Source: Clostridia bacterium (lineage in GTDB: Bacteria; Bacillota; Clostridia; TANB77; CAG-508). Taken from it: a stretch of DNA of 64,000 nt. A program made the translations under genes and the position numbers. The notes beneath the pieces were generated by a model. It ran no database searches and was not told where the DNA came from. It was given only the letters and a program-made list of their open reading frames with translations. The stretch covers positions 62,001-126,000 of the forward strand of contig JAFWDV010000003.1 of assembly GCA_017515985.1 (NCBI GenBank), given 5' to 3'. Shown here piece by piece: positions 1-64,000 of the stretch (position 1 is its first letter; every line of letters begins with the position of its first letter).

Positions 1-1
1 A

Positions 2-325
2 AAAGCGGGCTTTATTGAAAGACCATATATACCAAAAGAATGCAAACATAATGCTCATATGTACTACATAAAGGTGAAAGATATAGAAGAGAGAACAAAG
101 TTGATTTCGTTCTTGAAAGAAAATGACATACAAGCTGTTTTCCACTATGTTCCGTTGCATGCGTCTCCAGCAGGATTAAAATTTGGTAGATTTAATGGAG
201 AAGATAGATATACGACAAAAGAAAGCGATAGATTAGTTCGTCTACCTATGTATTACAATATGGCGAAAGAAGATGTAAACAAAGTAATTGAGAAGGTAAA
301 TGAATTTTATTTAAAAAGAAAGTAA
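2..325 (+). CDS. rffA: dTDP-4-amino-4,6-dideoxygalactose transaminase, C-terminal part
   Basis: The reading frame is already open at the window edge, so only the last 107 residues are visible. They contain the ending typical of the PLP-dependent RffA/WecE (DegT/DnrJ/EryC1) sugar transaminases: NAHMYYIKV, then FHYVPLHASPAG, then LVRLPMYYN. Family members transfer an amino group to a dTDP-4-keto-6-deoxyhexose, giving dTDP-4-amino-4,6-dideoxygalactose for surface glycans. The catalytic lysine and cofactor sites would lie upstream, outside the window. The gene is 15 nt before an ATP-grasp ligase, suggesting that the amino sugar is further acylated or conjugated. The internal ATG at 59 is not the real start, because homology runs through it. 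Confidence 0.8.
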   Translation, partial: KAGFIERPYIPKECKHNAHMYYIKVKDIEERTKLISFLKENDIQAVFHYVPLHASPAGLKFGRFNGEDRYTTKESDRLVRLPMYYNMAKEDVNKVIEKVNEFYLKRK

Positions 326-340
326 AAGGAAGAAAAATTA

Positions 341-1486
341 ATGAAAAAAATAGCAATAATTGGTGCAAACGATTTTCAAAATCCACTTATATTAAAAGCA
401 AAAGAACTTGGATATGAAACACATGTATTTGCATGGAAAGATGGTAGTGTTGGAGAAAAGACGGCAGACTTTTTTTATCCAATAAGTATTATTGAAAAAG
501 AAAAAATATTAGAAAAATGCAAAGAAATAGGTATTGACGGAATCACAACTATAGCTTCTGATTTAGCAACTGTAACAGTAACATATGTAGCAGAAAATAT
601 GGGTCTTTCAGGAAATTCAATAAAATGCTGTAATAAATCAACCAACAAATATTTTATGAGAAAAGCGATGCTTGAAGGTGGTATTTCAACCGTAAAGTTT
701 GCAAAAATATATGATGTAAATAAAATTGAAGAAACTGATAATATGAACTTTCCATTGATTGTAAAGCCAACAGACAGATCAGGAAGTAGGTCTATTACAA
801 AAGTAGGCAGCAAAGAAGAGTTAAAAGAAGCTATTAAAAGAGCTCAGAATGATGCTTTTGAAAATTGCGCTATTGTTGAAGAATACATAGATGGTAAAGA
901 ATATAGTGCTGAAGGAATTTCATATAAAGGGAGTCATAAATTTTTAACAATTACAGAAAAAAAGACTACAGGTGCACCTAATTTTATTGAAACTGGACAC
1001 ATAGAGCCAGCAAATGTATCTGATGAAATGAAACAAAAGATTTATACTGAACTTCGCAAAGCTTTTGATACATTAGAAATAACTAATGGAGCAACTCATT
1101 CTGAATTTAAAATCACACCTAATGGAGAAGTAAAAATAATTGAAATTGGTGCAAGAATGGGTGGTGATTGTATCGGTTCAGATTTAGTTCAGATATCAAC
1201 GGGATATGATTTTGTAAAGATGGTAATAGATGTTGCAATGGGAAATGAACCTGTATTTCAAAAGGTTTCAACGCCCAAAATATCTGCAATTAAATTTATT
1301 TTTAATAAAGACGATTTAGCTATGTATGAAAGAGCCAAAAAAGAAATTTCAGAATGCATTTATAGAGCAAGCAATATTGAAGATGTTGAATCTCACAAAG
1401 TAGTTGATAGCTCTTCAAGATTTGGATTTTACATATTAAGCACGGATAATTTTGATAAAATAAGGTGGCTTTTTGAAAATGAATGA
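341..1486 (+). CDS. ATP-grasp domain ligase
   Basis: This 381-residue protein has a pre-ATP-grasp domain in roughly residues 1-100 (start MKKIAIIGAND). The ATP-grasp core follows, with PLIVKPTDRSGSRSI near residue 137, EEYIDGKEYSAEG near 185, and the metal-binding segment EIGARMGGD near 267. Enzymes of this superfamily use ATP to activate a carboxylate and join it to an amine or thiol. Its position just after an amino-sugar transaminase suggests that it attaches an amino acid or other acid to the amino sugar or a glycan precursor; this is inference, and the substrate cannot be read from sequence. The 3' end overlaps the next gene by a few bases, indicating translational coupling. Confidence 0.8.
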   Translation: MKKIAIIGANDFQNPLILKAKELGYETHVFAWKDGSVGEKTADFFYPISIIEKEKILEKCKEIGIDGITTIASDLATVTVTYVAENMGLSGNSIKCCNKSTNKYFMRKAMLEGGISTVKFAKIYDVNKIEETDNMNFPLIVKPTDRSGSRSITKVGSKEELKEAIKRAQNDAFENCAIVEEYIDGKEYSAEGISYKGSHKFLTITEKKTTGAPNFIETGHIEPANVSDEMKQKIYTELRKAFDTLEITNGATHSEFKITPNGEVKIIEIGARMGGDCIGSDLVQISTGYDFVKMVIDVAMGNEPVFQKVSTPKISAIKFIFNKDDLAMYERAKKEISECIYRASNIEDVESHKVVDSSSRFGFYILSTDNFDKIRWLFENE

Positions 1487-1868
1487 GAAAATAGATGAAA
1501 AGAAGAAAATAAAAGATAACAAGAATCTGATAAAAAATATCTGCATACTCCAGACAATCATAATTGTGTATACCTTATCTACAGTAGCTGCTAAGTATGC
1601 ATCTGGAGAGCCTTTTTTTAGTTTTAAATTTTTCTTGTTTTATGGAATAGAAATATTTATTTTGGGGATATATGCAATATTATGGCAACAAATAATAAAG
1701 AAATTTGAAATATCAGTTGCGTACGCTAATAGAGCAATGGCTCTTCTATGGTCTATTGTGTGGGCAACAATATTTTTCAAAGAAAATATAACTGTAAAAA
1801 ATGTAATAGGAGTAATAATTGTAATAATAGGTACAATTATAGTAAATAAAGATGATAGTTCAAAGTAG
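1479..1868 (+). CDS. EamA-like small membrane protein, first half of a pair
   Basis: The 129-residue protein has about four hydrophobic segments (start near ICILQTIIIVYTLSTVAAKY, end near VIGVIIVIIGTIIVN) and the EamA/small-multidrug-resistance pattern AYANRAMALLWSIVW. It is half the length of a normal ten-helix EamA transporter. A TTG codon at 1473 is an alternative start, but AAGGTGG at 1462-1468 sits 10 nt before the ATG at 1479, so ATG is preferred. It overlaps both its neighbours. Small paired EamA proteins such as ArnE/ArnF flip polyprenyl-phosphate sugars; that role fits this glycan locus but is inferred. Confidence 0.7.
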   Translation: MNEKIDEKKKIKDNKNLIKNICILQTIIIVYTLSTVAAKYASGEPFFSFKFFLFYGIEIFILGIYAILWQQIIKKFEISVAYANRAMALLWSIVWATIFFKENITVKNVIGVIIVIIGTIIVNKDDSSK

Positions 1869-2190
1869 TTTAATATTAATAATGTCTGTTTTTATTGCAA
1901 CATGTTCTCAAATATTATTGAAGAAGAGCTCAGATATAAAATATGAATCGATAATACGAGAGTACTTAAATTGGAGAGTAATTGTTGGGTATGGAATGAT
2001 GATAGTTTCAACCATCCTAACGATTATTGCATTTAGAAATTTGGATTATAAATATGGACCAATATTGGAGTCGGTCGGATACATATTTATAATGTTTTTA
2101 GGAAGGTGGTTTTTGAAAGAAAAAATCACTAAAAATAAGATTATTGGAAATGCATTAATCCTTGCAGGGATTATTGTATTTTATGTATAA
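1852..2190 (+). CDS. EamA-like small membrane protein, second half of a pair
   Basis: The 112-residue protein has four predicted membrane segments. The ending is a typical EamA C-terminal motif: YGPILESVGYIFIMFLGRWF, then KIIGNALILAGIIVFYV. It overlaps the preceding EamA-like gene by 17 nt, so the two are probably made together and act as a heterodimer, as in ArnE/ArnF or paired SMR proteins. Known members of such pairs move undecaprenyl-phosphate-linked sugars or small cations. Given the amino-sugar genes upstream, flipping of a lipid-linked sugar is the best guess, but the substrate is unknown. A hairpin terminator begins 24 nt downstream. Confidence 0.7.
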   Translation: MIVQSSLILIMSVFIATCSQILLKKSSDIKYESIIREYLNWRVIVGYGMMIVSTILTIIAFRNLDYKYGPILESVGYIFIMFLGRWFLKEKITKNKIIGNALILAGIIVFYV

Positions 2191-2213
2191 AAAATTAAAT
2201 AAATGAAAAGGTG

Positions 2214-2244
2214 AAAATTCTCAAAATTTCATTGAGAATTTTTT
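2214..2244 (+). terminator. rho-independent-type terminator after the EamA pair
   Basis: An 11-bp perfect stem (AAAATTCTCAA at 2214-2224, TTGAGAATTTT at 2232-2242) with a 7-nt loop ends in a T-run. It is GC-poor. It separates the transaminase/ligase/EamA genes from the glycosyltransferase that follows. Confidence 0.65.
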
Positions 2245-2324
2245 GTATTATGTCCATTAAAAGGTTTACAAAAAAGGCTTTTTATGAAATAATACAAAAA
2301 ATGTGGGAGGTAGTCGAAATAAAG

Positions 2325-3299
2325 ATGCAAGAAGAAAAAATTGATGTATTGATGGCAACATATAACACAAACATAGATTTTTTAAAAATGCAAATAGATA
2401 GTTTGTTAAATCAAACATACAAAGAAATAAATATAATTATAAGCGATGATGCCTCAACACATGAGGATACAAAAAATACACTAAAAGAGTATTTAAAAAA
2501 AGATAATAGAATACAAGTTTTTTTTAATGAAAAAAATTTAGGCTATGTAAAAAACTTTGAATTTTTACTTGAGAAATCTAAAGCAAACTATATAATGTTT
2601 TGCGATCATGATGATATATGGTATAATAACAAAGTTGATATGATGTATAAAAAAATTGTTGAAACCAAAACAGATTTAGTATACTGTAATGCGAGACAAA
2701 TTGACAAAGATGGAAAAGTTTTACAAGAAAGTTACATAGACTACAAACATTTACCAAAAATAAATGGTAAAAATTGCATATTGGCTTGCTCAAGGCACAT
2801 TGCAATAGGATGCTCTCAAATGTTTACAAAAAATATAAAGGAGCAGATGATTCCATATAAAAAAAGCGTTATAGCTCATGACTGGATAAATATGTATTTA
2901 GCAACGCTTGCAAATGGCGTAGCATATATTGATGAACCACTATTTGATTATAGACTACATGAAGAAAATGAATTTGGTGGTAGAAGTTTAAATCAGAATC
3001 TAAATAGATGGAAAAAACAATATGGAAACACTTATAAAGCCTACAGCAAATACAGAAATTGGGCTATTACAGATACTTTCTATAATGGAAGTAAAATGTG
3101 CGATGAGTATGTACATATAGATGTTAATGATAAGATTTTAAATTATTATGAAAAGATAATAGAGACGAAGGTTTTTAATATTCATTTTTTAAAATATTTT
3201 AAATATCTTGGATTTAATGGAATAAAAAGCAGGGCTTTGAAGGAAATAGTTTTATTTCATATGCCTTTGCTAGGATTTATGAAATTTAAGTTAAGGTGA
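2325..3299 (+). CDS. family 2 glycosyltransferase (rhamnosyltransferase-like)
   Basis: This 324-residue GT-A enzyme has the start DVLMATYN, the nucleotide-binding SDDAS, NLGYVKNFEFLL, and the metal-binding DHDDIW. It continues with VIAHDWINMY and YRLHEEN, as in RgpB/WfgS-type rhamnosyltransferases. It probably transfers a deoxysugar from dTDP-rhamnose to a lipid-linked acceptor on the cytoplasmic face. The open frame extends upstream to a GTG at 2211, but that region contains the terminator hairpin. The ATG at 2325, preceded by GGGAGG 14 nt upstream, starts the conserved domain cleanly. It lies 13 nt before the ABC permease gene. Confidence 0.8.
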   Translation: MQEEKIDVLMATYNTNIDFLKMQIDSLLNQTYKEINIIISDDASTHEDTKNTLKEYLKKDNRIQVFFNEKNLGYVKNFEFLLEKSKANYIMFCDHDDIWYNNKVDMMYKKIVETKTDLVYCNARQIDKDGKVLQESYIDYKHLPKINGKNCILACSRHIAIGCSQMFTKNIKEQMIPYKKSVIAHDWINMYLATLANGVAYIDEPLFDYRLHEENEFGGRSLNQNLNRWKKQYGNTYKAYSKYRNWAITDTFYNGSKMCDEYVHIDVNDKILNYYEKIIETKVFNIHFLKYFKYLGFNGIKSRALKEIVLFHMPLLGFMKFKLR

Positions 3300-3312
3300 T
3301 TAGGAGATAACA

Positions 3313-4104
3313 ATGGAGTTTATTAAAAGTGTATGGAAAAACAAAAGATTGATATGGCAATTAGGAAAAAATGACTTTAAAAATAGATTTGCCAATACAA
3401 GTTTAGGCGCAATATGGGGATTTCTACAACCTTTTATTTTTATGTTAACATATGCAATTGTATTTCAATTCATACTAAAAACAGGTAGTAGTGGAAATAA
3501 TCCATATGCTGTATGGTTTTTTCCAGGGATGGCAATGTGGCAATGGATAAACGATGCAATAATGTCTTCAAGCAATTCAATTAGAACGTATAGTTATCTT
3601 GTTAAAAAAGTAGTATTTAATGTTGATGCAATTCCAGTTATTTCAATAGTATCTTCTAGTTTTGTAGGTGTTTTTTTAATAATTATAGCTATAGGAATTT
3701 GTATTGTATACAGATATGTTCCTAATGTTCTACTAGTTTTTTATACAATATTTGCAACATTTTGTTTTATTATTGCAATGACAAGATTTACATCTGCAAT
3801 TACTACTATTGTTCCGGATTTTTCAAATTTATTAGGTATTTCAATGCAACTATTTTTTTGGTTTACCCCGGTAATATGGAATCTAGCAATGTTAGAAGGA
3901 CATAATACTATTACAAAGATAATGCAATGTATGCCATTTACATACTTGGTTACATCGTTTAGGGAATGTTTTATTGATGAAAATATAGTATTTGCTAATC
4001 ATGGATTGTATACAATTGTTTTTTGGGTAATAACGATTATTTTGTTTCTTTGGGGAAATTCAATATTTAAAAGAACCAAAAAAGATTTTGCAGATGTTTT
4101 ATAG
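3313..4104 (+). CDS. polysaccharide ABC exporter, permease (Wzm/RgpC-type)
   Basis: The 263-residue protein has six predicted membrane helices and the ABC-2 permease layout of Wzm, RgpC and TagG. The N-terminal amphipathic stretch (KNDFKNRFANTSLGAIWGFL) leads into helix 1, followed by AVWFFPGMAMWQW and FWFTPVIW. It forms the membrane channel for exporting a completed lipid-linked polysaccharide. The start is supported by AGGAG at 3302-3306. The next gene, 14 nt downstream, is the matching ATPase, so the two form one transporter unit. Confidence 0.9.
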   Translation: MEFIKSVWKNKRLIWQLGKNDFKNRFANTSLGAIWGFLQPFIFMLTYAIVFQFILKTGSSGNNPYAVWFFPGMAMWQWINDAIMSSSNSIRTYSYLVKKVVFNVDAIPVISIVSSSFVGVFLIIIAIGICIVYRYVPNVLLVFYTIFATFCFIIAMTRFTSAITTIVPDFSNLLGISMQLFFWFTPVIWNLAMLEGHNTITKIMQCMPFTYLVTSFRECFIDENIVFANHGLYTIVFWVITIILFLWGNSIFKRTKKDFADVL

Positions 4105-4118
4105 TAATGGAGGGCAAT

Positions 4119-5402
4119 GTGAAAGATAATCAAAATGTTATTGAAATTACAAATTTAGAAAAAAAATATAAAATGTACAATAGAAAAAAAGATAGATTGT
4201 TTGAAGCACTTATTCCTGGGGCGAATAGACACACAGATTTTATTGCAATTGATAATTTGAATTTAAATATAAGAAGAGGCGAGATTCTTGGAATACTTGG
4301 AAAAAATGGAGCAGGAAAATCTACGCTATTAAAAATGATAACTGGTGTTGTTGCTCCAAATTCTGGTTCTTTAATTGTAAATGGAAAGATAAGTTCATTG
4401 TTAGAGCTTGGTACAGCATTTAATATGGAGCTGACTGGAGAAGAGAATATATATCAACATGGTCAAGTGATGGGTTTAACGAATGAAGAAATTGAAAAGA
4501 CAAAACAGGATATTATTGATTTTGCTGATATAGGAAATCACTTATATCAACCAGTAAAGACGTATTCTTCAGGTATGTTTGCAAGATTAGCTTTTGCTTG
4601 TGCAATAAATGTTGATCCAGATATTCTTATTGTTGATGAAGTTTTATCTGTGGGCGATATGGCTTTTCAGTTAAAATGTTTTAAAAAGTTCCAACAGTTT
4701 AAAGAAAAAGGAAAAACAATTTTATTTGTTACTCATAATGTAGGTGATGTATTAGAGAATTGTAATAGAGCAATTATACTTGACCATGGCAAAAAAATTT
4801 TTGATGGTGAAACAAAAGAAGGTGTTGAAACATACAAAAAACTAATTACGGGAATGCTAGAGAAAGAAAAGCAAAAAAGCAAAACTGTTTTACAACGAGA
4901 TAATACTGAAAAAAATTTATGGAAAAATAACTTTAACCTTAATCCAGATGTAATTATTTATGGAAACAAGGAAGCTGAAATATATGACTTTGGAATTTTT
5001 AATATAAAAGGGGAGTTTAATCCAGTTATAAATAACGATGAAGAAGTAGTTATAAAGATTAAATCTAAATTCAATAAGGAAGTAGAATGTCCAACTTTCT
5101 CAATGACAATAAAAGATTTTTTAGGTAAAGAGATGTGTGGTACAAACACAAATATGCAGAAAATATATACTGGAAAATGTATTCCAGGAAAGAAATATTT
5201 ATGTGAATTTAAACAAAAAATTAGGTTAGCTCCAGGTAAATATACGTTATCACTTAGTTGTAGCAAGTATGGTATAAATGGAGAATTAATACCAATAAAT
5301 AGAAATTATGACGTTTTAATATTTGAAATATTGTCGAAAAAACCTGTTGTAGGATATTACGAGGTTGATTCAGAAGTAAAATTTTCTGAAATTGACGAAT
5401 AA
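4119..5402 (+). CDS. polysaccharide ABC exporter, ATPase with C-terminal domain (Wzt/RgpD-type)
   Basis: The nucleotide-binding domain has Walker A GKNGAGKST near residue 60, signature YSSGMFARLAFA near 150, Walker B ILIVDEVLSVGD near 168 and the switch histidine in FVTHN. From about residue 245 there is an extra beta-rich domain, as in Wzt proteins, where it can recognise the finished glycan. Two starts are possible: ATG at 4107 with no clear ribosome site, or GTG at 4119 five nt after GGAGG; the GTG is preferred. It partners the permease directly upstream. The C-terminal domain suggests a capped or terminated polymer is selected for export, which is inference. Confidence 0.88.
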   Translation: MKDNQNVIEITNLEKKYKMYNRKKDRLFEALIPGANRHTDFIAIDNLNLNIRRGEILGILGKNGAGKSTLLKMITGVVAPNSGSLIVNGKISSLLELGTAFNMELTGEENIYQHGQVMGLTNEEIEKTKQDIIDFADIGNHLYQPVKTYSSGMFARLAFACAINVDPDILIVDEVLSVGDMAFQLKCFKKFQQFKEKGKTILFVTHNVGDVLENCNRAIILDHGKKIFDGETKEGVETYKKLITGMLEKEKQKSKTVLQRDNTEKNLWKNNFNLNPDVIIYGNKEAEIYDFGIFNIKGEFNPVINNDEEVVIKIKSKFNKEVECPTFSMTIKDFLGKEMCGTNTNMQKIYTGKCIPGKKYLCEFKQKIRLAPGKYTLSLSCSKYGINGELIPINRNYDVLIFEILSKKPVVGYYEVDSEVKFSEIDE

Positions 5403-5413
5403 GAGGAGTTTTT

Positions 5414-7447
5414 ATGAAGGAAGAATTACATCTTTTTATTATATGGGAAAATGCCAGAAATATGCAAGATGAAATTATTGAAGATATAAGAAATAATTTT
5501 ACTATAGTCAATATTTATGAAATTGAATGGGATAAATCAAAGTTTTCAAATAATTTAACCAGATTTTATGGAACAAATTTACCAAAAGGTAGCCATAAAG
5601 AAAAACATTGTGGAAATGGCGGTTTTATACTGATACTTGTAAAAGATGGCAATCCAGTTTATGCTAAAAGGGAAACTTCAAAAGGGGAAAAAATTGTAAA
5701 TACAAATATTTTTGATAAGAAGGAACAGTATAGGACATTAACTGGTGGAGGCCACAAAATTCATGCAACTAATAATACTAGTGAAACAAACCACGACATA
5801 ACACTGTTATTAGGAATGAATACAGATGAATTTTTAGATAAAAACAAACAAAAAATATGGGATGGTAGTATAAAAAAAATAAGTTCAAATCTAATAGGTT
5901 GTGACGGATGGAAATCAGTACAGGAAATGTTTTACGTACTGAATAATTGCGTAAATTATGCAATATTAAGAAATTATGAAAGTTTACCAGATGAAATATA
6001 TAACAACAATCACAATGATATTGATATTATTTGCGATTCAAAGGAGGAAACAGCATATATTCTAAACGCAGCTCCAGTTTTTATGGAAGATTATAGAGTT
6101 CATTATAGAACAACTGTTAATAATCAGTCGGCTAACTTCGATTTAAGACATGTAGGCGACAATTATTATTGCAGTAAGATGGAACGAGATATACTAAATA
6201 GACGTATATACAATTCAAAGGGATTCTATACTTTAAATAATGAAGATCATTTTTATACTTTAGTATATCATGCACTTATACAAAAGTTGGATTTTGCAAA
6301 AGACTACAAGGATAAATTAATAAAAATGAATATAGAAAATATAAATGAAGATTCTACACTTGATGAATATGCTAGTATTTTAAAAAAATGGATGCTACGT
6401 AATGATTATATAGTTGTTAGACCAGAAGATAAATCTGTTATTTTTAATGAAATTATGCTTGACTATTTTATACCATTCTTTTATTGCAATGAAAAGACAA
6501 TAGATATTGTTATGGCTACATACAATGGTGAAAAATATATACGCAAGCAACTAGATAGTATATTGAATCAAACATATACAAATTTTAGATTACTGATTTC
6601 TGATGATGCTTCAACTGATGATACAGTTAATATTATTCAAGAGTATCAAGAGAAAGATATGAGGATTAAGCTATTTATTCAGCCGTCAAATGTAGGTGTG
6701 AAAAAGAATTTTGAATTTTTATTAAGAAAGGTAGAAAGCAATTTATATGCTTTAGCTGATCAAGATGATATTTGGTTACCAGAAAAACTCGAAAAATGTG
6801 TTATAAAAATGCAAGAAGATAATTCTGATTTGGTATTTAGTGATTTAAAGTTAATTAATGAAGATGATAACATTATTTCCGGTTCATTTTGGAATACAAA
6901 AAAATTTGATAAAAAAATAAAAAAAGATAAAAGATATAATGGTTTATTGTTGAATAATTACATAACTGGTTGTACAATTTTGTCAAAAAAGACTTTTTTA
7001 AATAATATATTACCTATACCGGATGAATCAAAGTATATGTTACATGACTACTGGATAGCTGTAGTTGTGAGTCAAAACGGAATTATTTCAAAAATTGAAG
7101 AGCCTTTAGTTATGTATAGACAACATGCAGAAAATCAGGTAGGATGTAAAACTGTAAGTAAAAATTTTAATAGTATGAAAGACATAAGATCCCTTTTCAT
7201 AGACGTGAAAATTCAACAATATACAGTTTATACAAAGAATGACCAGATTTTTAATAATGAAACTAACAAAATTAATATGAATGCTTTAAAGTATTTTCAA
7301 AGCTTAAAAAACAAAAAGAGATTTAATTTTAAAAATTGGGGATTATTTTATAATTTGTATAAATATGAGAATGTAAAATATTTTATTGCAAATTTTATAA
7401 TTCTTAATGTTCCAATTATAGCTAGATTAATTTACAAAAGGAGATGA
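5414..7447 (+). CDS. three-part protein: unknown N-domain, nucleotidyltransferase-like domain, GT2
   Basis: This 677-residue fusion has three parts. Residues 1-140 are an unrecognised domain with GGGHKIHATNNTSETNHDI near the end. Residues about 170-300 carry LRNYESLP and HNDIDII, which resembles a nucleotidyltransferase fold, but this is only a motif-level impression. From about 362 there is a standard GT2 domain: VMATYNGEKYI, SDDASTDDT, DQDDIW and HDYWIAV. The GT2 part resembles rhamnosyltransferases. It follows the ABC exporter directly (SD GAGGAG) and overlaps the next gene by 4 nt (ATGA), so it belongs to the same operon. The N-terminal parts could modify or cap the chain; no function is claimed. 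Confidence 0.75.
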   Translation: MKEELHLFIIWENARNMQDEIIEDIRNNFTIVNIYEIEWDKSKFSNNLTRFYGTNLPKGSHKEKHCGNGGFILILVKDGNPVYAKRETSKGEKIVNTNIFDKKEQYRTLTGGGHKIHATNNTSETNHDITLLLGMNTDEFLDKNKQKIWDGSIKKISSNLIGCDGWKSVQEMFYVLNNCVNYAILRNYESLPDEIYNNNHNDIDIICDSKEETAYILNAAPVFMEDYRVHYRTTVNNQSANFDLRHVGDNYYCSKMERDILNRRIYNSKGFYTLNNEDHFYTLVYHALIQKLDFAKDYKDKLIKMNIENINEDSTLDEYASILKKWMLRNDYIVVRPEDKSVIFNEIMLDYFIPFFYCNEKTIDIVMATYNGEKYIRKQLDSILNQTYTNFRLLISDDASTDDTVNIIQEYQEKDMRIKLFIQPSNVGVKKNFEFLLRKVESNLYALADQDDIWLPEKLEKCVIKMQEDNSDLVFSDLKLINEDDNIISGSFWNTKKFDKKIKKDKRYNGLLLNNYITGCTILSKKTFLNNILPIPDESKYMLHDYWIAVVVSQNGIISKIEEPLVMYRQHAENQVGCKTVSKNFNSMKDIRSLFIDVKIQQYTVYTKNDQIFNNETNKINMNALKYFQSLKNKKRFNFKNWGLFYNLYKYENVKYFIANFIILNVPIIARLIYKRR

Positions 7448-9096
7448 ATTCAATTATGACTTCACAATTTAATATTCTGAAATGGTATTCTTTTGAAAGA
7501 AAAGCAAAAATATACGAACTGCATAAGGGGACAAGCATATTTAAAGATAGCAATATGGAGCTTGATGTAACGTCATGCTGTTATAAAAATTTTAAAATTG
7601 ATGGAAAGTATGATTATATTACTTTAATTGGCACATATGAATATGCACCATTGATGGTAAATTTGCCAAATCCATATGTAGAATTGCTAAAAAAATTGAA
7701 ATCTCATTTAAATGAAAATGGTAAATTATTACTAGCTATAGATAACAGAATTGGTGTAAAATATTTAGTAGGTGGAAGGTCGGAATTATATCATAAAATA
7801 TTTGAGGGGATAGAGAGCTGTATATGTAATACTTTGCCTAATTTATTGACAAAAAACGAAATAATAACACAAATTAATAGTGCTGGTTATAATTTTTATA
7901 AATTTTATTATCCGTTACCGGATTATAAAAATACAAGTGTTATTTATTCAGACCAATATCTACCAAAATCAAATCATAGTAAAATAAAATATCCAGCAAA
8001 ATATGATAAAGGTAGTATTATTTTGTATAGTGAAGAAAAAGCAATAAAACAAATTTGTAATGCAGGATTATTTGATAATTTGACAAATTCATTCTTGGTT
8101 GAATTATCTAATAATAACTTGTTGAGTAAAACAAAGTTTGTAAGCTACAATACATATAGAAAGTGTAAGTATCAAACAATTTTAACAATAGAAAGTGATA
8201 AGGTTCAAAAAGTTGCAGCAAATAGTATTTCACAAAAACATATTGACGAAATAGGATGGAATATCACGAAACTTAAGGAGCTAGATTTTAATATTGTAGA
8301 TCAGTATGCTAATGGTAAAATAGAAAGTGAATATGTACAGTTTGAAGAATTAGATAAGCAAATTGTGACACTAATTCAAAATAATAAAATCGATGAATCA
8401 ATAAAATTAATTAGTTCGTGGTATACCTACATCAGCGACAGGTTGCACAAACAAAACGAGAACAATGAAAATATATTTAGGCATTTTAAAATAGATATAC
8501 CAGAATCAATAAAAAGTGAATTAATATTTGTGAAGGAAGGTTTTATTGATTTATCTTTTGAAAATACTTTTTTTTATGATGATTATATGTTTTATGATCA
8601 AGAATGGTATTACGAAAATGTCCCTTTGCAATTTATATTATACAGAGCAATTAGTAATTTATATATATATCATTGTCAAGATATAGAAAAAGAAATAAGT
8701 AAAGATGAAATGTTAAAAAAATTTGGAATTGATATATATTTGAATTATTTCACTAAACTCGAAGTAGCTATTCAAGCTGAAATATTGGATAATAACGCAA
8801 TTGAGAAAAATAATGAGAATTTGATATTTTGTAATATAGAACAACTAAGGGCAAAAGAAAAAGATGTTGAAATATTAGCTAAGAGAAATGAAGAGCTGAA
8901 AAATGAGGTTTCTTATTTGGAAAGTGATTATAAAAAGCTAGCCAAGGAGCGCTCTGATTTGGAGAATAATTATAAGTCCTTGCAAAGTCAAAAAGAAAAT
9001 ATAGAGATTCAATATCAAAGATTATTGGATGAATATAATAATTCAAGAGGTTGGAAAATAATAAAGCAAGTTAGAAAAATAGTTGGAAAGGGTTAA
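7444..9096 (+). CDS. methyltransferase-like protein with missing SAM loop and C-terminal coiled coil
   Basis: Residues 50-170 match the later part of a class I methyltransferase found in rhamnan-type clusters: YDYITLIGTYEYAP, LKSHLNENGKLLLAIDNRIG, and FYYPLPDYK. The region where the glycine-rich SAM-binding motif I should lie (around residue 20) reads WYSFERKAKIYELHKG and appears about 25 residues short. Catalysis is therefore doubtful. Residues about 470-535 form a heptad-rich coiled coil (ELKNEVSYLESDYKKLAKE), ending in NSRGWKIIKQVRK, a tail common in glycan-assembly proteins. The first ATG overlaps the previous stop; ATG at 7456 is an alternative, 12 nt after AAAGGAG. It may be a scaffold or a chain-length regulator. 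Confidence 0.65.
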   Translation: MNSIMTSQFNILKWYSFERKAKIYELHKGTSIFKDSNMELDVTSCCYKNFKIDGKYDYITLIGTYEYAPLMVNLPNPYVELLKKLKSHLNENGKLLLAIDNRIGVKYLVGGRSELYHKIFEGIESCICNTLPNLLTKNEIITQINSAGYNFYKFYYPLPDYKNTSVIYSDQYLPKSNHSKIKYPAKYDKGSIILYSEEKAIKQICNAGLFDNLTNSFLVELSNNNLLSKTKFVSYNTYRKCKYQTILTIESDKVQKVAANSISQKHIDEIGWNITKLKELDFNIVDQYANGKIESEYVQFEELDKQIVTLIQNNKIDESIKLISSWYTYISDRLHKQNENNENIFRHFKIDIPESIKSELIFVKEGFIDLSFENTFFYDDYMFYDQEWYYENVPLQFILYRAISNLYIYHCQDIEKEISKDEMLKKFGIDIYLNYFTKLEVAIQAEILDNNAIEKNNENLIFCNIEQLRAKEKDVEILAKRNEELKNEVSYLESDYKKLAKERSDLENNYKSLQSQKENIEIQYQRLLDEYNNSRGWKIIKQVRKIVGKG

Positions 9097-9098
9097 GT

Positions 9099-10916
9099 AT
9101 GGATTTTAAATCAAAAGCAGATAAAACTATTGAATATTTCAAAAAAAACGGATTCAAAAAAACTGCTGATAAAATAAAGTACAAAATTTTTAATTTTATA
9201 AAAAATAGAAAAGAATATATCGAGAATGAAAATAATTATAGATTATGGATTGAAAATAATGAGCCAAATGAAAGCCAACTAGAAGAACAAAGAAAAAAGA
9301 TATTCGAATATGCACCAAAGATCAGTATTGTTGTACCGATGTATAACACAAAAGAAATATTTTTAAAAGAACTTGTTCTTTCTGTAATGGAACAGACATA
9401 CCAAAATTGGGAGTTATGTTTGGCAGATGGTAGTCCAAAAAAATTGGAATACATTGATAATTATGTATCACAAAGTGAAAAAATTAAATACAAATATTTA
9501 AATGAGAATATGGGAATTTCTGGAAACACGAATTGTGCTATTGAAATGTCTACAGGTGACTACATAGCATTGTTGGATCATGATGATATATTACCAAAAT
9601 TTTCTCTATACGAAATTGTTAAAGCAATTAATAAAGATAAGGATGCAGAATTTATATATACGGATGAGGATAAAATTTTTGAAGGAAAAAGAAATGGTCC
9701 TCATTTTAAATCTGATTTTGCACCCGACACATTAATGAGTTATAACTATATATGTCATTTTTCTATATTAAAACGTAATCTAATGGAAAGAATTGGATAT
9801 CTAAATAAAGAATTTGATGGTAGTCAGGATTATGATTTAATATTTAGAGCAACAGAAAATGCTAATAGAATAATACATATTCCAAAAATACTATATCATT
9901 GGAGAATGAATGAAGATTCGGTAGCACTTAATTCTTCGGCAAAACCGTATGCGTATGAGGCAGCAAAACGAGCAATAAAAGCACACTTAGAAAGAATCGG
10001 AGAAGATGCAGAAGTGGAAGATTCTGAGTGCTTAGGAATCTATAATTTAAATTATAAAATAAAAGGATCACCTAAAGTATCAATAATTATTCCAAATAAA
10101 GATAATAAAAAATTTCTTAGTAAGTGCATAAAATCTATTTTTGCCAAAACAAATTATGGTAATATAGAAATAATCATAGTGGAAAATAATAGCAATACTA
10201 AAGGTATTTTTAGATACTACAAAAAAATTCAAAGTGATTGTAGAATAAAAGTTATTGAACACAATCAGAAACAATTCAACTATTCAGAATTAAACAATTA
10301 TGGAATCAGTAAGTGTTCAGGTGAATATGTTGTTCTATTAAATAATGATATAAAAATCATATCCAATAATTGGATTGAGAAAATGTTAGGAATTTGTCAG
10401 AGAAAAGATGTTGGTATTGTTGGAACAAAATTGTTATACAAGAATCGCAACATTCAACATGCAGGAATAGTTTTTGGAAATAAATATGTTGCATGGCATG
10501 TGAATGCAGGATCTAATTTAAATGATTCTGGGTATATGGCCAGAAACAACATTATTCAGAATTATAGTGCTGTAACGGGCGCTATGATGATGATTTCAAA
10601 AAAAGATTATAATTCAGTAGGTGGTATGGATGAAGAATTTCCTATTGCGTATAATGATGTTGATTTGTGCTTTAAAATAAGAGAAAAACATAAAGTGGTT
10701 GTTATGAATCCACTTATTTTAGCATACCATTATGAATCCAGAACAAGAGATTATGATGATAAATCTGAGGAAAAGAAAAACAGATTAAGAGAAGAGGGGA
10801 TAAGGTTTATGGATAAGTGGAATAGATTCTACGAAAAAACAGATCCATACTTTAATCCTAATTTCAGACAAGATATAGCAAAAATGGTAGTAAGAAAGGA
10901 TAGAGTAAATATATGA
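9099..10916 (+). CDS. tandem double GT2 glycosyltransferase (GacG/RgpF-neighbour type)
   Basis: The 605-residue protein has a short basic N-terminus, then two complete GT-A domains in tandem. The first starts near residue 74 (ISIVVPMYNT, LLDHDDI, FIYTDEDKI, GSQDYDLIFR); the second starts near 326 (VSIIIPNKDN, VVLLNNDIK, AVTGAMMMI, YNDVDLCFK). Such dual enzymes make alternating linkages in rhamnose-rich or galactan polymers, for example GacG in group A streptococci. Activity on both sites is likely because both keep their DxD-like metal motifs. The ribosome site is weak (AAAGGG), consistent with coupling to the gene 2 nt upstream. The end overlaps the next start (ATGA). Confidence 0.82.
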   Translation: MDFKSKADKTIEYFKKNGFKKTADKIKYKIFNFIKNRKEYIENENNYRLWIENNEPNESQLEEQRKKIFEYAPKISIVVPMYNTKEIFLKELVLSVMEQTYQNWELCLADGSPKKLEYIDNYVSQSEKIKYKYLNENMGISGNTNCAIEMSTGDYIALLDHDDILPKFSLYEIVKAINKDKDAEFIYTDEDKIFEGKRNGPHFKSDFAPDTLMSYNYICHFSILKRNLMERIGYLNKEFDGSQDYDLIFRATENANRIIHIPKILYHWRMNEDSVALNSSAKPYAYEAAKRAIKAHLERIGEDAEVEDSECLGIYNLNYKIKGSPKVSIIIPNKDNKKFLSKCIKSIFAKTNYGNIEIIIVENNSNTKGIFRYYKKIQSDCRIKVIEHNQKQFNYSELNNYGISKCSGEYVVLLNNDIKIISNNWIEKMLGICQRKDVGIVGTKLLYKNRNIQHAGIVFGNKYVAWHVNAGSNLNDSGYMARNNIIQNYSAVTGAMMMISKKDYNSVGGMDEEFPIAYNDVDLCFKIREKHKVVVMNPLILAYHYESRTRDYDDKSEEKKNRLREEGIRFMDKWNRFYEKTDPYFNPNFRQDIAKMVVRKDRVNI

Positions 10917-12502
10917 AAGAGGCTCTAATGAAAAATAAAAAAATAATGTTGTGGATTTTTTTAGCTATAGGTTTAACAATTGCCTTTTTTAGCTATCCAG
11001 TTACCATAACTTACGATTCATCTCATTATTTATGGTTGACAAGTTTATTAACACATGAGGGAAGTTTTGCTGATTGGGATGTTGCAAGAGGTCCAATTTT
11101 TCCACTTTTCATTAAAATATGTAATAGTGTGTTTGGACATAATTCAATAGGATTACTTATAGGAATGTATATGTGTTATTTAGCAATGATAGTTGTATGT
11201 ATAATGATATACAAGGATGTGCTTGGGGATAAGAAAAAATTCAAATATATATTTAGTGTTCTTTTTATAATACTAATTGTATTAAATCCTATAGTATTTG
11301 GATATTATCATACTTTACTAACAGAATTTATTGGGATGACATTTGCTGTACTAAGTTGCTTCTTATCATGGAAATGGATGATTATAAATTTTAAAGAAAA
11401 TAAACTAAAATATATAAGTATTACAATATTATTTTCTCTATTAGCAACAATTGCGTGGTTATTAAAACAGCCATATGTTGGTACAGTATTATTTCCTATA
11501 ATCATAGCAGCAATAGTATCATTTGTGAGAAATCCAAAGTTTAAAAATTTGGCTCAAAGAGTTTTAACTTTAATTGTGTGCTGTGTTACTTTAGTAATAG
11601 GAGTAAGTGTATGGAATTATGTGGTGAATGTTAATAATGTAAATATTAAGCAAGACAGAACATCTGAGGGATTTTTAGCTGCAGGAATATTAAATGGAAT
11701 TACAGAATTTGAGTTAGAAAGTAATGAAAAGTTCGATACAGTTGAAAAAATATACAATAATGCTAATCTAAAAAACACGGATAAAGAAAAAATGAAAGAA
11801 ATTCTCGAAGGAACATCCAAATACAAGAATTATAGGGTATACAAAGATAAGGCTGGAAATTTCTATATTTTATATGGTAAGAACGATAATTTTTCAACTA
11901 CTGAATCAATGAAATTTCTACTTTCAAGTTTTTTTAAAAATCCGAAAGATATTTTGGGTGGATATATAACTAACTATTTAGCTACTATAAGTGTTTATGA
12001 GACTGAGTTTGAGGGAATGAAAATCAATATTAAAAAAAGCATTAATTTTAAGGATACTCAGGAGGTTTCGGTAATAGGTTTTAGGATATACGGATATAAT
12101 AATGATAATGTTTTTCCATTATCAGAAGAATATGATAAATATGTAACCGATTATAAATCTATAAACAAACCAATAACATGCATAAATTACATAATGAGAA
12201 AGGCTGAATTGCCAAATACTATTATAATGAAAGTAAGTTATTTAATATTACCAATAGTGGCATTTATTAGTATTATAAAGCTATTTGCTTTTCGAAAGCG
12301 ATATTGTGAAAAGTGTTTAAGAATAATAGATATGGAATTGATATTGTATTTGTATAGTTTAATGCATATTTTAGTACATTCGACTTTGGGTTCGACAATT
12401 GATAGATATACGGTTCCAGCACTAATCACAACAATTATTGGATTTATATTGAATGGGTACGAAATATTTTATAGAAAATCATTCAAAATTAATAATAGAT
12501 AA
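10913..12502 (+). CDS. GT-C membrane glycosyltransferase (GtrII/GacL-like)
   Basis: The 529-residue polytopic protein has about ten hydrophobic segments, beginning IMLWIFLAIGLTIAFF. The first extracytoplasmic loop carries YDSSHYLWLTS and DVARGPIFPLF, and a later one HTLLTEFIGM; acidic residues in such early loops are typical of GT-C enzymes using polyprenyl-phosphate sugars. A large loop lies near residues 240-400. In group A streptococci GacL has this role, adding side-chain sugars outside the membrane from donors made by GacI/GacJ. The matching GacI- and GacJ-like genes lie 3.6-5 kb downstream in this operon. The exact sugar is unknown. A second ATG at 10928 after AGAGG is an alternative start. 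Confidence 0.7.
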   Translation: MKEALMKNKKIMLWIFLAIGLTIAFFSYPVTITYDSSHYLWLTSLLTHEGSFADWDVARGPIFPLFIKICNSVFGHNSIGLLIGMYMCYLAMIVVCIMIYKDVLGDKKKFKYIFSVLFIILIVLNPIVFGYYHTLLTEFIGMTFAVLSCFLSWKWMIINFKENKLKYISITILFSLLATIAWLLKQPYVGTVLFPIIIAAIVSFVRNPKFKNLAQRVLTLIVCCVTLVIGVSVWNYVVNVNNVNIKQDRTSEGFLAAGILNGITEFELESNEKFDTVEKIYNNANLKNTDKEKMKEILEGTSKYKNYRVYKDKAGNFYILYGKNDNFSTTESMKFLLSSFFKNPKDILGGYITNYLATISVYETEFEGMKINIKKSINFKDTQEVSVIGFRIYGYNNDNVFPLSEEYDKYVTDYKSINKPITCINYIMRKAELPNTIIMKVSYLILPIVAFISIIKLFAFRKRYCEKCLRIIDMELILYLYSLMHILVHSTLGSTIDRYTVPALITTIIGFILNGYEIFYRKSFKINNR

Positions 12503-12513
12503 TGGAGAAAAAA

Positions 12514-14526
12514 ATGAAAACATGTGATATTATAATACCAATTTACAACTCACCAGAGTGGGTAAAAATGTGTGTATATGCTTTATATAAAAATACACCT
12601 AAAGAATATATAGGCAAGGTAATTCTTATGAATGATAATTCAGATGAACTAACTTGCAACTGTATTGAAAATTTGAGAAACAAATATAAAAATATTGAAG
12701 TATATAAAAATGAAAGTAATGTAGGATTTATAAAAAATGTTAACAGAGGTATGGATAAAACCACGGCAGAGTACATTCTATTACTTAATACAGACTGTTT
12801 ACTATCAAATAACACAATTCCGAAGCTGATAGAGCATATGGAAAAAAATAAAAAAATAGGATTAATATGTCCTATATCAAGTAATGCTGCTAATTTGTCA
12901 TTCGATATTCCTGAAAATTATAGTTATGTACAAATCAATGATATGTTTTATGATCAATTTAAAGGGATGAATTTTGATGCATGTACGGTTGTAGGTAATT
13001 GTCTGATGATTTCAAGAGAATGTATGAAAGAAACAGGTTACTTAGATGAAATTTACGGTATGGGTTATGGTGATGAAACAGATTATCAATTCAAAGCTCA
13101 TAGTAAAGGGTTTGAAGCTAAAGTTGCTATAGACACATATGTGTATCATAAATCAGAAGTGTCTTTTGGGACAAGCCCAGAAAAGCAAAAACGATTGGAT
13201 CATAATAGAAAAATATTTTTTGATCGTTGGGGAGACGAGTATAATAAGAAAATGGAGTTATACGTAAAAAATGATCCAATTGAGTATATAAAATCAAATT
13301 TAAAAATAATTAAAAAACCATCACCAGAAGTTTTATTTTACTTACCAGATATTCATCAAAATGCTGGAGGTGTTCATGTTGTTGTTGATATAGTAAATTA
13401 TTTGAATATAAATGGAATATTTGCTAATATTTTAACAGAGCGAGTTCACGAGTATAAAGAAATTATGATTTTTACACCAAGCTATTTAAAAAATATAAAT
13501 GATTTAAGACCTAAATGTATTGTCGGTACAATATATCCTAGTATTTTTTATACAGAGACGATTGCAAAGCATTATAATATACCAGCTGTTAATTTTATGC
13601 AAGGATATGAGCCTTGTTTTGATAACGGCGATGTATATGGATGGGCAGAACTAGCATGCAAAAATAGTCAAAACATATTAGCGATTTCTAATTTTTTAAA
13701 GAAAAAATGTAAAGAGAATTTTAATAGAAATGCTGACGTTATACCGAATTCTATAAATATAGATTTATTATATAATAGAAATAAAGTTCAAAGCAAAAAG
13801 AAAACTATAACAATGGTATTTAGAAATTCTTTTCCAAAGGGAGATTTCATATTGATAGAGATACTAAAGCAGTTGACTTTATGCGAAAAAAATATAGATA
13901 TAAACGTTATTCACATGAAAGATATTATGTTCCCTGTAAATAATAGTAAAAATGTAAATATCAATTTTTTTAAAGGTCCGTTAAATAGAAAAGACATTAG
14001 TAATATTTTATTTAGGTCAGACATATTTGTAGATGCTTCTATACTAGAAGGATTTGGGTTAATGTCTTTAGAAGCAATGGCGGCAGGAGCAGTACCTGTT
14101 TTATCTGAATCTTTTGGTGTAGACGAGTATGCAAGAGATGGAATTAATTCTTTTGTAATAAAAGAAGTCAATAATGCTGATAAATATGTCGAAAAAATAA
14201 AAGAGCTACTAAATGACAATAGTTTGTTAAAACAAATGAGTCAGAAAGCCCAAGAAGAAACATTAAAATTCGATATAGATAAAAATATTAACAAATATAT
14301 AAATTATTTTAGTAAAGTTGAAATAAAAGAAAAACAATTAACTGATGAAGAGTTAAATGAATTAAAAAAATGGATTATACCAGAGAATGAATTATTTAGT
14401 AAAAAACAAGTTATAATGGGCAACGTAAGTAAGAAAAGAAAATTGTATTATAAATTTTTAGGGTTGTTTCCTAAAAAATTAAAAACAAAAATAAAGGGCA
14501 TTTTAGCAAAACTTATACAGGGATAA
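12514..14526 (+). CDS. GT2-GT4 fusion glycosyltransferase
   Basis: The 670-residue fusion has an N-terminal GT2 domain (CDIIIPIYNSPEW, LLLNTDCLL, GYGDETDYQFKA, ending near residue 250). A C-terminal GT-B domain of family 4 follows, with the Rossmann half from about 270 (VLFYLPDIHQNAGGVHVVV) and the donor-binding motif EGFGLMSLEAMAAGAVPV near 511. A single protein adding two consecutive sugars would ensure a fixed disaccharide in the repeat; this is inferred. An ATG at 12502 overlaps the previous stop but lacks a ribosome site; GGAG precedes the ATG at 12514 by 7 nt, so that start is chosen. The last 40 residues are basic and may bind the membrane. Confidence 0.8.
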   Translation: MKTCDIIIPIYNSPEWVKMCVYALYKNTPKEYIGKVILMNDNSDELTCNCIENLRNKYKNIEVYKNESNVGFIKNVNRGMDKTTAEYILLLNTDCLLSNNTIPKLIEHMEKNKKIGLICPISSNAANLSFDIPENYSYVQINDMFYDQFKGMNFDACTVVGNCLMISRECMKETGYLDEIYGMGYGDETDYQFKAHSKGFEAKVAIDTYVYHKSEVSFGTSPEKQKRLDHNRKIFFDRWGDEYNKKMELYVKNDPIEYIKSNLKIIKKPSPEVLFYLPDIHQNAGGVHVVVDIVNYLNINGIFANILTERVHEYKEIMIFTPSYLKNINDLRPKCIVGTIYPSIFYTETIAKHYNIPAVNFMQGYEPCFDNGDVYGWAELACKNSQNILAISNFLKKKCKENFNRNADVIPNSINIDLLYNRNKVQSKKKTITMVFRNSFPKGDFILIEILKQLTLCEKNIDINVIHMKDIMFPVNNSKNVNINFFKGPLNRKDISNILFRSDIFVDASILEGFGLMSLEAMAAGAVPVLSESFGVDEYARDGINSFVIKEVNNADKYVEKIKELLNDNSLLKQMSQKAQEETLKFDIDKNINKYINYFSKVEIKEKQLTDEELNELKKWIIPENELFSKKQVIMGNVSKKRKLYYKFLGLFPKKLKTKIKGILAKLIQG

Positions 14527-14545
14527 TAGAAAAGGAGAAGTTAAA

Positions 14546-15262
14546 GTGAAGAGAATCCTTATAATACCAGCATATAATGAACAAGATAGTATTATTAAAA
14601 CAATAGAAAAAATAAAAGAATCCAATATAAATATGGATTACATTGTTATAAATGATGGCTCTACAGACGGTACTGAGAGTTTATTGGTAGAGAACAATGT
14701 AAATCATATAAGATTAATATCAAACTTGGGGATTGGAGGAGCTGTTCAAACGGGGTATAAATATGCATTTGAAAATGGATACGATATTGCTATTCAGTTT
14801 GACGGTGATGGACAGCATGATGTGAGATTTATTGACAAAATATGTGAACCGATTGTCTTAAAAGAGGCAGATATGGTCATAGGAACTAGATATTTAGATA
14901 AATCTTCTAGTAGCTTTCAATCAACATTTATGAGAAGGTTTGGATCTAATTTAATTTCTTTTATGATAAAGATTTGTTGTCGAAAAAAGATAACTGATCC
15001 GACTTCTGGTTTTAGAGCAGTCAATAAAAGAGTACTAGAGGAATTTGCACTAGATTATCCAACAGAGTATCCTGAACCAGAATCAACGGTTTCTTTGTTA
15101 GTAAATAAATACGTTGTAAAAGAAGTGCCTGTTAGTATGAATGAAAGAAATGGAGGAACTTCATCAATAAGATTATGGAAATCGGTTGACTATATGGGAA
15201 AAGTTTTATTATCAATATTAGTAGATAGTATAAGTTTTAGAAAGAAGAGGAGAAAAAAATAA
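14546..15262 (+). CDS. polyprenyl-phosphate sugar synthase, GT2 (DPM/GacI-like)
   Basis: The 238-residue enzyme has the dolichol-phosphate mannose synthase pattern: ILIIPAYNEQDSI, VINDGSTDGT, NLGIGGAVQTGY, FDGDGQHD, and DPTSGFRAVN. It lacks the C-terminal membrane helices of many relatives. It starts with GTG after AAGGAGA and overlaps the DUF2304 gene by one base. In streptococci the pair GacI (GT2) and GacJ (DUF2304) makes undecaprenyl-phosphate GlcNAc for side-chain addition, and GacJ stimulates GacI. By analogy this enzyme charges undecaprenyl phosphate with a sugar used by the GT-C protein encoded at 10913-12502. Which sugar is used cannot be read from the sequence. Confidence 0.8.
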   Translation: MKRILIIPAYNEQDSIIKTIEKIKESNINMDYIVINDGSTDGTESLLVENNVNHIRLISNLGIGGAVQTGYKYAFENGYDIAIQFDGDGQHDVRFIDKICEPIVLKEADMVIGTRYLDKSSSSFQSTFMRRFGSNLISFMIKICCRKKITDPTSGFRAVNKRVLEEFALDYPTEYPEPESTVSLLVNKYVVKEVPVSMNERNGGTSSIRLWKSVDYMGKVLLSILVDSISFRKKRRKK

Positions 15263-15630
15263 TGCAAAACTCATTGAAAGTAGCCTTAATAGTTATTGTG
15301 TTGATATACATTTTTATAATTTTGAAATCCGTCAAGAAAAAAAATATGAGAATAAGTTATTTGATTTTTTGGATTATAACAGGAATTGCATTAATAATCG
15401 CGTTACTAATACCTAATTTAGTGGAGAACTTATCAGATGTTTTAGGATTTGAAATGCCAATAAACATGATATTTAGTGTTGCTATATTTATAATTCTGTA
15501 CTTAATGTTTGATATGACAGTGCTTATATCGAAAGAACAAAGAAAAAATGTGCTTTTAATTCAAGAAGTTTCATTATTAAAGCAACGAATTGAAAATATA
15601 GAAAAAAAGAGGAAAGATGATTATGAATAA
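15262..15630 (+). CDS. DUF2304 membrane protein (GacJ-like)
   Basis: The 122-residue protein has three hydrophobic segments (VALIVIVLIYIFIIL, YLIFWIITGIALIIALLIP, IFSVAIFIILYLMFDMTVLI), the polar signature in between (VENLSDVLGFEMPINM), and a short charged C-terminal helix. This layout is diagnostic of DUF2304. GacJ in streptococci belongs to this family and binds the upstream GT2 to enhance polyprenyl-phosphate sugar synthesis. Here it overlaps the GT2 gene by one base, keeping the pairing, and can supply the membrane anchor that the GT2 lacks. It overlaps the next glycosyltransferase as well. Confidence 0.82.
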   Translation: MQNSLKVALIVIVLIYIFIILKSVKKKNMRISYLIFWIITGIALIIALLIPNLVENLSDVLGFEMPINMIFSVAIFIILYLMFDMTVLISKEQRKNVLLIQEVSLLKQRIENIEKKRKDDYE

Positions 15631-16666
15631 TAACATAATAAAATTATCAATTGTTGCTGCTGTTTATAATTTAGAGCAATACTTACCTAGATGTTTAGAT
15701 TCATTGGTAAATCAAACTTTACAAGAAATAGAAATATTATGTGTAGATGATGGATCAACAGATTCTGCTCCAACGATAATCGAAGAATATGGAAAGAAAT
15801 ATCCTGATAAGATAAAAGTATTTCATAAAGATAACGGTGGAGAATTTACAACACGAAATTATGGTTTAGAGAGAGCATCTGGAGAATATGTAACTTTTGT
15901 TGATACAGATGATTATGTGGAACCTGATTGGGCAGAAAAATTATATAAAGCTGCAAAAGAAAACAATGCAGATATTGCTGTATGCGCGTTTGAAAGAATT
16001 GATTTAAAAACTAATAAAGTTATTGCCACTAATATGACTAATTTTGGTAATACAGTAAGGAATCTTGATTATGATGATGATTACATATTATTTATCAATC
16101 CTGCTCCTTGGAATAAGATATACAAGATGGAGATTGTAAAAGATTTTAAATTCTTACCTTTCAGAGGTTTTAATGATACTATGTTTTTAGCGAGTTGTTA
16201 TACCAAAATACAAAGAATTGCTTTTGTAAGCGATGTATTATATCATTATTACCTAAGATATGATTCTCAAATTCATAATGTTAACATTCAAGATGTTGAA
16301 AATTTAAGATATTATTTACTTGAAGTAAAAAATTTATATATAAAGCTTAACAAATACGAAAAAATGAAGTATTTACTAGATACATTTGCATTTCTTCATT
16401 TGGGAACATCTGTAATGTACAGAGTTTCTTATGATAAAACTGTTAATATGAAAAACGAGTTAAAAAGGACAATAGAGTATCTAGATAATAATTTTTCAAA
16501 TTGGAGAAAGTCACCATTTTTAAAATTAAGGTATTCAATAAAAAAGGGTTTTAAACATGTCGCTTTATGGGGAGTTGCCAAATTGTACAAATTAGGAATT
16601 CCAGGATTATATATAAAAATGTACAGATTTATGATAGATAAAATGAAAATAGATATTAAATTTTAG
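15623..16666 (+). CDS. family 2 glycosyltransferase
   Basis: The 347-residue protein has a canonical GT2 core: LSIVAAVYNLEQYLPRC, VDDGSTDSAP, FHKDNGGEFTTRNYGLE, and the metal-binding VDTDDYVEPDW. After the core it has a helical, basic C-terminal part of about 130 residues with no clear membrane helix. It resembles EpsJ/CpsJ-type enzymes that extend lipid-linked repeat units on the cytoplasmic side. AGAGGA lies 3 nt before an ATG at 15617 and 9 nt before the ATG at 15623, which favours 15623. The donor sugar is not predictable from these motifs. Confidence 0.82.
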   Translation: MNNNIIKLSIVAAVYNLEQYLPRCLDSLVNQTLQEIEILCVDDGSTDSAPTIIEEYGKKYPDKIKVFHKDNGGEFTTRNYGLERASGEYVTFVDTDDYVEPDWAEKLYKAAKENNADIAVCAFERIDLKTNKVIATNMTNFGNTVRNLDYDDDYILFINPAPWNKIYKMEIVKDFKFLPFRGFNDTMFLASCYTKIQRIAFVSDVLYHYYLRYDSQIHNVNIQDVENLRYYLLEVKNLYIKLNKYEKMKYLLDTFAFLHLGTSVMYRVSYDKTVNMKNELKRTIEYLDNNFSNWRKSPFLKLRYSIKKGFKHVALWGVAKLYKLGIPGLYIKMYRFMIDKMKIDIKF

Positions 16667-16709
16667 TTAATATAAAGATTAAATATTGTAAATAAGGAGT
16701 AAAATTATT

Positions 16710-17648
16710 ATGAAAATAGGTGTTGTTTTAGTTACATTTAACAGATTAGAAAAATTAAAAATTGCGTTAAAATCCTATGATGCCCAAACATTCAGACCAA
16801 GTTATATACTGGTCATTAATAATAATAGCACAGATGGAACTGCAGAATATCTTGAGGAATGGAAACAAAACAATGAAAAATACGATAAGATTATTGTTAA
16901 TTTAAAAGAAAATACTGGTGGAAGTGGAGGTTTCTATGAGGGTTTAAAGCAAAGCATGAGTTTAGATGCAGATTGGATTTGGGTAGCTGATGATGATGCA
17001 TATCCAGAAAAAAATGCATTTGATATTGCGAACCAATATATTGAGAGTCATGATGCAGATGCATTATCGGCAATTTGTGGAACTGTTCTTAAGAGCGACA
17101 AAGAAACAGTTGATTGCTCTCATAGAAGAAATATATATACTTCAATGTTTAACAGAGTTAGACAGCCATATTCAAAAAAAAGTGACTATAAAAAAGATGA
17201 ATTTGAGATTAATGCATTTTCATATGTAGGATCTTTAATGAACGTTGAAAAATTGAAGAAAACTGATCTAACAAAAAAAGATTATTTTATATATTACGAT
17301 GATACGGAGCATAGCTATAGATTATCCAAATTAGGTAAAATAATATGTGTTCCAACAATAAGAGTTGTTCATGATGCTCCACATAGTGATATGCATGAAA
17401 TTGTTAAATGGAAATTATATTATTTAGTAAGAAACACGTTAGACTTCATAAAATCTAATTTTGATGAGAAATATTTTAAGGAACAATGTATAGAAGTACC
17501 GTTTAAATTCAAAGTTGCCGTTACTTTATATGGAAGAAATAAAAAATATGGATACGAGATGATTTCTGAAGCAGTTAAAGACGCTAAAGCTGGAAAATCA
17601 GGATTACATGAAATATATAAGCCAGGGTGGAATCCCGAAAAAAATTAA
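16710..17648 (+). CDS. GT2 glycosyltransferase, GlfT1/RfbF-like (possible galactofuranosyltransferase)
   Basis: The 312-residue enzyme has the GlfT/RfbF-like layout: VVLVTFNRLEKL, NNNSTDGT, NTGGSGGFYEG, WVADDDAYP with a triple-aspartate metal site, and YYDDTEHSYRL. Members transfer rhamnose or galactofuranose. The UDP-galactopyranose mutase gene 2.5 kb downstream makes the galactofuranose donor, so that sugar is a reasonable inference for this enzyme. The start has a good ribosome site (AAGGAG). It overlaps or abuts the flippase gene that follows. Confidence 0.75.
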   Translation: MKIGVVLVTFNRLEKLKIALKSYDAQTFRPSYILVINNNSTDGTAEYLEEWKQNNEKYDKIIVNLKENTGGSGGFYEGLKQSMSLDADWIWVADDDAYPEKNAFDIANQYIESHDADALSAICGTVLKSDKETVDCSHRRNIYTSMFNRVRQPYSKKSDYKKDEFEINAFSYVGSLMNVEKLKKTDLTKKDYFIYYDDTEHSYRLSKLGKIICVPTIRVVHDAPHSDMHEIVKWKLYYLVRNTLDFIKSNFDEKYFKEQCIEVPFKFKVAVTLYGRNKKYGYEMISEAVKDAKAGKSGLHEIYKPGWNPEKN

Positions 17649-17668
17649 AATTAAAAGGAATGAGTAAT

Positions 17669-19120
17669 TTGAAAAAGAGCATTGCAAAAAATTATATATA
17701 TAATTTGATATATCAGATGCTAACAATTTTTTTACCTTTGGTTACAACACCATATTTATCAAGGGTATTGGGTGCTGAGCCAATAGGAATATATGGTTAT
17801 ACAGTATCAATTGTAACATATTTTATCTTATTTGGAACACTCGGAATTTCAATGTATGGACAAAGAGAAATTGCTTATAAGGCTAATTGTAAATCAGAAA
17901 AAAGTAAGGTATTTTGGGAATTAATAGTAATTAGAAGTATTACATTAACGATATCTATTGTACTATTTACATTAATTTATGGAACTTCGAGTAACTATGC
18001 AGTGTACTATAGGATATTGATAATTCAATTAGTTGCAAACTTGTTTGATATAAGTTGGTTTTTTCAAGGAATAGAAGAATTTGACAAGACAGTTATAAGA
18101 AATGTAATAGTTAAAATGCTTAGTCTCGTACTGATCTTTGTAGTAGTAAAAAGTCCAGGAGATTTATGGAAATACTTTCTTATATATGTTGCTGCAGAGC
18201 TAATTGGAAATATTACTTTGTGGTTATATCTGCCTAAATACATAGAAAAAGTTAATTTTAAATTGTTAAAATTTAAAAAACATATTAAACCAGTTTTATC
18301 GCTATTTTTACCTCAGGTAGCAATTCAAATCTATACAGTTTTAGACAAAACGATGATTGGATTAATTACAAATGATATGGTTGAAGTTGGATATTATGAG
18401 CAGGGACAAAAAGTTGTTAAAGCAGCTCTGACTATACTAAATGCGTTGCAACTGGTTATGAATTCTAGAATTGCAAATGCATATGCCAATGAAGATAAGA
18501 AAGAAGTAAGTGAATGCCTTGAAAAATCATTTAATTTTACATGGCTTTTAGCGGTACCAATGGTTTTTGGATTTATTGCTGTTGCTCCTGGTTTTGTACC
18601 ATGGTACTATGGAGACGGATTTGAAGGAGTAATACCAATACTAATAACGACAGCACCAATTCTGATTGCAATTGGACTTAGTGGTATTACAGGTGTTCAG
18701 TATTTGGTTCAAATAGGTAAGCAAAATAAATTTACATTATCTGTTACAATTGGTGCATTTGTAAATATTATTTTGAATCTTATATTAATTAAATTTTTTA
18801 AAGGTGTAGGTGCAGCAGTTGCTTCAGTAATAGCTGAATTAACGATATTACTTGTGCAATTGAGATATTTTAAAGATCAATTTTCTTTATTTAAAATCCT
18901 TAAATTATCGGCTAAATGTTGGATTTCAGGAATTATTATGTTTGTTATTGTAAAAATTTTAGCACAACATATGTCTGTAAGCATTGCAAATACCATAATT
19001 CAAACTATTATAGGTGGAATTATTTATCTTACGTTATTAATTATATTAAGATATAGATTTATTTATGATGTATTTAATCAGGTACTTACGGGAATAAAAG
19101 CTAAGATTAAAAGAGCATAA
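17669..19120 (+). CDS. Wzx-type polysaccharide flippase
   Basis: The 483-residue membrane protein has about 12-14 helices. Its start has the family pattern NYIYNLIYQMLTIFLPLVTT followed by PYLSRVLGAEPIGIYGY. Wzx proteins of the MOP superfamily flip undecaprenyl-diphosphate-linked repeat units to the outer face. The open frame begins upstream at a GTG in the previous gene, but AAAGGA at 17654-17659 is 9 nt before a TTG at 17669, which gives the usual N-terminus. Together with the ABC exporter upstream this gives the locus two kinds of export machinery, so it may make more than one glycan or add side chains outside. Confidence 0.88.
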   Translation: MKKSIAKNYIYNLIYQMLTIFLPLVTTPYLSRVLGAEPIGIYGYTVSIVTYFILFGTLGISMYGQREIAYKANCKSEKSKVFWELIVIRSITLTISIVLFTLIYGTSSNYAVYYRILIIQLVANLFDISWFFQGIEEFDKTVIRNVIVKMLSLVLIFVVVKSPGDLWKYFLIYVAAELIGNITLWLYLPKYIEKVNFKLLKFKKHIKPVLSLFLPQVAIQIYTVLDKTMIGLITNDMVEVGYYEQGQKVVKAALTILNALQLVMNSRIANAYANEDKKEVSECLEKSFNFTWLLAVPMVFGFIAVAPGFVPWYYGDGFEGVIPILITTAPILIAIGLSGITGVQYLVQIGKQNKFTLSVTIGAFVNIILNLILIKFFKGVGAAVASVIAELTILLVQLRYFKDQFSLFKILKLSAKCWISGIIMFVIVKILAQHMSVSIANTIIQTIIGGIIYLTLLIILRYRFIYDVFNQVLTGIKAKIKRA

Positions 19121-19165
19121 AATATATAATTGTGTATGAACAATTAGAGTATAGGAGGAGTATTA

Positions 19166-20134
19166 ATGAGTTTGTACGATAAAATTGCAAAGAATCAAAA
19201 ATGTATAGAGCTGGTAAGAAAAATCCGTAAAAAGAGAGAAATAATTAATAAGAAAAAAAGAGTAAAAGGAAAATATACATTTATTGATAGAAAAAAGAAT
19301 TATGAAAAACTATGCATTATTCTTGCTGGATATAAAGAATTCTTATGGGAAGATGTATTTGGAAGAATAGAAAAGTATGTTCCAGATGATGTAGATGTAT
19401 GCATAGTTTCATCAGGGGTTTTTAGTGAAAACCTAAAAGAAATAGCAGAAAAAAATGAATGGTCATATTTAAGTGTTAAGCAAAACAAGGTTTCTTTGGT
19501 TCAGAATATTGCAATAAATTTGTTTGAAAAAGCAAAAATGATATATAAATTAGATGAGGATATATTTGTTACTGAAAATTTTTTTAACAAATTATATGAA
19601 ACTTATGAAAACGTTGAGAAGAATAGTAACTATAGAATAGGATATGTTGCTCCTCTATTACCGATAAATGGTTACGCTAATGTAATAGTATTAAAGAAGA
19701 CTGGTTTAACGGAAAAGTTTGAAAAATTGTTTGGAAAACCATATCATGATGGATGTGGAGAAGAACCAATAATAATGAATCCTGATATCGCTAAGTTTAT
19801 GTGGGGAGATCAAAACGATGAACTAAAAGACATTGACAATCTAGATAGAATTTTTTCAAAAGAGAAGTTCAGTTATTCGGTGTGTCCAATTAGATTTAGT
19901 ATAGGTGCAATTTTATTTTCTAGAAATTTCTGGGAAGAAATTGGAAGATTATATGTAGGTCCTGGTAATAATATGGGAAAAGACGAAGAACAGATTTGTG
20001 AGTATTGCATGATAAAAAGTAGAGCAATGATTGTATCAGAAAATACAATTGTAGGTCATTTTTCATATGGTCCACAAACAAATGAAATGAAAAAATATTA
20101 TCAAGAACATCGAGAAATATTTAGAGTTAAATAA
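19166..20134 (+). CDS. putative glycosyltransferase with DxD-like motif
   Basis: I do not recognise the exact family of this 322-residue protein. It has a basic N-terminal helix and then an alpha/beta fold with LCIILAGYKEFLWEDVF. KLDEDIFVTENFF near residue 130 has the spacing of a GT-A metal site. A conserved-looking region has GPGNNMGKDEEQICEYC near residue 270 and GHFSYGPQ near 300. No membrane helices or signal peptide are evident. It lies between the flippase and glf with a strong ribosome site (AGGAGG). A cytoplasmic transferase working on the same glycan is the most economical idea, but function is not claimed. Confidence 0.55.
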   Translation: MSLYDKIAKNQKCIELVRKIRKKREIINKKKRVKGKYTFIDRKKNYEKLCIILAGYKEFLWEDVFGRIEKYVPDDVDVCIVSSGVFSENLKEIAEKNEWSYLSVKQNKVSLVQNIAINLFEKAKMIYKLDEDIFVTENFFNKLYETYENVEKNSNYRIGYVAPLLPINGYANVIVLKKTGLTEKFEKLFGKPYHDGCGEEPIIMNPDIAKFMWGDQNDELKDIDNLDRIFSKEKFSYSVCPIRFSIGAILFSRNFWEEIGRLYVGPGNNMGKDEEQICEYCMIKSRAMIVSENTIVGHFSYGPQTNEMKKYYQEHREIFRVK

Positions 20135-20146
20135 GGAGGAGTTTAT

Positions 20147-21250
20147 ATGAAAAAATATGATTATTTAATAGTAGGGGCCGGTTTATTTGGATCTACATTC
20201 GCGTATGAGATGAAAAAAAGAGGGAAAAAATGCCTTGTAATTGATAGAAGAAATCATTTAGGTGGAAATATATATTGTGAAAAAATTAACGATATAAATG
20301 TACATAAATACGGTGCACATATTTTTCATACAAGTGATAGAAAAATATGGGATTACGTAAATCAGTTTGCTGAATTTAATAATTACATTAATTCTCCAAT
20401 AGCTAATTATAAGGGAGAAATATACAATCTACCATTCAATATGAATACTTTTTCAAAGCTATGGGGGGTTGTTACACCAGAGCAGGCAAAGCAGAAGATT
20501 GAAGAGCAAAAAGCAGAATATGGTGTTGCCGAACCTAAAAATTTGGAAGAACAAGCAATTTCTCTTATAGGAAAGGATATCTACTTAAAATTAGTTAAAG
20601 AGTACACTGAAAAGCAATGGGGAAGAGACTGTAAAGAATTACCGGCATTTATAATAAAAAGATTACCAGTTAGATTTACATACAATAACAATTATTTCAA
20701 TGATAAATATCAAGGAATTCCTGTCGGTGGATACAATACTATAATTAATAAAATGTTAGATGGCATTGAAGTTGAACTTGGAGTGGATTATCTTAAGGAT
20801 AAAGAAAAATATAATGAATTAGCAGAAAAAATTGTTTATACTGGAATGATAGACGAATACTTTAATTATCAATATGGAAATTTAGAATGGCGTTCGTTAA
20901 AATTTGAGAATGAAATATATAAAGATGTAGATAACTATCAAGGAAATGCGGTTGTAAACTATACAAGTCATGATCAAGCATATACTAGAATTATAGAGCA
21001 CAAACATTTTGAGTTTAACGATTGCGAGGGAACAATAATAACGAAGGAATATCCAATGAATTGGAAGATTGGGGATGAAGCATATTATCCAGTAAATGAC
21101 GAAAAAAATAATACTTTATTTGAAAAGTATAAAGAGCTTGCTGAAAACGAAAGAAATGTTATTTTTGGAGGCCGATTAGGTAATTATAAATATTATGATA
21201 TGGATAAGGTTATAGCTACTGCTCTTGAATTAGTGGAAAAAAGAGCGTAA
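20147..21250 (+). CDS. glf: UDP-galactopyranose mutase
   Basis: The 367-residue flavoenzyme interconverts UDP-galactopyranose and UDP-galactofuranose. It has the N-terminal FAD-binding motif LIVGAGLFGSTFAYE, then HLGGNIYCE, KYGAHIFHT, and the substrate-binding region EYTEKQWGRDCKELPAF. It ends with FGGRLGNYKYYDMDKVI; the arginine-rich segments bind the diphosphate. Length and motifs match bacterial Glf. It shows that the surface glycan contains galactofuranose. UDP-galactose can come from galE at 28.6 kb. The gene ends just before a strong terminator, closing this operon. Confidence 0.95.
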   Translation: MKKYDYLIVGAGLFGSTFAYEMKKRGKKCLVIDRRNHLGGNIYCEKINDINVHKYGAHIFHTSDRKIWDYVNQFAEFNNYINSPIANYKGEIYNLPFNMNTFSKLWGVVTPEQAKQKIEEQKAEYGVAEPKNLEEQAISLIGKDIYLKLVKEYTEKQWGRDCKELPAFIIKRLPVRFTYNNNYFNDKYQGIPVGGYNTIINKMLDGIEVELGVDYLKDKEKYNELAEKIVYTGMIDEYFNYQYGNLEWRSLKFENEIYKDVDNYQGNAVVNYTSHDQAYTRIIEHKHFEFNDCEGTIITKEYPMNWKIGDEAYYPVNDEKNNTLFEKYKELAENERNVIFGGRLGNYKYYDMDKVIATALELVEKRA

Positions 21251-21260
21251 AATTAGAAAG

Positions 21261-21290
21261 ACACTATATTGGTAAATATAGTGTTTTTTT
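21261..21290 (+). terminator. rho-independent terminator after glf
   Basis: A perfect 10-bp stem (ACACTATATT at 21261-21270, AATATAGTGT at 21275-21284) with loop GGTA is followed by a run of T. Confidence 0.9.
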
Positions 21291-21318
21291 GTAAATATAT
21301 GAAATCTGTAAAACCATG

Positions 21319-21347
21319 TTGAATTTTAGGAATAGTAATGTTAGAAT
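21319..21347 (+). promoter_or_regulatory. sigma-A promoter of the GH25 gene
   Basis: TTGAAT at 21319-21324 and TAGAAT at 21342-21347 are separated by 17 nt, with an extended TGT before the -10. It lies just after the glf terminator and 38 nt before the lysozyme start. Confidence 0.7.
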
Positions 21348-21384
21348 ATGTACATGAAATAGACTGGAGTCTGGAGGAGTATTA

Positions 21385-23298
21385 ATGAGTAAAAATAAAA
21401 AGATATTATTGGTATTAATGATGTTATTTTGCATATATGGTAGAATTGTATATGCTGACAATATTGATAAAGATGATAATAAAAATATAAATGAAAGCAT
21501 ATACGAGGATAAATACGCTGTTAATGAAAATGAACAAAGGTCGGTTGAGAAAAAAATAAAAGTTAAATATGAGTACGATGAGAATAAAAATCAGGTTATA
21601 GCTAAGATTGTATCTGATACAAAATTAAAGGACACAAAACCAACATGGAAGTTATCTGATGATGGATTATCATATACAAAAATATTTTTAAAGAATGAAA
21701 AATATACTACTATGGTAGTTGACATAGATGACAATACTACGGTTCTGAATATAGATGTTAGAGATGTAAGAGATTTTGAACCAGTTGTTTCGTACGAATA
21801 TAACCAAGATAAAAATTTTGTAGTAGGAAAAATTACCTCAAATGTTAAGTTAATGGATACAAAACCTACTTGGAGTTTATCAGAAGATAAATACATATAC
21901 ACTAAATTTTTTTACGATAATCAAGAATACCATACAACAATTACAGATGTAAACGGAAACAGCCGAATAATTTGTATTAATGTCAAAGATATACAGTTGT
22001 TTGATCCACGTGTAGTATATGAATATGACGAAGATAGTAACTCAGTAACAGCGATAGTAGAATCAAATGTTAAGTTTATGAATACAAAACCAACGTGGAA
22101 TTTGTCAAAAGATGGGAAAAAATATACTAAAACGTTTTCAAGTAATCAAATGTATACCACAGCATTTAATGATGTGACTGGCAATAGTGTATTTGTAGAT
22201 ATAGACATAAAGCAGATTGACGAGATGCCTCCCGAGATTAGTACAGAGCATAAATTTAACAAAGATGGAACTGTTACAATTTACCTAAAGTCAAATAAAA
22301 AATTGAAAGACACAAAGCCATCGTGGATTTTAAGTGAAGATAAACTTGTGTACAAAAAGACTTTTGATAACACGCAAAAATATACTACTAATGTTCAAGC
22401 ACAAAATGGTAAATCTACAATTGTTTCAATTGATATAAAACTTAGAGAAGATGTACAAAAACAAGATGATGGAACCAATATTTATGTTAGATATTTGTGT
22501 AAAGATGAAAAGATTGTGGAAGCTCAAATACTAGGAAATGGGACATTTAATGCAACAAAACCAACATGGAACTTAAGTGAAGATTCAGAAGTATATTCAA
22601 AAAAGTTTGATAAAAATACAATATACGAAACTTTATTCCAGTTTACAAATGGTAAGTCATATATGGTTCAAATTATTGTTATTGATTTTGAGGAAGAAAA
22701 AAAGGAAACTCTTAAAGGAATTGATGTTTCTGTACACAATGGTATAGTTGACTGGGTAACCGTTAAAAATTCAGGTATTGATTTTGCTATACTAAGATGT
22801 GGTTACGGAGAAAATATTACTTCACAAGATGATAAATATTTTGTTAGAAATATGAATGAGTGTGAAAGACTTGGAATCAAATATGGAGTATACATATATT
22901 CATATGCTTTAAATGAAAATGGGGCTATTTCAGAAGCCAACCATGTTTTAAGGTTGATAAAAGGTCACAATATTGCTTATGGAGTATGGTTCGACATGGA
23001 AGATGCAGATGGATACAAAGAAAGAAAGGGAATGCCATCTAATGCGACCCTTGTAAATATTTGTAAGACATTTTGTGATAAAATAAGAGCAAACGGATAT
23101 GATGTAGGAATATATGCAAGCTATTATTGGTTTGTTGCTATACTAAATGATCAGAAACTGGATGAATACGATAAATGGGTAGCTCAATGGAGTAGCAGGT
23201 GTAGTTACCAAAAGCCATACAAGATGTGGCAGTATACTGCTACAGGAAGCGTAAATGGTATTTCTGGAAATGTAGACATGAACTATCTGTATATGTAA
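21385..23298 (+). CDS. secreted GH25 lysozyme with five N-terminal repeats
   Basis: The 637-residue protein has a signal peptide (ILLVLMMLFCIYGRIVYADN). Five repeats of about 75 residues span about residues 60-440. Each has a DTKPTWxLSxD-like core and a Y(T/H)T element near its middle. The C-terminal GH25 muramidase domain begins LKGIDVSVHNGIVDW near 442 and contains AILRCGYGE, YGVYIYSYAL and the acidic pair in WFDMEDADG. The repeats look like small beta domains that could bind the wall or space the enzyme from the membrane. It cleaves peptidoglycan between MurNAc and GlcNAc. It lies directly after the polysaccharide operon with its own promoter. Confidence 0.88.
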   Translation: MSKNKKILLVLMMLFCIYGRIVYADNIDKDDNKNINESIYEDKYAVNENEQRSVEKKIKVKYEYDENKNQVIAKIVSDTKLKDTKPTWKLSDDGLSYTKIFLKNEKYTTMVVDIDDNTTVLNIDVRDVRDFEPVVSYEYNQDKNFVVGKITSNVKLMDTKPTWSLSEDKYIYTKFFYDNQEYHTTITDVNGNSRIICINVKDIQLFDPRVVYEYDEDSNSVTAIVESNVKFMNTKPTWNLSKDGKKYTKTFSSNQMYTTAFNDVTGNSVFVDIDIKQIDEMPPEISTEHKFNKDGTVTIYLKSNKKLKDTKPSWILSEDKLVYKKTFDNTQKYTTNVQAQNGKSTIVSIDIKLREDVQKQDDGTNIYVRYLCKDEKIVEAQILGNGTFNATKPTWNLSEDSEVYSKKFDKNTIYETLFQFTNGKSYMVQIIVIDFEEEKKETLKGIDVSVHNGIVDWVTVKNSGIDFAILRCGYGENITSQDDKYFVRNMNECERLGIKYGVYIYSYALNENGAISEANHVLRLIKGHNIAYGVWFDMEDADGYKERKGMPSNATLVNICKTFCDKIRANGYDVGIYASYYWFVAILNDQKLDEYDKWVAQWSSRCSYQKPYKMWQYTATGSVNGISGNVDMNYLYM

Positions 23299-23332
23299 GA
23301 TTTCATATAAGTAGATTTACTATGGAGGAAGT

Positions 23333-23977
23333 ATGAAAAAAGTTAATATAAAATCAATAATGTTAATGATGCTCATTGTTATAGCTGCTATGGGGATAGG
23401 CTATAAGTTGGCTACGAATAAAGATAATAATAAAGATGATGTTGTTGAAGAAGCACAAAATGAGATTATTAAACAAGAGGAAGATACAATAAAACCAAAA
23501 AAAATACAAAGCATTGATATAAGTATGGAAAATCAAATATATTGTGCAGCCATTTTAGGAGATTTTGAAGAGGGTAAAAAGCTATCAACAGATCAGTATT
23601 TGAGTGTTGTGCATAACGGGATAGCAAATGGTTATATTAATTTACCAGATGTAATAGAAAAGAAAGAAATATCAGAAGAAATAGTAAATAGCATAGTTTA
23701 TAAAATATTCGGAATAGAATTAGCAGAGAACAAATCAACAGAAGGAATGGAATATAACGATGGAAAATATAAAATAGATACAAAGAGAGCTGGGTATATA
23801 TTTTTGATTCAAGATAAAACGACTGATTCTGCTGCCGGAACAGCATATACAATATTTAATCTTTACAAAGAATTTGCTTCTGGAAAAGAAGAGCATGTTG
23901 GAAAATATGAAGTTTCAAGGGTTCAAAATACAGTAACAGGAGAGTCATATATAAAATCATTAAAAAAAGTTCAATAA
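23333..23977 (+). CDS. membrane-anchored extracytoplasmic protein, unknown function
   Basis: The 214-residue protein has one N-terminal hydrophobic segment (IMLMMLIVIAAMGIGYKLA) and a charged linker. An ordered domain (about 60-210) follows, containing a GMEYNDGKYKID motif. A similar block (RIKYNDGKYYYLD) occurs in the lipoprotein encoded at 46694-47878, suggesting a shared domain. No lipobox or known family was recognised. It is 34 nt after the lysozyme gene with a strong ribosome site (GGAGGAAG), so the two are probably one transcript and act at the cell surface. Confidence 0.6.
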   Translation: MKKVNIKSIMLMMLIVIAAMGIGYKLATNKDNNKDDVVEEAQNEIIKQEEDTIKPKKIQSIDISMENQIYCAAILGDFEEGKKLSTDQYLSVVHNGIANGYINLPDVIEKKEISEEIVNSIVYKIFGIELAENKSTEGMEYNDGKYKIDTKRAGYIFLIQDKTTDSAAGTAYTIFNLYKEFASGKEEHVGKYEVSRVQNTVTGESYIKSLKKVQ

Positions 23978-23979
23978 AT

Positions 23980-24007
23980 AAAAGTACAAGCTAACCCTTG
24001 TACTTTT
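23980..24007 (+). terminator. terminator after the lysozyme operon
   Basis: AAAAGTACAAG at 23980-23990 pairs perfectly with CTTGTACTTTT at 23997-24007 over a 6-nt loop, followed by CCATTTTT. Confidence 0.75.
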
Positions 24008-24059
24008 CCATTTTTAGTGATATTATAATCGCATATAAATGAGGAAAGAAGGATAATAT

Positions 24060-24920
24060 ATGAAGATTTTAATAACAGGAGCAAATGGAATGTTAGCAAA
24101 CTCAGTTAAATCAAAGTTATCTAATGAAGAATTGATTTTAACAGATGTTGCAGAACTAGATATAACAAATCAAGAAGCGGTAATAAAGTTTGTAGAAGAA
24201 AATAAGCCAGAATATATTATAAACTGCGCAGCATTTACAGCTGTTGATAAAGCTGAAACTGCTGGTTCTATAGTAGAAAAAATCAATGCAGATGGACCAA
24301 GAAATTTGGCAATCGCAGCAAATAAAATTGGAGCTAAATTGGTACATATAAGTACAGACTATGTTTTTGGAGGAAATTTATCAATAGATAAGGCTCATAA
24401 CGAAGATGATCCAAAAGCACCAGTAACGGAATATGGAAGAACTAAATTATTAGGAGAGCAAGCTATTGAAGAAAATACAAAAGAATACTATATTTTCAGA
24501 ACAGCTTGGTTATATGGTGAAGGAAATAATTTTGTTAGAACAATGCTTAAGTTGGGATCTACAAAGGACGAAATAAGTGTTGTAGCAGACCAACATGGAA
24601 GTCCAACATACGCTGAAGATTTAGCAGAAATTATAAAACAAGCTATAGAAAAGAAAATACCATATGGAGTATATCACACAACCAATGAGGGATTCACAAC
24701 ATGGTATGATTTTACAAAAACTATTTTTGAAAAGGCCGGAATTTCTTGTAAAGTAAATCCTGTTACAACGGAAGAGTATATTAAAATGATGAATGTGGTT
24801 CAGGCAAAGCGTCCAGAAAATTCACAACTATCAAAAGCTAAATTAAAATCAGCAGGAATAGAAGTTCCTACATGGGAAGATGCTTTAGATAGATATTTAA
24901 AGGTAGAGCTTTCAAAGTAA
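24060..24920 (+). CDS. rfbD: dTDP-4-dehydrorhamnose reductase
   Basis: The 286-residue extended short-chain dehydrogenase performs the last step of dTDP-L-rhamnose synthesis, reducing dTDP-4-keto-L-rhamnose with NAD(P)H. Visible motifs are the dinucleotide-binding start [24 protein letters not shown], the YGRTKLLGE catalytic Tyr-Lys pair, and [10 protein letters not shown]. Length is normal. It is the first gene of a four-gene set in the order D-A-C-B. All four enzymes are present, so rhamnose supply for the polysaccharide is local. A TATAAT lies at 24024-24029 but no convincing -35 was found. Confidence 0.95.
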
Positions 24921-24963
24921 TATTAAGAATAGAAAACAGGATAGCAAAGAGAGGATTGATTTT

Positions 24964-25854
24964 ATGAAAAAAAGAAAAGGAATAATTTTAGCAGGAGGAA
25001 GTGGAACAAGACTTTATCCATTAACAATAGCAATATCAAAACAAATAATGCCAGTATACGATAAGCCAATGATATATTATCCTTTATCTGTATTGATGAA
25101 TGCAGGAATAAAAGATGTTTTAATAATATCTACCCCAAGAGATATTGTAATATTTAAAGATTTATTAGGTGATGGATCTCAATGGGGAATGAATTTTGAA
25201 TACAAAATTCAAGAGAAACCAAATGGATTAGCAGAGGCTTTTATAATTGGAGAAGACTTTATTGGAGAAGATAATGTGGCTATGATTTTGGGTGACAACA
25301 TGTTCTATGGTCATAACCTAAGAGATAGATTAAAAGAGGCTAATGAAAGAGAAGATGAGTCAACTATATTTGGATACTATGTAAAAGATCCAAGAGCATA
25401 TGGTGTTGTTGAAATAGATGAAAATGGTAAGGCTATATCAATAGAAGAAAAACCTGCAAATCCAAAGTCAAACTATGCTGTACCAGGGTTATATTTCTAC
25501 ACAAACGATGTTGTTCAAATAGCAAAAAATGTTAAGCCATCTGCAAGAGGAGAGCTTGAAATCACATCAGTTAATGAAGAATATATGAAAATGGGTAAAC
25601 TTAAAGTTGAAAAGTTAGGAAGAGGAATGACATGGTTTGATACAGGAACACATGATGCATTACTTGAAACTGCAAGCTTTGTTCAAACAATACAAAAAAG
25701 ACAAGGTTTACAAATAAGTTGTCCAGAAGAAATTGCATATAAAAATGGATGGATAAATGCTGAAGAGCTTTCTAAATTGGCTGATAAATACATGAAAACA
25801 GATTACGGTAGATTTTTAAAAGATTTAGCGGAGAATAAATTCGGAGAAGAATAA
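24964..25854 (+). CDS. rfbA: glucose-1-phosphate thymidylyltransferase
   Basis: The 296-residue enzyme catalyses the first step of dTDP-rhamnose synthesis, from dTTP and glucose-1-phosphate. It has the nucleotide-binding [16 protein letters not shown], the [10 protein letters not shown] stretch, LGDNMFYGH with the metal aspartate, [19 protein letters not shown], and [16 protein letters not shown]. It is a standard RmlA of the long form. The gene is 43 nt after rfbD. Confidence 0.96.
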
Positions 25855-25914
25855 TAGGAAAAAATACAGAGAAATAGATAAACTTATTCTCTTGTAGTAT
25901 AAGGAGATTTTGTT

Positions 25915-26493
25915 ATGGGAAAATTTAAAAGAACAGACACATCTATTGAAGGTGTATGCATAGTAGAGCCAACAGTTTTTGGTGATAATAGAGGATATTT
26001 TATGGAGACATATAGTGAGGCTGATTTCAAGGAAATTGGACTAAACTACAACTTTGTTCAAGATAATCAATCAAAGTCAAAAAAAGGTGTTTTAAGAGGA
26101 TTGCATTTTCAAAAAGAAAACACTCAGGCAAAGCTTGTAAGATGCATTAAAGGTGAAGTTTTTGATGTTGCAGTTGATTTAAGACCAGGTAGCAAAACAT
26201 ATGGAAAATGGGAAGGTGTAATACTAACTGAGGAAAACAAAAAAATGTTTATGATTCCAAGAGGATTCGCACATGGTTTCTTAGTTTTATCTGACGAAGC
26301 TGAGTTTGCATACAAATGTGATGATATATATAATCACAGTGCAGAAGGCGGTCTAAAATGGGATGATCCTGATGTTGCAATTAATTGGCCTATGGGAGAT
26401 TTAAAACCAGAGGATTTATTAACATCAGAAAAAGATGCATTATGGCCATCATTAAAAGAATTAAAAGAAACAGATTTGTTTAAGAATATTTAA
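25915..26493 (+). CDS. rfbC: dTDP-4-dehydrorhamnose 3,5-epimerase
   Basis: The 192-residue cupin-fold enzyme epimerises C3 and C5 of dTDP-4-keto-6-deoxyglucose. RGYFMETYSEADF and the catalytic-histidine segment GVLRGLHFQ are clear, followed by KLVRCIKGEVFDVAVDLR and PRGFAHGFLVLSD. Length fits the family. It has a strong AAGGAG ribosome site and sits between rfbA and rfbB. Confidence 0.96.
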   Translation: MGKFKRTDTSIEGVCIVEPTVFGDNRGYFMETYSEADFKEIGLNYNFVQDNQSKSKKGVLRGLHFQKENTQAKLVRCIKGEVFDVAVDLRPGSKTYGKWEGVILTEENKKMFMIPRGFAHGFLVLSDEAEFAYKCDDIYNHSAEGGLKWDDPDVAINWPMGDLKPEDLLTSEKDALWPSLKELKETDLFKNI

Positions 26494-26531
26494 AACTATA
26501 TATAAAATATTAACTATAAGGAGAGAAAAGT

Positions 26532-27497
26532 ATGAAAAACATTTTAGTAACAGGAGCTGCAGGTTTTATAGGAAGCAATTTTGCAGAATTTATGGTAAAC
26601 AAACATCCAGATTATAATATTGTTGTGTATGATAAGCTAACATATGCAGGTAATATGGATAATTTAAAAAAGGTTATAGATAAAATTACATTTGTTCAAG
26701 GTGATATATGTGATTTAGATAAAGTAATGGAAACATATGAAAAATATAATATTGATGCTGTTGTACATTTTGCAGCAGAGTCGCATGTTGATAATAGTAT
26801 AAAGACACCATTTGTATTCACACAAACAAATGTAATAGGAACACATACATTACTTGAAGCTGCAAAGAGATTTTGGGGCGAGGGAAGTTCAAATAAGTTT
26901 GTGCATATTTCTACAGATGAAGTTTATGGTACATTAGGGGAAGAAGGATATTTTACAGAAAAGTCTCCAATTCAACCAAATAGCCCATATTCTGCATCAA
27001 AAGCAAGTTCGGATTTAATAGCACTTGCATACAAAGAAACATACAAAATGAACGTTACAGTAACAAATTGTTCAAATAACTATGGACCATATCAACACAA
27101 CGAAAAATTAATACCTCATATGATTAAGCTTGCATTAAAAGATGAGAAATTACCTGTTTATGGTGAGGGATTAAATATTAGAGATTGGCTATATGTAGAA
27201 GATCACTGTGAGGCTATAGATTTAGTATTACATAAAGGAAAAGCTGGAGAAAGATACAACATAGGTGGACACAATGAGAAGAGAAATATAGAGATTGTTA
27301 AACTAATCTTAAAGCATTTAAACAAACCTGAATCATTAATTGAGCATGTTGAGGATAGAAAAGGTCATGACTACAGATATGCAATTGATCCTACAAAAAT
27401 AAAGAATGAATTAGGTTGGGAACCAAAAACTAAATTTGAAGATGGAATTATAAAAACAATCGATTGGTATATAGCTAATCCAGAATGGTTAGTTTAA
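26532..27497 (+). CDS. rfbB: dTDP-glucose 4,6-dehydratase
   Basis: The 321-residue enzyme converts dTDP-glucose to dTDP-4-keto-6-deoxyglucose. It has the NAD-binding start ILVTGAAGFIGSNFAEF, HFAAESHVDNSI, STDEVYGTLGE with the catalytic Asp-Glu pair, YSASKASSDL with the Tyr-Lys pair, and NNYGPYQHNEKLIP. It is slightly shorter than the usual ~340-360 residues but keeps all catalytic parts. Besides rhamnose, its product is also the precursor for the dTDP-amino sugar made by the transaminase at the window start. Confidence 0.95.
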   Translation: MKNILVTGAAGFIGSNFAEFMVNKHPDYNIVVYDKLTYAGNMDNLKKVIDKITFVQGDICDLDKVMETYEKYNIDAVVHFAAESHVDNSIKTPFVFTQTNVIGTHTLLEAAKRFWGEGSSNKFVHISTDEVYGTLGEEGYFTEKSPIQPNSPYSASKASSDLIALAYKETYKMNVTVTNCSNNYGPYQHNEKLIPHMIKLALKDEKLPVYGEGLNIRDWLYVEDHCEAIDLVLHKGKAGERYNIGGHNEKRNIEIVKLILKHLNKPESLIEHVEDRKGHDYRYAIDPTKIKNELGWEPKTKFEDGIIKTIDWYIANPEWLV

Positions 27498-27498
27498 G

Positions 27499-27520
27499 AA
27501 TGAGAATGCGCTCATTTTTT
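27499..27520 (+). terminator. short terminator after rfbB
   Basis: AATGAG and CTCATT (27499-27504, 27511-27516) form a 6-bp stem directly after the stop codon, followed by TTTT. Confidence 0.5.
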
Positions 27521-27546
27521 AAGTATAAGTGTGAAATGTGAAATAA

Positions 27547-27594
27547 AGGACACTTTGCTAAAACATCTTTTTAGAAATTTTAGCAAAGTGTCCT
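27547..27594. repeat. perfect 17-bp inverted repeat
   Basis: AGGACACTTTGCTAAAA at 27547-27563 is matched exactly by its reverse complement at 27578-27594, with a 14-nt spacer. It lies between rfbB and the next glycosyltransferase. No T-run follows on the + strand, so it is not a simple terminator for rfbB; on the - strand a T-rich stretch follows. Confidence 0.85.
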
Positions 27595-27616
27595 AAAAAG
27601 TATTCAGGAGGATTTT

Positions 27617-28549
27617 ATGAAAAAAATTTCAGTTATAATTCCAATGTATTATGAGCAAGATGTTGCTGAAGAGTGTTATTCTAGATTATCAAATACTTTA
27701 AAAAATATACCTGGTTATGAATACGAATTAATTTGTATAAATGATGGTAGCAAAGATAAAACACTTGAAATTCTTGAACAAATTGCATATCAGGATGAAA
27801 AAGTAAAAGTGATTTCATTTTCGCGAAACTTTGGCCATCAGGCAGCTGTCACGGCAGGCCTACAATATGTAACAGGTGATGCAATTGTAATAATTGATGC
27901 TGATTTGCAAGATCCACCAGAGCTAATTCCTGAAATGTTGAAATTCTGGGAAGATGGATATGAAGTCATTTATGGAAAAAGAAAGTCAAGAGCAGGGGAA
28001 TCACCTTTTAAATTGCTTTCTGCTAAGATGTTTTATAGAACTTTAAATGCTTTGTCTGATGTTGAAATACCAAAGGATACGGGCGATTTTAGATTAATTG
28101 ACAGAAAAGTTGTTGATACAATTAATCTAATGCCTGAACACAACAAGTTTTTAAGAGGTTTAATTAGCTGGGTTGGATATAAGCAAATGCCATTTGAATA
28201 TGAAAGAAAAGAGCGTTTTGCTGGTAAAACAAAGTATCCACTTAGAAAGATGCTTAAGCTAGCAGGAGATGGAATTATCAGCTTTTCTAATAAACCACTA
28301 AAGTTGGTAGGCGGACTTGGTATCTTAAGTATATTCGTTTCATTTTGTTTATTGATATACGCAATAGTATCATATATCTTTAAATTGAATGATTTATCAG
28401 CAGGATGGACTTCACTTATGATAGGAATTACGTTCTTTGCTGGTGTTCAACTACTATCACTTTGGGTATTATCTGAGTATATTGGTAGAATTTATGATGA
28501 AACGAAGCAAAGGCCACAATATATAGTAGATAAGAAAATCAATTTATAA
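27617..28549 (+). CDS. polyprenyl-phosphate glycosyltransferase (GtrB/DPM-like)
   Basis: The 310-residue protein has an N-terminal GT2 domain (ISVIIPMYYEQDVAEECY, INDGSKDKT, NFGHQAAVTAGL, DADLQDPPELIP, KDTGDFRLID). Two C-terminal membrane helices follow (near LVGGLGILSIFVSF and SLMIGITFFAGVQLL). GtrB-type enzymes load glucose or another sugar on undecaprenyl phosphate for use by GT-C transferases outside the membrane. It is the second such charging enzyme in the window, after the one at 14.5 kb. It is followed 34 nt later by galE, hinting at UDP-glucose or UDP-galactose as donor. Confidence 0.85.
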   Translation: MKKISVIIPMYYEQDVAEECYSRLSNTLKNIPGYEYELICINDGSKDKTLEILEQIAYQDEKVKVISFSRNFGHQAAVTAGLQYVTGDAIVIIDADLQDPPELIPEMLKFWEDGYEVIYGKRKSRAGESPFKLLSAKMFYRTLNALSDVEIPKDTGDFRLIDRKVVDTINLMPEHNKFLRGLISWVGYKQMPFEYERKERFAGKTKYPLRKMLKLAGDGIISFSNKPLKLVGGLGILSIFVSFCLLIYAIVSYIFKLNDLSAGWTSLMIGITFFAGVQLLSLWVLSEYIGRIYDETKQRPQYIVDKKINL

Positions 28550-28583
28550 AGAATTTTGTAACATATAAGAGGAGGATTTTAAT

Positions 28584-29591
28584 ATGGCAATTTTATTACC
28601 AGGAGGTGCTGGCTACATTGGAAGCCACACAGCAGTTGAATTATTAAACGCAGGAAGAGAGATAGTTATCATAGATAATTTTTCAAATAGTAAACCAGAA
28701 GTATTAGATAAAATAAAAACAATAACTGGAAAAGATTTTAAATTTTATGAAATGGATTACAGAGATAAAGATGCATTAAATAAAGTCTTTTCAGAGAATA
28801 ATATAGATGCAGTAATTAATTTTGCTGGATACAAAGCTGTTGGTGAATCTGTTCAAAAGCCAATAGAATATTATGAGAACAATATTGGAGGATGCCTAGC
28901 ACTACTTGATGTTATGCGTAAATATAATTGTAAGAAATTTATATTTAGCTCTTCAGCAACGGTGTATGGTGATCCAGAAGTTATTCCTATCACTGAAGAA
29001 TGTAAGGTTGGTGGAACAACTAATCCATATGGAACAACAAAACTATTTATAGAGCAAATACTAAAAGATGTATTCGTATCAGATAACTCAATGGATATAT
29101 GCATATTAAGATATTTTAATCCAGTAGGAGCACATTCAAGTGGATTAATAGGGGAAGAGCCACAAGGAATTCCAAACAATTTAATGCCTTATGTTGTACG
29201 TGTTGCAGCAGGAATACTTCCAGAGCTATCTGTATTTGGAAACGATTATCCAACGCCAGATGGAACAGGAGTAAGAGATTATATCCATGTTGTAGATTTA
29301 GCTAAAGGACACGTAAAAGCGTTAGAAAAACTTGATAGAGAAAATTCAGGTTTATATATTTATAACTTGGGAACAGGAACTGGATATAGTGTTTTAGATA
29401 TGGTTAAGGCATTTGAAAGTTCAACTGGAAAAATAGTAAAATATAAAATAGCACCTCGTAGAGCAGGTGACATCGCAACATGTTATGCTAATCCAAAGAA
29501 GGCTGAAGAAGAGCTTGGATGGAAAGCAGAAAAAACATTAGAAGATATGTGTAGAGATTCTTGGAATTATATAGAAAAGTCTCAAAATTAA
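28584..29591 (+). CDS. galE: UDP-glucose 4-epimerase
   Basis: The 335-residue enzyme interconverts UDP-glucose and UDP-galactose (or their N-acetyl forms). It has the NAD-binding LLPGGAGYIGSHTAVEL, INFAGYKAVGESV, SSSATVYGDP, the Tyr-Lys catalytic pair in PYGTTKLFIE, and RYFNPVGAHSSG. It supplies UDP-galactose to Glf and thus to galactofuranose addition. It has a strong AGGAGG site and ends before a bidirectional terminator. Confidence 0.93.
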   Translation: MAILLPGGAGYIGSHTAVELLNAGREIVIIDNFSNSKPEVLDKIKTITGKDFKFYEMDYRDKDALNKVFSENNIDAVINFAGYKAVGESVQKPIEYYENNIGGCLALLDVMRKYNCKKFIFSSSATVYGDPEVIPITEECKVGGTTNPYGTTKLFIEQILKDVFVSDNSMDICILRYFNPVGAHSSGLIGEEPQGIPNNLMPYVVRVAAGILPELSVFGNDYPTPDGTGVRDYIHVVDLAKGHVKALEKLDRENSGLYIYNLGTGTGYSVLDMVKAFESSTGKIVKYKIAPRRAGDIATCYANPKKAEEELGWKAEKTLEDMCRDSWNYIEKSQN

Positions 29592-29592
29592 T

Positions 29593-29633
29593 AAAAAAAG
29601 TATCGCCTAGTTTTAGCTAGACGATATTTTTTT
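29593..29633. terminator. bidirectional terminator between galE and a reverse gene
   Basis: TATCGCCTAG at 29601-29610 and CTAGACGATA at 29617-29626 form a 10-bp stem with one mismatch; A-rich sequence on the left and T-rich on the right serve both strands of the convergent pair. Confidence 0.75.
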
Positions 29634-29682
29634 ATTATGCAGCCTGATTTATATCTGTTTGCTTTCCACCAAAGATAGTAGA

Positions 29683-31434
29683 TTATTTTAATGCTAATAT
29701 ATCTTCTTTTGTTATCTTAATTCCATAATTTGATAACTTAGAAGGTAGATTGTTTGATGCGTTTTCAAATACTTTATCTATTACAGCCTGTAAATCTGCG
29801 CCAGATTTAGCAAATACATCTTCAATATCTGTAGGCTCTTGTATATCAGATTTTCCATATGTTATAGATTCATTTGTTTTTAAATCTATTTTATATGTTG
29901 AATACATGATTGGAACTTTTCCTGATAAATTGAATACATATTTTTGTGTATCTTCCTTTAATCCAGTTACATTAAATTCTAGATTTAAAGAAAGTGAATT
30001 ATAATCAGGTGATGTTATCTTAATATTATTTTTGATTTCTGTATCTGAGAATACAAAATCATAATCTATTGTAAATAAGTCTCTCTTTTCATCAGAAATA
30101 TTTGCAGTTACAGACATTGTACCTTTTCTTGAATTATCATTTTTTTCATATTTATCTATAATAGTAATAGTTGATAGTGTTTCCCTTTGTGCGATAAGTT
30201 CAGATCTGCTTGATGTAGAATATAAATATGAATCTTCTTCATATGAAGGTGTGAATAAAGTATCAGAAATTGCTTGTACATTTATTGTATAAGTATTTTT
30301 TTCATCTTCAACGTCTTGTGTAAAAAATACAGTGCCGTCGTCTTCTTTATCTTTTACGAATGCAACAGTAAATTTTACAGGGTTATGTTTTTTATTCGAA
30401 TAAATAGTAAACTTCAAAGAAGATCCGATTTCTTCAAATAAATCTTCTGAATCTTCAAGTTCTTCTATAAAGTCATCAAAGAATTCTTCTATATCTGAAT
30501 TAGAAATTCTTTCAGGTAAATCATCAATATCTAAAGCAGAATCAACTGTATAAGTAGGGTTTGAAGTGATAGTGTCAATATATTTCTTTAGAACATTATA
30601 CTTTTTAATTAAAATATCTTTTAAAGAGCTATCATCTTTAGCTGTATTTGTAAGTTTTAACATGTAATTATGCACGTCTTTTCCAGATATTGTTAGAGAA
30701 TATGCAGTTGTTTTGATTTCGTCTCCACCAACAACTATTTTTTGATTTTTCTTTGATGAATAATTATCTTTTTCGATTAGCTCTGAAAATATTTTTCCAT
30801 AATTTTTTCCAAGTGAATTATATTCGTCTTCTGTTAAGTAAAATAAATCATAAAGCATATTAGCATATTTTGTGTTATCAGACTCAGTCATTGATGATTT
30901 TATAGAATCAATTGAAGCTTTATCAAGACCTAGATTGTTATTTTTATTAAATTCTTCTAACTTATCAAAGTCTAGGCTTAGTGGTTTATCATATAAATCT
31001 GACGATTGTACAGTTAGTTTTGATCCTTTCTTTAATGTATTTAGATTAATTAGCTCTTTATTGTTGTACAAAAGTCCTAGTTTATTAGATTTTGTTTTTG
31101 TATCTTTATTGTAACTTCCTATCCAGTTAATACTTGTATTATTAATCATCCTTTGAGTTGAATAATCAACCATTGAATCCGGTAATGAAACATTTAGAGA
31201 AATATTTCCGTTAGATGTATAAGATTCATCTTTCATTTTTAAGCTCTCGATGCTCTTTATATAGTCGGAATAGCTAAGAGCTTCTTTGGCTCCAAATAAT
31301 TTTTTTGCTTGAAGTGAAAAATTATCACTTGTAGGTTTTAAAAAGTTGAAAACATCAGTAAAAAAGTAAAGGCAAGCACATGTTCCAACAGCTAAAACTA
31401 AAACAGAAACAATAATAATAACAGCTTTTTTCAT
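29683..31434 (-). CDS. membrane-anchored extracytoplasmic protein (DUF6583-like), unknown function
   Basis: The 583-residue protein starts with one hydrophobic anchor (AVIIIVSVLVLAVGTCACLY), and the rest is extracytoplasmic and beta-rich. It has acidic stretches such as EEFFDDFIEELEDSEDLFEE near residue 330. The layout (anchor, YSDYIKSIESL, repeated strand patterns, AKSGADLQAVIDKV near the end) resembles an uncharacterised Firmicutes family, perhaps DUF6583; this assignment is from memory and weak. The ribosome site TAAAGGAGGA is clear. It is a single-gene transcript on the reverse strand between two glycan genes, so a surface role is plausible but unproven. Confidence 0.6.
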   Translation of the reverse strand: MKKAVIIIVSVLVLAVGTCACLYFFTDVFNFLKPTSDNFSLQAKKLFGAKEALSYSDYIKSIESLKMKDESYTSNGNISLNVSLPDSMVDYSTQRMINNTSINWIGSYNKDTKTKSNKLGLLYNNKELINLNTLKKGSKLTVQSSDLYDKPLSLDFDKLEEFNKNNNLGLDKASIDSIKSSMTESDNTKYANMLYDLFYLTEDEYNSLGKNYGKIFSELIEKDNYSSKKNQKIVVGGDEIKTTAYSLTISGKDVHNYMLKLTNTAKDDSSLKDILIKKYNVLKKYIDTITSNPTYTVDSALDIDDLPERISNSDIEEFFDDFIEELEDSEDLFEEIGSSLKFTIYSNKKHNPVKFTVAFVKDKEDDGTVFFTQDVEDEKNTYTINVQAISDTLFTPSYEEDSYLYSTSSRSELIAQRETLSTITIIDKYEKNDNSRKGTMSVTANISDEKRDLFTIDYDFVFSDTEIKNNIKITSPDYNSLSLNLEFNVTGLKEDTQKYVFNLSGKVPIMYSTYKIDLKTNESITYGKSDIQEPTDIEDVFAKSGADLQAVIDKVFENASNNLPSKLSNYGIKITKEDILALK

Positions 31435-31540
31435 AAAAAATCCTCCTTTATATATACAGGATATATTATTACATAATATATGGAAATTTACAACAAAAAT
31501 AAATATATTTTAGGGTGAATACAGGTTGTATTTTAAATTT

Positions 31541-31549
31541 TGTTATGAT
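31541..31549 (+). promoter_or_regulatory. extended -10 promoter for the second flippase
   Basis: TGTTATGAT gives an extended -10 (TGn before TATGAT). No well-spaced -35 was found. It lies about 100 nt upstream of the flippase start. Confidence 0.45.
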
Positions 31550-31652
31550 AGAATTTCAAATGATTAATATAAAAATACATATTTTATAGGATTATGGGGT
31601 CCATTAAACCCAAATATTACAATAAGGAGATAGTAGTTTTTCTACAAATAAT

Positions 31653-33047
31653 ATGAAACAAGAGAAGGAATTAATAAAAAATACATTTATTATTGCACTC
31701 GGAAAATTTAGTACGCAAATTGTATCGTTTTTACTTGTATCATTATACACAGCAAAGCTTACAACTGAAGAATTTGGTAGTTATGACTTAATAATTACAA
31801 TAATTACATTTATAACTCCATTTATAACGTTAACTTTGGAAGAGTCTATGTTCAGATTCTTAATTGATGCGAAGAGCAAGAGAGAAGAAAAGAGCATTAT
31901 AACACAAACGATAGTAACTATAATGACGACTCTTTGTGTGGCGTGCGTTATCATATTCTTGGTAATAAAACTTTTTGCGATAAATACAACGAAACTGTTC
32001 ATACCGTACGTTATTGCCGTAGTGCTCATGGCACTAATGAATGCACTTGTAAGAGGATTAGGTAAAATAAAACTATATTCATTATCTAATTTTATCTTAA
32101 GTGTAATAACAATAGTTTTAAATGTTGTTCTTATTTTAGGAACAAGCCTTAAAGTTGATGGATTGTTATTATCTGTAATAATTGCAAACTTGATTATGGT
32201 TGTTTTTTTAGCGGTAAATCTACATTTAAAAGATTTCTTTGATATTAGACTAGTAAAAAAAGGTCTTATGAAAGAAATGTTACAGTATTCAATTCCATTA
32301 ATTCCACATAGTTTATCGTGGACGATAATAAATTTATCAGATAGATTAATTATTACATCTTTTATGGGAACGTCAAGTAACGGAATATATGCTGTTTCAA
32401 ACAAGTTTCCAACTATAATAAATACTGTTTATAATTATTTTGCTATAGCATGGAAAGAATCTGCTGCCAAAGCATTACATGAAGATAACAGCGAAAAATA
32501 TTATAATAGAATATATGGTTCGCTAAGAAATCTTGTATATTCAGCAACAGTATGTGTAATAGCAGTTGTACCATTTATTTTCGGATTTTTAGTAAAAGGA
32601 AATGGGTACCAAACCGCATTTTTATATATACCAATATTAGTTTTTTCTGTATATTTTTCTAATATGGCAAGTTTTTACGGAGGAATATTCAGTGCATATA
32701 AGCAAACTAAAATAATAGGGTCAACAACGGTTGTAGCTGCAATAATAAATGTGGTGATAAACTTAATATTCATTAAGGTTTTTGGATTATATGCGGCAGC
32801 AATTTCAACACTTCTTTCGTCAGTATTTTTATACATATACAGAAAGATAAAGATAAAAGATTTTGTAAAACTTAAACATTCGAAGGATATGAATATAACT
32901 ATAGTAATGACGTTAGTTGTATTTTTAGCATACTATTCGAATAATGTAATATTCCAAGTCGTATCGTTGTTATTCTCGATGATATATGCTTTGATGATGA
33001 ACAAAATGATTGTTAGAGACTTTTTAGGAAGATTTGTAAAAAGATAA
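31653..33047 (+). CDS. second Wzx-like polysaccharide flippase (MOP superfamily)
   Basis: The 464-residue membrane protein has about 12-14 helices. Its start (NTFIIALGKFSTQIVSFLLV, then LYTAKLTTEEFGSYDL) and the middle (IPLIPHSLSWTIINLSDRLI) are typical of oligosaccharide flippases. The sequence is distinct from the flippase at 17.7 kb. A ribosome site AAGGAG lies at 31624-31629, unusually far (23 nt) from the ATG. A small hairpin (GTAG/CTAC at 31633-31645) in between could shorten the effective distance. It stands alone between the galE region and feoB, with its own promoter. Confidence 0.85.
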   Translation: MKQEKELIKNTFIIALGKFSTQIVSFLLVSLYTAKLTTEEFGSYDLIITIITFITPFITLTLEESMFRFLIDAKSKREEKSIITQTIVTIMTTLCVACVIIFLVIKLFAINTTKLFIPYVIAVVLMALMNALVRGLGKIKLYSLSNFILSVITIVLNVVLILGTSLKVDGLLLSVIIANLIMVVFLAVNLHLKDFFDIRLVKKGLMKEMLQYSIPLIPHSLSWTIINLSDRLIITSFMGTSSNGIYAVSNKFPTIINTVYNYFAIAWKESAAKALHEDNSEKYYNRIYGSLRNLVYSATVCVIAVVPFIFGFLVKGNGYQTAFLYIPILVFSVYFSNMASFYGGIFSAYKQTKIIGSTTVVAAIINVVINLIFIKVFGLYAAAISTLLSSVFLYIYRKIKIKDFVKLKHSKDMNITIVMTLVVFLAYYSNNVIFQVVSLLFSMIYALMMNKMIVRDFLGRFVKR

Positions 33048-33059
33048 AGAAATTTTGGG

Positions 33060-33090
33060 GACGGAGGAAAAAATTCCTTCGTCTTTTTTT
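33060..33090. terminator. terminator between flippase and feoB, containing a GGGGACGG repeat
   Basis: GACGGAGGAA at 33060-33069 pairs with TTCCTTCGTC at 33074-33083 (one G.T pair), loop AAAA, then seven T. The preceding TTTTGGGGACGGA (33053-33065) is one copy of the dispersed repeat. Confidence 0.8.
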
Positions 33091-33095
33091 CTATT

Positions 33096-35036
33096 TCAAA
33101 CTATTTTTGAAACTAAATTTACAAAAGTGCAAACGATAAATCCACAAAATGTTGGTATTGCAAAGCCTAGCAAAGCCCATTTGGTTGAGCCACTTTCTTT
33201 TTTTATACTAATAAGCGTGGTGCTGCAAGGAAAATGAAGCAAGCAGAAAAGCATTGTGTTTATAGCGGTGACTATAGTCCAACCATTAGCTTTCAAAACT
33301 TCAGCAATTGTGGAGATATCTTCTAAATCAACAAGAGTATTGTTTCCTAGGTAACACATTAGTATCAATGGAAGGACTATTTCGTTTGCAGGTAAGCCAA
33401 GTAAAAATGCGGTTAAAATATATCCATCTAACCCCATAATTTTTGCGATAGGATCTAATATATTTGCAATGTAATGTAAAATTGAATTATCACCAATATT
33501 TATGTTTGCGAGTAGCCAAATAATTATTCCGGCAGGTGCTGCTACTTTTATTGCTCTGCCAAGTACAAACAATGCTCTGTCGAAGATTGATCGTATTATA
33601 ATTTTTGATATTTGCGGTTTCCTATAAGGTGGAAGCTCTAAAATAAAATGACTTGGTTCACCTTTTAATAACGTTTTAGATAGTATTTTAGATGTTAAAA
33701 AGGTCATAATTATTCCTATAAAAACGACTAAAACTACTGTCAGTGTGGCTAATAGTGAAGAATACAGCCCTGTAAAAAGAGCTCCTACAAAAATTGTTGA
33801 TATTGTAATTAAAAATGGAAATCTTCCGTTGCATGGAACAAAGCAATTTGTTAACATTGCAATTATTTTTTCACGTTTTGAATCTATTATACGGCACCCT
33901 ACAACTCCAGCTGCATTGCAACCAAATCCCATACACATTGTTAATGCTTGTTTTCCACAAGTCTTACAACACTTAAAACATCTATCTAAATTAAAAGCTA
34001 TTCTAGGTAAAAAGCCTAAATCTTCAAGTATTGTAAAGATAGGGAAGAATATAACCATAGGCGGCAGCATAACGCTTATAACCCATGCGGTTGTTTGATA
34101 AAGCCCATATACAAGTGGATTAATAACAAATTGCGGAATATGCATGTAATTAAGTGCTAGCAAAAGTTTTTCTTGGATAAAATTAAAACCATTTGATAAT
34201 AGCTTCGATGGGTAATTTGCTCCAACGATGGTTAACCAAAAAATGATTGCAAGAAATAGGAGCATAATAGGTATTCCAAATAATTTTGATGTCAATACTT
34301 TATCGAATTTTCTTGTTAATGATTTGTCATCTGAAGCAGTGGTATGTGTTACTTTTTTTGAAACTTCGGAACACTTTTTCACAATGTAAGAAACAAGTTC
34401 AGTGTTATCTCCGTCAAGAATTTTTGATAAATTATTCTCAATTAATTCGGTTTTTTTTACGTCTCTTAGTTTGCTAACATTGTCATTAATACATACATCA
34501 AATATCGTACGTTTTAAATTATAAAGTGTTTTTTTATTGGTTGCATTTGTGCCAACAACAGGAACGCCTAAAGCTTCAGATAAAGCATCTAAATCTATAG
34601 AAATTCCTTTATTTTTGGCTTCGTCAAGTAAATTTACGCAAACTACAACGTTTTGTGTTATTTCCATAATTTGATAAACTAAATTTAAGCTTCGCTCTAA
34701 GCATGTAGCATCTACGATAGCCACGGTAAGATTAGGCTTTTTAAAGCAAATAAAGTCTCTTGCTATTTCTTCTTCTTCAGAATTAGACATTAAGGAATAT
34801 GTACCAGGAATATCATACAATAAAAATGTTTTATTATTATATTTAAGGTATCCACAGGCGTTGGAAACTGTTTTACCAGGCCAGTTTCCTGTGTGTTGAT
34901 GCATACCTGTAAGACTGTTAAAAATGGTTGATTTTCCAACGTTTGGATTTCCTGCAAGTGCAATTAAGTAATCGTAGTTTTCTGAAGTATAATCGTCAAG
35001 TAATGATGTTCCTGTTGAGTTGGAAGTAAGCCCCAT
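33096..35036 (-). CDS. feoB: ferrous iron transporter B
   Basis: The 646-residue protein has an N-terminal GTPase domain with G1 AGNPNVGKSTIFNSLTG near residue 29, the G3 region DIPGTYSLMS, and the NLLDEA G4-like site. Gate-domain membrane segments follow: FGCNAAGVVGCRIIDS, then ELPPYRKPQ, then GLPANEIVLPLI. It imports Fe2+ using GTP. The C-terminus is short, ending soon after the last helix. It follows feoA in the same operon with a 58-nt gap, and the end faces the flippase terminator. No clear Fur or DtxR box was seen upstream of feoA. Confidence 0.95.
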   Translation of the reverse strand: MGLTSNSTGTSLLDDYTSENYDYLIALAGNPNVGKSTIFNSLTGMHQHTGNWPGKTVSNACGYLKYNNKTFLLYDIPGTYSLMSNSEEEEIARDFICFKKPNLTVAIVDATCLERSLNLVYQIMEITQNVVVCVNLLDEAKNKGISIDLDALSEALGVPVVGTNATNKKTLYNLKRTIFDVCINDNVSKLRDVKKTELIENNLSKILDGDNTELVSYIVKKCSEVSKKVTHTTASDDKSLTRKFDKVLTSKLFGIPIMLLFLAIIFWLTIVGANYPSKLLSNGFNFIQEKLLLALNYMHIPQFVINPLVYGLYQTTAWVISVMLPPMVIFFPIFTILEDLGFLPRIAFNLDRCFKCCKTCGKQALTMCMGFGCNAAGVVGCRIIDSKREKIIAMLTNCFVPCNGRFPFLITISTIFVGALFTGLYSSLLATLTVVLVVFIGIIMTFLTSKILSKTLLKGEPSHFILELPPYRKPQISKIIIRSIFDRALFVLGRAIKVAAPAGIIIWLLANINIGDNSILHYIANILDPIAKIMGLDGYILTAFLLGLPANEIVLPLILMCYLGNNTLVDLEDISTIAEVLKANGWTIVTAINTMLFCLLHFPCSTTLISIKKESGSTKWALLGFAIPTFCGFIVCTFVNLVSKIV

Positions 35037-35094
35037 AAAATCACCTCTTATTGTATATATTAATTTGATGAAAAAATTGTGCTAATATTAAAGA

Positions 35095-35316
35095 TTAAAA
35101 AATTAAAATCTTTTTTGCATCCTCAGCTCTTATTGCAATAACACTTCCTCGAACTAGATAAGCTCTTGGATCGCCTAAAACACTGCTAAATATTGGAGTA
35201 ATTTCAGTTTCAGAAATTAATCCTAAATCAAGAAATCTGCGGCGTAGAGCACATGAATATTCTATAGATTTAACAATTGCTGTTTGGTTTAATGTAGCAT
35301 CATATAAAGTTTTCAT
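35095..35316 (-). CDS. feoA: ferrous iron transport protein A
   Basis: The 73-residue SH3-like protein shows the FeoA pattern: IVKSIEYSCALRRRFLDLGL, then ITPIFSSVLGDPRAYLVRG and VIAIRAEDAKKI. FeoA proteins are cytoplasmic partners that regulate FeoB. Ribosome site AAGGGGGA lies just upstream. It is the first gene of the reverse-strand feoAB operon and is divergent from dut; the promoter lies in the 119-nt gap. Confidence 0.92.
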   Translation of the reverse strand: MKTLYDATLNQTAIVKSIEYSCALRRRFLDLGLISETEITPIFSSVLGDPRAYLVRGSVIAIRAEDAKKILIF

Positions 35317-35370
35317 TAAAATATCCCCCTTAAATAAGATATGAATAATATAAAAAAAGTTGAAAATTTG

Positions 35371-35399
35371 TTGAAAAAAATAAGATTGGGTAATATAAT
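35371..35399 (+). promoter_or_regulatory. sigma-A promoter of dut
   Basis: TTGAAA at 35371-35376 and TATAAT at 35394-35399 with a 17-nt spacer, 37 nt before the dut start. Confidence 0.8.
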
Positions 35400-35435
35400 G
35401 ACGCTGTACTTAATTACACAAGGAGGATAAAATAA

Positions 35436-35897
35436 ATGGGAAGAACAAGAGGATTCGAAATAGCAAAAGGTTGGGAGGATAAAGGTGTTAATTTACCAAT
35501 AAGAAAAACAGCAAATTCAGCTGCTTACGATATAGAAGCTGCTGAAGATACAGTAATACCAAGCTTTAAATTAGGTCAAAAACCAACACTTATACCAACA
35601 GGATTAAAATCATATATGCCAGGAGATGAGGTTTTAATGTTATATCCAAGAAGCTCTGGACCAAAGAAACAAGGAATATTGTTCCCACACAGCTCAGGAG
35701 TTATCGATGCTGATTACTATGGAAATGTGGATAATGATGGACATATAATGATTCAATGTATAAATATAAAAGATGAAGATGTTGTAATAAAGAAGGGTGA
35801 AGCAATAGCTCAAGGAATGTTCCAAAAATATTTAGTTGTAGACGACGATAATGCAAACGGAGTTAGAGCGGGCGGATTTGGATCTACAGGAAATTAA
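35436..35897 (+). CDS. dut: dUTP diphosphatase-family protein
   Basis: The 153-residue protein has the five trimeric dUTPase motifs in order: AAYDIEA (motif 1), PRSSGPKKQG (motif 2, usually PRSGLA), GVIDADYYGN (motif 3 with the catalytic Asp), GEAIAQGMF (motif 4), and RAGGFGSTG (motif 5). dUTPase hydrolyses dUTP to dUMP, keeping uracil out of DNA. Motif 2 diverges and has an insertion before motif 3 (ILFPHSS), as in some phage-like or dCTP-deaminase-related forms. It stands alone with its own promoter and terminator. A strong ribosome site (AAGGAGG) precedes it. Confidence 0.8.
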   Translation: MGRTRGFEIAKGWEDKGVNLPIRKTANSAAYDIEAAEDTVIPSFKLGQKPTLIPTGLKSYMPGDEVLMLYPRSSGPKKQGILFPHSSGVIDADYYGNVDNDGHIMIQCINIKDEDVVIKKGEAIAQGMFQKYLVVDDDNANGVRAGGFGSTGN

Positions 35898-35906
35898 TAG
35901 AGATTT

Positions 35907-35940
35907 AAAAGGGCAATTTAAAAATTGCTCTTTTTTCTTT
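35907..35940 (+). terminator. terminator after dut
   Basis: AAAAGGGCAATT at 35907-35918 pairs with AATTGCTCTTTT at 35923-35934 (one G.T pair), loop TAAA, followed by a T-run. Confidence 0.85.
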
Positions 35941-35995
35941 AAAAGTGGTTTGAATATGTTCACAGAAAATTCAAAAACAAATTTAGCAAATCACT

Positions 35996-36024
35996 TTGAC
36001 TTTTGCCAATTTTTGTAGTATAAT
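35996..36024 (+). promoter_or_regulatory. strong sigma-A promoter of the CarD gene
   Basis: TTGACT at 35996-36001 and TATAAT at 36019-36024, 17-nt spacer, nearly consensus. The start codon is 77 nt downstream. Confidence 0.88.
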
Positions 36025-36100
36025 TATTAATGTAGTTGAAAAAGAACGATACCTTTATTAACTTCAATAAAATAAAAGCTAGAGGAAGGAGTTGACTTAC

Positions 36101-36688
36101 ATGTTTAATGTAGGAGACAAAGTCGTATACCCTATGCATGGAGCAGGGACGATAGATTCAATAGACAAGAAGAACATTTTAGATGAAGAGGTAGAATATA
36201 TAAATATTTCAATGCCTGGAGGAGTAAAGGTAATGGTGCCAAGTAATCAGGCATCAAAACAAGGACTTAGAAATATAATTTCTCAGGACGAAGTAGAAAA
36301 AGTATTCTGTGTATTAGAAACAGATGAAACAGCAATGTCTGATAATTGGAATAAAAGATATAGAGATAATATGGACAAGATGAAAAGTGGAGATATCTAT
36401 GAAGTAGCAGATGTTGTAAGAAACCTAAGCTTTAAACAAAAAGAAAAAGGTTTATCTACTGGTGAGAAAAAGATGTTGAACAATGCAAAACAAATATTAG
36501 TAAGTGAGCTAGTGTTAGTTGAAAATACAACAAGCGCTGAAATGGAACAATTAGTAGATAATAAAATTGATGTATCTTTTAAAGAGAACAGAGAAAATAT
36601 TGGTATAGATTCAGAAATTAATACAAGTAGTGTGGTAAGCAAGTTTATACCATTCAATGTTCAAAGTACAGGAACATCTCAAGAGTAA
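36101..36688 (+). CDS. CarD/CdnL-family RNA polymerase-binding regulator
   Basis: The 195-residue protein starts with the family signature MFNVGDKVVYPMHGAGTI, the Tudor-like RNA-polymerase-interacting domain shared with Mfd. An alpha-helical DNA-binding region follows (WNKRYRDNMDKMKSGDIYEV, LSTGEKKMLNNAKQILVSEL). CarD proteins bind the RNA polymerase beta subunit and stabilise open complexes, often at rRNA promoters. The tail after residue 155 is variable. A TTG at 36092 is an upstream alternative, but AGGAAGGAG at 36083-36091 fits the ATG at 36101. Confidence 0.9.
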   Translation: MFNVGDKVVYPMHGAGTIDSIDKKNILDEEVEYINISMPGGVKVMVPSNQASKQGLRNIISQDEVEKVFCVLETDETAMSDNWNKRYRDNMDKMKSGDIYEVADVVRNLSFKQKEKGLSTGEKKMLNNAKQILVSELVLVENTTSAEMEQLVDNKIDVSFKENRENIGIDSEINTSSVVSKFIPFNVQSTGTSQE

Positions 36689-36691
36689 TTT

Positions 36692-36764
36692 ATATGGGTA
36701 GATTCTATAATGATAGAATACTGCCCATATTTAACGTATAGGGAAGTGATAATACTTTCCTATT
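36692..36764 (+). other. two consecutive hairpins between carD and dnaG
   Basis: The first hairpin pairs ATATGGG (36692-36698) with CCCATAT (36724-36730), continuing inward through ATTCTAT with a bulge. The second pairs ATAGGGAAGT with ACTTTCCTAT (about 36738-36764). Neither has a long T-run, so the role (terminator, processing or attenuation before dnaG-rpoD) is uncertain. Confidence 0.5.
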
Positions 36765-36869
36765 AATTAACTTAAGGCAAACAATGGCAATAAATTATGT
36801 AAATTCTAGGAGGATTTCCTTAATTTGTGTCGAATTATATAATATGGCAATGGAGGAATATTAATTTAG

Positions 36870-44661: not shown

Positions 44662-45570
44662 ATGAAAGTTAACAATTTTATTAGAAACGAAAGATCATTG
44701 CTCATAATATTTATGATATTTTTGGTAGCAATAATACTGACAGGATGTAAGAAAACAAATGATGAAAAGAAAGTTTATGACAAAGAGAATGAAGTTATTC
44801 AAAATACAACAAATCAAGCAAATGAGATTGAAACGAACGAGGTTAATGGAAATACAAAGGATAATACATTAGAAAATAATGTAGAAAATCAAGTAACAAA
44901 CAACTTAATAAAAGATAGTAGCAAAAAAATAGTATATGCACTATATACGGTTGAGGATAGTTACGATGTTCCGTACGGCGAAGGTAAATCATATCAGGTT
45001 AAGTATAAATATAAAATTCCTCAAATAAATATGAATTCGGAAGATGCTGAAAGAATTAACGGTAAAATATTAGAGCTACTTAAGCCAACATATGATGATT
45101 ACCAAAAATTAAAACAAAGTGGATGTTCTAAAATTGAATATGCATACCATAAGAATGGAAATGTATTGTCATTGGTAATTGCAGAATTTTGGGATGGTGG
45201 AAGCATCGAAAGACAAGCATATAATATCAACATGGAAACAGGTAAAGAAGTAACTAATGCAGAGCTTCTACAGAAAAAAGGAATATCTGAAACTGAGTTT
45301 CCAAGTAAATTATCTAATATACTGAATGAAAAGTTTAAAGGAATGTATACACCTAGTGCTGAAATGTCAGACCCAGATACAGTTGAAATATTTAATGCAC
45401 AATACAAAAGAACAATTGCATTGGAAAATTGTTCAACAACCAATGAAATGTATTTAAATGCTAATAATAATTTATGTGTAATTGTAACTAGGTATAATGT
45501 GGCTGGACCAGGTTCTACAGAGATTATTGTTAATATGGACAACAACAGTATATTTGCTCAAGAATCTTAA
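44662..45570 (+). CDS. lipoprotein, DUF3298/PdaC-like C-domain
   Basis: The 302-residue protein has a lipoprotein signal peptide with lipobox ILTGC near residue 29, then KKTNDEKKVYDKENEV. An Asn/Glu/Thr-rich spacer reaches about residue 95. The C-terminal domain (VYALYTVEDSYDVPYGEG, KYKIPQINMNSEDAERIN, LSLVIAEFWDGGS) has the strand order of DUF4163/DUF3298 domains of RsiV and PdaC. The match is by pattern only. It is the first of three lipoproteins, located after PhoP-box-like sites, so control by the adjacent two-component system is likely. Confidence 0.65.
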   Translation: MKVNNFIRNERSLLIIFMIFLVAIILTGCKKTNDEKKVYDKENEVIQNTTNQANEIETNEVNGNTKDNTLENNVENQVTNNLIKDSSKKIVYALYTVEDSYDVPYGEGKSYQVKYKYKIPQINMNSEDAERINGKILELLKPTYDDYQKLKQSGCSKIEYAYHKNGNVLSLVIAEFWDGGSIERQAYNINMETGKEVTNAELLQKKGISETEFPSKLSNILNEKFKGMYTPSAEMSDPDTVEIFNAQYKRTIALENCSTTNEMYLNANNNLCVIVTRYNVAGPGSTEIIVNMDNNSIFAQES

Positions 45571-45605
45571 TATGAGGTAAAAAGTATAATTAAGGAGGAA
45601 TAATT

Positions 45606-46658
45606 ATGAAAAAAGGTATTATTAAAAATTTTCTTTTAGTTAGCGGAGTAGCTGTTTTAACAGTTGGAATGTTAACAGGATGTGGAAAGAAAAATGATGA
45701 AACTAAAACATATGATAAGGAAAATATTGCAGTAAACACAAATCAAACTGTGGTGGAAAATAAAAAAGATTTAAATAAGTTGATAAAAGATGAAATTGAA
45801 AGTAAGAAGTTCTTATCTGAAAATGGAATAAAAGAGGCAGGTATTGAAACATTTAATTATAGAGTAGTTGAAAATGGTGAAAATCCAATTTATATTGTAT
45901 CAGTTGAATACTTAGCAGATGGTCAACCTGTACATGGTAAAATATTCCAAGTATATTATGCAAATGAAAAAGTTAATTTTGATGTAATCGAAGACCATAA
46001 ATATATGAGTCATAAGGTAGAATTTGCATCAAATATGGGAATATTAAGATTATCTGCAGTATATAGGGAGAGTACAAGACAAGGTTATTATCAGTTAAAC
46101 AATGGAAAATTTTATAGAATTACTGATGATGTAGAACCAACTGAGTATAAATTTGTTGAGTTAGATGCGACAGATATTGAGTATAACAAAGCAGCTTCTA
46201 ATAAGACTAATGAAAAAAAATCAAGCAATGCAGATACGGACAATAACAAGTATAAATTTGAGAACTTAAAGTCAAAAGAATACGTTGGAGAAGTTTCTAC
46301 AACGGATTCAAATGCAGAAAATCCAAGTTTTGCAACCACAACATATGATGTAAGTTTTTCTGAAAGTGGAGTATGTAAAATAGTTGGAAAGGTACAATAC
46401 AAAGCTAAGAATGCTACTATAACTATAAACGAAATTGAGGTTACTTCTGAAGAGGCTGCTGCAGGTACTTCGTATGTAAAATTTAACTTTAAAGGTGAAT
46501 CAGATGGTGGAGCTAAATATACTGGAACAGGATATATTGGTTATTCAAATGTTACAGTCAAAGAGACGATAAAACTAGAGCTAAATTTTAATGAGGATGT
46601 ATTTAATGGCGTTAACTGTTCTGTAAATGGTGGAGTTAAATTAGAATTAAAAAATTAA
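45606..46658 (+). CDS. lipoprotein, second of three, unknown function
   Basis: The 350-residue protein has the signal peptide FLLVSGVAVLTVGMLTGCGK with lipobox LTGC and the tag KKNDETKTYDKEN. A first domain of about residues 50-180 (KFLSENGIKEAGIETF, then ENPIYIVSVEYLADG) resembles the last domain of the third lipoprotein. A Ser/Asn linker and a beta-rich second domain (VGEVSTTDSNAENPS, TTYDVSFSESGVCKI) follow. No family was recognised. Its N-terminal 40 residues are nearly the same as those of the third lipoprotein, which marks a recent duplication or cassette exchange. Confidence 0.65.
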   Translation: MKKGIIKNFLLVSGVAVLTVGMLTGCGKKNDETKTYDKENIAVNTNQTVVENKKDLNKLIKDEIESKKFLSENGIKEAGIETFNYRVVENGENPIYIVSVEYLADGQPVHGKIFQVYYANEKVNFDVIEDHKYMSHKVEFASNMGILRLSAVYRESTRQGYYQLNNGKFYRITDDVEPTEYKFVELDATDIEYNKAASNKTNEKKSSNADTDNNKYKFENLKSKEYVGEVSTTDSNAENPSFATTTYDVSFSESGVCKIVGKVQYKAKNATITINEIEVTSEEAAAGTSYVKFNFKGESDGGAKYTGTGYIGYSNVTVKETIKLELNFNEDVFNGVNCSVNGGVKLELKN

Positions 46659-46693
46659 TCAGAAATAAAGAATGATAAAAGGGAAAATTGATT

Positions 46694-47878
46694 ATGAAAA
46701 GTATTATAAAAAATATCCTTTTAGTTGGAGGAGTAACTGTATTAACAGTAGGTATGCTAACAGGATGTGGAAAGAAGAATGATGGAACGAAAACATATGA
46801 TAAAGAAAATGAAGTAGCACAAAGTATTGCAAATAACGTAAATTATGCAGAAAAATTATCAACAGAAGAAAAAATAAATATTGCATATTCACTACGATTA
46901 TTTAACGGAGATTTTAATTCAACTTCACAAATATCATATAATACAATAATTAGTACATTGATGGATTATACGGAACGAAGACAAACAAAAGAAAATTCTG
47001 TATTTGAACTTTATAGAGAAACATTCAATGATAGAATTGATGAAAGCACTAAAATATATGAATATGATGAAGGAGCAATAAAGAAAGCTGCAAAAGATTT
47101 ACTTAATGTTGATATTACAGAAAGTGTTACAAAATTTAACGATGATAGGATTAAATATAACGATGGTAAATATTATTATTTAGATATTAGTATTGCTGAT
47201 GGAGAACAATTAACAATTAAGAATATAAGCAATGATGGAAATAAATATACATTTTTTGCATTAAGTGCATTAGATTCTGAAGAGCAAGATATTTCAGAGT
47301 ATACGAAGTATGAAGCTGTAATTGAAAATGGTGTAATTAAATCTTGTAAAGAAGCAATGAATACAGAGAATAAAACAAATGATGGTAACACAAATAGTAA
47401 TAAAAATGAAGTAGATACAGCAAACGAGGCAATTAGAAAGGTTTTGAAGGATGAAGATTTGCTACAAGAAAAAGGCATATACTCAGAAATTAATGATGGG
47501 ACAAATACATTTTTGCCAGAGATATTTATTATAAAGATATATGAAAGTAATGGAATACCAGTATATCTTGTAAAAACTCATGTTATGGATAGTGCACATA
47601 CTAAAATTGTAACATACAAAAATGGAAATGTGTACGTATCTAAAACGTCGGCTGGAAGCGATTATTGTGACGAAGAAGTAAACATAGAAAAAAATATTGT
47701 AAAAGCTACTAATATTTCAGCAGGTATTGTAACAATATATAAAATTCAAGATGGTGAATTCGAAGAAATAGCTGAATATGAAACCGAAGATGAAGCTTCT
47801 TTAAATTATCCAGAAGATAGTTTTAGTAGAATAAACTCTAAATTGACAGACGAAAATATTGATAGAATTGTAAAATAA
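46694..47878 (+). CDS. lipoprotein, third of three, two-domain, unknown function
   Basis: The 394-residue protein has the signal peptide LLVGGVTVLTVGMLTGCGKK and tag YDKENEV. The first domain (about 55-200) contains RIKYNDGKYYYLD and resembles the protein encoded at 23333-23977. After a linker, the second domain (about 240-390; VLKDEDLLQEKGIYSE, GIPVYLVKTHVMDS) resembles the first domain of the preceding lipoprotein. A TTG at 46688 is an alternative start, but spacing from AAAAGGG favours the ATG at 46694. A strong terminator follows. Confidence 0.65.
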   Translation: MKSIIKNILLVGGVTVLTVGMLTGCGKKNDGTKTYDKENEVAQSIANNVNYAEKLSTEEKINIAYSLRLFNGDFNSTSQISYNTIISTLMDYTERRQTKENSVFELYRETFNDRIDESTKIYEYDEGAIKKAAKDLLNVDITESVTKFNDDRIKYNDGKYYYLDISIADGEQLTIKNISNDGNKYTFFALSALDSEEQDISEYTKYEAVIENGVIKSCKEAMNTENKTNDGNTNSNKNEVDTANEAIRKVLKDEDLLQEKGIYSEINDGTNTFLPEIFIIKIYESNGIPVYLVKTHVMDSAHTKIVTYKNGNVYVSKTSAGSDYCDEEVNIEKNIVKATNISAGIVTIYKIQDGEFEEIAEYETEDEASLNYPEDSFSRINSKLTDENIDRIVK

Positions 47879-47915
47879 AAGAGCTATTTTGTCATAATTT
47901 TGTATACGAATTTTC

Positions 47916-47944
47916 TTGAAAATTTGTTAGAAAAATAGTAATAT
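47916..47944 (+). promoter_or_regulatory. possible promoter directly before a strong hairpin
   Basis: TTGAAA at 47916-47921 and TAATAT at 47939-47944, 17-nt spacer. The hairpin terminator begins only 10 nt after the -10, so a transcript would be about 50 nt long or need read-through. Confidence 0.4.
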
Positions 47945-47953
47945 AAAAACAAT

Positions 47954-48003
47954 ATAGGGGGCACATGTACGGATTATCGTATATGTGTGCTCTATTTTTT
48001 TCT
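47954..48003 (+). terminator. long terminator hairpin after the lipoprotein genes
   Basis: An 18-bp stem (47954-47971 with 47978-47995; three G.T pairs, one mismatch) with loop GATTAT is followed by a T-run. Confidence 0.85.
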
Positions 48004-48106
48004 TGATCAAGATTTTAATTCAAAAATTAATTCTTTGGAGTTTCTTCCAAATATTCGGTTTTTAGTAAGAGCTGGCTCTTTGTAATTATGAGGAGGAGTG
48101 CACATT

Positions 48107-49011
48107 ATGGCAAATAAATTCAACTTAACAAATGACTATTTATTCAAAAGAACTTTTGGATACAAAGGACAAGAGCACATTACACAAATTTTCTTAAGGG
48201 ATTTATTTCAAACGGAAATAAGTGATGTATCATTGGATAACAATACAATAACTGAAAAAGATATAATGACAGATAAAATGAGAATAATGGACATAAAGGC
48301 AGTTATCGATGGTAATATTCAATGCGATATAGAAATGCAAGTTGTGAGACAAGATGATATTGCCAAAAGAATATTATTTTATATGAGTAGTGAATATAAA
48401 AAGACAATATCAAGCGGAGATATATACGCGGATTTGAAAAAAACAATTGGAATATTAATTACAGACTTTGAAATTAAAATATCGCGGATGTGCCAAAATA
48501 TGCGACAAAATGGAATTTTAGAGAGGAAGATTATCCTGAAGTAATATTGACAGATGCAATGGAAATTTATATAATTGAGCTACCAAAGTTAACCAGATAT
48601 GCAAAAAATACCAATAAGGAAAGACTAAATCTTTGGGCAAATTTTATAAAGAATCCAGAGGTGAAGATTATGATTAATGAAAATGATGATGATAAAATAA
48701 TAGAGACTAAAGAAGCAATACAAGAAGCGCAGGAAAGATATGATGAGGTATTAGAAGATAAACATGAAATGGAACTTGCGGAGCTTAGATTAAAATACAT
48801 ATTGGATCAAAACTCAATAAGAAGTTCTGGATATAGAGAGGGAAAAGAAGATGGAGTAAAAGAAGGAATAAAGGAGGGAATAAAAGAAGGGATAAAAGAA
48901 GAAAAAAAGAATATAGCAAAAAATCTTCTTAAACAAAATGTAAATATTGATACAATTGCAGAAGTAACTGGTCTTACGAAGAAAGAAATTGAAGATTTAA
49001 AAAAATCGTAA
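48107..49011 (+). pseudogene. Rpn-family PD-(D/E)XK nuclease gene with a frameshift
   Basis: The first frame (48107-48544) has NDYLFKRTFGYKGQ and the nuclease core MDIKAVIDGN, then CDIEMQVVRQDD, matching Rpn/PD-(D/E)XK transposase-like proteins. After residue 124 the frame is lost. The family sequence continues in another frame from 48490 (PKYATKWNFREEDYPEVILT, DAMEIYIIELPKL) to 49011. Adding one A to the A4 run at 48476-48479 restores one frame reading EIKNIADVPKYAT. The restored protein would be about 300 residues. The C-terminus has KEGI tandem repeats, common in the family. Loss by mutation, a phase-variable run or an assembly error are all possible. AGGAGG is 8 nt before ATG 48107. Confidence 0.85.
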
Positions 49012-49033
49012 GTATTATTTTAAATTTTGATAC

Positions 49034-49062
49034 TTTACAAAAAAATAAAATAGTTATACAAT
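49034..49062 (+). promoter_or_regulatory. sigma-A promoter upstream of a small ORF and the anchored protein
   Basis: TTTACA at 49034-49039 and TACAAT at 49057-49062 with a 17-nt spacer. Confidence 0.55.
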
Positions 49063-49095
49063 ATAAAATGTAAAAGAGAGAGAGGGGCACAAAAG

Positions 49096-49197
49096 ATGAA
49101 AAAACGTGAAAGTATTGTGGCAGTATACACCGACATTTTATCTAAAAAACTTGCTATAGTAAGCAAGCCTTTTTGTGTTCTAAAAAAAGAAGCTTGA
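49096..49197 (+). CDS. possible 33-residue peptide in a leader
   Basis: An ATG at 49096, 9 nt after GAGAGAGGGG, opens a 33-codon frame with a basic, partly hydrophobic product (start MKKRESIVAVYTDIL, end VLKKEA). Its stop lies inside a following hairpin. Position between a promoter and the next gene would suit a leader peptide, but the frame could be fortuitous. Confidence 0.35.
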   Translation: MKKRESIVAVYTDILSKKLAIVSKPFCVLKKEA

Positions 49198-49232
49198 GGT
49201 GCAACAATTATTAAGTTGTGCTTTGAGTTTCT
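49188..49232 (+). other. 18-bp G.T-rich hairpin in a 5' leader
   Basis: Positions 49188-49205 pair continuously with 49215-49232 over a 9-nt loop, including about seven G.T pairs, so the structure is favourable only in the + strand RNA. It lies 34 nt before the next start and has no T-run. Confidence 0.5.
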
Positions 49233-49265
49233 CTTCGCTCTAAAAAATTAAAGGAGGAATTTTAT

Positions 49266-49970
49266 ATGAAAAAATCAACAGGAGTAGTTTTAGTAATTAT
49301 TATTGTATTACTATTTGGAGTGATTGGAGTTGGAGGATATTTCGTAATAAAAGGAAATAATGACTCAAATAAAGTATTAGGAGAGTTAAAAAATGAAATT
49401 GTTGCTATGAAAAATGATACTTCAACGACAGTTAATAACACGAATACAGAGAATAAATCAGTTAATGCTTCTAAAAATTCTGACAAAGATAATGCTAATG
49501 AAGTAAAAGATTTCAGTCAAAATGATTTAACATTTAAAGGAATAACTTTAGGTATGAGTAAGAGCCAGGTAGAAGGTATACTTGGACAGTCTGAGAGAGA
49601 AAATAGCCATACAGAGGATGCTACAGGTAATGAAATTATAGACTTAGGATATGATAGTAAGTACTTAACAGTAGGAATTGAAAGAGATGCTAATACTAAA
49701 AAAGAAGCTGTAAAAACAATCATTTACAATGGAAATGAAGTAGTAACAAGAGGTTTAAAGGTATCTTCAACATATGAACAGGTAGTAAATGCATTTAAAA
49801 AGAGCTCAATTTTAAACACAGAGGAAGTAAACGGTGAAAAAACAGTAACTGTCGGATATCCAGGAGATGATCCAGTATATAATGTAAACAATAAAGGTAA
49901 AATTATTTTCTCAATAGGTAGTGATAATAAAGTTAAGAGCATTACTATTACATATGGTCATGAAAACTAA
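49266..49970 (+). CDS. membrane-anchored protein with BamE/DUF4309-like repeats, unknown function
   Basis: The 234-residue protein has one N-terminal membrane segment (VVLVIIIVLLFGVIGVGGYF), a Thr/Asn/Ser-rich linker to about residue 85 and a C-terminal domain. GITLGMSKSQVEGILGQSE and a second weaker copy, GLKVSSTYEQVVNAFKKS, look like the helix-turn of BamE/SmpA-like or DUF4309 domains. Such domains bind proteins or peptidoglycan-associated partners. No catalytic motif was seen. AAAGGAGG gives the start. The leader holds a hairpin and a small ORF. Confidence 0.6.
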   Translation: MKKSTGVVLVIIIVLLFGVIGVGGYFVIKGNNDSNKVLGELKNEIVAMKNDTSTTVNNTNTENKSVNASKNSDKDNANEVKDFSQNDLTFKGITLGMSKSQVEGILGQSERENSHTEDATGNEIIDLGYDSKYLTVGIERDANTKKEAVKTIIYNGNEVVTRGLKVSSTYEQVVNAFKKSSILNTEEVNGEKTVTVGYPGDDPVYNVNNKGKIIFSIGSDNKVKSITITYGHEN

Positions 49971-49997
49971 TTGAAAAATTAGCGTAAGCTGTCTGCC

Positions 49998-50026
49998 TTG
50001 ACAACAAAACATATTTTTGGTAGAAT
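49998..50026 (+). promoter_or_regulatory. sigma-A promoter of mfd
   Basis: TTGACA at 49998-50003 and TAGAAT at 50021-50026, 17-nt spacer, with TGG before the -10. Confidence 0.88.
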
Positions 50027-50073
50027 AATGTATATGTTTTAAAGCCAAAAATATAAAGGAGTTAAGATTTATA

Positions 50074-53000
50074 ATGAATGAGCTTTATAAAGATTTACTC
50101 GAGAATAAAAAGTTTAAAGAAATCATAGAAAATATAGATAAGAAAAATGGCCCGATAGTTATATCGGGCTTATCTGACGTGGGTGAAATTCAACTTGTTT
50201 CAGGTATAAAAGAGGCTACAAAGAAAAATATATGTATAGTTACGTACAACGAGATACAAGCAAAACGCATTGCACGTGATTTAAAGTATTTTATGGATGA
50301 TGTGCAGATTTTTCCAAAGAGAGAGATTGCAACTTATGATTACACCGTAGCAAGTAAGGATTTACCATATGAAAGAATAGATGTTTTAAACAAAATAGCT
50401 GAAAACAAAGCATGCGTTATAGTTACAACAATAGAAGCTGTAATGCAAAAAATGATTAGTAATAAAACATTATACAAAAATATAATAAAACTTAAAGTAG
50501 GTAACGAATGTAAGATTGATGACTTGAAAAGGTATTTGCTTAAGCTTGGATATGAGCGCTCAGATATGGTAGAAGGAAGGGGAATGTTTGCAATAAGAGG
50601 TGGTATTGTAGATATTTCTCTTGATGATAAATATGGTATTAGGATTGAGTTTTGGGGAGACGAAATTGATTCTATCAGAAGGTTTGAAATATTGTCTCAA
50701 AGATCAACGGAAATGAGCGAAGCAATAAGTATATATCCAGCTCATGAGTTTATTTTAGAGTCTGATTTTGAAGATTTAAAAAAGAAAATTGATGACTATG
50801 AAAAATGTACTGAAGAGGATAAAGAGCTAATACTAGAGGGGGACTACTTAAGTAAGGTTGATAAATATTTTGACTTTTTTTATGAGAATCAGAGCAGTTT
50901 CTTAGATTACATTAAAGAAAAGTATTTAGTAGTTTTTGATGAAGAAACCAAAATAAAGCAAAGAATAGATAATATAAAAGTTGATAATAATAATTTAGTT
51001 AAAACGCTTGTAGATAAGGAAAAAGTTGTTCCTGACGCTATAGAGCATATATGCAATTTTGAATATAATTTGGATGATATAAATTATATCAATCTTGAAA
51101 AAACAGATGTAGCATTCGGAAATAACATTTATTATTTTAAGTATAGAGATGTAAATTATTATAAAGCAGAAACTGAAATATTACTTAACAGTTTAAGGGA
51201 AGCTATAGATTTAAAAAAGAAAACAATAATACTTGGTGGAACTGAGGAAAATGCCAGAAAAATCTCACTTCTTTTAACAGATAATGATATTAATCATAGA
51301 TTTTCAAAAGAGCTTAAAGATGTGAAGAACGGTGAAATTGTTGTTTCTGTTGGAGCGTTATCTTCTGGTTTTGAATGTTCAGATACTAAGACATTAGTTA
51401 TTAGTAGTGATGAATTTTTTGAAACCAAAACTAAAAAGAAAAGGGCTAATAATGTTTTCAAGCAAAGCGAAAAAGTTGTATATGCCGATTTAAAGATTGG
51501 CGATTATGTAGTTCATAAAATTCACGGAATAGGGCAATATATAGGAGTGGATACAGTTACAACTGTTGATACAACAAAGGATTATATTAAAATTCGATAT
51601 AGAGATGATGATATTTTATATGTTCCAACTAGCTCTTTAGATAGTGTAAGGAAATATGTTGGTGGTGGCGAAGGAACACCTAAAATATATAAACTTGGTG
51701 GAAAAGATTGGTCGAATACTAAAGCTAGAGTTAAAAGCAATTTAAGAGCAGTTGCTAAAGAATTGATTGAACTTTATGCAAAAAGGCAGAAGGCAAAAGG
51801 TCATGCATTTTCTCCAGACAACGAGTGGCAAACTCAATTTGAAAATAGCTTTCAGTATGTTGAAACAGATGATCAGCTAAGATGTATACAAGAAGTTAAA
51901 AAGGATATGGAAAGTGAAAAGCCAATGGATAGACTTCTTTGTGGCGATGTTGGTTATGGTAAAACAGAAGTAGCCATAAGAGCAACGTTTAAGGCTGTTT
52001 TAGATCAAAAGCAGGTTGTTTATTTAGTTCCAACTACTGTACTTGCTGAACAACAATATCAAAACTTTAAAGAGAGAATGAGTGAATATCCAATAAAAAT
52101 TGAGGTTTTGAATAGATTTAAAACTAAAAAGCAACAGGATGACATTGTAAAAAAATTAAAACTTGGCGAATTGGATGTTGTTATTGGAACACATAGGGTT
52201 TTAAGTAAAGATGTTGAGTTTAAGGATTTAGGACTTTTGATAATTGACGAAGAGCAAAGATTTGGTGTGAAGGATAAAGAAAAGATTAAGCAGTTAAAAA
52301 ATACGGTAGATGTACTTACAATGACGGCAACACCGATTCCAAGAACGCTTCATATGTCAATTGTTGGAGTTAGAGATATGTCTGTTATATATGAGCCTCC
52401 TCAAAATCGTAAACCTGTTCAAACTTATGTTATGGAATATGACCCTGAGATTGTAAGGGAATCTATAATTAAAGAGCTTGAGCGTGGTGGACAAATTTAT
52501 TACTTATATAATAATGTTGAGAATATTGCAAAAAAAGCTGCAGAGATATCAAATTTGGTAGATGAAGCCAAAGTTGCTTTTGCTCATGGTAAAATGACAG
52601 GTAGCGAAATTGAAGAAATAATGGAGGATTTCGTTAATAAAAAGACGAATGTGCTTGTCTGTACAACAATTTTAGAATCTGGTATTGACATTCCAAATGC
52701 AAATACTATAATCGTAGAAAATGCTGAAAGATTAGGTTTGGCACAGCTTTATCAGATAAGAGGTAGAGTTGGTAGAAGTGATAGACAGGCATATGCATAT
52801 ATTATGTATAAACGTGATAAACTACTATCTGAAGTAGCAAGTAAACGTCTTAAATCTATAAGAGAATTTACTGAGTTTGGCTCTGGATTTAAAATTGCTA
52901 TGCGTGATTTGGAAATAAGAGGAGCTGGAAGTTTGCTTGGTGAGATTCAGCATGGCCATATGGAGCAAGTAGGATATGATATGTATTGTAAGCTTCTTGA

Positions 53001-53496
53001 CGAAGTCGTAAAAGAAATGCAAGGATACGAAGTTGAAGAAGATATTGAAATTCAGATTGATATAGATATTTCAAGCTATATTCCTGATGAGTATATATCG
53101 GATTCTTCGCAAAAAATAGAAATATATCAAGATATTGCTACTTGCGAGTCAGAAGCGGATATTCAAGATGTTATTGATGAGATAATTGATAGATATGGTG
53201 TTATGCCAGAAGAACTTGAAAATCTGATTGAAATTGCTAGAATAAAGATTTTGTGCAAGAAGGCTGGTTGTATTAAAATAGCTCAAAGAGCAGATAATTT
53301 TGTTTTTTATTTTAATCAAAAGAGCTTCAATTTAGATATTTCAAAGCTAGTAGAAAAATATAAAAACAAAATAATGTTTTCTCAAGGTATGGATCCATAT
53401 ATAACTATAAAAGCTGGAGCTACTGAGAATAGCGACAAACAAAATTTACAAATCATAAAGGAATTCTTAAAATTTGGGGACGGACTCAAAATTTAA
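50074..53496 (+). CDS. mfd: transcription-repair coupling factor
   Basis: The 1140-residue protein releases stalled RNA polymerase and recruits UvrA. It has the UvrB-like N-terminal region (GPIVISGLSDVGE, later RGGIVDISLDDKYGI). The RNA-polymerase-interacting domain lies near 470-530 (KIGDYVVHKIHGIGQYIGVD), the helicase Walker A near 624 (CGDVGYGKTEVA), and the DEEQ box near 722 (LLIIDEEQRFGVK). Motifs TATPIPRTLHMS, TTILESGIDIPNANT and QIRGRVGRSDRQAY follow, then the C-terminal TRCF domain. The last codons (KFGDGLKI) come from a dispersed repeat, so the C-terminus has probably been replaced or extended. Confidence 0.97.
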   Translation: MNELYKDLLENKKFKEIIENIDKKNGPIVISGLSDVGEIQLVSGIKEATKKNICIVTYNEIQAKRIARDLKYFMDDVQIFPKREIATYDYTVASKDLPYERIDVLNKIAENKACVIVTTIEAVMQKMISNKTLYKNIIKLKVGNECKIDDLKRYLLKLGYERSDMVEGRGMFAIRGGIVDISLDDKYGIRIEFWGDEIDSIRRFEILSQRSTEMSEAISIYPAHEFILESDFEDLKKKIDDYEKCTEEDKELILEGDYLSKVDKYFDFFYENQSSFLDYIKEKYLVVFDEETKIKQRIDNIKVDNNNLVKTLVDKEKVVPDAIEHICNFEYNLDDINYINLEKTDVAFGNNIYYFKYRDVNYYKAETEILLNSLREAIDLKKKTIILGGTEENARKISLLLTDNDINHRFSKELKDVKNGEIVVSVGALSSGFECSDTKTLVISSDEFFETKTKKKRANNVFKQSEKVVYADLKIGDYVVHKIHGIGQYIGVDTVTTVDTTKDYIKIRYRDDDILYVPTSSLDSVRKYVGGGEGTPKIYKLGGKDWSNTKARVKSNLRAVAKELIELYAKRQKAKGHAFSPDNEWQTQFENSFQYVETDDQLRCIQEVKKDMESEKPMDRLLCGDVGYGKTEVAIRATFKAVLDQKQVVYLVPTTVLAEQQYQNFKERMSEYPIKIEVLNRFKTKKQQDDIVKKLKLGELDVVIGTHRVLSKDVEFKDLGLLIIDEEQRFGVKDKEKIKQLKNTVDVLTMTATPIPRTLHMSIVGVRDMSVIYEPPQNRKPVQTYVMEYDPEIVRESIIKELERGGQIYYLYNNVENIAKKAAEISNLVDEAKVAFAHGKMTGSEIEEIMEDFVNKKTNVLVCTTILESGIDIPNANTIIVENAERLGLAQLYQIRGRVGRSDRQAYAYIMYKRDKLLSEVASKRLKSIREFTEFGSGFKIAMRDLEIRGAGSLLGEIQHGHMEQVGYDMYCKLLDEVVKEMQGYEVEEDIEIQIDIDISSYIPDEYISDSSQKIEIYQDIATCESEADIQDVIDEIIDRYGVMPEELENLIEIARIKILCKKAGCIKIAQRADNFVFYFNQKSFNLDISKLVEKYKNKIMFSQGMDPYITIKAGATENSDKQNLQIIKEFLKFGDGLKI
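53469..53496 (+). repeat. dispersed repeat copy inside the mfd 3' end
   Basis: GGGGACGGACTC at 53476-53487 is flanked by near-palindromic AAAATTT and AAAATTT. It is translated as the last eight residues of Mfd plus the stop. Confidence 0.88.
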
Positions 53497-53531
53497 TATT
53501 AACATATTTCTGATTTATTTGGAGGTAAATA

Positions 53532-54323
53532 ATGCAAGTTATTACGAGTAAAGATAATGAATTAGTTAAAAATATAAAAAAGTTAAAGGAAAAGAAATAT
53601 AGAGATTCTACTGGAAAATATATAGTTGAGGGCATCAAGATGATAGAGGAAGCGATCAATGAAAAAGCAGAAATCGAGAGTATAGTGATTTGCGAAGATT
53701 GCATAAAGGATGGCTCTATTGATAAAAAGCTTATGTATGAAATAGCAAAACTTAATTGTATATATGTTACAAGTAAAATATTTGGGCTTATTACAGATGT
53801 ATCCAATCCGCAAGGAATATTGGCCGTTGTAAAAAGAAACATCAATAATCAAAAAATCAACTATGAAGAAGATGTAATTATTGTTTTAGATGGAATTCAA
53901 GATCCTGGTAACTTAGGAACAATTTTAAGAACAGTGGATAGTGCTAATTTAAAGCAAATAGTATTGTCGAAAGAAACAGCAGATGTTTTTAATTCAAAAG
54001 TTGTTCGTTCCACAATGGGAGCAATTTTCAGATTAAATATTATAAGATCTGATGACTTAGTCGCTGATTTGTTAAAAATGAAAAAGAATGGCTATGGTGT
54101 TGTTGTAACAGCACTTGATACTGATGATAGTGTATATGATATAGATTACATGAAAAAGGCTATAGTAATTGGTAATGAAGCTAATGGTGTTTCAAAAGAA
54201 GTTCAAGATATAGCTGATAATAAGGTAAAAATTCCAATGCTTGGAAAAACAGAAAGCCTTAATGCATCAGTAGCAGCAGGAATTATGGTATATGAATATG
54301 TAAGAAAAAAATTAGGAAAATAA
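53532..54323 (+). CDS. TrmH/SpoU-family RNA 2'-O-methyltransferase
   Basis: The 263-residue protein has the N-terminal substrate-binding domain (KKYRDSTGKYIVEGIKMIEE) and the SPOUT methyltransferase domain with trefoil-knot motifs. Motif 1 is DGIQDPGNLGTILRTVDSAN, motif 2 is IVIGNEANGVSKEV, and motif 3 is IPMLGKTESLNASVAAGIM. Members methylate the ribose of 23S rRNA or tRNA with SAM; the exact target is not determined. It follows mfd by 35 nt with SD TGGAGG. A terminator shared with the reverse gene ends it. Confidence 0.92.
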   Translation: MQVITSKDNELVKNIKKLKEKKYRDSTGKYIVEGIKMIEEAINEKAEIESIVICEDCIKDGSIDKKLMYEIAKLNCIYVTSKIFGLITDVSNPQGILAVVKRNINNQKINYEEDVIIVLDGIQDPGNLGTILRTVDSANLKQIVLSKETADVFNSKVVRSTMGAIFRLNIIRSDDLVADLLKMKKNGYGVVVTALDTDDSVYDIDYMKKAIVIGNEANGVSKEVQDIADNKVKIPMLGKTESLNASVAAGIMVYEYVRKKLGK

Positions 54324-54324
54324 A

Positions 54325-54368
54325 AAAAAGAGAAGATTTAAACTAAATGTCTAAATCTTCTTTTTTTA
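54325..54368. terminator. bidirectional terminator
   Basis: AGAAGATTTA at 54331-54340 pairs perfectly with TAAATCTTCT at 54352-54361; an A-run precedes and a T-run follows, serving the convergent genes. Confidence 0.88.
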
Positions 54369-54372
54369 TAAC

Positions 54373-55812
54373 TTATTTAATCTTTGTTATTTTATTTTTT
54401 TTGAATAATACAATAGCAACAATTGCTGTAACACCAATAATGCTGAATATCAATGTTTTTTCACCTGTATCTGGAAATACTGGTGGTTTTTCTTCGTTTT
54501 CTGAATTATCAGGATTTACTGCATCGTCTATTCCGTCAAAGTTGAAATCCTTTGATCCGTAGAAGAACATAAACCATTTTCCAGAATCTGGATAAACGTG
54601 TGCTTTAGTAATAGTTATACTTTCTAATGGAAGATATTTGCCATTTTCTGTATCAAGTTCTGCATACAGATAGTAATATGCGTTATGTGTTAAATCTTTG
54701 TAATTAATTAAATTTTCTTGTGTACTATATCCATTATATTTATTGGCTTCAACGGTTTTATCAAATACAGCATTTGTATCTTTTTTTGCAAAATTATTTA
54801 AGTTAGCAAATCCAGATGCTTCATTATTTTTTAAACTATTTAAGATAGAAGTATCTGTAATTCTTCCTATTTTGAAATGTATTTTTCTTGTTACATCATC
54901 GTCCTTTAAATTATATGGAAGATTTAAGTATAGATTACTAGAATCATATGCTGAAAATGACAATCCACTGAATTTATTATAGGCGCTTAAATCAGGTTTT
55001 ATCAACTTAACATCTGCAATTTTTTTGGGATTAGAAGAGTCAGATCTATCAACAATATGAATATAGTAATCTTTATTCAATTCTACTTGGATTTTTCCTA
55101 GACGTAATGATGATTTGTAAGTACTATCCTTTTCTGTTAATCCGTAAAGACGTATTGAAGAATCATAAGGTGTTGATGGATTTGAATCAACAAAATATTC
55201 ATATCTTCCGCCACTTGGCAAACCTGAAACAATTAAATTACTATCGTCGCATGTAGCTGTAATATTACTATCTATTGGATCTAGATCTGCTGGAGTATCT
55301 GAATCTGGTTCTGAGTCACCAACAACTGTGATTTTTAGTTTGTATTTTTCGTCTGCTTCGCCAGCTAATGTAAGTTCAGCTTGTCCTGCCTTTTGAGCTG
55401 TGAATGTACTACCATTTACCAAAACAATAGATGAATCAGATGAGTTTTGTATTCTGTATGGTTCATCTGATGTAATTGTAAGGCTTTGACCAATATTCAT
55501 TATATATGGGGTTGCAATAGTAACTTCTTCATCATCATCGCCGTTTTTCCACCACAAATAATCAAATTTTGGTTTTACGTTCACGTCAGTGAATGTTCTT
55601 GTCATTTTTTTGTTTTCTGTATCTACTGTATATTGTCTTCCATGAAAATCTGTCACTGCTTCATCAGGTAAGTCAACCTGATATGTAATGGTAACATCCA
55701 TTGATCCATCGGATTTTAAATCACCATATTGAACTTCAGCTGCATAGCTACGTATTGTTAGTGCTAGAAATAAAATTGCAACTAACAAACTTAATTTTAA
55801 TAGTTTTTTCAT
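54373..55812 (-). CDS. cell-wall surface protein with FPDTG sorting-like signal
   Basis: The 479-residue protein has a signal peptide (LLKLSLLVAILFLALTIRSY, cleavage near AAE). A beta-rich N-terminal domain is followed by a Big2-like Ig fold (residues about 105-165; VNGSTFTAQKAGQAELTLAG) and a large central domain without recognised family. An EF-hand-like DFNFDGIDDAV leads to Pro/Glu-rich EEKPPVFPDTGEK and a C-terminal hydrophobic helix with basic end (IFSIIGVTAIVAIVLFKKNK). The tail layout is that of sortase substrates, but the motif is FPDTG instead of LPXTG. No sortase gene is in the window. Confidence 0.75.
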   Translation of the reverse strand: MKKLLKLSLLVAILFLALTIRSYAAEVQYGDLKSDGSMDVTITYQVDLPDEAVTDFHGRQYTVDTENKKMTRTFTDVNVKPKFDYLWWKNGDDDEEVTIATPYIMNIGQSLTITSDEPYRIQNSSDSSIVLVNGSTFTAQKAGQAELTLAGEADEKYKLKITVVGDSEPDSDTPADLDPIDSNITATCDDSNLIVSGLPSGGRYEYFVDSNPSTPYDSSIRLYGLTEKDSTYKSSLRLGKIQVELNKDYYIHIVDRSDSSNPKKIADVKLIKPDLSAYNKFSGLSFSAYDSSNLYLNLPYNLKDDDVTRKIHFKIGRITDTSILNSLKNNEASGFANLNNFAKKDTNAVFDKTVEANKYNGYSTQENLINYKDLTHNAYYYLYAELDTENGKYLPLESITITKAHVYPDSGKWFMFFYGSKDFNFDGIDDAVNPDNSENEEKPPVFPDTGEKTLIFSIIGVTAIVAIVLFKKNKITKIK

Positions 55813-55993
55813 TTGAATTCCTCCTTAATTAATTTTCCTACATTATAAAGTATCTAAATATTAATGGCAACGTATGTATGTGAAATGTAATAAAAATGTA
55901 ATATTTATGTAATAATATTTCAAAAAAAACAGTAATATTTTTCTTTTTTGTGAATATATATCTTGTATATACATATGAAAGGGGACATGTTGT

Positions 55994-56260
55994 ATGGGAT
56001 GTCATTATGAAAAAGAATTTAATATTGAGGATAAATCTATTGAAGAGCAAAATCAGGAGCTTATGAACACAATATTGCAAACTAAGAAAGTGATTAAAGA
56101 AGCAAATATAAATTATGAGATGGCTGAAGGAAAACTTATTGATTATTTTTTGTATGTTATGAAAGCAGAGCAAGCAAGACTTGACTACTTAATTAGTAGA
56201 GCAAAGGCAATGGATATTTCTATAGAAATTGGAGAGCAACTAAATATAAAGAACGGTTAA
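55994..56260 (+). CDS. DUF2508 family protein
   Basis: The 88-residue helical, charged protein has the DUF2508 (YaaL-like) pattern: a first helix with EEQNQELMNTILQTKKVI, then GKLIDYFLYVMKAEQARLDY near the end of the domain. It has no signal peptide or membrane helix. In Bacillus the relative YaaL lies next to bofA; here a bofA gene is 1.7 kb downstream, which supports both assignments. The ribosome site AAAGGGG is 9 nt before the ATG. Function is unknown. Confidence 0.8.
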   Translation: MGCHYEKEFNIEDKSIEEQNQELMNTILQTKKVIKEANINYEMAEGKLIDYFLYVMKAEQARLDYLISRAKAMDISIEIGEQLNIKNG

Positions 56261-56289
56261 TTGCAATTTATGTAAAACTGTAATATAAT
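56261..56289 (+). promoter_or_regulatory. sigma-A promoter of the flavoprotein gene
   Basis: TTGCAA at 56261-56266 and TATAAT at 56284-56289 with a 17-nt spacer, 28 nt before the start codon. Confidence 0.8.
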
Positions 56290-56316
56290 TAGCAAAAAAA
56301 TTAAGGGATATGTGTT

Positions 56317-57879
56317 ATGGTAAGAATAAGTAATATAAAAATTAAAGCCGATTATGATGAAGAAGAATTGTTTGACTATATTTGCAAAAAATTTAACATC
56401 AATAAAAATAGTGTAGGGAAGAAAAGAATTGTTAAAAAATCAATTGATGCCCGTAATAAGAAAGATATTTTTTATAATTATGCTGTGGAGATAGAATGTT
56501 CAAATGAAGAAAAAATTAAAGGGGCAGTGAAAATTAAAGAATCACCAGAGCAAAATATAAATGTAAAAAGAAAAAGTAATGTAAGTCCTGTTATTGTTGG
56601 GGCAGGGCCTGCAGGTTTATTTGCAGCGCTTACTTTCGTACAAAATGGTATAAAACCTATTGTTATAGAGCAGGGAAAATGCGTTCAAGATAGGAAAAAA
56701 GATGTAGATGAATTTCTAAAAACAGGCAAGTTAGATGTTTTGTCAAATGTTCAGTTTGGTGAAGGTGGAGCAGGTACGTTTTCAGATGGAAAACTAACAA
56801 GTGGCATACATGATCCTTTATGTAAAAAAGTTTTGCAGGAGTTCTATAATTTTGGTGCTCCAGAGCAAATATTGAACTTAAATAAACCTCATATAGGTAC
56901 TGATAATCTGATTAAAATTATCGAAAATATGAGAAATTATATCATTGAGCATGGTGGCACTTTTTTATTTAATGAAAAAGTAGTTGATTTCGAAATACAG
57001 GATTCTAAAATATGTGCAGTGGTATGTGAAAGTGGTAAAAGATTTGCTACAGATAGCGTAATACTTGCGATAGGCCATAGCGCAAGGACAACTTTTGAAA
57101 AATTATATGAAAAAGGTGTTCATATGGAGAAAAAGAATTTTTCTGTTGGTGTAAGAATTGAGCACAAACAGGAAATGATTAATAAATCTCAATATGGTGA
57201 TGAAACAAAGTTAAAATTACCACCTGCAGAATATAAACTTGCTTATCACGGTGAGGATAGATCATGCTACACATTTTGTATGTGTCCAGGGGGAACAGTT
57301 ATAGCTTCTTCAAGCGAAGAAAATACGATAGTAACAAATGGGATGAGTAAGTTTGCTCGTGACGGAGAAAATGCAAATAGTGCAGTTTTAGTGAATATAA
57401 TGGCTGACGACTTTCAAGGTAATTCACCATTAGAAGGCATGTATTTTCAAAAAGATTTGGAAGAAAAAGCATTTTACTTAGGTGGAGCAAATTATAAAGC
57501 ACCAATTCAACGATATGAGGACTTTAAGGCAAATAGAAAATCTACATATATAGGTAGTGTGAAGCCTACATATATGCCTGGAGTTACACTTTCTAATTTG
57601 AATGAAATACTTCCTGATTTTGTTTCAAAAACGTTGGTGGAAGGAATTGAGCATTTCGATAAATTGATAAGTGGATTTGCAAATCCAGATAGCATTTTAA
57701 CTGGGGTAGAAACAAGAAGTTCATCACCAGTTCAAATTACGAGGGATGAAAATAAGGAGTCAAACGTTAAAGGTGTGTATCCATGCGGAGAAGGCGCTGG
57801 GTATGCTGGAGGAATAATGTCTGCTGCTGTTGATGGTATAAAATGTGCAATTGCCATATTAGAAAAAAAGCAGCTTTAG
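56317..57879 (+). CDS. FAD-dependent oxidoreductase of the COG2509 type
   Basis: The 520-residue flavoprotein has a short alpha/beta N-terminal part, then the FAD-binding PVIVGAGPAGLFAALTFVQ near residue 90. NVQFGEGGAGTFSDGKLTSG follows near 145, then LAIGHSARTTFEKLY, FCMCPGGTVIASSSEE, and the C-terminal ETRSSSPVQITR and YPCGEGAGYAGGIMSAAVDG. It belongs to the uncharacterised dehydrogenase group often annotated as NAD(P)/FAD-dependent oxidoreductase. The substrate is unknown. It has its own promoter and precedes bofA closely. Confidence 0.85.
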   Translation: MVRISNIKIKADYDEEELFDYICKKFNINKNSVGKKRIVKKSIDARNKKDIFYNYAVEIECSNEEKIKGAVKIKESPEQNINVKRKSNVSPVIVGAGPAGLFAALTFVQNGIKPIVIEQGKCVQDRKKDVDEFLKTGKLDVLSNVQFGEGGAGTFSDGKLTSGIHDPLCKKVLQEFYNFGAPEQILNLNKPHIGTDNLIKIIENMRNYIIEHGGTFLFNEKVVDFEIQDSKICAVVCESGKRFATDSVILAIGHSARTTFEKLYEKGVHMEKKNFSVGVRIEHKQEMINKSQYGDETKLKLPPAEYKLAYHGEDRSCYTFCMCPGGTVIASSSEENTIVTNGMSKFARDGENANSAVLVNIMADDFQGNSPLEGMYFQKDLEEKAFYLGGANYKAPIQRYEDFKANRKSTYIGSVKPTYMPGVTLSNLNEILPDFVSKTLVEGIEHFDKLISGFANPDSILTGVETRSSSPVQITRDENKESNVKGVYPCGEGAGYAGGIMSAAVDGIKCAIAILEKKQL

Positions 57880-57924
57880 TTATATTTGTCCATTTTTCCA
57901 TATATAATACTGAGAGGTGTTTTT

Positions 57925-58185
57925 ATGGAAAAATATGCTTTGTTAATATGCGTTGCTTGTATAGTTTTTACAGTTTTTGTTGGAAAAATATTTTCATCAC
58001 CATTAAAAAAAGTATTGAAATTTATACTCAATTCGGTGATGGGAGTTGGGCTAATATGGATCACTAATCTAATTGGGGCAAATTTTAATTTCCACATAGG
58101 ATTAAACTGGTACACAATTATTGCTACTGGATTATTAGGGGTTCCAGGTGTTATTTTAATGATAATATTAAAAGTTTTTGTATAA
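57925..58185 (+). CDS. bofA: pro-sigma-K processing inhibitor BofA-like protein
   Basis: The 86-residue protein has two to three membrane segments and the BofA signature: FILNSVMGVGLIWITNLIGA, then IGLNWYTIIATGLLGVPGVI. In Bacillus BofA holds the SpoIVFB protease inactive in the forespore membrane. Homologues also occur in clostridia. The open frame begins upstream at a TTG at 57886, but GAGAGGTG precedes the ATG at 57925, giving the normal length. It lies 45 nt after the flavoprotein and is probably co-transcribed. Confidence 0.88.
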   Translation: MEKYALLICVACIVFTVFVGKIFSSPLKKVLKFILNSVMGVGLIWITNLIGANFNFHIGLNWYTIIATGLLGVPGVILMIILKVFV

Positions 58186-58213
58186 ATACATCGTATTATT
58201 TTTTATATGGGGA

Positions 58214-58242
58214 TTGATAATTTTAAATTTTTATGGTAAACT
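58214..58242 (+). promoter_or_regulatory. sigma-A promoter of the zinc-ribbon genes
   Basis: TTGATA at 58214-58219 and TAAACT at 58237-58242, 17-nt spacer, TGG before the -10. Confidence 0.65.
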
Positions 58243-58274
58243 TTCACAAAGAAATTTGGGGGAGGTTAATGTTT

Positions 58275-58682
58275 ATGATTTGTAAAAATTGTGGCAAAGA
58301 GATTCCAGATGAAGCTAAATTTTGCAAGTTTTGTGGTGAGGCTACTTCGGAAAATGAGACAAGTGCAAACAATAATGTTGTAGCTCAAAATTCAAATGAA
58401 ACTGTAAAAGTTATATTTCAGAGAAAGAAAAAAATGATGGGTTGGGCTATTCCAATGAGAATTGACATCAATGGTAACAGAGTAGCAAGTCTAAAAAATG
58501 GAGAGTCTTATGAAATTGATTTAGCACCTGGAAAGTATAAAGTTGTAATTGATACAGTTGGAGAAGTTAATCCAACAGAGCTTGAGTTTACACCTGAGAA
58601 CAACAAAGTATATATAACTTTGGTAATGAAAATGGGTCTTGTAACTGGAAGAGGCGTAATAGAATCAATAGTAAAAGAATAA
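58275..58682 (+). CDS. zinc-ribbon protein with C-terminal beta domain
   Basis: The 135-residue protein starts with a zinc ribbon of two CxxC pairs (MICKNCGKEIPDEAKFCKFC), then an Asn-rich spacer and a beta-rich domain (IFQRKKKMMGWAIPMRIDIN, LAPGKYKVVID) resembling DUF2846-like carrier-type folds. No membrane helix was seen. GGAGG at 58261-58265 lies 9 nt before the ATG at 58275; a nearer ATG at 58269 is only 3 nt away, and upstream ATG 58233 is within the promoter. The next gene also carries an N-terminal zinc ribbon, so the two form a small operon. Function is unknown. Confidence 0.7.
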   Translation: MICKNCGKEIPDEAKFCKFCGEATSENETSANNNVVAQNSNETVKVIFQRKKKMMGWAIPMRIDINGNRVASLKNGESYEIDLAPGKYKVVIDTVGEVNPTELEFTPENNKVYITLVMKMGLVTGRGVIESIVKE

Positions 58683-58717
58683 TAAGAAAATAAAGTAAAA
58701 AGAAAAGGAGAATTAAA

Positions 58718-59158
58718 ATGGAAAGTTTTTGTAAAAATTGTGGAGCTGCAATAAGCTCAGATGACAAATTTTGTGAAAGTTGTGGAGCAAAGAATCCAGA
58801 TTATAATGGAGGGAATGAAGTTAGTTCAAACACAGCTACTGTAAATACAGTAGAAAGCACAAATAATCAATACACTGCACAAAATTTTAATAATAATACG
58901 CAAACAACAGGTAAGAAAACATCTGGATTAGCAATAGGAAGTTTAGTATGTTCATTAGTTGGGCTTCTTGTAGCCGGAATGGCTCTAGGAATTGTTGCAA
59001 TATGCCTAAGTATAGCTGCAAAAAATCGTATGAAAACATATCCAAATGAAGGTGGAAAAGGAATGGCAACTGCGGGATTAGTTATTGGTATAATCGATGT
59101 TTCATTTGCTTTATTATGGACTGTAATAAGTGTTTCATCATTATCTTCAATATTCTAA
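58718..59158 (+). CDS. zinc-ribbon DUF4190-type membrane protein
   Basis: The 146-residue protein has an N-terminal zinc ribbon (FCKNCGAAISSDDKFCESCG), an Asn/Thr-rich linker and a C-terminal DUF4190-like membrane part. Two hydrophobic segments (LAIGSLVCSLVGLLVAGMAL, then GLVIGIIDVSFALLWTVISV) flank the loop MKTYPNEGGKGMA. The family is common in Firmicutes and of unknown function. It follows the preceding zinc-ribbon gene by 35 nt with AAAGGAG as ribosome site. Confidence 0.8.
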   Translation: MESFCKNCGAAISSDDKFCESCGAKNPDYNGGNEVSSNTATVNTVESTNNQYTAQNFNNNTQTTGKKTSGLAIGSLVCSLVGLLVAGMALGIVAICLSIAAKNRMKTYPNEGGKGMATAGLVIGIIDVSFALLWTVISVSSLSSIF

Positions 59159-59185
59159 ATTCTAATAAGATTGTTTTATTAGGGA

Positions 59186-59214
59186 TTGATTATTAAGAAA
59201 TTATGTGATAAAAT
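59186..59214 (+). promoter_or_regulatory. sigma-A promoter of the pheST leader
   Basis: TTGATT at 59186-59191 and TAAAAT at 59209-59214 with a 17-nt spacer, just before the T-box leader. Confidence 0.65.
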
Positions 59215-59221
59215 TATGTAC

Positions 59222-59482
59222 ATAAATAAATTTAGCCAATTAAAAAGCAAAGTAGTATGTGCAGAATTGTTTAAGAGAGCTTGAATATTATGCTGGGAGT
59301 TCAAGTAACAAAGTATATATGAAATTTCACTTTTTAGGTTATTTGCTGAAATAATAGTAGGCAGTACGGTTGTTACGTTAAAACTATAATAAGGTATATA
59401 AATGCATTTGAAAATGCTGAATATATAAAATTAGGTGGTACCACGAGCTATTCGTCCTATTTAAGGATGAATAGCTTTTTTG
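59222..59482 (+). promoter_or_regulatory. T-box riboswitch leader of pheST
   Basis: The 353-nt gap before pheS holds a T-box leader. The T-box core AGGTGGTACCACG is at 59433-59445. The intrinsic terminator has a perfect 12-bp stem (GCTATTCGTCCT 59447-59458, AGGATGAATAGC 59464-59475) followed by a T-run. Upstream, a stem I distal hairpin has CTTGAA/TTCAAG arms (about 59280-59305), and TTC at 59326-59328 is the likely Phe specifier codon. Uncharged tRNA-Phe would pair with it and the T-box, disrupting the terminator. Confidence 0.93.
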
Positions 59483-59510
59483 TTTGTACTCCCAAAGAAA
59501 GGATGAGATT

Positions 59511-60557
59511 ATGAAAGAGGAAATTGAGCAAATCAGAGCAAATGCTAAAGAAGAGATTGAAAAAATCGAAGATTTAAAAGCTCTTGTGGACTTAAAAGTA
59601 AAATATCTAGGAAAAAAGGGTGAGCTAACATCAGTATTAAGAGGAATGGGAGCTTTATCAGCAGAAGAAAGACCAGTAATTGGAAGTCTTGTAAATGAGG
59701 TGAGAGACGAGCTTGAAACATTGATTGCTGAAAAAGAAAATGGATTTAAGCAAGCTGAATTAAATAAAAAATTAGAAAAGGAAACTATTGATATAACATT
59801 GCCAAGCAAAAAAGCAATTAGAGGAAGTGAACATCCGCTAAACAGAACAATTGAGGAGATTGAAAATCTATTTATTTCCATGGGATATGAAGTAATAGAT
59901 GGTCCAGAGCTTGAAACGGATGAGTTTTGTTTTGAGAGACTTAATCTTCCAAAGGGACATCCTGCAAGAGATATGCAAGATTCATTCTATATTACAGATG
60001 AATATTTGTTAAGAACGCAAACATCTGCAGTTCAAGCACATACAATGCTAAAATATGCGGAAAGTCAAAAGCCTATAAAAATGATATGTGTAGGAAAAAC
60101 ATATAGAAGAGAAGATGATGCAACACATTCTCATCAATTCTGCCAAGTAGAAGGTTTAGTAATTGATAAGAAGGATAAAAAAGTTTCACTTGCAGACTTA
60201 AAAGGAACACTTGAAGTATTTATGAAAAAAATGCTAGGAGAGAATACTGAATTACGTTTCAGACCAAGCTATTTCCCATTCACAGAGCCTTCATATGAAG
60301 TTGATTGTACATGTTTTAAATGTGGAGGAAAAGGTTGTTCATTATGTAAGCAAACAGGTTGGATAGAAGTTCTTGGATCTGGAATTGTACATCCAAACGT
60401 TTTAAAGATGAACGGATATGACCCAGAAGAGTGGGGCGGATTTGCATTTGGTACTGGAATTGACAGGTTAGCAATGTTTAAATATGGAATTCCAGATATG
60501 AGATATCTGTATGCAAACGATGTTAGATTCTTAAATCAATTTGATAGAAAAGATTAA
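59511..60557 (+). CDS. pheS: phenylalanyl-tRNA synthetase alpha subunit
   Basis: The 348-residue catalytic subunit has an N-terminal coiled-coil ([20 protein letters not shown]) that contacts tRNA. The class II core has [20 protein letters not shown], motif 1 near [11 protein letters not shown], motif 2 [40 protein letters not shown], and motif 3 [17 protein letters not shown]. The four-cysteine insert is seen in some bacterial PheS. The frame is open back to 59484, but AAAGGA before the ATG at 59511 gives the normal start. It is controlled by the T-box and pairs with pheT. Confidence 0.97.
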
Positions 60558-60561
60558 AATA

Positions 60562-60579
60562 GGGACGGACTCATTTTTT
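60562..60579 (+). repeat. dispersed repeat copy between pheS and pheT
   Basis: GGGACGGACTCATTTTTT fills most of the 35-nt gap between pheS and pheT and ends one base before the pheT ribosome site AGGAGG. Confidence 0.9.
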
Positions 60580-60592
60580 AAGGAGGATTAGA

Positions 60593-64000: not shown

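Follow-up and report, generated by a model that had tools for sequence, protein, structure and literature searches.

Dispersed hairpin repeats of a Clostridia bacterium as a probable REP/REPIN population associated with a Y1 transposase of the RAYT type

The window analyzed here, a 64,000-nucleotide stretch of the genome of a Clostridia bacterium, contains six copies of a short dispersed repeat, and inspection of the sequence located all of them where the original prediction had placed them, or only a few bases away. The exact core GGGGACGGACTC is found at 44453-44464 and 53476-53487, and AGGGACGGACTC at 42343-42354 (reverse strand) and 60561-60572; a pattern search of the window allowing up to 2 mismatches returned 4 matches, where 0.24 would be expected. 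The other two copies, at 33057 and 44565 (GGGGACGGAGG and GGGGACGGAGC), belong to a second subfamily and are unmatched at 2 mismatches. The 18-nt identity reported for three of the copies (GGGACGGACTCATTTTTT; 42336-42353, reverse, 44454-44471 and 60562-60579) is exact. The uneven spacing of the copies, which had been taken as a signal, is unremarkable: at the genome-wide density the probability of no place in 33 kb is 0.11, and that of at least five places in 28 kb is 0.04.

The repeats form two subfamilies: type A is defined by GGGGACGGACTCA, and type B by GGGGACGGAGGAA or AGCAA. The first copy in the window is a type B copy (GAAATTTT-GGGGACGGAGGAA...; 33049..33090, forward strand) in the gap between a flippase-like gene (+) and the convergent feoB (-); it comprises a shortened hairpin followed by a T-run (fold -8.1 kcal/mol, z -1.6) and is terminator-like. 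A type A copy on the reverse strand (AAATTT-AGGGACGGACTCATTTTTT; 42336..42360) occupies the divergent gap that separates ylbJ (-) from a gene (+) for a PhoB-like response regulator. Folded alone, it yields no predicted fold (0 kcal/mol), and in the relatives the sequence around it (at 42343) differs. The remaining copies are all on the forward strand. A gene for a PhoR/WalK-like sensor kinase is followed, directly after its stop codon, by a type A copy (AAAAT-GGGGACGGACTC-ATTTTTTAAAGTTTAC; 44449..44481; fold -3.0 kcal/mol, z -0.8), which shares its gap with a type B copy of the AGCAA form (ATTTT-GGGGACGGAGCAA-AAAATTTC; 44560..44585; fold -1.9 kcal/mol, z -0.3) upstream of the gene at 44662. 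The type A copy at 53470..53496 (AAATTT-GGGGACGGACTCA-AAATTT; fold -3.2 kcal/mol, z -1.7) lies at the 3' end of mfd (50074-53496; product identified as Mfd by TIGR00580) and supplies both the stop codon (53494-53496) of this gene and the codons immediately before it. The last copy, also of type A (AGGGACGGACTCATTTTTT; 60556..60580), lies after the pheS stop codon and before the pheT ribosome-binding site, and the sole fold predicted for it (-1.4 kcal/mol) is weak and unrelated. None of the window copies folds clearly better than its shuffles (z 0.9 to -1.7). They are single halves of the element, and are probably decaying.

Across the 1.46 Mb genome the pattern GGGACGGA occurs 139 times, against 4 occurrences of a reversed control pattern, and GGGACGGACTC with at most one mismatch 63 times, against 1 for its control; the core is enriched genome-wide, as had been anticipated. 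These 139 copies fall in 99 places, which bears out the proposal of a REP-like family. In 37 of the 99 places two units form an inverted pair with their G-strands facing inward, while the G-outward arrangement occurs in none, and the prevailing spacings between paired units are 46-48 and 67-71 nt. Such dispersed, inverted pairs of REP units at a short, regular distance are the defining feature of REPINs. According to an ORF heuristic 88 of the 99 places are intergenic, in agreement with the gene context originally described. When degenerate partners were sought for the single copies, with up to 2 mismatches allowed, the reversed control matched 44 of 139, which made the search uninformative.

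The RAYT-type Y1 transposase that was predicted to reside elsewhere in the genome was found as a single gene matching the Y1_Tnp profile over its cut-off, in an assembly that is 95.9% complete. The gene (L031:1117-1866, reverse strand) is intact and encodes a protein of 249 aa. Its product is matched by the NF047646 (REP_Tyr_transpos) model with an E-value of 7.2e-19 and 68.1 bits, below the curated cut-off of 80; the same model matches 83 of 83 RAYT homologues at E 1e-10 or better, and N59, H60, H62 and Y120 are invariant across 83 proteins. A structure model of the resident RAYT aligns with the TnpA_REP-hairpin structure 4er8 (Z 17.8, 161 residues, rmsd 2.8), mainly through residues 1-163. 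The protein has the HUH motif and the catalytic tyrosine, in what is modeled as a Y1 fold. Its C-terminus is helical in the model, and a search of the protein for an HTH domain gave no match at E 5; among the homologues the region of about residues 216-261 showed weak HTH matches in 7 of 10, below the cut-offs, and HTH_23 was matched in 9 of 83. Inverted type B units are present on either side of the gene, which thus displays the hallmark of RAYTs, namely a single-copy gene between copies of the genome's own repeat. The expectation that the flanks of the Y1 gene carry the same repeat accordingly holds for type B but fails for type A, which does not match the ends of the resident RAYT and for whose ends no flanked RAYT was found in the genome. 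The repeats are miniature hairpin elements, located mostly at gene ends, and are copies of RAYT gene ends, with type B corresponding to those of the resident gene.

The architecture of these ends emerges from a comparison of 114 related RAYT loci. Inward-facing GGGAC is present on both sides of the gene in 91 of the 114, against 13 and 11 in the controls, and was not found on both sides in the other 23. In a motif-free search, 64 loci (controls 6 and 5) had inverted repeats that exceeded the 99th percentile of the cross-locus values, and 61 of these carry GGGAC in both arms; 50 loci lack an inverted repeat over this threshold. In the 83 loci used for the stem-pairing test, the arms of the same locus pair over a mean of 6.01 bp, versus 3.07 when arms are swapped between loci (maximum 3.54 in 1000 permutations). 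Hence most flanks form hairpins in which the loop (GGGAC...) is conserved, and the stem is RAYT-specific and yet self-complementary, a class of repeat that has received little description so far. Within the host genome arm covariation is absent in subfamily A (4.86 vs 4.85) and small in subfamily B (6.33 vs 6.06, sd 0.11); the argument for the stem rests on the comparison between RAYTs. Of 16 genomes from the genus, only 4 contain a stem-and-loop pattern of the genome designated G011.

The presence of just one Y1 gene in a genome of this completeness, in which both type A (51 exact copies) and type B (82) are abundant and sometimes share a place (C22:74670, C11:4815), could be accounted for if the resident RAYT moved both types, rendering a second enzyme for type A unnecessary. 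We consider this unlikely, since RAYTs with an ACTCA loop at their ends exist elsewhere (loci L104 and L277), and the genome that carries the latter has a dispersed copy (L129) with the same left arm as L277. Type A therefore looks like the family of another RAYT.

The repeats might alternatively be intrinsic terminators, or hairpins that stabilize the 3' ends of mRNAs, retained for that function and only secondarily similar to RAYT ends. Their proximity to gene 3' ends (median distance 14.5 nt) and the stable hairpin with T-run between convergent genes at 33049-33090 are compatible with such a role. However, terminators have no 13-nt loop sequence in common, 64 of the 99 places have genes of the same direction on both sides (in one of them, pheS-pheT, a terminator would do harm), and the remaining five window copies fold weakly. 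As the RAYT gene is, moreover, bounded by the same units, and the units are species-specific, we regard this explanation as very improbable. The short, conserved, dispersed and often inversely paired core might also suggest signals for protein binding, or of the DNA-uptake kind, that selection has scattered and that are unrelated to transposition. This is scarcely credible, given that conservation extends past the core into the arms, that the dimer spacing is defined, and that the transposase gene lies between the same units here and in most relatives examined.

Sites devoid of the element were recovered in relatives, which in this comparison are other species rather than strains of the same species, for the pheS-pheT gap and the 3' ends of the sensor kinase gene and mfd. 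The copies at 44449..44481 and 44560..44585 are both missing in three of these genomes (G003, G009 and G010), and an element is present at the mfd 3' end in 6 of 16 genomes. The sequence CCTCC, which corresponds to the Shine-Dalgarno sequence of the next gene read on the opposite strand, was counted 18 times in 163 flanks of RAYT ends, against a single GGAGG, and 10 of these 18 occurrences are close to the stem; the corresponding counts in 139 flanks from the host genome are 10 and 2. This excess may reflect a target preference, or merely the short gap between the stop codon and the Shine-Dalgarno sequence.

The exact 18-mer was also encountered in 22 stretches, 7 of them titled outside Firmicutes. 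We do not take this as a sign of wide transfer, as our own estimate, which assumes even base composition, predicts about 7 matches by chance in a collection of this kind. In those 7 loci GGGACRG and its reversed control are similarly frequent (3/5, 2/3, 1/1, 2/2, 1/0, 12/27 and 2/1). Complementary sequence does lie close by in 2 of the 7, from Pirellulales (L134) and Desulfovibrio (L140), so that such elements may occur in other phyla as well.

We thus consider it likely that the repeats make up a REP/REPIN population in two subfamilies, associated with a Y1 (HUH) transposase that is of the RAYT type and, by described features, of the TIRYT or TnpA_Y1 subclass 2.1 kind. The unit is a half-element, in which an AT-rich arm is followed by a conserved G-rich loop some 13 nt long, (R)GGGACGGANNNN, and then by the arm that complements the first. 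Two inverted units with G-strands inward constitute the full element, and two such units likewise enclose the transposase gene. The enzyme most likely recognizes the folded single strand, with the loop serving as a putative class signal and the stem as the lineage-specific part, and nicks and rejoins single-stranded copies. Judging from the sequences, the repeats would be spread in trans by the RAYT enzyme, new copies settling mostly just 3' of stop codons, where they would be tolerated. For type A the spreading enzyme was probably a different RAYT, either lost or encoded outside the assembly.

In the available part of their account, Di Nocera et al. (2013, PMC3733652) describe TIRtrons/TIRYTs, in which GGGGWSAS terminal inverted repeats bound a RAYT-like Y1 gene; these are regarded there as TIRs unrelated to REPs, and only some are noted to be self-complementary. 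As in that description, a Y1 gene lies here between inverted GGGG-rich repeats that are also dispersed, partly as dimers, whereas the motif here is in a hairpin loop whose stem differs between RAYTs. The sequence GGGGACGG fits GGGGWS and has G instead of the consensus A at position 7. TnpA_Y1 subclass 2.1, in the part of Quentin et al. (2018, PMC6006769) available to us, has the flank consensus GGGG[AT][CG]A[CG] with no REP-like sequences found beside it, and is presented as the second largest subclass, for which further analysis is asked. Likened by features alone, the resident RAYT resembles it in having a Y1 core and perhaps in its C-terminal part, for which homologues show weak HTH similarity, but unlike the subclass as published there it has REP-like hairpins in its flanks. 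With canonical GTAG REPs/REPINs and their RAYT (E. coli TnpA_REP, 4er8) the present system shares the Y1 fold, the dispersed intergenic palindromes and the inverted dimers. Canonical REPs, as characterized in the consulted portion of PMC8266576, carry GTAG/GTGG at the stem foot and mostly short loops, whereas here GTAG/GTGG is, by reading, absent from the stem foot of both subfamily consensuses, and the conserved motif lies inside a loop about 13 nt long. CGTC REPs (end tag CGTC, a 4-5 nt loop and no transposase association in the same available part of PMC3733652) are ruled out by the loop of about 13 nt and by the units flanking the transposase gene; CGTC occurs in the elements only as the complement of GACG within the loop. 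Among the best-ranked titles in the open-licence literature we found no description of GGGGACGG transposase-linked repeats or of this hairpin; what appears to be new here is the hairpin architecture, with its conserved loop and variable stem.

We give even chances to a broader proposal, namely that a large class of REPs, widespread beside clostridial RAYTs, inverts the recognition of classical REPs: the enzyme would read a near-universal GGGAC loop, while a drifting, compensating stem would keep the elements of each RAYT distinct. New RAYT-REP lineages would then arise via stem change, and several lineages would independently strike the same gene 3' ends, such as that of mfd, whose C-terminus would be rewritten in frame. 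The conserved-loop, variable-stem hairpin is a candidate substrate for subclass 2.1, and the scattered GGGGAC hairpins of clostridial genomes would be explained as RAYT-linked populations, which would offer many natural enzyme-stem pairs for studying the evolution of transposase-hairpin specificity.

All six dispersed copies listed in the original prediction are present in the window, four of them of type A (42336–42360, 44449–44481, 53470–53496 and 60556–60580) and two of type B (33049–33090 and 44560–44585). The exact 12-mer core is found in two of the six and a form with one change in two others, while the copies at 33057 and 44565 represent the second subfamily, whose first ten bases are common with the other copies. 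The proposed genome-wide search for the core bore out the family: in the 1,455,933 bases of the assembly (24 contigs, 95.9% complete; the window is C17:62001-126000) GGGACGGA occurs 139 times, against 4 times for the reversed pattern. The presence of ylbJ, and the titles of other contigs bearing this repeat, point to a clostridial genome. When copies less than 140 bases apart are joined, they form 99 places, namely 61 singles, 36 doubles and 2 triples. In thirty-five of the doubles the copies are inverted, with G-strands pointing inward, and the remaining double is direct; an inward pair also lies within each triple, and no G-outward pair occurs among the 99 places. Where a copy has an exact or near partner (99 copies; near partners are unreliable), the prevailing outer distances are 46–48 nt (37) and 67–71 nt (17). 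The uneven spacing noticed earlier, with no copy in the first 33 kb and a cluster in 28 kb, is compatible with the genome-wide density (P = 0.11 for no place in 33 kb; P = 0.04 for five places within 28 kb). At C1:14747, C2:9300, C6:21420, C10:56728 and C18:12146 of this genome, type A dimers appear by eye to be enclosed by an outer inverted repeat whose arms resemble GGGACG/GGATG, as though a palindrome had been inserted into a palindrome.

The pentamer that starts with the final A of GGGACGGA reads AGGAA in 62 copies, ACTCA in 51 and AGCAA in 13, and differs from these in another 13. By reading, the type B consensus is GAAATTTT-RGGGACGGAGGAA-AAAATTTC and that of type A is W6-RGGGACGGACTCA-TTTTTT. 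In principle each half-element can fold around a loop of roughly 13 nt, and a single long hairpin can arise from two inverted halves. Folded singly, five halves from the window are weak (0, -1.4, -1.9, -3.0 and -3.2 kcal/mol), the terminator-like copy at 33040–33095 gives -8.1 kcal/mol, and fold z-scores of the window copies range from 0.9 to -1.7. Within the genome the arms show no covariation for type A and hardly any for type B, which is what copies of a single family should show.

A Y1 transposase had been postulated elsewhere in the genome, and there is one Y1_Tnp match, a 249-aa frame (L031). In an alignment of this protein with 82 homologues N59, H60, H62 and Y120 are invariant, which we take to be the HUH motif and the catalytic tyrosine. 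It matches the NCBIfam model of REP-associated tyrosine transposases (RAYTs) with E = 7e-19 and 68 bits, below the curated cut-off of 80. The best structural match of its predicted model (mean pLDDT 91, pTM 0.76) is 4er8, in which a RAYT is in complex with a REP hairpin (Z 17.8, 161 residues, rmsd 2.8 A), followed by the IS608 and ISDra2 transposases (Z 9–11); 4er8 is also the sole PDB sequence match at E 0.001. The flanks of the gene carry the same repeat, as foreseen, with GGGACGGAGGAAAAAATTTT upstream and GGGGACGGAGGAAAAAATTTC, inverted, downstream, both being type B units.

A match to the resident protein is present in 33 of the 76 close genomes and, class-wide, in 137 of 391, both counts including its own genome. 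We examined 114 loci, a choice biased towards high-scoring homologues: 30, with the resident gene among them, and 18 further ones from the close-genome search, and 26 new and 40 picked ones from the class search, the 40 coming from the better-scoring part of the class matches. One gene is represented twice (L102 and L164), and 111 loci remain after a similarity filter. Both flanks carry an inward-facing GGGAC in 91 of the 114 loci, compared with 13 for the reversed word and 11 for the opposite strand. A motif-free search for inverted repeats took as its threshold the 99th percentile of scores between loci (338 comparisons). It placed 64 of the 114 loci above threshold and found no such repeat in the other 50; 61 of the 64 have GGGAC in both arms, versus 6 and 5 for the two control words. 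The loop motif was known from this genome ahead of the flank survey, but the motif-free result supports it. L161 (G058), a RAYT relative, is flanked by inverted repeats of a different type (GTCGGACACAAA...), which are multi-copy and lack GGGAC.

Around this constant loop the stem varies. The motif is on both sides in 89 of the 111 loci, 83 of them with enough surrounding sequence, and here the longest perfect stem averages 6.01 bp, against 3.07 bp (sd 0.13, maximum 3.54; 1000 permutations) when arms are exchanged between loci; stems of at least 7 bp occur in 30 of the 83 loci versus 1.6% of exchanged pairs. Over 10 positions the arms differ by 2.4 between the two ends of one RAYT and by 6.7 between different RAYTs. 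A G precedes GGGAC, the word used for selection, in 51 of the 83 loci and follows it in 62. Examples are TATATATCAA-GGGGACGGTTCTC-TTGATATATT (L178) and CAGACAA-AGGGACGGAGTTT-TTGTCTG (L109). In the genus (16 genomes), a pattern built from a G011 RAYT's stem arm and loop, with at most one mismatch allowed, recurs 35 times in G011, 105 in G014, 12 in G004 and 10 in G005 and is absent from the other 12; G001 has 408 copies of GGGGACGGA, yet none of this pattern. Lineages thus have stem versions of their own. G014, with its 105 units, yielded no RAYT (genome 76% complete).

The predicted location at gene ends and in short gaps holds genome-wide: by an ORF heuristic 88 of the 99 places are intergenic (64 co-directional, 19 convergent, 5 divergent), though the window is 93% coding. 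Of the other 11, four are no more than 60 nt from a stop, five no more than 90 nt from a start and two in a gene body. Gene 3' ends are closer (median distance 14.5 nt) than 5' ends (73.5 nt). In 163 outer flanks of RAYT ends CCTCC occurs 18 times and GGAGG once, 10 of the 18 at 15–19 nt from GGGAC. This complement of the Shine-Dalgarno sequence often stands directly outside the stem (e.g. L104, L106, L110, L152, L153, L178, L192; window 60580–60586), which may reflect either a target preference or tight operon gaps.

Comparisons between species reveal sites with and without the element. The pheS-pheT gap holds a type A unit here, is short and empty in G001, G006, G010 and G015, and contains a hairpin matching the ends of the genome's own RAYT (L098) in G009 and another hairpin in G012. 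Two units downstream of a sensor kinase, a gene found in 4 of the 16 genomes at the threshold used, are missing in G003, G009 and G010, where the adjoining TTTACAACTTTTTTACAAC stretch is kept (one change in G009). A repeated TTTACAACTTT stretch behind this gene (44480–44510; L269-L271), before a pst-like gene, is also kept among relatives and resembles a Pho box. At the mfd 3' end (53470–53496; L248-L263) 6 of the 16 genomes (G000, the present one, and G001, G003, G010, G011 and G012) have a GGGAC unit or hairpin, by reading in five versions; in at least four (G000, G001, G003, G011) it is in frame and forms the protein's end, and the versions of G010 and G011 correspond to the ends of RAYTs (L107, L152) in these two genomes. 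G004 may retain a remnant, while for G005 one comparison showed no element and the anchor was missing in the other. The mfd 3' end is a recurrent insertion spot. Gain of the element is likelier than parallel loss at these sites, though it is unproven site by site.

In the present genome (95.9% complete) no RAYT whose ends are of type A was found. Such RAYTs exist elsewhere, at L104 in G004 and at L277, whose left arm AAGGGATTTT is shared with a dispersed copy in the same genome (also that of L129). The type A copies here were therefore probably generated by a RAYT since lost or lying outside the assembly. We retain as a rival that the resident RAYT, the one Y1 gene found and itself bounded by type B units, moves both types. 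Exact type A units or dimers of this genome also occur on contigs titled Bacilli and Lachnospira (L138, L144, L145); perhaps the contigs are titled inexactly, or the element is shared. In the genomes of L138 and L145 no RAYT was found, no candidates having scored. In L134 (Pirellulales) and L140 (Desulfovibrio) the exact 18-mer has complementary sequence nearby, which may point to an element of this kind in other phyla or be due to chance.

RAYT-like genes between inverted repeats, some with GGGGWSAS, were described by Di Nocera et al. 2013 (PMC3733652) and named TIRYTs. Quentin et al. 2018 (PMC6006769) assigned most of them to subclass 2.1, whose C-termini are HTH-like; the passages of that paper on this subclass state that REP-like sequences beside its genes were not found, automatically or manually, and call for more analysis. 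For canonical REPs, PMC8266576 gives a GTAG foot and features of loop and stem as determinants. The present elements resemble REPs and REPINs in look and presumably in working, but the GTAG definition does not cover them. We file the resident enzyme as a RAYT of the TIRYT/subclass 2.1 kind, a putative clade membership, and the repeat as a new REP architecture, presumably spread by RAYTs.
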